From: a virus
IMG/VR virus record: IMGVR_UViG_3300042296_000159
Span: 1-32,557 of that record
DNA length: 32,557 nt
Strand: one strand, 5' to 3'
Each line of letters begins with the position of its first letter. Positions within the stretch are counted from its first letter, which is position 1. Under the pieces are notes generated by a model, which did not search any database, was not told the DNA's origin, and was given only the letters and a program-made list of their open reading frames with translations. Position numbers and translations under genes: made by a program. Positions 1 to 32,557 of the stretch are shown one piece after another.

Positions 1-14
1 TATTATGGTATTTT

Positions 15-23
15 GATAAATAC
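15..23 (+). promoter_or_regulatory. T4-like late promoter motif GATAAATAC
   Basis: GATAAATAC lies 22 bases before the ATG at 46. It differs from the T4 late -10 element TATAAATA at the first base only. The same nine bases, with G or C first, occur in intergenic DNA at 5628, 8209 and 20009. No -35 element is needed for T4-type late promoters, and none is evident here. Assignment as a late promoter is inference from the T4 family. Confidence 0.5.
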
Positions 24-45
24 ACTATTAGTATGGAAATCCGTT

Positions 46-969
46 ATGAAAATCAAACAAATCACTGAAACTACAACCGCAGGCTCAATAGCTACTGTAA
101 ATTCACCATTAGGTGGCACTCAAAGTAGGGGAAATACTAGCATATATGGTGGCAAAAAAGTAGGAACTCTATTCAAGGGTAAAAAGACTAGTGTCCCATA
201 TGCTAATAGCATCAATGAAAGTGCTGAACTTAGTGAAGCACAACTAGAAGAAGATGATGTTATTGTCGTTCCGGGACAAGGTCGCAAATCAAAAACTGGA
301 TTTGTTCCACATGGACAAAGTCGTATAGACCATGAAGTTGAGATGGCACGTAGTGATTTATTCAGTGCCGCAAAGAATGCTCAACAAGTCTATTCAATGA
401 TTAAAGATGTTAGTGAAGATGAAGGTCTTGATGGTTGGGTACAAGAAAAGATTATTAAAGCTAATGACTATCTAAACACAATACGTGAATACTTAGAAGG
501 TAAACAAATTCAAGGTGTGAATGAAGGACCCGAGTTTGGTTCAAAGTATGCAGAAAAATTAGCACAATATGTTTATAATGTTAGACCTAATCTTAATAGT
601 GAAGATGATGTTTTAAACATAGGATATAAAGTTGCTGTACAAGATTTAGCCAGTCAAACACGTGCTGTATCGTTGTTTAGCAGAGATCAAGATTTCCCTA
701 GTGACTTTGTAAGTGCTTATAGATTCTTACAAAAAAGACGAGGTGTAACAGAAAACAACCAAAGAGGTGATTCACTTGTTACTGACTCATTAAAAATAAT
801 GCGTGGTGCAGAAGTAAGTGATGCTGTAAGAGCACTAACGACCGTACTAGGAAATAGAGAATACAATAGCCGTCGTGGTTTTTACAATTTCTATATTAAA
901 CAAATGATTGATATGTATAGACAACAAGGTGTGAATGAAGGTTCTAAGTCACCTAATAAGAAAGCGTAA
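46..969 (+). CDS. Modular head-associated protein with capsid-targeting-like N-terminus
   Basis: A 307-residue protein; I chose the ATG at 46 because GGAAA sits about 7 bases upstream, whereas the open frame further upstream has only a TTG at 13. It begins MKIKQITE, which resembles the T4 internal-protein leader MKTYQEFIAE with an I-x-E protease site. Residues 1-90 look disordered and are rich in G, S, T and K. Residues 93-155 are predicted-helical and start SRIDHEVEMARSDLFSAA. A second conserved-looking block begins after GVNE at 157-160 (EFGSKYAEKLAQYVYNVRP), and the motif GVNEG returns at 295-299, just before the C-terminus. No enzyme motif is visible. The neighbour at 971 starts one base after the stop and has the same style. 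I infer a prohead or virion-internal protein; the function is unknown. Confidence 0.75.
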   Translation: MKIKQITETTTAGSIATVNSPLGGTQSRGNTSIYGGKKVGTLFKGKKTSVPYANSINESAELSEAQLEEDDVIVVPGQGRKSKTGFVPHGQSRIDHEVEMARSDLFSAAKNAQQVYSMIKDVSEDEGLDGWVQEKIIKANDYLNTIREYLEGKQIQGVNEGPEFGSKYAEKLAQYVYNVRPNLNSEDDVLNIGYKVAVQDLASQTRAVSLFSRDQDFPSDFVSAYRFLQKRRGVTENNQRGDSLVTDSLKIMRGAEVSDAVRALTTVLGNREYNSRRGFYNFYIKQMIDMYRQQGVNEGSKSPNKKA

Positions 970-970
970 T

Positions 971-3772
971 ATGAGCAATATTCTTAAAGGTATAATAAAC
1001 GAAACTAGTCCGCATAATTACGATAGTGATTGGGATTATCAGGATGCTTTAGCACGTAGTGGCAAATCACGTTCTAGCTATCGTTCACAAGAAGATGATA
1101 CGTCTGATGCTGATATTGCATATTCTAAAAAGATGTATCAATTGGGTCAACAACAGAAGGCTGCTAAAGAGAAAGCTCAACGTGATAATGACCATGATAG
1201 ATTAGCAACTGGTACAAATGAAGATGATAGTAATCAAACTAGAATGAGAATGAATGATTATTACGATTTAGCTGAGGCTCTTCAGGAAAAGCTTAGACAA
1301 GCAATTAAGATGGGTAATAACGAACTTGTACATAAATTATCCAAAGAACGTGCTGAATTAGATGCACGTGTTAAAAAATATGGATTAATGCCTGAATCAG
1401 AACAATTAGATGAAATCTCTAATGAGAAATTGGCACAATACAAAACAGCTGCCGCCGCCGACGCAGGCAAAGCTGATAAAGAGGGAGACTTTAAGCGTGG
1501 TGATAAACGTTTCAGTGGTATTGTTAAAGCAACTAAGAAACAATTTGCAAATGATACAAAGAAATCTGGTATAGGTCAAGGTATTTCAGAAGATAGATTT
1601 AACAGTAAACAAGAAGTTATTAACCATTTTGTTAAAAATGGTAAAAGTGCGGCAGCAGGTGCGGCAGCATGGGAACGTGGTTATAGAGGTTCAAATCCTA
1701 ACAAACCAATAGAAATAAAAAAGCCACCTCAAAGAAGTTACCATGATGATTTAGATGATAAACGTTATTCTAATACGTTTGAAAATTTAGGTGATCAACT
1801 AAAATCACAATCTCTAGAAGCATTACAACAAATCAAACAACAAATTGAACAAAAACGTGCCGACGAATTAGCTCAATGGGAACAAGATTTTAGAAATAAT
1901 GTTGCTGGCAAAATGAGAAGCCAACCAATACGTTCACCGGAAGCAACACCGGTTGCACAACCTGGTGAGAAGCATTCAGTATTAAAAGCTAGATTAGCAC
2001 AACTCAATAATGCTATACAAAAACAAGAACTATTGGACAAGTTAATTGATAAAATTGACCGTAAAGGTTTGTTGACTCCAGCAATGCAGAACGATGCTGA
2101 TACTAGAATGCATGTTAAGTATGGTGCAAAAGATAACTATCAATCATTGAATAAAAAGTTAGACAATTCTATTTCAATGTTACAGGATAGATTGTATATA
2201 CGTAAAAAATCAGGTTTAAAAGAATCGCCTAAGAGAATTGATTATGATAGTGATACATATGATAATACTAGAATGGGTAGAGAGTATGGCAAGGCTAATC
2301 TATTTGTAGATCCGGGGTCAAATGAATTTAAAAAAGAAATACATCCTGGAGATCCTGAAGGTGAACGTGGTAGACCAAGAAATCTAAAAGGTATTTCAAA
2401 AAGGTTACCTGCTGATGCGTTTGGTCGTACTAGCGGAGTTGTTCCTGATAGTGCAAGACCTAAATCAAAAGAAGATCCTTTTAAAGGAGTAGATGAAGCT
2501 GATATGAACCGTAGAGGGTTTTTAGGACAAGCAGGCAAGGCTGCAGGTGCTGGCGCATTGGCTGCCGCAGGCTTAGGTGGTGCTAGCAATGCTCAAGCAT
2601 TTAAGGGAACACTTCCTGCTCCTCGTATATCTGAAGATGAGGCTGAAGCTCAAATTAAAGAATTAAGAAGTAAAGCATATAAAGAGTTAGCAAGTATGAT
2701 GTGGAATGTATGGCCTAAAATACTAGACACAACATTTGGCGCAAATACTCCTCAAGATAAGCCAGCTACACCCGATGAAATTGGTAAAATGTTAGGCTAC
2801 AGATTAGCTGAATATGCTGATGACTATAGACAAAAAGTTAGAGCAATTAAAATAGCAGCCGGAGTAAGAGATCCTCAAAGTTTAAATAAAACAACTGCCG
2901 CAATTTATGTTAATGAACAAGAGATGGATGAGGGTTGGAGTCAAAAGTACAAGAGTAGTATCAACTGTAGTCATCCTAAAGGTTTTAGTCAAAAAGCTCA
3001 TTGTGCAGGCAAGAAGAAACACAATGAAAGTATTGACAATGTTATGGAAATGACATGTCCTGATTGTGGTATGTGTGAAACTCACGTAGACCATGCTAAG
3101 TTAGATGAAGCTTGTTGGAAAGGTTATCACAAAGAAGGTAACAAAAAAATGTTTGGCAAAACATATCCTAACTGTGTAAAGAATACTAACGAAGAACAAC
3201 TAGATGAAAAATGCTGGGACACACATAAACAAGTTGGAATGAAAAACAAAGGTGGACGTATGGTCCCTAACTGTGTGCCTAAAGAAAGTGTAGAAGAACA
3301 ACATTCACATAGTGAAAGTTGTCCGCATTGTGGTGGCGAGATGGTTAGTGAAGAACTAATGAATGAAAAGAAAGATGCTTGCTACTACAAAGTAAAGAGC
3401 CGTTATAAAGTATGGCCAAGTGCTTATGCATCTGGTGCGTTAGTTAAGTGCCGCAATAAAGGCGCAAGTAACTGGGGTACAGGCGGAAAGAAAAATGAAA
3501 GCTCTATACTAGAAGGTATTGAACAAGCAGACGAAAGTTTACATGATTGGTTCAATAAAGAAAAATGGGTTCGCATGGATACTAAAGGAAAGATTAAAGG
3601 TCCGTGTGCAAGAGAACCAGGCGAAGGTAAACCAAAATGTTTGCCACAAAGTAAAGCACATAGTCTAGGTAAAAAGGGTCGTGCTAGTGCCGCTCAACGT
3701 AAGCGTAGAGAAGATCCTAATCCAGAACGTAGTGGCAAAGCCATTAATGTTGATACAAAAAAGAAAGATTAA
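971..3772 (+). CDS. Large modular protein with Tat-like motif, Cys clusters and C-terminal DUF5872-like domain
   Basis: A 933-residue, charged and mostly low-complexity protein starting at ATG 971 (MSNILKGIINE), one base after the upstream stop. It is built of short modules separated by [LIVM]-D-E triplets: LDE at 146-148 before EKLAQYKTAAAADAG; VDE at 507-509; MDE at 652-654 before GWSQKYKSS; LDE at 711-713 before ACWKGYHKEG; LDE at 744-746 before KCWDTHKQVG. A Tat-like stretch RRGFLG (514-519) is followed by an Ala/Gly-rich segment and an ASNAQA site near 545. CPDCGMC (696-702) and CPHC (784-787) could bind metal. Residues 856-933 (HDWFNKEKWVRMD, KCLPQSKAHSL) resemble a short phage domain I recall as DUF5872. 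The role is unknown; a processed head-internal protein fits best. Confidence 0.75.
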   Translation: MSNILKGIINETSPHNYDSDWDYQDALARSGKSRSSYRSQEDDTSDADIAYSKKMYQLGQQQKAAKEKAQRDNDHDRLATGTNEDDSNQTRMRMNDYYDLAEALQEKLRQAIKMGNNELVHKLSKERAELDARVKKYGLMPESEQLDEISNEKLAQYKTAAAADAGKADKEGDFKRGDKRFSGIVKATKKQFANDTKKSGIGQGISEDRFNSKQEVINHFVKNGKSAAAGAAAWERGYRGSNPNKPIEIKKPPQRSYHDDLDDKRYSNTFENLGDQLKSQSLEALQQIKQQIEQKRADELAQWEQDFRNNVAGKMRSQPIRSPEATPVAQPGEKHSVLKARLAQLNNAIQKQELLDKLIDKIDRKGLLTPAMQNDADTRMHVKYGAKDNYQSLNKKLDNSISMLQDRLYIRKKSGLKESPKRIDYDSDTYDNTRMGREYGKANLFVDPGSNEFKKEIHPGDPEGERGRPRNLKGISKRLPADAFGRTSGVVPDSARPKSKEDPFKGVDEADMNRRGFLGQAGKAAGAGALAAAGLGGASNAQAFKGTLPAPRISEDEAEAQIKELRSKAYKELASMMWNVWPKILDTTFGANTPQDKPATPDEIGKMLGYRLAEYADDYRQKVRAIKIAAGVRDPQSLNKTTAAIYVNEQEMDEGWSQKYKSSINCSHPKGFSQKAHCAGKKKHNESIDNVMEMTCPDCGMCETHVDHAKLDEACWKGYHKEGNKKMFGKTYPNCVKNTNEEQLDEKCWDTHKQVGMKNKGGRMVPNCVPKESVEEQHSHSESCPHCGGEMVSEELMNEKKDACYYKVKSRYKVWPSAYASGALVKCRNKGASNWGTGGKKNESSILEGIEQADESLHDWFNKEKWVRMDTKGKIKGPCAREPGEGKPKCLPQSKAHSLGKKGRASAAQRKRREDPNPERSGKAINVDTKKKD

Positions 3773-3781
3773 AGAGTAATT

Positions 3782-4222
3782 ATGTTGTCAGACAATCTAA
3801 AAGTATTACTAGCAAGCACACAAAGTTTTGCTATCAAAACACAAAACTTTCATTGGAACGTAGAGGGAAGTAACTTTCCACAATATCACGAATTCTTTAA
3901 TACATTGTACGAAGATGTAAGTGCTACGATTGATCCTATTGCTGAATATATAAGAATACTAGGTCACTATACTCCTGGCAGTCTAACACGTTATGCTGAA
4001 CTAAGTATCATACAAGACCAAATAAAGATTCCACGTGCTGAATTAATGTTTGTTGAATCATTACAAGATTGTGAAACAATGCTTCAGTTAGTAACAGCAA
4101 TGTTTGATGAGGCAGCTGGTGAGAATCAACATGGTATTGAAAACTATATGGCTGAACTACAAGACTTGTATGGTAAGAAAGCATGGTTCATTCGTTCTAT
4201 ATTAAAAAGAGAACGTGAATGA
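3782..4222 (+). CDS. dps: Dps-like ferritin-family protein
   Basis: A 146-residue four-helix ferritin-like protein, slightly shorter than E. coli Dps (167). Residues 17-36 (IKTQNFHWNVEGSNFPQYH) and 51-61 (DPIAEYIRILG) match the Dps signature. By spacing, the ferroxidase ligands are H24, H36, D51 and E55. The position matching Dps D67 is N40, so iron binding may be altered. Dps proteins form 12-mers that oxidise and store iron and can coat DNA. No capsid-targeting leader is present, unlike the genes on both sides. The stop overlaps the next gene's start (ATGA at 4219-4222), so the endolysin-like gene is co-translated. A phage Dps could guard DNA from peroxide or help pack it; the target is unknown. 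Confidence 0.85.
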   Translation: MLSDNLKVLLASTQSFAIKTQNFHWNVEGSNFPQYHEFFNTLYEDVSATIDPIAEYIRILGHYTPGSLTRYAELSIIQDQIKIPRAELMFVESLQDCETMLQLVTAMFDEAAGENQHGIENYMAELQDLYGKKAWFIRSILKRERE

Positions 4223-5097
4223 GAGCAACAGAGTTTATTACCGAACAAGCAAATCCTAAAGTAGATTTGACTCCAAATTATCCTAACTATCAAGTGTTAG
4301 TGGGTGAGTTTGTCGGTATGAAAAAAAACAGAGCAAGATTTTTAATTGTAGCCTCTGAACTTAAACCAGGTGTGCGAGAGACTGATAAAATTTTTAGAGC
4401 TAGAACTACTAATACACCTATCAGTATTGAGATTGGTAGGGTAAAAAATCGTAATGTAGTAGATGAAGATTTATCACGTAGAGGCTTCTTAGGTGGTTTA
4501 GCTGGTATGGCTGCACTAGGTACTAGAGATACAAAACCTACTGTTAATAAAGATACACCAACGGCACCACAAAAAGAACCTACTGTAACTACATTGAGTA
4601 ACAATCCTCAAATTGAGAGTTTATTACATAAAGCCGCTGTAGCTGCCGGTATAGTTGGTATTGAATTAGCACAGTTTATGGCTCAAACTAAACATGAATC
4701 CTGGAATTTTAGTAGACTAAAAGAAAAGGGTGTAGGTCAAGGCTATTTTGCTAAAAAGTATGACCGTCAATATGCACCACGTACTGCTAAGATATTGGGT
4801 AATAAGCAGATAGGTGATGGAGAAAAATATCATGGTCGTGGATTTATTCAATTGACCGGTCGTGATAACTATCGTATGGCTAGTCAAAGTTTAGGTATTG
4901 ATTTATTAAATGATCCTGATTTAGCAGAACGACCAGATGTTGCAGCCAAGATTGCTATATGGTATTGGAAGACACGTGTTAAACCCTATATAAATAACTT
5001 CAACGATACGAAGGCAGTAACACAAAAGATTAATCCAGCACTACGTGGATTACAAGATAGACATGCAAAGTTTATTGACTACAAAAACATATTATAA
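4219..5097 (+). CDS. GH19 chitinase-type endolysin with capsid-targeting-like leader and internal Tat-like motif
   Basis: A 292-residue protein whose residues 130-292 match the glycoside hydrolase 19 fold used by phage endolysins to cut peptidoglycan sugars. The key stretch is KYHGRGFIQLTGRDNY (203-218). Likely catalytic glutamates are E160 (QTKHESWNF) and E202 (GDGEKYHGRG). The N-terminus MRATEFITE is the closest in the window to the T4 capsid-targeting leader MKTYQEFIAE. Residues 11-80 form a small predicted beta domain. VDE at 81-83 is followed by DLSRRGFLGGLAGMAALG (84-101), a Tat-like motif with a short hydrophobic stretch. The start is fixed by ATGA overlap with the Dps gene. No holin is adjacent. 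It may be a virion-carried lysin rather than, or as well as, the lysis enzyme. Confidence 0.85.
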   Translation: MRATEFITEQANPKVDLTPNYPNYQVLVGEFVGMKKNRARFLIVASELKPGVRETDKIFRARTTNTPISIEIGRVKNRNVVDEDLSRRGFLGGLAGMAALGTRDTKPTVNKDTPTAPQKEPTVTTLSNNPQIESLLHKAAVAAGIVGIELAQFMAQTKHESWNFSRLKEKGVGQGYFAKKYDRQYAPRTAKILGNKQIGDGEKYHGRGFIQLTGRDNYRMASQSLGIDLLNDPDLAERPDVAAKIAIWYWKTRVKPYINNFNDTKAVTQKINPALRGLQDRHAKFIDYKNIL

Positions 5098-5105
5098 AGA
5101 GAACC

Positions 5106-5543
5106 ATGAAGAAAATAATAACAATCATACTATTAGCAATATCTACTATTGCATTTGCACAAAAACAAAAGCCAATGAATGTATATGATTTTACAATCAC
5201 TAGAGTTATTGATGGAGATACAGTAGCATTTCAAGCAACATTTTTACCCCCACCATTAAAGCAAGAATTAAGTATTCGTGTGTTTGGTGTTGACACACCT
5301 GAAAAGGGTCATAGAGCAATGTGCCCCAGTGAAGCACAGCGTGGCGAGGCTGCTTCGGCCTTCACAAAAAATGCCATAGCTAAAGCACAGAAACGTCAAG
5401 TAGCTATAGCTGATTGGGATAAGTATGGTGGACGTGTATTGGGTGATATATTACTTGATGGACAAAGTTTAAGAATGATGTTAATACAGAATGGATTTGC
5501 AAGAGAATACTACGGAGAAGCTAAAACTTCTTGGTGCAACTAA
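5106..5543 (+). CDS. Secreted thermonuclease-like (SNase) protein
   Basis: A 145-residue protein with a clear N-terminal signal peptide: MKK, a hydrophobic core (IITIILLAISTIAF), then AQ. The mature part is a Staphylococcus-nuclease fold: RVIDGDTV (34-41), RVFGVDTPEKG (58-68) and DKYGGRVLGDI. These carry the expected Ca-binding aspartates, DTPE and the two catalytic arginines. Members cut DNA and RNA with Ca2+. An RBS-like AAAGAGAA precedes the ATG, 8 bases after the endolysin stop. Export suggests action in the periplasm or outside the cell, for example on DNA of competing phages or for nucleotide scavenging. There is no capsid-targeting leader, in contrast to its neighbours. Confidence 0.85.
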   Translation: MKKIITIILLAISTIAFAQKQKPMNVYDFTITRVIDGDTVAFQATFLPPPLKQELSIRVFGVDTPEKGHRAMCPSEAQRGEAASAFTKNAIAKAQKRQVAIADWDKYGGRVLGDILLDGQSLRMMLIQNGFAREYYGEAKTSWCN

Positions 5544-5544
5544 C

Positions 5545-5614
5545 ACCCTTAGGACCGTAACTTAGTTACGAGGGTAGGCGGCTTCTGCCTTAAGCAATCC
5601 AATTCGCTACTGGA
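5545..5614 (+). other. Structured intergenic segment with three possible hairpins
   Basis: This gene-free stretch can fold into a series of hairpins. CGTAAC-TTA-GTTACG (5556-5570) is a perfect 6-bp stem, embraced by ACCCT (5545-5549) and AGGGT (5571-5575). AGGCGG-CTT-CTGCCT (5576-5590) is a 6-bp stem with one G-U pair. TCCA (5598-5601) pairs with TGGA (5611-5614). There is no T-run after any stem, so it is not a classical terminator. The size and the AATTCGCTA loop recall a tRNA, but acceptor and anticodon rules fail. It could be a processing site, a small RNA or a decayed tRNA. Confidence 0.35.
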
Positions 5615-5627
5615 CCTTATAAGTGAG

Positions 5628-5636
5628 CATAAATAC
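5628..5636 (+). promoter_or_regulatory. T4-like late promoter motif CATAAATAC
   Basis: CATAAATAC ends only 4 bases before the ATG at 5641. If used as a late promoter, transcription would begin at about the start codon, giving a nearly leaderless mRNA. It may instead mark a start further downstream or be a chance match. It shares its core with motifs at 15, 8209 and 20009. Confidence 0.4.
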
Positions 5637-5640
5637 TAAT

Positions 5641-6216
5641 ATGAGAGCAATAGAACTATACGAATCGGCCGCAAGTGAACTAGCTAAGAAACTTCCTAGC
5701 TTAGAGAAACACGACTATAATACCATTGATAAGCTAATGAAAAACATAGCAAAGAAACATCGTATAACCGGTGATGCATTGCATGATTTGTTTGTTAGAA
5801 AATATCATAAGACTCCAGACAGTTGGATTAAAGATAAACTAGATGAGAGTGAACAAGAAGATTTGAATAACAATCCTATTGTACAGAAGTTTCTTGCTTG
5901 GACAAGTAAGAAGTTGAATTTAGAAAATACTCCAAAGATAGAGTTTAGTTATGATAGTGATGAAGCACAAGAAGGTCATCATACTGGTAGACACAATCCA
6001 GAGACGGGTGAAGTATGGGTTTATTGTGCTAATAGAAATCTAGTAGATATATTACGTACTGTGTTCCATGAATTAACTCATGTACGCCAGGGTGAATTAA
6101 ATATGATTAAGCCGGGTGATAGTTATCCAGGTAGTCCAATAGAAGCAGAAGCGGATGTAATGGCTGGCAAATATATTAAAATATTTGGTAAAGCACATCC
6201 AGAAATATTTCAATAA
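5641..6216 (+). CDS. HExxH zinc metallopeptidase with capsid-targeting-like N-terminus
   Basis: A 191-residue protein. HELTH (143-147, in VFHELTHVRQGE) is a zinc-peptidase motif, and E168 or E170 in PIEAEADVMAG is a likely third ligand, as in gluzincins. The N-terminal half (residues 12-90) is helical, with IAKKHRITGDALHDLFVRKY, and has an LDE site at 67-69. It begins MRAIELYE, like the other five proteins with a T4-type packaging leader. The ATG at 5641 was preferred over an in-frame GTG at 5623 because of this leader; no good Shine-Dalgarno is seen for either. It might process cargo or host proteins after injection, or act during assembly. The specific substrate is unknown, and it is not the T4 gp21-type serine prohead protease. 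Confidence 0.75.
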   Translation: MRAIELYESAASELAKKLPSLEKHDYNTIDKLMKNIAKKHRITGDALHDLFVRKYHKTPDSWIKDKLDESEQEDLNNNPIVQKFLAWTSKKLNLENTPKIEFSYDSDEAQEGHHTGRHNPETGEVWVYCANRNLVDILRTVFHELTHVRQGELNMIKPGDSYPGSPIEAEADVMAGKYIKIFGKAHPEIFQ

Positions 6217-6228
6217 AGAGAATAAAAT

Positions 6229-7233
6229 ATGTCAATATCAATAACAGGTGGAATATCATTTAGTGGTGGAGTAGGAATAACTGCCGCACCACCATCAACT
6301 CCAACAGCAGGATGGTTTGCAGGTGGGTCTGACGATTCTGGTGTTACTTCAACAGTACAACGAATAACATATGCAACTGATACCGCTACTGCAAGTGTTC
6401 GTGGACCATTAAACGGCACCAGATATCAAAATGCCGGTACCGGTAATTTAAATTATGGATGGTTTGCTGGTTCACGCATTACAGTTGCTATTAGCTCAGT
6501 ATCAAGGATCACCTATGCAACAGATACTGATACAGCAAGTAATCGCGGCCCACTAAGTTATAGTGCTTATAGTATTACTGCGAACGGCACAGATACATAT
6601 GGATGGTTTGCAGGTGGTAAGGATCAATCACCTAGTGATTATTCTACAGTATCCAGAATAACATACGCAACTGATACTGGTACTGCAAGTACAAGGGGAT
6701 CATTATCCGGTTGTTCATATCAAGGTGCAGCATCTACTGACAGCACTACATATGGCTGGATTGCAGTAGGATTTGATAACCCTAGTACTATCGGATACCG
6801 TAGTATCGTAACTAGGATAACATATGCCACTGATACAGTAACATCAACTATTAGAGGTCCATTAAGTTCAACTAGATCATCAATGGCCGGTACTGGTAGT
6901 ACAAGTTATGGTTGGTTTGCCGGTGGATTTTTCGTCGGCCCGCCGACATGGGAGGGAATTTATTATTCTAGGGTAGATCGTATTGATTATGCAAATGATA
7001 CCGCTACAGCAAGTGTTCGTGGTCCGTTAACTAGAACTAATCAAGGTCAAGCAGCATCAACCGATGGAACAACATATGGTTGGTTTGGTGGAGGAAATAA
7101 TTTTTCAACTCCTGCCGGTCCTTTTTCTTCCGTAGACAGAATAACATATGCTACTGATACTGTTACTGCGACTGCACGTGGCCCGTTAAGTTCCGGTAGG
7201 AGGGTTTTTGCTGCCTCATCCGGTATACAATAA
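6229..7233 (+). CDS. Six-repeat YGWFAGG propeller-like tail fibre or adhesin
   Basis: A 334-residue Gly/Ser/Thr/Ala-rich protein. After the leader MSISITGGISFSGG there are exactly six units of about 50 residues. Each has GWFAGG (or GWIAVG, GWFGGG), a variable stretch, [VI]xRITYATDT, then ASxRGPLS and another short variable stretch. Such repeats in phage tail proteins resemble Kelch-like blades, and six units fit one closed propeller. RBS AAAGAG lies upstream of the ATG. The next three repeat genes share the leader but have a different unit (AIFGYG), so this is a distant paralogue. It is probably a receptor-binding or particle-decorating protein. The receptor cannot be inferred. Confidence 0.7.
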   Translation: MSISITGGISFSGGVGITAAPPSTPTAGWFAGGSDDSGVTSTVQRITYATDTATASVRGPLNGTRYQNAGTGNLNYGWFAGSRITVAISSVSRITYATDTDTASNRGPLSYSAYSITANGTDTYGWFAGGKDQSPSDYSTVSRITYATDTGTASTRGSLSGCSYQGAASTDSTTYGWIAVGFDNPSTIGYRSIVTRITYATDTVTSTIRGPLSSTRSSMAGTGSTSYGWFAGGFFVGPPTWEGIYYSRVDRIDYANDTATASVRGPLTRTNQGQAASTDGTTYGWFGGGNNFSTPAGPFSSVDRITYATDTVTATARGPLSSGRRVFAASSGIQ

Positions 7234-7248
7234 TATAAAGGTTAAAAA

Positions 7249-8196
7249 ATGTCAATAACAATAACAGGTGGAATAACATTAAATGGTGGTGGTTGGACTA
7301 TTGAGGCACCACCGGCGGGTATTAGGGCTATATTTGGTTATGGAAATGATGGATCAGTAACATCAATAACTAATTTAGTATCAACTACTGGTGTTGTTGC
7401 CACAGATACCGCAGGGGTAGGGACTGCTAGATATGGATTGGCAGCCGCAGGATATGGCACAGATAAAGCTATATTTGGATATGGATATGCCTCTCCAAGC
7501 GCACGTTCAATCACCAATCTAGTATCAAATACAGGTGTTGTTGCTACTGATACAGCAGGTGTAGGTACTGCTAGAAATGGATTAGCAGCTGCCGGATACG
7601 GATCTGATAAAGCTATATTTGGATATGGTTCTATCCCAGGGGGATCTCCTTACTCAATGACCAATCTAGTATCAAACACTGGTGTAGTAGCCAATGATAC
7701 TACAGGTGTTGGTACTGCTAGATTATACTTAGCAGCCGCCGGCTATGGAACAGATAAAGCTATTTTTGGATATGGGGTTACATACTCTCCAGGTTTCACT
7801 CCTTACTCAATTACCAATCTTGTATCAAATACAGGTGTTGTTGCTACTGATACAACAGGTGTTGGAACTGCTAGAGGAACATTAGCAGCCGCAACCTATG
7901 GCACTGATAAAGCTATATTTGGATACGGGTATAACGGAAGTACTAATGTATCAACTACTAATCTAGTATCAAACACAGGTGTTGTTGCTAGTAATACTAC
8001 AGGTGTTGGAACTATTAGAGGAACATTAGCAGCCTCAGGTTATAGCACTGATAAAGCTATATTTGGATATGGATTTGCCAATAGTGGCATAGTGTCAATG
8101 ACTAACCTAGTATCAAACACAGGTGTTGTTGCTACTGATACTACAGGTGTTGGAACTGCTAGAGAGGAATTAGCGGCCGCAAGTTACGGATCTTAA
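7249..8196 (+). CDS. Six-repeat AIFGYG propeller-like adhesin, copy 1
   Basis: A 315-residue protein with leader MSITITGGITLNGGGWT and six units of 43-50 residues. The unit is KAIFGYG, a variable loop of about 5-12 residues (for example YASPSAR, VTYSPGFTPY), S[IM]TNLVSNTGVVATDTTGV, then GTAR, three variable residues and LAAAGYGTD. Conserved cores and hypervariable loops at fixed positions suggest a binding surface on one propeller face. There is no catalytic motif or signal peptide. RBS AAAGG precedes the ATG. It has two close paralogues at 8459 and 9405. The likely role is receptor or surface binding by tail or head fibres; this is inference from composition and context. Confidence 0.7.
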   Translation: MSITITGGITLNGGGWTIEAPPAGIRAIFGYGNDGSVTSITNLVSTTGVVATDTAGVGTARYGLAAAGYGTDKAIFGYGYASPSARSITNLVSNTGVVATDTAGVGTARNGLAAAGYGSDKAIFGYGSIPGGSPYSMTNLVSNTGVVANDTTGVGTARLYLAAAGYGTDKAIFGYGVTYSPGFTPYSITNLVSNTGVVATDTTGVGTARGTLAAATYGTDKAIFGYGYNGSTNVSTTNLVSNTGVVASNTTGVGTIRGTLAASGYSTDKAIFGYGFANSGIVSMTNLVSNTGVVATDTTGVGTAREELAAASYGS

Positions 8197-8208
8197 CATT
8201 ATGATTAA

Positions 8209-8217
8209 CATAAATAC
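8209..8217 (+). promoter_or_regulatory. T4-like late promoter motif CATAAATAC
   Basis: CATAAATAC lies 22 bases before the ATG at 8240, the same distance as the motif at 15 from its gene. AAAGGA follows as the ribosome binding site. The position between repeat genes suggests a late transcript for the small protein and the downstream repeat proteins. Confidence 0.5.
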
Positions 8218-8239
8218 ATTTATTATAAAGGAAAATAAA

Positions 8240-8455
8240 ATGATAGACTTAGAAAACATGCCTGCTCCAACAGCAGAGGAAATTGCACAAGCAAGAGAAA
8301 ATGCATTTAATGCAGAACATCCAGCATCATGGACATGGGATGAGGCAGCAACTACATATGTTGCTCCAGTTGCTATTCCAAGTGATGGTTATCCATACTT
8401 ATGGGATGAAGCTACAACTAATTGGGTACCATTTCCAGATTATCCAAGAGAATAA
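8240..8455 (+). CDS. Small acidic WDEA-repeat protein between adhesin genes
   Basis: A 71-residue protein starting at ATG 8240, with AAAGGA 8 bases upstream. It starts MIDLENMPAPTAEEIAQARE and contains two similar motifs, SWTWDEAATTYV and YLWDEATTNWV. Short proteins and domains with W-D-E-A-x-x-x-W-V occur in tailed-phage virion proteins, as far as I recall. It sits inside the adhesin cluster, 3 bases before the next repeat gene, so a fibre-linked chaperone or connector is possible. No function can be assigned. Confidence 0.65.
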   Translation: MIDLENMPAPTAEEIAQARENAFNAEHPASWTWDEAATTYVAPVAIPSDGYPYLWDEATTNWVPFPDYPRE

Positions 8456-8458
8456 AGA

Positions 8459-9382
8459 ATGTCGGTAACATTTAGTGGTGGCGGTGTAACAATATCAGGC
8501 GGAGGATGGACTCTTAGTCCTCCACCAGGTGGTAGTAAGGCTATCTTTGGATATGGTTATAACGGGACAAATTTGTCAATTACTAATTTAGTATCAAACA
8601 CAGGTGTTGTTGCCAATGATACTACAGGTGTCGGTACTGCTAGATTTGGATTGGCGGCCGCAGGATATGGCACAGATAAAGCTATATTTGGATATGGATT
8701 CGGAGCTAGTAGAACGTCAATAACTAACCTAGTATCAAATACAGGTGTAGTTGCTACTGATACTTCAGGAGTTGGAACTGTTAGAAGTGATTTAGGAGCC
8801 GCAGGATATGGTACTGATAAAGCTATATTTGGTTATGGATATACAGGTGGTGTCTCTTTTATATCAATAACCAATCTAGTATCAAATACGGGTGTGGTTT
8901 CCGGTGATACTGCAGGTGTTGGTACTGCTAGAGGTTATCTTGCAGCCGCAGGTTATGGCACTGACAAAGCTATTTTTGGATATGGTAACGGTAGCGGATT
9001 GCAATCAATAACCAATCTAGTATCAAACACGGGGGTTGTTGGCAACAATGTTACAGGTGTAGGTACTGCTAGAGATAGTCTTGCAGCCGCTAGTTATGGT
9101 ACTGATAAAGCTATATTTGGTTATGGATCTGGACCAACTGCAATAACTAACTTAGTATCAAACACAGGTGTAGTTGCTACTGATACAACAGGTGTTGGAA
9201 CTGCTAGATATTATCTTGCGGCCGCAGGATATGGGGTAGGTACAGCTATATTTGGATACGGTGAGAATGGTAGTATTAATGTATCAATGACCAACTTAGT
9301 ATCAAACACCGGTGTAGTTGCTACAGATACTACAGGTGTCGGTACTGCTAGACAATTATTAGCGGCCGCAAGTTACGGTTAA
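8459..9382 (+). CDS. Six-repeat AIFGYG propeller-like adhesin, copy 2
   Basis: A 307-residue paralogue of the 7249 protein, with leader MSVTFSGGGVTISGGGWT and six units. The variable loops after AIFGYG differ from copy 1 (YNGTNL, FGASRT, YTGGVSFI, NGSGLQ, SGPTA, ENGSINV), while the TNLVSNTGVV core is almost unchanged. The fifth loop is unusually short, and the last unit starts VGTAIFGYG instead of TDKAIFGYG. AATAAAGAATG at its start is repeated exactly at the start of copy 3, evidence of duplication that included the ribosome binding region. Confidence 0.7.
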   Translation: MSVTFSGGGVTISGGGWTLSPPPGGSKAIFGYGYNGTNLSITNLVSNTGVVANDTTGVGTARFGLAAAGYGTDKAIFGYGFGASRTSITNLVSNTGVVATDTSGVGTVRSDLGAAGYGTDKAIFGYGYTGGVSFISITNLVSNTGVVSGDTAGVGTARGYLAAAGYGTDKAIFGYGNGSGLQSITNLVSNTGVVGNNVTGVGTARDSLAAASYGTDKAIFGYGSGPTAITNLVSNTGVVATDTTGVGTARYYLAAAGYGVGTAIFGYGENGSINVSMTNLVSNTGVVATDTTGVGTARQLLAAASYG

Positions 9383-9404
9383 TTATACAAAGAAAGAATA
9401 AAGA

Positions 9405-10331
9405 ATGTCGGTAACATTAAACGGTGGTGTAACATTTGGCGGAGGGTTAACTCTTACTGCCGGACCAGCCGGTAATAAAGCTATATTTGGATACGGGTAC
9501 ATTTCAGCAGTAGGAGAGACTGCAATAACCAATCTAGTAAGTAATACAGGCGTTGTAGCAACTGATACAGCTGGAGTAGGTACTACCAGAACTAACCTAG
9601 CGGCGGCTGGGTATGGTACTGATAAAGCCTTATTTGGTTATGGAGAAGGAAATGGTACTTATTTATCAATAACTAACAAAGTAAGTAATACAGGTGTGGT
9701 GGCTAATGATACTGCAGGTGTTGGTACTGGTAGAACTGGAATTGCAGCCGCAGGTTACGGGACTGATAAAGCTATATTTGGATATGGCTACGCCTCTGGC
9801 GGCAGAACAGCAATAACTAACAAAGTATCAAACACCGGAGTAGTTGCTACTGATACGACAGGTGTAGGTACTATTAGAAATGGACTAGCGGCCGCAGGCT
9901 ATGGAACCGATAAAGCTATATTTGGATATGGGCAAAATTATCCCACTTATTATTCGTTAACCAATCTAGTAAGTAATACAGGTGTAGTAGCAACTGATAC
10001 AACTGGTGTTGGAACTATTAGAAGTGAGCTAGCGGCAGCAGGTTATGGTACGGATAAGGCTATATTTGGATATGGATATGCTTCCGACAATTCAAGTGTA
10101 TCAATGACCAACCTAGTATCAAACACAGGAGTAGTAGCAACAGATACGACTGGTGTTGGTACTGCTAGGTTTTATCTAGCTGCCGCTGTTTACGGCACTG
10201 ATAAAGCTATATTTGGATATGGAGTAACAACAGCAGTAACTAATTTAGTATCAAATACAGGTGTGGTTGCTACAAATACTACTGGTGTTGGTACAGCAAG
10301 ATATTCACTTGCGGCGGCCGCCTACGGTTAA
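9405..10331 (+). CDS. Six-repeat AIFGYG propeller-like adhesin, copy 3
   Basis: A 308-residue paralogue with leader MSVTLNGGVTFGGGLT and six units. One unit reads KALFGYG and two read TNKVSNTG instead of TNLVSNTG. Codon use within the cores also varies, with GTAAGTAATACAGG alternating with GTATCAAACACAGG, so this copy looks like a mosaic of two repeat lineages. It is the last gene of the fibre cluster; a sigma70-type promoter for the next unit follows the stop. The role is as proposed for the other copies. Confidence 0.7.
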   Translation: MSVTLNGGVTFGGGLTLTAGPAGNKAIFGYGYISAVGETAITNLVSNTGVVATDTAGVGTTRTNLAAAGYGTDKALFGYGEGNGTYLSITNKVSNTGVVANDTAGVGTGRTGIAAAGYGTDKAIFGYGYASGGRTAITNKVSNTGVVATDTTGVGTIRNGLAAAGYGTDKAIFGYGQNYPTYYSLTNLVSNTGVVATDTTGVGTIRSELAAAGYGTDKAIFGYGYASDNSSVSMTNLVSNTGVVATDTTGVGTARFYLAAAVYGTDKAIFGYGVTTAVTNLVSNTGVVATNTTGVGTARYSLAAAAYG

Positions 10332-10351
10332 ACAATAATTAACCATAATCA

Positions 10352-10380
10352 TTGCAATACAAATCATTATATGCTATAAT
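10352..10380 (+). promoter_or_regulatory. Sigma70-type promoter, TTGCAA-N17-TATAAT
   Basis: TTGCAA (10352-10357), a 17-base spacer and TATAAT (10375-10380), with an extended -10 TGC just before it. The -10 ends 6 bases before the ATG at 10387, so the transcript would start at or inside the first codons. Either initiation is nearly leaderless or the real start lies downstream. The same TTGCAA-N17-TATAAT pair recurs at 14020. Confidence 0.6.
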
Positions 10381-10386
10381 GCATAA

Positions 10387-10983
10387 ATGATTAAGCTAAC
10401 AGTTCCATTACCCAAAAGTATCATAATCGCATGTAGCGGTGGTGTAGATAGCATGGCAGTAGTTGATTTTCTAAGCCGCAAACATGATATCACTATCGCC
10501 CATTTTAATCACAGAACACAAAACGGTGAAAAAGCCTCTAAGTTTGTTTCCAAATATTGTAGTGATAATAATATTCCTATGCTATATGGAACACCACGTA
10601 GTCAAAAAAATAGCAAAGAAAGCCAAGAAGAATACTGGCGTAGAGAACGCTATGATTTTTTAAGTGAACTTGGTCCAGTAATCACCTGTCATCATTTAGA
10701 TGATTGTGTTGAAACATATATCTGGTCAAGCTTACATGGCACACCCAAAGTTATCCCACTAACACGTAACAATGTTATTAGACCATTTCTAACTACTAGA
10801 AAACAAGATTTAATATATTGGTGCGAAAGTCATAATGTACCCTGGATTGAAGACGAATCCAATAAGAATTCCAGATATACCCGTAACTACATTCGCAATG
10901 AACTAATGCCACATGCATTACATGTAAATCCCGGATTACCTAAATTGGTAAAAAAGATTGTAGAAGGTAAACAAAATACTTGA
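10387..10983 (+). CDS. tilS: TilS-like PP-loop ATPase (tRNA-Ile lysidine synthase type)
   Basis: A 198-residue protein with the PP-loop SGGVDS (17-22), HFNHRTQNGE (39-48) and CHHLDDCVET (101-110), the signature set of TilS N-terminal domains. TilS uses ATP to attach lysine to C34 of tRNA-Ile(CAU), changing its decoding from AUG to AUA. The bacterial enzyme is usually over 400 residues; only the catalytic domain is present, with RYTRNYIRNELMPH near the end as in TilS. The C-terminal tRNA-binding domains are missing. QueC is also a PP-loop enzyme, but its zinc-binding Cys cluster is absent here. A phage copy could maintain AUA decoding or modify a phage tRNA encoded elsewhere. Confidence 0.75.
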   Translation: MIKLTVPLPKSIIIACSGGVDSMAVVDFLSRKHDITIAHFNHRTQNGEKASKFVSKYCSDNNIPMLYGTPRSQKNSKESQEEYWRRERYDFLSELGPVITCHHLDDCVETYIWSSLHGTPKVIPLTRNNVIRPFLTTRKQDLIYWCESHNVPWIEDESNKNSRYTRNYIRNELMPHALHVNPGLPKLVKKIVEGKQNT

Positions 10984-11008
10984 CTTCTCTACACAAACCA
11001 AGTATACT
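10980..11008 (+). promoter_or_regulatory. Sigma70-type promoter, TTGACT-N17-TATACT
   Basis: TTGACT (10980-10985) overlaps the TilS-like stop codon. A 17-base spacer and TATACT (11003-11008) follow. AAGGAGAAACT-ATG for the next gene lies downstream at a normal leader length. It probably drives the DsbA-like gene and the DNA polymerase. Confidence 0.65.
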
Positions 11009-11031
11009 AACTAATTATTTAAGGAGAAACT

Positions 11032-11298
11032 ATGTCGGATTATAATAGAACGTTTAATGGTGAAGCAAAGATTAAACTAACACAATTAATCAATGAAGGG
11101 ATGCATGTCCTACATGAAATTGATACATTGAATGGTGGATTAAACGACACTATTAAAGCGGTTGCTGAGGAGCTGGAAATCAAAGCTAGTACATTGAAGA
11201 AAGCCGTGCGTATTGCACACAAAGCAAGTCTCGGTCAGACTAACAAAGACCATGATGAACTCAACACAATCCTAGAAACTGTGGGAAAAACGCTTTGA
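11032..11298 (+). CDS. dsbA: DsbA-like late transcription double-stranded DNA-binding protein
   Basis: An 88-residue protein, the same size as T4 DsbA (89). It is largely helical: KIKLTQLINEGMHVLHEID, NDTIKAVAEELEIKASTLKKAVRIAH, then DHDELNTILETVGKTL. The middle looks like a helix-turn-helix (residues 41-60). The pattern is what I recall for DsbA homologues in T4-like phages of cyanobacteria; in T4, DsbA binds DNA at late promoters. The ribosome binding site AAGGAG is strong. The stop TGA overlaps the TTG start of the polymerase gene, indicating translational coupling. Confidence 0.6.
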   Translation: MSDYNRTFNGEAKIKLTQLINEGMHVLHEIDTLNGGLNDTIKAVAEELEIKASTLKKAVRIAHKASLGQTNKDHDELNTILETVGKTL

Positions 11299-14012
11299 GT
11301 TATGTGGATGCTATTCATAGTAGGGATGAGGATCGTATCTATGTAGTAGAACGATCTCCTGAGGGTAAACGATTGTATAAAGAATACCCTACTAACTATG
11401 TATTGTATTATCCTGATAATAAAGGTAAACATCGTAGTATCTATGGCGATCCAGTCAGTCGTTTCAGTACTCGCAAACGACAAGAGTTTGAAAAAGAAAG
11501 ACGCATACACTCAAATAAAAAACTATTTGAGAGTGATGTGCCAGTAGTCTTCCGTTGTCTAAGTGAAAACTATCTTGGCATTGATGCACCTAAACTTCAT
11601 ACATGTTTCTTTGACATTGAGGTGGACTTTGATCCTGAAAAGGGATTCAGTCCTACAAGTGATCCATTCAATCCTGTTACAGCTATCAGTTGTTACTTAG
11701 ATTGGCTAGATCAATGTATTACATTAGTGATTGCTCCTAAACATATGTCTAGTGAAACAGCACAAGAAATCACTAATGAGTTTGAGAATACAATGCTATT
11801 CACAAACGAAAAAGAAATGTTTGATGTGTTCTTCCAACTCATTGAAGATGCAGATGTATTAACTGGTTGGAACTCAGAGGGCTATGATATACCCTATATG
11901 GTCAATCGTGTTACTAGAGTAATGAGTAAAGATGACACACGCAAGTTCTGCTTGATGGGTCAACTACCTAAAGCTAGAGAATACGAACGATTTGGTAAGA
12001 GTGAAACAACTTATGACTTAGTAGGTCGTATTCACTTAGACTATCTACAACTATACAAAAAGTATAACTATGAATCACGCCATAGTTATAAACTTGATAG
12101 TATCGGTGAGATGGAAGTCGGGGAGAACAAAACACAATATGAAGGTACTCTTGACCAATTGTATAACAAAGACTTTAAAAAGTTCATTGAATATAACAGA
12201 CAAGATACAATGTTGTTAGTGAAGATTCACAACAAACTTAAGTTTTTAGAATTAGCTAATCAACTTGCACACGAAAACACAGTACTGCTTCCAACAGTTA
12301 TGGGTTCAGTAGCAATGATTGAGATGGCAATTTTTAATGAAGCACACGAACGTGGCTTAGTGGTTCCAGATAAAAAACGAAAGGTTGAAAATGAAGAAGA
12401 TGTCCAGCAGGCAGCAGGTGCCTTTGTTGCTACGCCGAAAAGAGGTATGCATGAATATGTCGGAGCAGTTGACATTAACTCACTCTATCCCTCGGTTATT
12501 CGTGCCCTCAACATGGCAGGTGAAACCATCGTTGCTCAAGTCAGACAAACAATCACTGACAAATACATGCTTGACAAAGGTGTGCGATTAGCAAGTGAAA
12601 AGAAACGTCACAAAGAAGGTGATGATGCAGTTACAGGATCTATCTTATGGGAGAACCTGTTTGGTGCATTAGAATATACTGCTATTATGAACCAAGAACG
12701 TGGTACTATTCTTACAGTTGATTTTGAAGATGGTCGTAGTGTAGAAATGTCAGCGGCAGAAATCTGGAAGATGGTCTTTGACAGTCATAAGCCCTGGATG
12801 TTAAGTGCTAACGGTACTATCTTTACTTATGAAAAAGAAGGTGTCGTACCCGGTCTACTAACTCGTTGGTATACAGAACGTAAAGCTATCCAGAAACAAG
12901 CTAAAGAAGCATATGGTACTGATATGTTTGATTATTATGACAAGCGACAACTTGTTCGTAAGATTTTACTTAACTCAGCATACGGTGCATTGTTAAACGA
13001 ACATTGCAGATTCTATGACAAACGTATCGGTCAAAGTGTTACACTATCTGGAAGACAAATCGTTAAACATATGATGAGTACTATCAATGAAACAGTTGAA
13101 GGTATCTATTCACATGAAGGTAATGCTATTGTGTATGGTGATACTGACAGTTGTTACTTCACTGCTTATCCAACATTAAAGCCGCAGATTGAATCTGGTC
13201 TATTAGATTGGAATAAAGAAACTTGTATTGGTTTGTATGATGGTATCGCTGAACAAGCAAATGAAAGTTTCCCAGCATTCATGGAACGTGCCTTTCATGC
13301 TCCAAGAAAGAACGGAGCTATCATTAAAGCTGGTCGTGAACTAATCGGTGATCGGGCGATCTTTATTGTTAAGAAGCGTTATGCTATTAACATCTTTGAT
13401 AAAGAGGGTAAGCGCAAAGATAGTGACGGACAACTAGGCGATATCAAAGCTATGGGTCTTGACTTGAAACGTGCTGATACACCTAAGTATGTACAAGAGT
13501 TTTTAATGAATGTACTACAAATGGTTCTTCAACAAGGTAAAGGTCGTGATGAAGTTATTGAAGCAGTAAAAGACTTCAAGCGGATATTAACTGCACAAGA
13601 TAGTTGGACAAAAGGTTCTCCTAAAGGTGTAAACAAACTTACGATGTACGGTGACTTAGAAGCTAAGAGTAGTACGGGCAGAGCTAACATGCCGGGGCAT
13701 GTACGTGCGGCATTGAACTACAACTATTTGCGTAGAGTAAACGGTGACCAGTATAGTCAAAAGATTATTGATGGTATGAAGGTTGTAGTATGTAAACTTA
13801 AACCCAATCCATTAGGGTTTACAAGTGTAGCATATCCTGTTGATGAATTACGACTACCCAAATGGTTTACAGAATTGCCATTTGATGATTCGGCAATGGA
13901 ACAAACGTTAGTAGATGAGAAGATTGATAACTTATTGGGTGTATTAGATTGGGATATTCGTAGCAATACAGATACTAACAGTACATTTGATGACTTATTC
14001 AGTTTCGGTTAA
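11295..14012 (+). CDS. 43: Family B DNA polymerase, T4 gp43 type
   Basis: A 905-residue replicative polymerase, about the length of T4 gp43 (898). The 3'-5' exonuclease motifs are FDIEVDF (106-112), GWNSEGYDIPY (191-201) and YNRQDT (300-305). Polymerase motif A is DINSLYPSVIR (from 393), motif B KILLNSAYGAL (from 556) and motif C YGDTDS (614-619). It copies the phage genome with the gp45-type clamp encoded next. The start is a TTG at 11295 overlapping the previous stop (TTGA); GTG at 11304 is an alternative. No intein or intron is seen. All catalytic aspartates are present. Confidence 0.95.
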   Translation: MSYVDAIHSRDEDRIYVVERSPEGKRLYKEYPTNYVLYYPDNKGKHRSIYGDPVSRFSTRKRQEFEKERRIHSNKKLFESDVPVVFRCLSENYLGIDAPKLHTCFFDIEVDFDPEKGFSPTSDPFNPVTAISCYLDWLDQCITLVIAPKHMSSETAQEITNEFENTMLFTNEKEMFDVFFQLIEDADVLTGWNSEGYDIPYMVNRVTRVMSKDDTRKFCLMGQLPKAREYERFGKSETTYDLVGRIHLDYLQLYKKYNYESRHSYKLDSIGEMEVGENKTQYEGTLDQLYNKDFKKFIEYNRQDTMLLVKIHNKLKFLELANQLAHENTVLLPTVMGSVAMIEMAIFNEAHERGLVVPDKKRKVENEEDVQQAAGAFVATPKRGMHEYVGAVDINSLYPSVIRALNMAGETIVAQVRQTITDKYMLDKGVRLASEKKRHKEGDDAVTGSILWENLFGALEYTAIMNQERGTILTVDFEDGRSVEMSAAEIWKMVFDSHKPWMLSANGTIFTYEKEGVVPGLLTRWYTERKAIQKQAKEAYGTDMFDYYDKRQLVRKILLNSAYGALLNEHCRFYDKRIGQSVTLSGRQIVKHMMSTINETVEGIYSHEGNAIVYGDTDSCYFTAYPTLKPQIESGLLDWNKETCIGLYDGIAEQANESFPAFMERAFHAPRKNGAIIKAGRELIGDRAIFIVKKRYAINIFDKEGKRKDSDGQLGDIKAMGLDLKRADTPKYVQEFLMNVLQMVLQQGKGRDEVIEAVKDFKRILTAQDSWTKGSPKGVNKLTMYGDLEAKSSTGRANMPGHVRAALNYNYLRRVNGDQYSQKIIDGMKVVVCKLKPNPLGFTSVAYPVDELRLPKWFTELPFDDSAMEQTLVDEKIDNLLGVLDWDIRSNTDTNSTFDDLFSFG

Positions 14013-14019
14013 ATTGGTG

Positions 14020-14048
14020 TTGCAATTCGTAATATATTCCATTATAAT
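14020..14048 (+). promoter_or_regulatory. Sigma70-type promoter, TTGCAA-N17-TATAAT
   Basis: TTGCAA (14020-14025), a 17-base spacer and TATAAT (14043-14048) lie in the gap between polymerase and clamp genes. The boxes are identical to those at 10352. An AAAGGA ribosome binding site follows before the ATG at 14090. Probably an early or middle promoter read by host RNA polymerase. Confidence 0.65.
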
Positions 14049-14089
14049 ACGTATTACAACTACCTAAATAGTTAAAACAAAGGAAAAAC

Positions 14090-14821
14090 ATGAAAGATAA
14101 TTTACAAGATTTAATTCAACACACACATGGCTTAGGCTGTATTGATTTGATTAAGGTCAGTGGAACTGACACAGAGACAACTGTAAACGCAGTAGCAGAA
14201 GATAAGAGTGTTATTGTTAGTGGTGTGCTTAAACATCCTAGCGCAGAGTTTATTGGTGTGTTTGGTATGCCTAACTTAGGTAAACTAAAAACAATTCTAG
14301 GCTTTGATGACTATGATGAACATAGTAAAATCAATGTTACACGTGTAAACAAAGACGGTGTAAGTGTGCCAGAGTACATTCACTTTGAAACAAAAGCAGG
14401 TGATTTCGTTAACGATTATCGTTTGATGAGTAAAGCTATTGCTGATGAGAAAGTTAAAACCGTAATGTTCAAAGGCACTACGTGGGGTGTTGAGTTTGAA
14501 CCTACTATTGCTGGCATTCAACGACTAAAGCGTCAAGCAAGTGCTAATAGTGAAGAAAAGAATTTTACTACTAAAACGGAAAACGGTAACTTAATGGTTT
14601 ACTTTGGTGACCCATCAACACATTCAGGTAACTTTGTGTTTCATCCCGGTGTTACTGGTACATTGAATAAAGCATGGATGTGGCCTGTTAAAGAGTTCTT
14701 AAGCATCATGGATCTTCCCGGCGATAAAATTATTCGTATCGGTGACGCAGGTGCAACAGAGATTGTAGTTGACAGTGGTCTAGCAGTTTATCGTTATTTA
14801 CTCCCAGCACAAGCAAAATGA
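14090..14821 (+). CDS. 45: Sliding clamp, T4 gp45 type
   Basis: A 243-residue protein, close to T4 gp45 (228). Its position after the polymerase, its size and stretches such as FGMPNLGKLKTILGFDDYDE and the C-terminal GLAVYRYLLPAQ match T4-like processivity clamps. Gp45 forms a trimeric ring that holds the polymerase on DNA and, in T4, activates late transcription. The clamp-loader genes 44 and 62 are not in this window. The stop overlaps the next start (ATGA at 14818). Confidence 0.8.
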   Translation: MKDNLQDLIQHTHGLGCIDLIKVSGTDTETTVNAVAEDKSVIVSGVLKHPSAEFIGVFGMPNLGKLKTILGFDDYDEHSKINVTRVNKDGVSVPEYIHFETKAGDFVNDYRLMSKAIADEKVKTVMFKGTTWGVEFEPTIAGIQRLKRQASANSEEKNFTTKTENGNLMVYFGDPSTHSGNFVFHPGVTGTLNKAWMWPVKEFLSIMDLPGDKIIRIGDAGATEIVVDSGLAVYRYLLPAQAK

Positions 14822-15186
14822 TTAAGAGCATTCACTCTAGTAGTCCATTCTTAACTGTATCAGGTGGTAATCCAGGTTCTACTTATATTGGTAATTTTAA
14901 TGGTACTGGTGTGGGTAATATGCGATATAACCCTAACAGTCAGAACACAGAAGTATATGATGGTAGTACTTGGATTATTCTCTCGGCACATCACGCTACT
15001 ATAAACTTAAGTGATGAAGCAGTTGGTTTGTTACAGTGGGCACGACAAAAGCGTGATGAGGAACTTGAGATAGAAAAATTAGTACTAACTAATTCAACTA
15101 TCAAAGACCTCGTTATGCAAATTAAAGACAAACAAGAACAAATTAAAGTAGTTCAAACATTGATAAAAGAAGAAGTAAAAGTTTAA
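14818..15186 (+). CDS. Small protein with Gly-rich N-terminus and C-terminal coiled coil
   Basis: A 122-residue protein. Residues 8-58 are rich in G, S, N and T, with beta-type character (STYIGNFNGTGVGNMRYN, EVYDGSTWIIL), like short virion tip or fibre domains. Residues 62-122 are charged and helical (LLQWARQKRDEELEIEKL, IKDKQEQIKVVQTLIKEE) and probably form a coiled coil. It starts by ATGA overlap with the clamp gene and ends by TAATG overlap with the transglycosylase gene. I do not recognise a family with certainty; it may be a small structural protein carried in the replication operon. Confidence 0.65.
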   Translation: MIKSIHSSSPFLTVSGGNPGSTYIGNFNGTGVGNMRYNPNSQNTEVYDGSTWIILSAHHATINLSDEAVGLLQWARQKRDEELEIEKLVLTNSTIKDLVMQIKDKQEQIKVVQTLIKEEVKV

Positions 15187-16760
15187 TGGAACAAGATAAT
15201 CTATCACAAAAACAAAACCCAGATTGGGCATTGTTCTTACCCGCAGTCAGTAGTTTTTATATCTCTGGCTTGGGTAAACAACGTAAAGGTGAAGAGTACT
15301 TTGATCCTGCACGTATCCCTGCTCAATTCAACGGTGATGTAGAGAAACTAAACTTTCTTAATAGTAAAGAAGGTCTCTATTATTACAAATGGGGCTTGTA
15401 CAGTGCTGGTCATGCTAACTTAGATACTACTAAAGACGATCCTAGTGAATCAATCATTAGAGAACGTGAAGAAGGTACATTTATGTTAGGTGACTCTGGT
15501 GGATTTCAAATTCTTAAAGGTCAATGGCCAGCTGATTGGAAAGATCCTAATTGCCCTAAAGCTATGATTAAGCGTAAAGCAGTATTGAACTGGATGGACA
15601 CGTACATGGACTATGGCATGGTCCTTGATATTCCTTCACAATCAATAACTACTTTTAATATGAAGGATAAGAATGGTGTAAGTCTTCATGGTATCAGTAC
15701 TATCCAAGAAGCAATTACTGCTACCCATATTAACAATGAATACTTTATCAACAATCGTTCGGGCAAATGTAAGTTCTTAAATGTATTACAAGGTCGTACA
15801 CATACCCAGTCAGATGAGTGGTACGATGAAATGAAGAAGTATTGTGATCCAAAACAATACCCAGACAATCACTTTAATGGTTGGGCTTTCGGTGGACAGA
15901 ATAAGATTGATGTACACTTGATGTTAACAAGAATGATTGATATTATCCATGATGGGTTATTAGTAGAAGGTAAGCATGATTTAATTCACTGTTTGGGTAC
16001 AAGTATTTTAGAATATGCTGTATTGTTTACTGATATTCAACGTGCTATTCGCAAGTATCACAACCCTAAACTTAAAATTACATTTGATTGTGCAAGCCCA
16101 TTCTATAGTGCGGCTAAGGGTTTAGCATATTTCAATACTAATATTGAGCATAACAAGAAATGGTCATACAGTATGGAAAAGACTGCTGAAAAGAAAAGTT
16201 ATGCTAATGACACCCGTAAATATAGGGATGCTGTATTAGCTGAAGGAATCCATAAACTCTTTACAGATAGTCCAGTAACTGATAAACTAGTGCTTAAGGA
16301 CTTGTGTTATCGTGGTCAAGGGTTCTTAGGACAACATGGTAAAGAAACTAAGACCAGTTGGGATACATTAAGTTATACATTGCTTCAAAGTCATAATGTA
16401 TGGATGCACATGAATGCCGTACAAGAGGCTAACCGTCAATATGATATAGGTATTGTACCTAAGATGTTGATGAATGAACAATTTGAACGTGTATTGTTTA
16501 AAGATGTTATTGACGAAATTTTCAGTAAGAAAACTAAACAGGAAGCAATTGATTTAATTGATGCTAACAGTAGATTATGGATGCAGTTTCAATCAGGTAG
16601 TCAGGGTATTAGTGGTAAACGAACAGTTAATGCATTGAGTAAGTTTGAAGAACTATTTGAAGTTCAGAATGAAATAGAGTTTGAAGAAGTAATAGAAGAT
16701 AGTGATGATGCTATGAATGAAGTATTACATGAAAAGGTAGATTTAGATGATGACAATTAA
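15186..16760 (+). CDS. dpdA: TGT/DpdA-like 7-deazaguanine transglycosylase
   Basis: A 524-residue protein of the tRNA-guanine transglycosylase superfamily. DSGGFQIL (103-110) matches the TGT general-acid loop. NVLQGR (199-204) and GWAFGGQ (232-238) match the base-recognition loops. ITFDCASPFYSAAKG (298-312) matches the TGT nucleophile region, with D301 the likely nucleophile. TGT swaps guanine in tRNA for a 7-deazaguanine; phage DpdA proteins do this in DNA to resist restriction. The TGT zinc cluster (CxCxxC...H) is not evident. At 524 residues it is longer than bacterial TGT (about 375), with an acidic tail. FolE, QueD and QueE downstream make a DpdA role likely; host tRNA modification is the alternative. 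Confidence 0.75.
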   Translation: MEQDNLSQKQNPDWALFLPAVSSFYISGLGKQRKGEEYFDPARIPAQFNGDVEKLNFLNSKEGLYYYKWGLYSAGHANLDTTKDDPSESIIREREEGTFMLGDSGGFQILKGQWPADWKDPNCPKAMIKRKAVLNWMDTYMDYGMVLDIPSQSITTFNMKDKNGVSLHGISTIQEAITATHINNEYFINNRSGKCKFLNVLQGRTHTQSDEWYDEMKKYCDPKQYPDNHFNGWAFGGQNKIDVHLMLTRMIDIIHDGLLVEGKHDLIHCLGTSILEYAVLFTDIQRAIRKYHNPKLKITFDCASPFYSAAKGLAYFNTNIEHNKKWSYSMEKTAEKKSYANDTRKYRDAVLAEGIHKLFTDSPVTDKLVLKDLCYRGQGFLGQHGKETKTSWDTLSYTLLQSHNVWMHMNAVQEANRQYDIGIVPKMLMNEQFERVLFKDVIDEIFSKKTKQEAIDLIDANSRLWMQFQSGSQGISGKRTVNALSKFEELFEVQNEIEFEEVIEDSDDAMNEVLHEKVDLDDDN

Positions 16761-16974
16761 TCCATCACTTACACTGAAGTCAACAATGACCGGTGATACT
16801 CAGGAATCTGTTATTACCTTTACCGGTGGTTCAGATGAGATGTTACGTATAGCAAAAGACGGGTTTTATATACGTGGTAAACGGGTACCTCAAGATGACA
16901 AAGAAGCTGAAGTAGTGTATAATACATTTCATCAGTGGTTAACATGGGCAACACTTAATAGGGATTATAAATGA
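16747..16974 (+). CDS. Small conserved-looking phage protein, unknown
   Basis: A 75-residue protein that begins MMTINPSLTL and overlaps the end of the transglycosylase gene by 14 bases in another frame. Its core GGSDEMLRIAKDGFYIRGKRV, then a short acidic linker, then TFHQWLTWA resembles small phage proteins with a beta-hairpin followed by a helix. No known function. It ends in an ATGA overlap with the next gene. Start at 16747 or the next codon at 16750. Confidence 0.6.
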   Translation: MMTINPSLTLKSTMTGDTQESVITFTGGSDEMLRIAKDGFYIRGKRVPQDDKEAEVVYNTFHQWLTWATLNRDYK

Positions 16975-17426
16975 TAGAACAACATGAACATGCAATGCAC
17001 GAAAAACGTGTACGTATTAAACAACATGCATTACGTACAATCTTTGTACGTTTTCAAAAAGAAGGTATTCATAAATACCCAGCGGCAGCAACAGATCCAG
17101 CACTTGCTACAGGTGATGAGTATGATGTTAGCTTTTTAGGATCTCCACATAGACACATCTTTCATTTTGAAGTGTCTATTGAAGTATTTCACAACGACCG
17201 TGATATTGAGTTTATTCAGTTTAAAAGATGGTTAGAGAAACAATATTCTCAAGGCATACTAGAATTGAATTACAAAAGTTGTGAAATGATTAGTGATGAC
17301 CTCTATGATGTTATTGCAACTCGGTATCCAGATCGTAATATCGCTATTCAAGTATCGGAAGATAATGAGAATGGTGCTACTATTGTCTATAACACAAACA
17401 AACCTTATCAACAACTAGCTATTTAA
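16971..17426 (+). CDS. Unknown phage protein with His-rich FHFEVSIEVFHNDRDIEF core
   Basis: A 151-residue protein coupled to the previous gene by ATGA. The N-terminal third is basic and helical (EKRVRIKQHALRTIFVRFQK). The centre reads HRHIFHFEVSIEVFHNDRD, with alternating residues typical of beta strands, followed by FIQFKRWLEKQY and SCEMISDDLYDVI. This layout is reminiscent of a small nuclease- or cyclase-like alpha/beta fold, but I cannot assign a family. A CATAAATAC at 17070 lies inside the coding region. Confidence 0.65.
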   Translation: MIEQHEHAMHEKRVRIKQHALRTIFVRFQKEGIHKYPAAATDPALATGDEYDVSFLGSPHRHIFHFEVSIEVFHNDRDIEFIQFKRWLEKQYSQGILELNYKSCEMISDDLYDVIATRYPDRNIAIQVSEDNENGATIVYNTNKPYQQLAI

Positions 17427-17437
17427 AGGAATATAAA

Positions 17438-17641
17438 ATGGCAAAACAACAACAATCTAACCCACGTGTTCAACAAATCTTTGAGGACCTAGAAAACTAT
17501 CTAATGTTCTGTCAGGACTATGGATACAAGTTTGATGAATCAACTCTATACGATATGCGTAGCTTTGCATATCGTCAGTTTACTAAGGCAGTAACTGGCA
17601 AGTGGGCTAAAGATCAGTGGCAGGAAGACGCACGTCCATGA
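17438..17641 (+). CDS. Small unknown protein
   Basis: A 67-residue mostly helical protein with AAAGGA upstream. It reads RVQQIFEDLENYLMFCQDYGYKF in part, then a second helix DMRSFAYRQFTKAVTGK. The spacing of aromatic and charged residues suggests a compact helical hairpin. The end overlaps the start of the cytidylyltransferase gene (ATGA at 17638). Function unknown. Confidence 0.6.
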   Translation: MAKQQQSNPRVQQIFEDLENYLMFCQDYGYKFDESTLYDMRSFAYRQFTKAVTGKWAKDQWQEDARP

Positions 17642-18399
17642 ACGTTGTGTTAGTCACTGGTGGTTTTGATCCGCTACATAGTGGTCATATTGAATATTTC
17701 AAGGCTGCTAAGGCATTAGGATTTTTACTAATAGTAGGAATCAATAGTGACGCATGGTTGACCCGTAAAAAAGGACAACCTTTTATGCCTGTACAGGAAA
17801 GAAAAGCTATCATTGAGAATCTATACCAAGTACATAAGGTAATAGAATTTGATGATAGTGACGATACTGCTATTGATGCTATTCGTAAAGTCAAAGAGAT
17901 GCACCCACAAGCAAAGATAATATTTGCTAATGGGGGAGATAGAACTAAAGATAACATTCCCGAAATGGTTTTTCATGATGTTGAATTTGTTTTTGGAGTA
18001 GGTGGTGAAAACAAACTAAACAGTAGTAGTTGGATACTAGATGAATGGAAACATCCAAAAACATTGCGTGAGTGGGGGTATTATCGTATACTACATGATG
18101 TAGATGGTTGTAAAGTTAAAGAATTAACTGTAGAGCCAGATAAAAGTTTAAGTATGCAACGACATTTTAAACGAAGTGAATACTGGTTAGTAACTGACGG
18201 TTCTTGCATTGTTTATAGACAAATGAATGGCGGGTATGCATTACCTCCCATGCAGTTAAGTAAACATCAAGAGTTTAAGATACCAGCTGATTCCTGGCAT
18301 CAACTATCTAATCCTTTTGATGAACCATGTAGTATTATAGAAATTCAATATGGTGAAAAATGTATTGAAGAAGATATTGAAAGAAAAACAAATGCGTAA
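17638..18399 (+). CDS. Cytidylyltransferase-cupin fusion (sugar nucleotide enzyme)
   Basis: A 253-residue two-domain protein; the start is fixed by ATGA overlap. Residues 1-135 are a nucleotidyltransferase of the RfaE2/TagD type: GGFDPLHSGHIEYF (8-21) holds the HxGH nucleotide-binding motif. Residues 145-253 look like the cupin of type II mannose-6-phosphate isomerases: SMQRHFKRSEYWLV, then IPADSWHQLSNP and IIEIQYGE. Such cupins sit at the end of ManC proteins, but joining one to a HxGH cytidylyltransferase is unusual. The product would be an NDP- or CDP-linked sugar or polyol. The glycosyltransferase gene overlaps its 3' end, so the pair probably acts together on a glycan or on DNA. Confidence 0.75.
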   Translation: MNVVLVTGGFDPLHSGHIEYFKAAKALGFLLIVGINSDAWLTRKKGQPFMPVQERKAIIENLYQVHKVIEFDDSDDTAIDAIRKVKEMHPQAKIIFANGGDRTKDNIPEMVFHDVEFVFGVGGENKLNSSSWILDEWKHPKTLREWGYYRILHDVDGCKVKELTVEPDKSLSMQRHFKRSEYWLVTDGSCIVYRQMNGGYALPPMQLSKHQEFKIPADSWHQLSNPFDEPCSIIEIQYGEKCIEEDIERKTNA

Positions 18400-19570
18400 A
18401 TTATTTTATATGGGGCTAGAACCCTACAAAGCACGTTATACTCTACAACTACAAGAATGGAATGAACGTGTCTTTAAACGTAGAGGTATTAACTATGTTA
18501 TCGTTCCAGGCGAAACATTAAGTAATGACCAAGCTATTGTGACGGGACAAGTATTAGATGCACATGGTCGTACATACTTTGGTATGTCACAACTTATGAA
18601 TTTAGTTAAAATGATGAAGGCGGGTGAGTGTAGTGATGAAGATATTGTCTATTTTGAAGATATGTTTCAACCGGGTATTGAGAGTTTGCCGTATATACTT
18701 AAGCAAGTTCCTGCTAATCTCCGTCCTCGTATATTTGTCCGTTGTCTTGCTCAGTCAATCGATCCGGATGATTTCGTACATGTATGGGGAATGAGTGAAT
18801 TCATGGGTCACTATGAAAAGATGGTTGATTCATTCGTTGATGGCGTACTAGCTACAAATGAAGAAATGATTATGCATATGAAGATTGCGGGATGGAAGGC
18901 ACCATTATATAACATTAGCGGTCTAGCATTTGGTAAAGATGAAGTGCGTGGTCGTATTGATGGTCCATTAAAACCCTTCAATCAACGTAAGATGCGTGTA
19001 GCATTTAGTGCAAGATGGGATCAAGAAAAACAACCAGACTTCTATATGGATTTGATTGAAACATTTCATTCTAGGTCTAATACTAAGGTAGAGTTCTGCG
19101 TGTTCAGTGGTAGTAAACTGAAAAGCAATAACGAAAGTTATATGGAACGTACACGTAAACTTCAAAGTGAAGGTAAACTAGTTATCTATGAAGATTTGGA
19201 AAAGAATGATTACTATCAACTATTAAATGATACTAGAGTATTGTTTAACTGTGCTTTGCAAGACTGGGTAAGTAATACAGTTAGTGAAGCAGATACATTG
19301 GGTTGTAATGTATTATATCCGGCATATCGTTCATTCCCAGAAACGTTTGCTAATGATAATACACGATTATATATTCCTTGGAGTATTGATGATGCTATGT
19401 CTAAATTACAAAATTTATTGATGGCACCACATAACTATCAAGGACGTATTAGTAAATACAATGATGGGACTATTGACCGTATCTGTGATATTATGGAAGG
19501 CAATGGAGAACAATATTTACGCATGACTAGTGATTATCGTAAATACACAAGAGAAACAAAATACTCATAA
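18392..19570 (+). CDS. GT-B fold glycosyltransferase (first copy)
   Basis: A 392-residue protein starting at ATG 18392, overlapping the previous stop by 8 bases. The C-terminal half has features of GT4-like glycosyltransferases: MRVAFSARWDQEKQPDFY (core Rossmann start), LVIYEDLEKNDYYQLLNDTRV and WVSNTVSEADTLGCNVLYPA, the place of the nucleotide-sugar-binding EX7E region. The N-terminal domain binds the acceptor, which is unknown. It follows the cytidylyltransferase-cupin gene directly, so it may use that activated sugar. Targets could be host surface glycan, phage protein or hypermodified DNA. Confidence 0.7.
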   Translation: MRKLFYMGLEPYKARYTLQLQEWNERVFKRRGINYVIVPGETLSNDQAIVTGQVLDAHGRTYFGMSQLMNLVKMMKAGECSDEDIVYFEDMFQPGIESLPYILKQVPANLRPRIFVRCLAQSIDPDDFVHVWGMSEFMGHYEKMVDSFVDGVLATNEEMIMHMKIAGWKAPLYNISGLAFGKDEVRGRIDGPLKPFNQRKMRVAFSARWDQEKQPDFYMDLIETFHSRSNTKVEFCVFSGSKLKSNNESYMERTRKLQSEGKLVIYEDLEKNDYYQLLNDTRVLFNCALQDWVSNTVSEADTLGCNVLYPAYRSFPETFANDNTRLYIPWSIDDAMSKLQNLLMAPHNYQGRISKYNDGTIDRICDIMEGNGEQYLRMTSDYRKYTRETKYS

Positions 19571-19585
19571 CATAAAGGAAATAAA

Positions 19586-19780
19586 ATGAGCGCACAAAAT
19601 GATATTGAAACAAGCTTGGCAGCATATAATACTGAGAATGATAAGTTTAACAAAGGTAATGCAGCCGCTGGTACACGGGCTCGTAAGGCATTAGCAGAAC
19701 TAGCTAAAGCGGTTAAAGCACGCCGTAATGAAATTACAGCAGAAAAAGCCGCACGTGCAGAAGCAAAAGCTAAGGCTTAA
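19586..19780 (+). CDS. Hc1-like small basic histone-like protein
   Basis: A 64-residue Ala/Lys/Arg-rich helical protein with AAAGGAA upstream. The core NKGNAAAGTRARKALAELAK resembles the Hc1/histone H1-like motif of Chlamydia (KGNKAASQRVRT), and AVKARRNEITAEKA follows. Hc1 proteins condense DNA. In a phage it may help compact the genome or silence host DNA. The protein is short enough that a chance compositional match cannot be excluded. Confidence 0.6.
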   Translation: MSAQNDIETSLAAYNTENDKFNKGNAAAGTRARKALAELAKAVKARRNEITAEKAARAEAKAKA

Positions 19781-19782
19781 CC

Positions 19783-20010
19783 ATGGCTCGCAAGAAAATT
19801 CAACTTGCAGAAGTTAGTTCATTGCCAGACTCAGTACAAAAAGGTAGTCACTTAACGGTGACTACTTATCCTGATGGCAAAACAGAATTAGAATGGGATT
19901 GGGACGCATTAGTTAATGAGGTACGTGAAGCCTGCGCTAGTGTTGAACTTGCCAATACAAAGCCGGCAGTTAAGGCTAAATCAAAAAAATCAGTTGCTAA
20001 AACAAAGTGA
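19783..20010 (+). CDS. Small unknown protein with basic tail
   Basis: A 75-residue protein starting 2 bases after the Hc1-like gene. The middle HLTVTTYPDGKTELEWDWDA is beta-hairpin-like, followed by a helix LVNEVREACASVE and a Lys-rich tail AKSKKSVAKTK. It may bind nucleic acid or the Hc1-like protein. No family is recognised. Confidence 0.55.
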   Translation: MARKKIQLAEVSSLPDSVQKGSHLTVTTYPDGKTELEWDWDALVNEVREACASVELANTKPAVKAKSKKSVAKTK

Positions 20011-20017
20011 TAAATAC
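20009..20017 (+). promoter_or_regulatory. T4-like late promoter motif GATAAATAC
   Basis: GATAAATAC overlaps the stop of the preceding gene and is directly followed by a perfect inverted repeat. It is 59 bases before the FolE start. If active, it would place 7-deazaguanine synthesis genes under late control. Confidence 0.45.
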
Positions 20018-20041
20018 TTGTGTTACACAACGGTAACACAA
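20018..20041 (+). promoter_or_regulatory. Perfect 9-bp inverted repeat in the FolE leader
   Basis: TTGTGTTAC (20018-20026) and GTAACACAA (20033-20041) are exact reverse complements separated by ACAACG. No T-run follows, so it is not a standard terminator. It starts 1 base after the late-promoter motif and would form a stable hairpin at the start of the folE mRNA, or serve as an operator. It could stabilise the mRNA or bind a repressor. Confidence 0.6.
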
Positions 20042-20076
20042 TATCAAAACAAAACCATCACAAAGGAAGGTTATCT

Positions 20077-20760
20077 ATGAGTTATAATAAAACAAAAACA
20101 GATCCAGTACTGGGTCTACAAGTACACGAACACTTAGTTAGAATGGGTGTTGAGACTCCTACAATCAAGTCTTTGGTTCCGGATCGTAAAGATAAGATTG
20201 CGGTCATTGAGCCGTTATTTGCCGAGATTATGAAAACACTTGGTTTAGATTTATCTGATGATAGTCTTATTGAAACACCTAAACGTGTTGCCAAGATGTA
20301 TGTCAATGAAATATTTTGGGGTCTCGATTATGAAGCATTCCCTAAATGTACAACAGTTGACAATAAGATGCAATACAACGAAATGGTTGTAGAGCGTAAT
20401 GTTAATGTTCAATCTAACTGCGAACATCATTTTGTAGTCATTGATGGATTGGCTACAGTAGCTTATGTCCCTAAACAAAAGGTGTTAGGGCTTAGTAAGA
20501 TAAACCGTATTGTAGAATATTTTAGCAAAAGACCTCAAATTCAAGAGAGGTTAACAGAGCAAATTTTTCACACCTTACAGTTCATCCTTGATACAGAAGA
20601 TGTTGCAGTTATGATTGACGCACAACACTATTGTGTAAAATCACGCGGCGTAGAAGATACAGGTAGTAGCACTGTTACTTGTCGTTTAGGTGGTGGTTTC
20701 AAAACTGATCCATCAGCACGACAAGAGTTCTTACAAATTGCTAACAAAGGTTGCAAATAA
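20077..20760 (+). CDS. folE: GTP cyclohydrolase I (FolE)
   Basis: A 227-residue enzyme that turns GTP into dihydroneopterin triphosphate, the first step of both folate and 7-deazaguanine synthesis. Zinc ligands are C115 and H118 in NCEHHFV and C186 in [25 protein letters not shown] and [20 protein letters not shown] are typical of the family, and length matches E. coli FolE (222). I chose ATG 20077 because AAGGAAGG lies upstream; the open frame also extends back to 20020. QueD and QueE follow downstream, so its product probably feeds preQ0 synthesis. The stop overlaps the next start (TAATG). Confidence 0.95.
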
Positions 20761-20996
20761 TGGGCTTTCGTAAACAAATGGACTATAACAGTGTTCATCA
20801 TCAAATCTATATGAGTGGTGTAGAACTACATAGTAACTATAATGACGGATTTAATCAATTTGAAATCAAAAAAGACTTACATCGGATCAAATGGCTATTG
20901 GATGAGATTATAGCCGATAGTCCTACATTTGCCGGTGAAGATGAATTCTTAAAAGAACACGAACAAACTAAGATGTGGAGAACTCTTTCAAAATGA
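20760..20996 (+). CDS. Small unknown protein in the 7-deazaguanine operon
   Basis: A 78-residue protein starting at the ATG that shares one base with the FolE stop. [20 protein letters not shown] is followed by a helical stretch KKDLHRIKWLLDEIIADS and an acidic end. No known motif is found. The stop overlaps the next gene (ATGA at 20993). Tight coupling on both sides suggests it is expressed with FolE and the cytidylyltransferase. Function unknown. Confidence 0.6.
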   Translation: MGFRKQMDYNSVHHQIYMSGVELHSNYNDGFNQFEIKKDLHRIKWLLDEIIADSPTFAGEDEFLKEHEQTKMWRTLSK

Positions 20997-21466
20997 TTTT
21001 CAATCACATTAAAGAACTAAAAGCACAAGGTAAAAAGATTGGTATCACTTTCAGTACATTTGACTTGCTACATGCAGGGCATGTTGCTATGTTAAGTGAA
21101 GCTAAGAATCATTGTGACTATTTGATTTGTGGGTTGCAAACTGATCCTACTATTGATAGACCTGACACTAAGAATAAACCCATTCAAAGTATTGTAGAGC
21201 GACAGATTCAACTTGCGGCTTGTCGTTATGTTGATGAAGTTGTTGTCTATCAAACTGAACAGGACCTTATTGACCTATTACTTATTCTACCATTAGATGT
21301 TCGCATTTTGGGTGTAGAGTATGCAGATAAAGAGTTTACTGGAAGATGGGAGGGCGGTGAGCGTGGCATTGAACTTGTGTTCAATGGTCGTGACCATAGT
21401 TTCAGTAGCAGTAGTTTACGTAAACGGGTAGCTGATGCCCAAATCATTAACACTCTTAATAAATAA
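20993..21466 (+). CDS. Cytidylyltransferase-like (HxGH) enzyme
   Basis: A 157-residue protein of the nucleotidyltransferase family with the core TFDLLHAGHVAML (22-34), in which H27 and H30 form the HxGH motif. HSFSSSSLRKRV near the C-terminus corresponds to the family's ISSTxIR-type phosphate-binding loop. Family members make CDP-glycerol, ADP-heptose or related activated alcohols and sugars. It is shorter than, and only distantly similar to, the cytidylyltransferase domain at 17638. The C-terminal part has an unusual aromatic stretch FTGRWEGGERG. Its substrate is unknown; position between FolE and QueD may be coincidental or may mean it activates a DNA-decorating group. Confidence 0.75.
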   Translation: MIFNHIKELKAQGKKIGITFSTFDLLHAGHVAMLSEAKNHCDYLICGLQTDPTIDRPDTKNKPIQSIVERQIQLAACRYVDEVVVYQTEQDLIDLLLILPLDVRILGVEYADKEFTGRWEGGERGIELVFNGRDHSFSSSSLRKRVADAQIINTLNK

Positions 21467-21470
21467 GATA

Positions 21471-21524
21471 ACCGGTCTCTTTGGGCTCATCCCGGTATAC
21501 AAACTCTGCGTCCTATGCTATAAT
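21471..21524 (+). promoter_or_regulatory. Intergenic hairpin and sigma70-type promoter before QueD
   Basis: ACCGG (21471-21475) can pair with CCGGT (21492-21496) as a weak terminator-like hairpin without a T-run. A promoter follows: TATACA (21496-21501), 17 bases, then an extended TGC-TATAAT (21516-21524). AGGAGA just before the ATG at 21543 is a strong ribosome binding site. QueD and QueE therefore probably have their own promoter, separate from FolE. Confidence 0.55.
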
Positions 21525-21542
21525 ATAACATAGGAGAACACA

Positions 21543-22025
21543 ATGGCAAACAAAAAATTCTTTTCAACAAAAACATACAGACAAATAGGTCCTGTCGCAT
21601 ATCGTCAATGGCGTGCTGACAGTCATTGTAACTTAATTCATGGCTATGCTATGAGTTTTCACTTTGAATTTGAAGCAGATACATTAGATGCCCGTAACTG
21701 GGTAACTGACTTCGGTGGATTACGACCACTTAAAGATAAACTAGAAGAATGGTTTGACCATACATTATTAGTCGCACAAGATGACCCAATGCGTGAACAT
21801 CTATTAGAACTAGGTCGTTTAAAACTAGCAAAGATTACAGAAGTAGAACGTACTGGTTGTGAGGGTATTGCTGACTTCTTATATGAATACATTAACACAA
21901 TCTTTTTACCTAACTGCGGTAGTGAAGAAGCAAAACGTGTATGGTGCTGTAGAGTAGAGGTCCGTGAGACTGATAGTAACATGGCAGGACGAGGTGGTCA
22001 CAGGGAAGACGGAGAGTTTGCATAA
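21543..22025 (+). CDS. queD: 6-carboxytetrahydropterin synthase-like QueD
   Basis: A 160-residue homologue of QueD/6-pyruvoyl tetrahydropterin synthase. ADSHCNLIHGYAMSFHFEFEA (from 26) carries the zinc and catalytic region: H28, C29 and H33. The usual HGH is HGY here, which I believe is normal for one subfamily of longer QueDs with VTDFGGLRPLKD. FDHTLLVAQDD (71-81) supplies the second active-site His. It converts the FolE product into 6-carboxytetrahydropterin. The stop overlaps the QueE start (TAATG), so the two are co-translated. Confidence 0.85.
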   Translation: MANKKFFSTKTYRQIGPVAYRQWRADSHCNLIHGYAMSFHFEFEADTLDARNWVTDFGGLRPLKDKLEEWFDHTLLVAQDDPMREHLLELGRLKLAKITEVERTGCEGIADFLYEYINTIFLPNCGSEEAKRVWCCRVEVRETDSNMAGRGGHREDGEFA

Positions 22026-22873
22026 TGGCACAACTAAAAATTTCAGAACTATTCTATAGTATACAAGGAGAAGGCCGATATATGGGAGTTCCCTCCGTGT
22101 TCCTAAGAACATTTGGTTGTAACTTTACATGTGCAGGCTTTGGCATGCCTAAAGGTGAAGTAAGTAAAGAAGTAGAAGATATTGCCGCAAGGGTTCACTA
22201 TTATGATGATTATAAAAAACTACCGTTGGTCAGTACAGGGTGTGACAGTTATGCTTCATGGGATCCTAGGTTTAAGCATCTTAGTCCTGTTCGCCCCACC
22301 GATGATATTGTTGACGACATTATGGCTATGCTTCCTCACAATCGCTGGATGGATGAGCACCTTGTCATCACTGGCGGTGAACCTCTTCTTGGATGGCAAA
22401 GAGCGTATCCAGAACTGCTTTCAAACGAGAAGATGAGGTCATTGAAAGAGATTACATTTGAAACTAATGGTACACAAGAACTAAGTCAAGACCTCTCTAT
22501 CTATCTACAACAATGGAAGATTAACAGAGAAAAGAATGCACTTACATTTAGTGTTAGCCCTAAACTAAGTATCAGTGGTGAGAAGTGGGAAGAAGCAATT
22601 TGTCCTAGTATTATTCGTCAATATGAAAGTATTGGCTTTGTATATTTAAAGTTTGTTATCGCTACTAAAGAAGATGCATTAGAAGCTGATAAGGCAGTAC
22701 AAGAGTTTCGTAATGGTGGATTTAGAGGCCCTGTATACTTTATGCCATGTGGTGGTGTAGAAAGTATCTATAGTTTGAATGCTAAGAATGTTGCTATTGA
22801 AGCAATGAATCGTGGTTATCGTTATAGTGATAGACTTCAAGTCCCACTGTTTAAAAACGAGTGGGGCACATAA
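22025..22873 (+). CDS. queE: Radical SAM 7-carboxy-7-deazaguanine synthase QueE
   Basis: A 282-residue radical SAM enzyme that contracts the pterin ring to 7-carboxy-7-deazaguanine. FYSIQGEGRYMGVPSVFLR at the N-terminus is typical of QueE, and ITGGEPLL (115-122) is the SAM-binding GGEP motif. C32 and C36 (GCNFTC) are followed by C73 (GCDSYASW), so the cluster reads CX3CX36C instead of CX3CX2C. The inserted segment (37-72) is absent from E. coli-type QueE. I take this as a displaced third ligand, an inference. QueC is needed to reach preQ0 and is not found here; it may be elsewhere in the phage or supplied by the host. Confidence 0.85.
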   Translation: MAQLKISELFYSIQGEGRYMGVPSVFLRTFGCNFTCAGFGMPKGEVSKEVEDIAARVHYYDDYKKLPLVSTGCDSYASWDPRFKHLSPVRPTDDIVDDIMAMLPHNRWMDEHLVITGGEPLLGWQRAYPELLSNEKMRSLKEITFETNGTQELSQDLSIYLQQWKINREKNALTFSVSPKLSISGEKWEEAICPSIIRQYESIGFVYLKFVIATKEDALEADKAVQEFRNGGFRGPVYFMPCGGVESIYSLNAKNVAIEAMNRGYRYSDRLQVPLFKNEWGT

Positions 22874-22885
22874 AATAGTCTCTAC

Positions 22886-23119
22886 ATGTTAGATTATCCA
22901 ATAGATGATGATGTATTTTACAACAATGCATTAATGAGAGGTCTAGGATCAACTCTTAAGTTTGCATGGTTGCCTAAAAGATGTGTGTTAACCGGTAAGT
23001 TGATTTGGTTAACATATGGTTATAGGGTTACAGCAATGTGGTCAGGGCCAGGTGAGTCCATATTTGAACACAAATGGCATTCTAAGAATGCCCACATTAT
23101 GTGGTTATTAAAAAGGTAA
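22886..23119 (+). CDS. Small unknown basic aromatic protein
   Basis: A 77-residue protein rich in Trp, Tyr and Lys. FAWLPKRCVLTGKLIWLTYGYRV is followed by GPGESIFEHKWHSKNAHIMW. Proteins with a similar GPGEP..F.H.W core are common small phage products, as I recall, with no known function. The aromatic spacing suggests a small beta domain. No clear promoter lies immediately upstream; it follows QueE by 12 bases. Confidence 0.6.
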   Translation: MLDYPIDDDVFYNNALMRGLGSTLKFAWLPKRCVLTGKLIWLTYGYRVTAMWSGPGESIFEHKWHSKNAHIMWLLKR

Positions 23120-23123
23120 ATAT

Positions 23124-23297
23124 ATGTATGAATTAAGATATCTTGTCCGAAACGGTTATGACGGACCAGAAAAAGTGTTACAATATAGAACACAAAGTGA
23201 AGTAACTGATTATAGTACAACTACCCTTAACGGCAGTTTTACTAAAAAGCGTGAGTGGACTGAATGGCAAGATGTACCTACTGTAAAAGATAAATGA
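23124..23297 (+). CDS. Short unknown protein
   Basis: A 57-residue protein starting at ATG 23124 (MYELRYLVRNGYDG) and ending KDK at 23297. It contains KVLQYRTQSEV and a C-terminal EWTEWQDVP. The stop overlaps the next start (ATGA at 23294). Short phage proteins with a YRT...W.W.DVP pattern are common in my recollection. The coupling on both sides supports it as real despite its size. Confidence 0.65.
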   Translation: MYELRYLVRNGYDGPEKVLQYRTQSEVTDYSTTTLNGSFTKKREWTEWQDVPTVKDK

Positions 23298-24631
23298 GAA
23301 CATACGATAAACGAATTGGCTTCTTAGTAAGCTATCAAACATTAATACCACATGGTGGGATAGGGCAATTTACAAAAAGCTTCTGTGAACTAATGGACCA
23401 ACATAATATTAAAGTTGATATCATTACCGATAAAGAACCACAAGATACTGAGTTTGTTAAATCTATCAAAGCAAATGTTATTGCCCCATTAGAATCACTA
23501 AAATATACTGACCACAGCAATATCTTTATGTATGGGGATACATTCTGTTATGAACGAATGGCTAATTTCCGTACAGCAATTGTAGAAGCACTGGAACATA
23601 ATTTGTATGATGTACTGATATGCAACACATATGAAACTGTGCAGGTAGCTAGTACTATGGGACTTGAAGATGTGATTCAAATCATTGCATATACTCATTT
23701 AGAAAGTCAGATATTCACAGACACCAAGAATCCCTTCTTGTCTAACACTAATGTAGCAATGCGTCACCAATTAAGCTTAACGAATATTGATGTGGGTACA
23801 CAGAGTAAATTCAATCAAGTACATTTAGATGAATCTTCATATCACTTGCCTATTCCTATTACAGAACGTGGATTACTGGAAGAACATCATAAGACACGTG
23901 AAGGTATATTGTTTGTTGGACGATGGGAAGAAGGTAAGAATCCTGAGTTGTTCTTAGACTTGATTGAACAAACAAACCTTCCAGCAAAAGTAATGACTAG
24001 TGCAAATGGTGCAAAGAAGTTTGAAGATAGACTACAGAAGATAGGTGTACCTTACGAAATTCGTGTAGGTATCATTGGTCAAGAGAAAGTTAACTTTATG
24101 ACAAGTGCTAGAATTGCATTCAATCCTAGTATTGTTGAGAGTTATGGTATGGCATTCTATGAACAACATATTCAAATGCCTACATTAGTGTTAGAACATC
24201 AACGTTGGACTAATAACTTTAACAAAGATTTCTTTTATACTTGTACTAAAAAAGACATGGCAAGTAAAGCAAAAGAATTGTACGATATTTTTGAAAAAGC
24301 AGAAAGATGGTATAACTTGGGAGCATTGCAACATGCACAAGAACAAGAAGCTACTGTCTTTCATAAATGGAACAACTGTTTTAATGATTTTGAACCTAGA
24401 AAATCTAACAGTAATACAGCAAAAATATGCAATGAGACTACAATTAAACACGTTGATTTTATCAGTGATTTGAACCGTAGTATTATTTGTATTGATGATG
24501 TACGTAGTGTTTTAACCAATAAACATAAATTTAGGGTTATCTATACAGATGACGATACATACTTAACAAAAGATCCAAACTTTGAACCAATAGAAGAAGC
24601 AGAAGGTCTATCATTATTTGAGGGTTTATGA
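23294..24631 (+). CDS. GT-B fold (GT4-like) glycosyltransferase, second copy
   Basis: A 445-residue enzyme. The N-terminal domain carries PHGGIGQFTKSFCELM (loop near the acceptor site, typical of GT4), and the C-terminal domain begins GILFVGRWEEGKNPELFLDL. The donor-binding motif NPSIVESYGMAFYEQ fits the EX7E pattern of retaining GT4 enzymes. A tail of about 80 residues after the catalytic core is unlike the usual family end. It overlaps the next gene by ATGA, so a GalE-type epimerase is made with it. Likely adds a hexose such as galactose to an unknown acceptor. Confidence 0.75.
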   Translation: MRTYDKRIGFLVSYQTLIPHGGIGQFTKSFCELMDQHNIKVDIITDKEPQDTEFVKSIKANVIAPLESLKYTDHSNIFMYGDTFCYERMANFRTAIVEALEHNLYDVLICNTYETVQVASTMGLEDVIQIIAYTHLESQIFTDTKNPFLSNTNVAMRHQLSLTNIDVGTQSKFNQVHLDESSYHLPIPITERGLLEEHHKTREGILFVGRWEEGKNPELFLDLIEQTNLPAKVMTSANGAKKFEDRLQKIGVPYEIRVGIIGQEKVNFMTSARIAFNPSIVESYGMAFYEQHIQMPTLVLEHQRWTNNFNKDFFYTCTKKDMASKAKELYDIFEKAERWYNLGALQHAQEQEATVFHKWNNCFNDFEPRKSNSNTAKICNETTIKHVDFISDLNRSIICIDDVRSVLTNKHKFRVIYTDDDTYLTKDPNFEPIEEAEGLSLFEGL

Positions 24632-25461
24632 AAAAGATTTTAATTACAGGATGCTCAGGATACATTGGCAGTCATCTATGCAAAATGCTTGAGAATGAAT
24701 ATGAAGTTCATGGCTTAGATATTGATGAACCACAAGCGCCATTGAATGAGTTTTATCGTTGCGATATCAATAGACAATTTGCTATTCCGGGTGATATTGA
24801 ATATGATTGTGTAATCCATTTAGCGGCATTAGTTCGTGTAGGTGAAAGCGAGCAGATGCCTATCAAATACTATATCACTAACTTGAATGGTACAATGAAT
24901 GTAGTTAACAAGATAAAGACAAAGAACTTTATCTTTGCTAGTACAGGTGCCGCACAAGATTGTGCTAGTGCTTATGGTATCAGCAAACGTGCCGCAGAAG
25001 ATGTGGTCAGAGAATATTGTACAACCCATCGTCAAACACCATATACAATCTTTAGATTTTATAATGTTATTGGAAGCACCGTCGTGGCTCCCACTAACCC
25101 CGATGGGTTAATGTACAATTTAATTAAAGCTAAAGAGTCGGGTGAGTTTACTATTTACGGTAATGATTATGATGTGTCCGTTATTGATGGTACATGTATA
25201 CGTGATTATGTACATGTTAATGAGATATGTGATGCATTGATGCAAGCAATTGAAAAGCCTAGCAATAGCTTTGAATGCTTAGGACATGGTGTAGGATATA
25301 CTGTACAGGAGATTGTTGATTTATTTCAAAAAGTCAATGAGTGTAGTTTTGATGTAAAATACGGCCCAAGGAGAAAGGGTGATTTACCTAGTTCTGTACT
25401 AGCTAATGTATCACCCTATATGCGTAATCTATACACTATGGAAGATTTATTGAAGGTTTAG
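24628..25461 (+). CDS. GalE-like NAD-dependent sugar epimerase/dehydratase
   Basis: A 277-residue short-chain dehydrogenase of the extended family. GCSGYIGSHLCK (8-19) is the Rossmann NAD motif, ASTGAAQ (104-110) the catalytic Ser/Thr region, and Y116-x3-K120 the active-site pair. RDYVHVNEICDALMQAI matches the GalE end pattern. It is shorter than bacterial GalE (about 338) with a reduced C-terminal substrate domain. It could supply UDP-galactose or a similar sugar to the glycosyltransferase made from the overlapping gene. It ends 4 bases into the convergent minus-strand gene. Confidence 0.8.
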   Translation: MKKILITGCSGYIGSHLCKMLENEYEVHGLDIDEPQAPLNEFYRCDINRQFAIPGDIEYDCVIHLAALVRVGESEQMPIKYYITNLNGTMNVVNKIKTKNFIFASTGAAQDCASAYGISKRAAEDVVREYCTTHRQTPYTIFRFYNVIGSTVVAPTNPDGLMYNLIKAKESGEFTIYGNDYDVSVIDGTCIRDYVHVNEICDALMQAIEKPSNSFECLGHGVGYTVQEIVDLFQKVNECSFDVKYGPRRKGDLPSSVLANVSPYMRNLYTMEDLLKV

Positions 25462-26831
25462 TGTTTCAATAATAATGTAGACAATACATCTTGTCTATTA
25501 GCACTGATATCACCCTCACCTGGTGCAATGATAACATTCCATTTCTTAATGTTATTCTTTTGTGGAGTAGCCATCATCTCATTATAATCAATGATACTAT
25601 CACGTTTTAAATTATATTGATTTGCCAATCTGTCTTTTAATTCTTCTAATGCGGCTGCGTCTTTTGGTTGCCAAGCACCATCAGCGGTCTTATCTAACTT
25701 ACCATCCTTATCCTTCTTCAATAAGTCATAGAATAACTTACTTGGAACAATACGACTATTCTTAGTTACATCTAGTTGTGGATCTTGTTGTTTAACTTGT
25801 TTCTCTTGACTAGTACTTGCACCCTCACTCCAATTAACAATAAAGTTACTTGGCTTTTGACCTAAGGCTGCATCCGCTATTTTTGTATAAGCATAGAACT
25901 TAACATCAGGATGTGATGCCGCTAATTTGAATGCCAAATCCATATATTCTGGACTAAAGAAATCACCAGCATCATGCCAACGAATAGTTAGATTGTAACC
26001 ACCCTTTTGTGCTAGCTTTTCTTCTTTTGTGATTTCTGCACTTAGTTGATTAAAGAATCCATCTGGATCATTCAATAAGAAAGTAAGAATTCTTCCGTCA
26101 CTTAACCAAGGACCTTCAAACTGAACCTTACCACCCTTCATAGCGAAACAATCTACTTTACATGATCCAGCACCCGGACATGTATTAACTACTATGAGTT
26201 CGTTTGTACCTTCATCTAATGCTATACCGACTAGTGCGGCAAAACCAATGTTATAGAATTGTTCTAGTTCACCATTAGAATGTTTCATCTTCTCATTTTG
26301 TTTAAGAAGTTTCTTTGGGCGAACACCTAATGCTGTTTTGATTTGGTCTGTATCGTAGCGTTTACCTTCTTCATTGTAGTATTTGACTACACTTGAGCGA
26401 TGGATGTAAGGAAGTTTATATTTGTCTGTTTTACCCTTTTCACGATTACGAATTCTATCTAAGTAATCATCTAGTTCTTGGCCTTTTAGTTCACGTGTTT
26501 GTGCTGGTAGTTTTGTTGCTTCTGCTACAGGTTGTTGTTTAGTAGCAGGTTCCATTGTAGCACGAATCTTGCCGATAGCTTGACCTATACCAGCGGCTCT
26601 TTTTTCAGCCTTTTTAAATTGATTTTTAGGATCTTGTTTAAGTCTATCTCTAGCATCTGTATTAGATTTTCTAACATAGCTTGCTAATGTTTGAGGAGAC
26701 AATTCATCTAATTGTTCATCGGGCAAATCATCAGATTGAGCCAGAAACTGATCCATGCTCATAACTTTGATGCCACCTACAGCACCCGGTAATTTGGGTG
26801 TTGCACCCTCAAATAGTTCTACAAAATTCAT
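25458..26831 (-). CDS. GP88-family protein with capsid-targeting-like N-terminus
   Basis: A 457-residue protein. Residues 182-330 match the phage gene product 88 family as I recall it, with CPGAGSCKVDCFAMKGGKV (C218, C224, C228), GGYNLTIRWHDAGDFFSPEY and KFYAYTKI. The three Cys in a CX5CX3C arrangement could bind metal or an Fe-S cluster. Its role is unknown; database entries sometimes name it a replication initiator. The N-terminus is MNFVELFEGATPK, like the packaging leader of the other cargo proteins. LDELSPQTLASYVRKS (41-56) is a module shared with the 971 protein, which has LDEISNEKLAQYKTAA. It is convergent with the epimerase gene. Confidence 0.75.
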   Translation of the reverse strand: MNFVELFEGATPKLPGAVGGIKVMSMDQFLAQSDDLPDEQLDELSPQTLASYVRKSNTDARDRLKQDPKNQFKKAEKRAAGIGQAIGKIRATMEPATKQQPVAEATKLPAQTRELKGQELDDYLDRIRNREKGKTDKYKLPYIHRSSVVKYYNEEGKRYDTDQIKTALGVRPKKLLKQNEKMKHSNGELEQFYNIGFAALVGIALDEGTNELIVVNTCPGAGSCKVDCFAMKGGKVQFEGPWLSDGRILTFLLNDPDGFFNQLSAEITKEEKLAQKGGYNLTIRWHDAGDFFSPEYMDLAFKLAASHPDVKFYAYTKIADAALGQKPSNFIVNWSEGASTSQEKQVKQQDPQLDVTKNSRIVPSKLFYDLLKKDKDGKLDKTADGAWQPKDAAALEELKDRLANQYNLKRDSIIDYNEMMATPQKNNIKKWNVIIAPGEGDISANRQDVLSTLLLKH

Positions 26832-27724
26832 TTCTTAAGATTCCTAATATATTGTTCAGCTAGCATTACTAATTCTTCCATTTGCTCTACACTCTCGCAA
26901 TTCCATCTACGTAGTGCTAATGCTTTAGGGGTAGGTTTACCATTAGGCTTTTTCATAGGACCTTTGTTACCACTCATACGAGCACAAAAACTCTTGCGGC
27001 GTTTGGCAGCTTTTGATCCAGGCTTTAATTTACTAGGTTTGGTAGTAACTGCTGTTTGCAATTTGCTGCCTGGATTTTCCCTACGATATGCTTTCACTGC
27101 TTTACGGCTCATGCCGGACGTTTTGTCTTTCTTATTGACTTTGTTCCAGTCTTCATCGATACCTTGCTGAGGTGTTGTACCATAATGGCTCATATTATCA
27201 TAGGTTGACCTACCTAAATGTGTGTTGATTAAAAACATCTGAGCATCCTTAAGACTCTTATGATTCATTTGTTTTATAAAATTACCATCTTTTCTTCTAG
27301 TTGTAAAGGGAGGTTGACCTGTCCTACTATATATATGTCCTATTTTTTGACCATCGTATATAAATTCATATTCTTTCCATGGATCTTTTGCTTCATTCAT
27401 ACCCTGTTGACCTAGTGGAATATTAGCAATATCATTTACAGTAATATTAACTAAATTAGTTGTTCCATTTGCTATACGGGCAAAGTGTCCCTGATTGTGT
27501 AAATTCATCATTGCGTAATAAAGATAGTTTGGGTCAATAACATCAGTTTTTACAACTTTAATGCCAATCCTTGATGGATCAAATTCTTTGAGAGGCTTAC
27601 CCACAGTCTTATCACTACCCTTACGCACTAACCAAAAGTCAGCGTCTGGCATATTAGTAGCAATTTTTGCTATGTCTTTTAGTCTGGTTCCTGAACTCTC
27701 TGATATAATTTCGGTAAATCTCAT
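26828..27724 (-). CDS. Protein with HsdS-like specificity domain and DUF6321-like basic module
   Basis: A 298-residue protein. Residues 14-104 look like half of a type I restriction specificity subunit (HsdS) recognition domain: FWLVRKGSDKTVGKPLKEFD, then VIDPNYLYYAMMN and NITVNDIANIPLG. No methylase or restriction partner is nearby. Residues 113-185 contain a small repeat-free segment DPWKEYEFIYDGQKIGHIYS. MNE at 109-111 and IDE at 189-191 separate modules. Residues 233-280 (KPGSKAAKRRKSFCARMSG, ALALRRWNC) match the basic DUF6321-type phage module. It starts MRFTEIISE, a T4-like packaging leader. It overlaps the GP88-like gene by ATGA. It may be a DNA-binding cargo protein. Confidence 0.7.
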   Translation of the reverse strand: MRFTEIISESSGTRLKDIAKIATNMPDADFWLVRKGSDKTVGKPLKEFDPSRIGIKVVKTDVIDPNYLYYAMMNLHNQGHFARIANGTTNLVNITVNDIANIPLGQQGMNEAKDPWKEYEFIYDGQKIGHIYSRTGQPPFTTRRKDGNFIKQMNHKSLKDAQMFLINTHLGRSTYDNMSHYGTTPQQGIDEDWNKVNKKDKTSGMSRKAVKAYRRENPGSKLQTAVTTKPSKLKPGSKAAKRRKSFCARMSGNKGPMKKPNGKPTPKALALRRWNCESVEQMEELVMLAEQYIRNLKK

Positions 27725-27742
27725 TTTGTTATCCGTAAATAG

Positions 27743-27771
27743 TTGACTTTATTGTGTAAATATGTTACACT
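27743..27771 (+). promoter_or_regulatory. Sigma70-type promoter, TTGACT-N17-TACACT
   Basis: TTGACT (27743-27748), 17 bases and TACACT (27766-27771) preceded by TGT. It lies in the divergent gap between the minus-strand HsdS-like gene and the UvdE gene. The predicted start of transcription falls after the ATG at 27762, which argues that the UvdE start is downstream. Confidence 0.5.
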
Positions 27772-27803
27772 ACATCTATTATTTATCACTTTGGACTATT
27801 ACT

Positions 27804-28829
27804 TTGACAAATCAATCTATCAAACGCATCGGCTTTGCTTGTAAATGGGCAGAAATCAACAGTAAAGGCGAGATTGTCTCTGCTGAAGGCCTTAACACAG
27901 GCGGTACAACTCAAGCATGGGCAAAACGTAATAACCGTAGTGTAGTGGAAGAAAAGATTATGGATGTTGCTAAACGCAATATTATGAATACTCACGCATT
28001 GGTTAAGCGTGTTGCTACATTAGAACCCGAATTGCGTATGGTTCGTCTTACTAGTGATATGCTTAGTTTTTATACTATGGATGGATACAAAGAATTTTGG
28101 CAAAGTACTGATGTACAAAATAGTTTACAACGATGGTTTGCACCCATCGGTGAGACAGCTAGAGCAAATGATGTACGTCTTTCATTTCATCCCGATCAAT
28201 TTGTAGTTTTAGCAAGCGACCGTGATGAGGTAGTAAATAAGAGTATAGAGGAGTTTGAATATCATGCAGATATGGCCAGATGGATGGGGTTCGGTAGAAA
28301 TTTCCAGGATTTTAAGATTAATATACACATATCTGGGCGTAGAGGCCCACAAGGAATCAGAGATGTTTACGGAAGACTCAGCCCCGAAGCAAGAAACACA
28401 CTAACACTAGAAAATGAGGAATACACACATGGACTTACAGACTGCTTATCATTATCTGATCTCGTACCTACAGTCATGGACATACACCATAATTGGATAC
28501 GTGAAGGAGAATATATTTCCGCAAATGATGACCGGGTTAAGATGGTTATTGATAGTTGGCGCGGTGTTAGGCCTACTTTACATTACTCCGTCAGCCGTGA
28601 AGATATACTTGTCGGACATCCCGGATCACAATTACCCTCTCATGGTGCGTTGATTGAAGCAGGACATAGTAAACAGAAGCTTCGGGCACATTCCGACTAC
28701 TATTGGAACGATGCTGTGAACGATTGGGCATTGACATTTATTGATAACTTTGATATGATGTGTGAATCAAAGGCAAAGAATCTTGCCAGCTTTAAACTAT
28801 ACGAAAGATACAAATGTTTGAAAAATTAA
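27804..28829 (+). CDS. uvsE: UV damage endonuclease UvdE/UvsE
   Basis: A TIM-barrel endonuclease that nicks DNA 5' of UV lesions and abasic sites. IGFACKWAEINSKGEI at the N-terminus, RLSFHPDQFVVLAS and VMDIHHNW are family motifs, and the histidines and acids bind the metals. I chose the TTG at 27804 (341 residues) because the promoter at 27743 would put the ATG at 27762 (355 residues) outside the transcript; family N-termini begin just before IGFACKW. GGA lies 8 bases upstream. It gives light- or damage-tolerant replication to the phage. The 3' end overlaps the next gene by 16 bases. Confidence 0.85.
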   Translation: MTNQSIKRIGFACKWAEINSKGEIVSAEGLNTGGTTQAWAKRNNRSVVEEKIMDVAKRNIMNTHALVKRVATLEPELRMVRLTSDMLSFYTMDGYKEFWQSTDVQNSLQRWFAPIGETARANDVRLSFHPDQFVVLASDRDEVVNKSIEEFEYHADMARWMGFGRNFQDFKINIHISGRRGPQGIRDVYGRLSPEARNTLTLENEEYTHGLTDCLSLSDLVPTVMDIHHNWIREGEYISANDDRVKMVIDSWRGVRPTLHYSVSREDILVGHPGSQLPSHGALIEAGHSKQKLRAHSDYYWNDAVNDWALTFIDNFDMMCESKAKNLASFKLYERYKCLKN

Positions 28830-29239
28830 AGAACTTATTTAAGAAACAAGAGGATGCCCCTGTTGTTAAGAAAGAGCCTAAGCCTAAACAAGTTAAAGCT
28901 AAGACTGAACTTACTGAAAAAGAAAAAGCAACGGCGGCAGGTGAACCATACATTGCTATTACTAAGGTAGAAATCAATCCTGAGAATATCAATGATGGTG
29001 CATTTGATTTAGATTTCAATGACAAGTTTGTATTGAATCTTATCAAAGCAGGTTATAGACAACGTGAAGATGATACAGATGTAATCATAGTTGATAGATG
29101 GTTTCAGACAGTATGTCGGAATGTAGCATTAGAGATGTATGAACAGCAGGTAGCTGATCCGGAGAACCGTACAGAAAGCCGTGATGCAAGAGTTATTCGT
29201 ACAAAAGATTTAGGTAACGGTAGAACAGAGGTAAGTTAA
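28814..29239 (+). CDS. Unknown phage protein with Lys-rich N-terminus
   Basis: A 141-residue protein. Residues 1-38 are Lys/Pro-rich and probably disordered (KLKNLFKKQEDAPVVKKEPK). The rest is a folded domain: EPYIAITKVEINPENINDGA, FDLDFNDKFVLNLIKAGYRQ and VDRWFQTVCRNVALEMYEQQ. Similar proteins are common in T4-like phages in my recollection, without a known function. It overlaps the UvdE gene and is followed directly by the next start. Confidence 0.65.
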   Translation: MFEKLKNLFKKQEDAPVVKKEPKPKQVKAKTELTEKEKATAAGEPYIAITKVEINPENINDGAFDLDFNDKFVLNLIKAGYRQREDDTDVIIVDRWFQTVCRNVALEMYEQQVADPENRTESRDARVIRTKDLGNGRTEVS

Positions 29240-29821
29240 ATGTTAAAAAATATTGATTTGTTTAATCCAGATTTTGTGATAGATTGCTCAAAATTAAAAA
29301 ATTGTAGAGATATCTATGCAATTATGAGACACAATGGCATTGTGAAATCATATGTTTACGGTATGTGTTTTAAGCCAGGTCCATTGTCATATGACTTTTC
29401 AAAGGTTGGAATGAGTTCACCTAGTCTTGGTAATAAGAGACAATATCAAGTTGGTGAGCGTATTACTCGACAATTAAGTTGGGTACCTGGATGGGAAGAA
29501 CTACATGTCCGTAGTTCACATGGTGCTGATTTTTGGGGAGGCATTGAAAATTATTTAATTCCACAAGGACTTTTGCCAGCATCATTCAACAAGAATGATG
29601 TAACTATTGCAGTTTGGGATGTTTCTACAAGAATGGTTTTTTCAAATGTCCATGAAAGTGATGAATTGAAGGCTACTACCTGGGCCGAGGGTGAATTAGC
29701 AAAGCAATACAAAGCTACGTTTGGTAGATTACCTTATCTCAATGTACAAGACCCTACTAATACCAAGCACTATAGAGGTGGATATATACCTAAATCTGTG
29801 TATAATTTGTTTGGAATGTAG
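29240..29821 (+). CDS. Possible GIY-YIG-like nuclease domain protein
   Basis: A 193-residue protein starting right after the preceding stop, with GAGG upstream. YVYGM (38-42), KVGMSS (55-60), then a conserved-looking GERITRQLSW (72-81) and a glutamate in GIENYL (101-106) follow the order Y-x-Y, K-V-G, Arg, Glu of GIY-YIG nucleases. The GIY motif itself is degenerate, so assignment is tentative. The C-terminal part, NVHESDELKATTWAEGELAK and RGGYIPKSVYNLFGM, is unassigned. It may be a homing or repair nuclease, or a structural homologue without activity. Confidence 0.5.
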   Translation: MLKNIDLFNPDFVIDCSKLKNCRDIYAIMRHNGIVKSYVYGMCFKPGPLSYDFSKVGMSSPSLGNKRQYQVGERITRQLSWVPGWEELHVRSSHGADFWGGIENYLIPQGLLPASFNKNDVTIAVWDVSTRMVFSNVHESDELKATTWAEGELAKQYKATFGRLPYLNVQDPTNTKHYRGGYIPKSVYNLFGM

Positions 29822-29843
29822 TAAAAATACAACATTCTCATAG

Positions 29844-29872
29844 TTGACAATAAATGGAAAAGGTGCTATAAT
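29844..29872 (+). promoter_or_regulatory. Consensus sigma70 promoter, TTGACA-N17-TATAAT
   Basis: Both hexamers are perfect: TTGACA (29844-29849), a 17-base spacer and TATAAT (29867-29872). It precedes the gene at 29903 with a short leader. A perfect consensus suggests strong early transcription by unmodified host RNA polymerase. Confidence 0.8.
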
Positions 29873-29902
29873 TAACTATTAAATCGCATAACGGACTATA
29901 TT

Positions 29903-30694
29903 ATGGCAGCTATATCATTCAAACTGTTCAAAAACTCATGTGAGGAACGTGGGTATACCGAACGTGTTTACGAGGAACAAAACAACTGCGTACTATATAC
30001 CAACAACGGTGTAAAGTGTGAAATTAAAAAGAACCACTATACTGTGGGCTGGCTTGCACTTCCAGAAGATGTTGCCGAAATGCGTAAACAAATCCTAGGT
30101 CAAGGATTTACTGAGAAAACAGGTAAACGTTCCGAATCACGCAAAGATGCAAAGGACTTTATTAATATCCCTTTTGATGGTGATATACTTGAAAACTTTT
30201 GGGTCATTGTCGGTACCATTGAAGCTATTGAAACTATTGTACGTAAGGTACGTGGTCAAGCTATCAAACCGATTCCACGTGAAGTATCCGAACGTAATAT
30301 CTTTGAAAAGATTGCCAAACGTTTCAAGTATTTTATTGATAATGAAGATGGGTTTGGTTTAGAAAATACTAGAGCATTACTTGAGGGCGATAGTATTGAC
30401 CACTTAATTACCATCGGTCAAAGTATTAAACGCACTAAAGAAAATACTTATCGTGAACATATCGTTCCTTGTATTTTAATTTATAATCAAGCGGTTACAA
30501 TGACTATGGAAAAACGTAGTGTAACTGAAGTAGCACAAATGATTAAAAACAATTTGGCTATTGTATTGATTACTAATGAGGAAGCTGAATTGCTTGACAA
30601 TGAACTGGACATGCAAACAAGTATGCCCGACGGATGGACATTCGGCAATGATGTTTTTGCTCGATTAACAACTGCCCAAATACAATTGAAATAA
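29903..30694 (+). CDS. Unknown early protein
   Basis: A 263-residue protein driven by the strongest host-type promoter in the window. Domains seen: an N-terminal beta-type region (YTERVYEEQNNCVLYTNNGV), a helical middle (ENFWVIVGTIEAIETIVRKV) and a C-terminal region with YREHIVPCILIYNQAV, AQMIKNNLAIVLITNEEAE and MPDGWTFGNDVFARL. I recall the last block in other phage and bacterial proteins but not a function. The REHIVPC stretch has a weak resemblance to HNH-type nuclease cores, not enough to call. Early expression suggests host takeover or DNA metabolism. Confidence 0.65.
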   Translation: MAAISFKLFKNSCEERGYTERVYEEQNNCVLYTNNGVKCEIKKNHYTVGWLALPEDVAEMRKQILGQGFTEKTGKRSESRKDAKDFINIPFDGDILENFWVIVGTIEAIETIVRKVRGQAIKPIPREVSERNIFEKIAKRFKYFIDNEDGFGLENTRALLEGDSIDHLITIGQSIKRTKENTYREHIVPCILIYNQAVTMTMEKRSVTEVAQMIKNNLAIVLITNEEAELLDNELDMQTSMPDGWTFGNDVFARLTTAQIQLK

Positions 30695-30714
30695 TCTAAA
30701 TAGTAGTATATAAT
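30686..30714 (+). promoter_or_regulatory. Sigma70-type promoter, TTGAAA-N17-TATAAT
   Basis: TTGAAA (30686-30691) overlaps the end of the preceding coding region. A 17-base spacer and TATAAT (30709-30714) follow. The -10 ends 6 bases before ATG 30721, so the transcript would be nearly leaderless, as at 10352. Confidence 0.6.
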
Positions 30715-30720
30715 AAACAT

Positions 30721-31719
30721 ATGAAATACGCACTAATTGACACAGCTAACACATTCTTTCGTGCCCGGCACGTTGCTTCCCGAAACTCAGATACATGGGA
30801 AAAAATCGGGATGGCACTACATCTTACACTTGCATCATGCAATCAAATAGTTCGCAAATTTGGCATTGACCACGTTGTGTTCTGTCTCGAAGGCAGAAGC
30901 TGGCGCAAAGACTATTACGAGCCATATAAGAAAAATCGTGTTGTGGATACACAAGCACAGACTCAAGCTGAAAAAGAAGAAAATGAAATGTTCTGGGAAA
31001 CATATGAAAAATTCACAACTTTTTTGCGTGAGAAAACTAACGTATCAGTATTGCGTGATCCTAAAGCAGAAGCTGATGACTTGATTGCTAGATTTATTCA
31101 CTTGCACCCTGATGATGAACATTTCATTATCAGTAGCGATAGTGATTACATTCAACTGATTACAGAAAATGTAAAACAGTATAATGGCATTAGCAATCAA
31201 TTAATTACACTTGAGGGTTATTTTGACGATAAAGGCAAAATTGTCAAGGATAAGAAAACTAGTGAGCCAAAACTGTTAGGTGACCCACAATATATTCTAT
31301 TTGAGAAATGTATGCGTGGTGATAGTACTGACAATGTGTTTAGTGCATATCCCGGTGTACGTAGTAAAGGTACACAAAAGAAAGCAGGATTGATGGAAGC
31401 TTATGCTGACCGTAACAAACAGGGCTTTGATTGGAATAACATGATGTTACAAAGATGGGTAGACCATAATGATGTGGAACATCGTGTACGTGACGATTAT
31501 GAACGCAATCGGGTATTGATTGATTTGACTAGACAACCTGATCAAGTTAAACTATCAGTAGATACAAACATTCGTGAGGGTGTACGTACAACGATTACTC
31601 CTCAGGTTGGCATTCATTTTATGAAATTCTGTGGTAAGTATGAATTGACTAAGATTAGTGAACAAGCAGATACATATGCTAAATGGTTGAACAATCCTTA
31701 TAAGGGTAATTTGGCATGA
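30721..31719 (+). CDS. FEN/T4 RNase H-type 5'-3' nuclease
   Basis: A 332-residue PIN/FEN-fold nuclease, near T4 RNase H (305). Metal-binding acids appear in MKYALIDTANTFF (D7), PKAEADDLIARFI, then HFIISSDSDYIQLI and RGDSTDNV. These match the D-x(n)-EADD-x(n)-DxD-x(n)-D set of the family. T4 RNase H removes RNA primers and short DNA from lagging strands behind the polymerase. A long C-terminal part, WVDHNDVEHRVRDDYERNRV and IDLTRQP, holds the helical DNA-binding region. It is co-transcribed with the next small gene by ATGA overlap. Confidence 0.85.
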   Translation: MKYALIDTANTFFRARHVASRNSDTWEKIGMALHLTLASCNQIVRKFGIDHVVFCLEGRSWRKDYYEPYKKNRVVDTQAQTQAEKEENEMFWETYEKFTTFLREKTNVSVLRDPKAEADDLIARFIHLHPDDEHFIISSDSDYIQLITENVKQYNGISNQLITLEGYFDDKGKIVKDKKTSEPKLLGDPQYILFEKCMRGDSTDNVFSAYPGVRSKGTQKKAGLMEAYADRNKQGFDWNNMMLQRWVDHNDVEHRVRDDYERNRVLIDLTRQPDQVKLSVDTNIREGVRTTITPQVGIHFMKFCGKYELTKISEQADTYAKWLNNPYKGNLA

Positions 31720-31943
31720 ACTTTACTAAACCGGACAAAACTATTAAAACAATTCGTCCAGGCGATCCGGACTTTATGATTTACAATGGAAACTTTATGG
31801 CTGCACGTGCTGGATTTGAGATTAGCCAACAATGCCCGAACAGTTACAAAAAAATAATACAAGAATGTATCAGTCATGGGTGGTTAAAGCCTGTGGCATA
31901 TATAAAAGAAGTTGATTATACTTGGGAAAAATTAGGAGAATAA
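31716..31943 (+). CDS. Small unknown protein
   Basis: A 75-residue protein coupled to the nuclease gene by ATGA. It reads IRPGDPDFMIYNGNFMAARA, then CPNSYKKIIQECISHGWLKP and EVDYTWEKLGE. The helix-turn-strand pattern with GWLKPVAYI near the end resembles winged-helix ends, which might bind DNA. No family is certain. Confidence 0.6.
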   Translation: MNFTKPDKTIKTIRPGDPDFMIYNGNFMAARAGFEISQQCPNSYKKIIQECISHGWLKPVAYIKEVDYTWEKLGE

Positions 31944-31944
31944 A

Positions 31945-32142
31945 ATGACAAGAGATTACAAAAACCTTCAATATATCTTAAACAAGAATCCACAAGAATT
32001 GTTTGAGTGGTGGAACTCATTGAATGATGAGGATCAAGCTTATGCTTTGGAAATCATTACAGAATATCGTAAAATCCTAGAAGAACCAGTGGTAGAGGAC
32101 TTGTCTTTAGCATATGATTTGCTAAAACAATTTATGTTATAA
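31945..32142 (+). CDS. Small acidic unknown protein
   Basis: A 65-residue protein with TTAGGAG upstream of ATG 31945. It is helical and acidic, with NKNPQELFEWWNSLNDEDQA, then ALEIITEYRKILEEP and LSLAYDLLKQFML. It shares one base with the next start (TAATG). Function unknown. Confidence 0.6.
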   Translation: MTRDYKNLQYILNKNPQELFEWWNSLNDEDQAYALEIITEYRKILEEPVVEDLSLAYDLLKQFML

Positions 32143-32381
32143 TGGCAAGTTTAGCTGAGTATTTTAATGCAAACCGATACATGGGTAAATACAGTATAGG
32201 TGACCGTGTTATTGGTAAATGGAATAAGATTCCATTTGTCGGTACTGTGGGAAATGACACATTAATTAATGAGATTGAAGGACCAAGAATTAGTGTGTGT
32301 TTGGATTTACCTATTAAATATAAAGATAATATACATCGTGTTATAATTGTCAAACACAAGGATGTGAAATTATTTAAATAA
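32142..32381 (+). CDS. Small unknown protein with SH3-like beta pattern
   Basis: A 79-residue protein starting in the stop of the previous gene. YSIGDRVIGKWNKIPFVGTV and EGPRISVCLDLP, then HRVIIVKHKDVKLF are alternating beta strands, like a small SH3 or KOW-type barrel. The GDRV...GTV pattern is typical of such barrels. It may bind nucleic acid or protein. Function unknown. Confidence 0.6.
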   Translation: MASLAEYFNANRYMGKYSIGDRVIGKWNKIPFVGTVGNDTLINEIEGPRISVCLDLPIKYKDNIHRVIIVKHKDVKLFK

Positions 32382-32390
32382 AGGATAAAC

Positions 32391-32557
32391 ATGGATAATG
32401 AAAAACTAACAAAATTAGCAGAACAATGTATTACTGACGATCAATTTGCGGTAGGTGCATTTGCAAAGATATTAATAGATGAATGTATATTAGCATTAGA
32501 TAGTACGGAGAAACCGCATGTACATACTACATTTGACCAATCACAACATGAAAGTAG
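32391..32557 (+). CDS. Unknown protein, cut by the window end
   Basis: Starts at ATG 32391 with AAAGGA upstream and stays open to the end of the window (55 full codons). The visible part, MDNEKLTKLAEQCITDDQ, then FAVGAFAKILIDECILAL and KPHVHTTFDQ, has a helical start like other small T4-like phage proteins. The C-terminus is not visible. Function unknown. Confidence 0.55.
   Translation, partial: MDNEKLTKLAEQCITDDQFAVGAFAKILIDECILALDSTEKPHVHTTFDQSQHES

Follow-up and report, generated by a model that had tools for sequence, protein, structure and literature searches.

The leader-bearing genes of the window

The DNA analysed here, called the window, is a 32,557-nt fragment of the genome of a T4-like jumbo phage from freshwater. 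The gene caller found 43 genes in it, and no tRNA and no Rfam match were found within the window. The initial annotation had claimed that six proteins, starting at 46, 971, 4219, 5641, 26831 (minus strand) and 27724 (minus strand), share an N-terminal leader; the leaders are real and lie where they were placed, and the gene caller picked the same six starts. All six leaders are 8-11 residues long, with I or L at P3 and E at P1. The features are as follows:

46..969, plus strand: P1; leader MKIKQITE (46-69), then TTTAGSIATVN (70-102)
971..3772, plus strand: P2, a modular protein of 933 aa; leader MSNILKGIINE (971-1003)
1415..1591, plus strand: 'LS' module of P2, ISNEKLAQYKTAA..., preceded by LDE
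2498..2599, plus strand: buried Tat-like signal of P2, ADMNRRGFLG...SNAQA, immediately following VDE
2933..3769, plus strand: C-terminal modules of P2 (GWSQKYK, CWKGY, CWDTH, DACYYKVKSRY, SLHDWF)
4219..5097, plus strand: P3; leader MRATEFITE (4219-4245), N-terminal domain, Tat-like segment and GH19 domain
4468-4521, plus strand: Tat-like segment of P3, following VVDE
5641..6216, plus strand: P4; leader MRAIELYE (5641-5664) and a HELTH motif seen by eye
25458..26831, minus strand: P5; leader MNFVELFE (26808-26831), LS-type module after QLDE, and GP88 domain (PF17338)
26828..27724, minus strand: P6; leader MRFTEIISE (27698-27724) and DUF6321 (PF19846)

The bodies behind the leaders are different, but the earlier description of six unrelated proteins was too strong: a module with 22 identities over 54 aligned residues is common to P2 and P5, and an RRGFLG segment occurs in both P2 and P3. 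P1 had no match in Pfam, and its TTTAGSIATVN is similar to the sequence behind the putative cut site of the relatives' major capsid protein. The GH19 domain of P3 and the GP88 domain of P5 agree with the earlier assignments. P4, earlier assigned as a metallopeptidase, has the HELTH motif, but nothing in Pfam scored above cut-off, and no solved relative was found by sequence. For P6, called HsdS-like, a segment weakly resembles a type I restriction specificity subunit, alongside DUF6321; its predicted structure was poor (37.9), and a search by sequence found no solved relative. The C-terminal modules of P2 are common to cyanophage proteins, one of which was detected in a virion.

A strict rule was composed after inspection of the six leaders and a looser candidate list. 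It takes K/R/N/S at position 2, Glu at 8-11, L/I/V/F/Y at P3 and L/I/V/F/Y/E/Q at P4, with Pro neither before nor directly after the Glu. When N-termini were compared with this rule, 6/43 gene starts in the window and 0/218 internal Met fitted (one-sided Fisher p = 1.5e-5), and the remaining 37 genes did not fit it. The corresponding counts were 20/386 gene starts and 9/1700 internal Met in relative G2 (p = 2.8e-9), and 34/638 and 7/2655 in relative G1 (p = 1.6e-18); all three enrichments are after the fact, the same genomes having been used to fit the rule. Relative G2 has the same or closely similar leaders (MKIKQITE, MSNILKGIINE, MRATEFIIE, MRAIELYE, MRFTEIITE and MNFVELFE). A bare [LIVFMY]-x-E near the N-terminus was dropped as a test since its enrichment was weak, which indicates that the remainder of the leader matters. 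In T4 (67 genes of one 50-kb stretch), the strict rule found ipII and ipIII and missed ipI. Its false positives include T4 vs.6 and S-SZBM1 147, which is annotated as RecA.

Leaders in related phages and in virions

Relatives were searched with the DNA encoding M-R-A-T-E-F only, which gave at least 86 matches in at least 80 loci. Among the 86 matches listed, 82 begin a reading frame of at least 60 aa, and the site is present in 66 of these 82 frames, 65 of them with Glu at 9. The proteins of the matches listed form 30 mutually dissimilar groups, in 22 of which Glu at 9 is in the majority, compared with a background of 5.6%; it usually follows I/L/V at 7, with position 8 free. The wider leader set comprises 55 clusters, including short members that are likely false positives. 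These results show an N-terminal leader of about 10 residues, of the form expected for a propeptide ending in [LI]-x-E, that is common to proteins with unrelated mature parts.

Thirty proteins were hand-picked from the leader list for a domain search, one of which (L181) satisfies the looser rule only. The Pfam matches above cut-off in these leader-bearing relatives were SOD, NUDIX, NT5C, Amidoligase_2, GH19, DUF6321, and lysozyme plus LysM. The leader-bearing cargo includes superoxide dismutases, a Nudix hydrolase, a nucleotidase, an amidoligase and wall hydrolases. An ADP-ribosyltransferase identity for one leader-bearing family was rejected, because the predicted structure was of low confidence (pLDDT 50.5) and the search for a solved relative found none.

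No protease gene was found in the window, itself a genome fragment. The gp21-type prohead protease that the initial annotation had proposed to look for is instead represented in both long relatives by Peptidase_S77, and a gp23-type capsid protein is likewise present in both; in G2, the S77 gene lies two genes before a major head protein. Among the matches listed, 6 of the 13 large contigs with M-R-A-T-E-F carry S77, and the identical six carry Gp23.

The virion proteome of S-CREM2, a cultured T4-like phage and distant relative, has been published (PMC10665884). With the strict rule unchanged, the motif was found in 6/28 detected non-structural proteins, 0/24 structural proteins and 3/167 undetected proteins (p = 3.3e-4). 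In the parts of that paper used here, its authors allow for co-purification of virion-detected proteins (PMC10665884). The virion-detected SAM hydrolase, APH/ChoK-like kinase and cytidylyltransferase of S-CREM2 bear CTS-like leaders; the same parts of the paper list all three as virion-associated, with the leader unmentioned (PMC10665884). Two other virion-detected proteins are relatives of window proteins, ORF160 of P2 (E 3e-22) and ORF137 of P6 (E 2e-26); neither has an N-terminal leader, so the leader is not the sole way into the virion. The proteome of S-SZBM1 does not repeat the S-CREM2 enrichment: the comparison covered annotated genes 1-207, which span 150 of 178 kb and include 28 of the 30 detected proteins, and the motif was present in 1/28 detected and 4/179 undetected proteins. 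Two of the four undetected motif-bearers are very CTS-like.

Putative cut-site motifs at module borders and before Tat-like segments

Beyond its leader, P2 has 16 more [LIV]xE motifs, compared with 8.2 expected by shuffling. Since the motif [LIVM]-x-E lies at many internal module boundaries, P2-like proteins are probably cut into several pieces, and in such modular members the N-terminal site would be the first of a series. The density of [LIV]xE after the leader is not above background in leader-bearing proteins as a whole (ratio 1.10, n=38, versus 1.16 in others, n=629), and we therefore propose multiple internal cuts only in proteins of the P1/P2 type.

A first junction analysis was set aside because repetitive fibre-type proteins swamped it (motif on both sides in 484/5119 junctions, versus about 57 at random positions and about 278 when shifted). 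In a second analysis, which excluded proteins with more than 45% G+N+S+T+A, required longer matches and used a search range of -3 to +9 picked after the first analysis was seen, the motif stood on both sides in 485/882 junctions (55%), versus 22% and 13.5% when shifted. Among individual modules, RRGFLG had the motif in 8/9 contexts and LPSLEKHDY in 0/16, where the leader site is just outside the searched stretch; a DUF6321 pattern gave zero matches in the module-context search.

The internal [LIVM]-x-E could instead be linker residues favoured at recombination joints, with cutting at the N-terminal site only. We regard this as rather unlikely. It is in line with the absence of a general motif excess, with a motif majority in only 60/162 junction clusters, and with the 4/11 contexts of LxDWF (SLHDWF) that have the motif. 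The excess of the motif at unshifted junctions speaks against it, as do two modules that are always preceded by the motif: GWSxKYK in 9/9 contexts (one row being a shortened gene call) and the LS module in 15/15 real contexts, where the motif is [LI]xE (16 were listed, and row G1_244177 was dropped as a chance pattern match). Five of the LS contexts are the N-terminal leader itself, as the P2-type LS module directly follows the leader in some relatives. Judged from these junctions, the same putative cut signal marks many of the places where the proteins of these viruses exchange pieces, and this apparent interchangeability of the leader cut site with internal sites where modules swap is new here. 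In the open-access literature searched, we found no description of module borders set by protease sites, nor of the leader on varied jumbo-phage cargo.

A Tat-like pattern, S/N-R-R-x-F-L with a hydrophobic stretch and an A-x-A site, was recognised by eye in several relatives. The segment in window P3 is without the A-x-A end, and its Pfam TAT_signal score was 13.4 bits, below the 22.7 cut-off. These segments are internal in the full-length proteins, whereas a Tat signal peptide is expected at the N-terminus. An internal translation start as the origin of a Tat-like N-terminus was excluded in 6/9 by TTA, ATC or ATA codons; without a start codon just before RR, these six could become N-terminal only through cleavage. 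For the P2-type segments (3/9), including that of window P2, ATG is present and an internal start is possible. Tat-like signals apparently buried after [VL]-x-E-type sites are also new here.

Probable capsid targeting and its alternatives

We consider it highly likely that the leaders are T4-type capsid-targeting propeptides, cut by the S77 protease, on packed cargo. The initial annotation had proposed T4-like capsid targeting of varied cargo, and this is largely supported by S77 in the two long relatives, the dissimilar leader-bearing proteins, the site profile, the 37 window genes that do not fit the rule, the S-CREM2 enrichment and the virion-detected S-CREM2 relatives of P2 and P6. The S-SZBM1 proteome and the missing leaders of those two relatives count against it. 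The leader would very probably be a cleavable address tag on different proteins, for packing in the head and delivery with the DNA. A leader of about 8-11 residues ending in hydrophobic-x-Glu would recruit different late proteins into the prohead scaffold core, the gp21-type S77 protease of the phage would cut after Glu, and the proteins would remain inside the head; some would then enter the next cell together with the DNA. We infer targeting, packaging, cutting and injection in this phage, injection by T4 precedent.

The likeness to the gp21-cut CTS of T4 IPI-IPIII lies in a short N-terminal propeptide, Glu at the cut, different bodies, and an S77 protease in the group of the present phage; MKTYQEFIAE of ipII/ipIII has the core EFI[A/T]E in common with the leader here. 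Unlike in T4 IPI-IPIII, the leader is on many dissimilar proteins including enzymes, is often one residue shorter, and has its motif also at many module borders inside proteins. T4 gp24 starts MAKINELLRE STTT, similar to P1-type starts (MKINQIVQE followed by TTTS), and P1 resembles the likely mature start of the gp23-type major capsid protein of relatives. Unlike these proteins, P1 matches no capsid protein. Polyvalent proteins of phages and conjugative elements are multidomain proteins with swapped domains that are delivered with DNA, some of them cut and packaged (Iyer et al. 2017, PMC5512222). In the parts of that paper used here, they are described as mosaic domains, not as having borders set by a prohead-protease motif (PMC5512222). 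Among the leader-bearing proteins examined, Kinase-PolyVal gave one weak match, below cut-off.

It is unlikely, but worth weighing, that the leader directs packaging and cleavage by the prohead protease, yet sits on scaffold-core components, retained in the head or lost from it, instead of on effectors destined for the next cell. In T4 the same propeptides target core proteins, and IPIII affects head assembly (PMC9026906); binding to packaged DNA is also conceivable for basic modules, for example DUF6321. Against this, the SOD, NT5C, NUDIX and GH19 cargo are enzymes with no evident function in head assembly. That the shared N-terminus enhances translation, or is left over from gene duplication and recombination, with no role at the protein level, is highly improbable, because although ATGAGAGCA is strongly conserved as DNA among the compared genes, the residues hold while codons vary synonymously, the upstream DNA appears unrelated, conservation follows a hydrophobic-x-Glu pattern whose middle position is free, and unlike leaders (MKIKQITE and MSNILKGIINE) retain only that pattern.

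Within the capsid-targeting reading, we tentatively put forward a further idea, which we hold to be doubtful: the prohead protease may unmask cargo, and the phages may maintain a pool of modules swapped at protease sites, which would let any module join the packed set. In P2 and in P3-type GH19 wall hydrolases, the Tat-like signal is buried directly behind a [VL]-x-E site, and a cut inside the head would make it N-terminal. As the signal would become N-terminal only after this cut, the enzyme would be cytoplasmic in the producing cell and exported only in the next cell.

Which proteins are sent in with phage DNA is hard to know from sequence. If the address tag can be read, many unnamed jumbo-phage genes become a testable list of packed proteins, which would include superoxide dismutase, Nudix hydrolase and wall enzymes. 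Should module borders prove to be protease sites, that would account for the assembly and reshuffling of these proteins.

Leader-bearing proteins of the window and its relatives

The window (32,557 bases) covers part of a large T4-like phage genome. The DNA polymerase encoded on it shared 42-48% identity with the enzymes of Sinorhizobium phage Phosso, Agrobacterium phage Atu_ph07 and the RaK2/CBB group, and a near-identity DNA search with the window's first 24 kb returned no matching phage record. A simple gene caller gave 43 genes. Two long viral contigs, G002 (348,701 bases) and G001 (524,565 bases), were close relatives; their records do not state completeness. In G001, blocks of genes are present twice, as the list of leader candidates showed. 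This record may combine the genomes of two related phages, so the G001 counts are partly redundant. By eye, genes resembling a queuosine-type pathway (Tgt-, FolE-, QueD- and QueE-like) lie at 15186-22873 and possibly serve DNA modification, and four of five neighbouring genes at 6229-10331 encode repetitive proteins (e.g., IFGYG...TNLVSNTGVVATDT repeats), probably fibre-type paralogues.

The initial annotation had assigned T4-type capsid-targeting leaders, ending in hydrophobic-x-Glu, to six proteins, and the gene caller confirmed all six start positions.

46, plus strand: P1, no Pfam family above its cut-off
971, plus strand: P2, no Pfam family above its cut-off
4219, plus strand: P3, GH19 (Pfam)
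5641, plus strand: P4, no Pfam family above its cut-off
26831, minus strand: P5, GP88 (Pfam)
27724, minus strand: P6, DUF6321 (Pfam)

The earlier names GH19 and GP88 agreed with Pfam, and P6, earlier called HsdS-like, had a weak type I specificity-subunit match. All six leaders were present again in G002, identical or closely similar. A strict rule (K/R/N/S at position 2, L/I/V/F/Y at P3, L/I/V/F/Y/E/Q at P4, Glu at 8-11, no Pro before or just after) matched 6/43 gene starts versus 0/218 internal methionines in the window, 20/386 versus 9/1700 in G002, and 34/638 versus 7/2655 in G001. Because this rule was composed after the six leaders were known and fitted to these same genomes, the enrichment is weak proof by itself; the later tests applied the rule unchanged to other phages, or used no rule at all. 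Among 67 genes of T4, the rule found ipII, ipIII and vs.6 and missed ipI.

Rule-free census and virion proteomes

Viral contigs were scanned for DNA encoding Met-Arg-Ala-Thr-Glu-Phe alone, and all census figures are among the matches listed. Of 86 matches, 82 started frames of at least 60 residues; [LIVFMY]-x-E followed in 66 of these 82, and 65 of the 66 placed the Glu at position 9. The post-leader parts fell into 30 groups without detectable mutual similarity. With groups weighted equally, position 7 was Ile, Leu or Val in 25.6/30, position 8 was free (Thr commonest, 9.8/30), position 9 was Glu in 21.0/30, and position 10 was free. Glu at 9 was the majority in 22/30 groups, versus a background of 5.6%. 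Such a profile is what a cut site after hydrophobic-x-Glu should give. In 34 genes compared, leader codons differed synonymously and upstream DNA seemed unrelated, which points to selection on the residues.

Cyanophage S-CREM2 (OR473000.1) has coordinates in its proteome table (PMC10665884). The unchanged rule matched 6/28 detected non-structural, 0/24 structural and 3/167 undetected proteins (one-sided Fisher p=3.3e-4); a looser rule matched 8/28, 3/24 and 21/167, respectively (p=0.03). The detected leader proteins were as follows.

SAM hydrolase, MKDFDSFLEE
APH/ChoK-like kinase, MKRFDAFLTE
Cytidylyltransferase, MKNFSSFLTE
Three small proteins, one of them (MKQIIIHE) unconvincing

Detected ORF136 carried a leader-type motif outside the strict rule, and so did detected ORF12, annotated Cas9, whose leader-like motif is not N-terminal but closes with FMAE at residue 25. 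The detected ORF160 and ORF137 were related to P2 (49% over 110 residues) and P6 (37% over 182 residues). Their own N-termini had no leader, and therefore their presence in virions backs these module families as virion proteins, not the leader itself.

Phage S-SZBM1 (PMC9146016) failed to repeat this result: the rule matched 1/28 detected proteins (a cytidylyltransferase, MRFRQFIIE) and 4/179 undetected ones among 207 genes, including MKSFKSFLSE and MKTFKQYITE, the latter with a DUF6321-type segment related to P6. The virion list of 30 proteins possibly reflects low depth; even so, the result counts as contrary evidence.

Cargo, prohead protease and capsid protein

In the relatives' loci, 141 distinct proteins satisfied the strict leader rule and formed 55 clusters; the short ones include probable false positives. 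Pfam was run on 30 hand-picked leader proteins and 10 census proteins. Iron/manganese superoxide dismutase scored above cut-off in G001 and, independently, in locus L250.

G001 34804-35358, minus strand: iron/manganese superoxide dismutase with capsid-targeting-type leader (Pfam)
G002 221434-221988, minus strand: the same
L250 1265-1795: the same (Pfam)

These related enzymes bear two dissimilar leaders. Nudix hydrolase, NT5C nucleotidase, Amidoligase_2, GH19, phage lysozyme with LysM, leucine-rich repeat variant, DUF6321 and DUF6267 were also above cut-off, and the other proteins scanned had no such Pfam family.

A gp21-type protease had been proposed as a check: Peptidase_S77 was found in both long relatives and was absent from the window fragment. 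In G002 the next gene occupies the scaffold position, and a major head protein comes after that; in G001 the same capsid sequence pattern lies two genes after it. Among the matches listed, 6 of 13 large MRATEF contigs had S77, and those same 6 had the capsid protein Gp23; the 7 with neither may be fragments or other phages. At the likely cut (slash), the sequence of the G002 capsid protein is QLLAE/SSAGTTTAGNIATLN, to be compared with the P1 start, MKIKQITE/TTTAGSIATVN; elsewhere among window, G001 and G002 proteins, this pattern occurred in one fibre-type protein only. By eye, the N-terminal part of S-CREM2 ORF160 (GATGFTGAAAPEGPVAGYDP) resembles the likely mature capsid start of its own phage (DGFTGAAAPGGPNAGFDP), a parallel to P1.

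Published work (accessible parts of PMC9026906 and PMC5694885) describes the ten-residue T4 capsid-targeting sequence, which gp21 cuts, and proposes that it serves T4-like phages for packing various proteins. Judged by its sequence features, the present leader system would work alike, with putative packaging and cutting. Within the literature searched, four points are new: how broad the cargo is, that virion-detected S-CREM2 enzymes carry the leader, that the leader site is equivalent to internal sites at module borders, and that Tat-like signals lie buried in some proteins.

Module borders and buried Tat-like segments

[LI]-x-E stood directly before the LS module of P2 in 15/15 real contexts, five of them N-terminal leaders, and a site directly before the GWSxKYK module in 9/9, unlike the SLHDWF module (4/11). 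What came after the upstream piece RKKSGLKE differed between P2, G002 and locus L101, giving three sequences in all. Among 882 distinct junctions, where a shared segment follows unrelated sequence, [LIVM]-x-E was on both sides in 485 (55%), versus 22% and 13.5% when the position was moved into the shared part; it was in the majority for only 60/162 junction clusters. Leader-bearing proteins overall had no motif excess (38 proteins held 161 motifs versus 146 expected, a ratio of 1.10; the ratio for 629 others was 1.16), and counts were high in P1 (9 versus 4.0 expected) and P2 (16 versus 8.2). We conclude that [LIVM]-x-E marks numerous module borders, and infer cutting there.

Across P2, P3 and relatives, 8/9 contexts had such a site ahead of a segment of the RRGFLG type. 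Mid-protein Tat-like segments directly after [VL]-x-E were as follows.

Within window 4219-5097 (P3)
Window 2498-2599
Loci L041, L067 and L101

Several relatives had, by eye, the complete Tat-like layout, e.g., VVE/DLSRRGFLGGLGAAALGVTDVAQA/K; in P3, the A-x-A end was missing. An ATG stood at the segment in three P2-type cases. The other 6/9 proteins had no start codon there, and therefore cleavage would be the sole route to an N-terminal Tat-like segment in them. The boldest reading, which these layouts suggest, is that the prohead protease may unmask a signal for export, to be used once the phage has entered the next cell.
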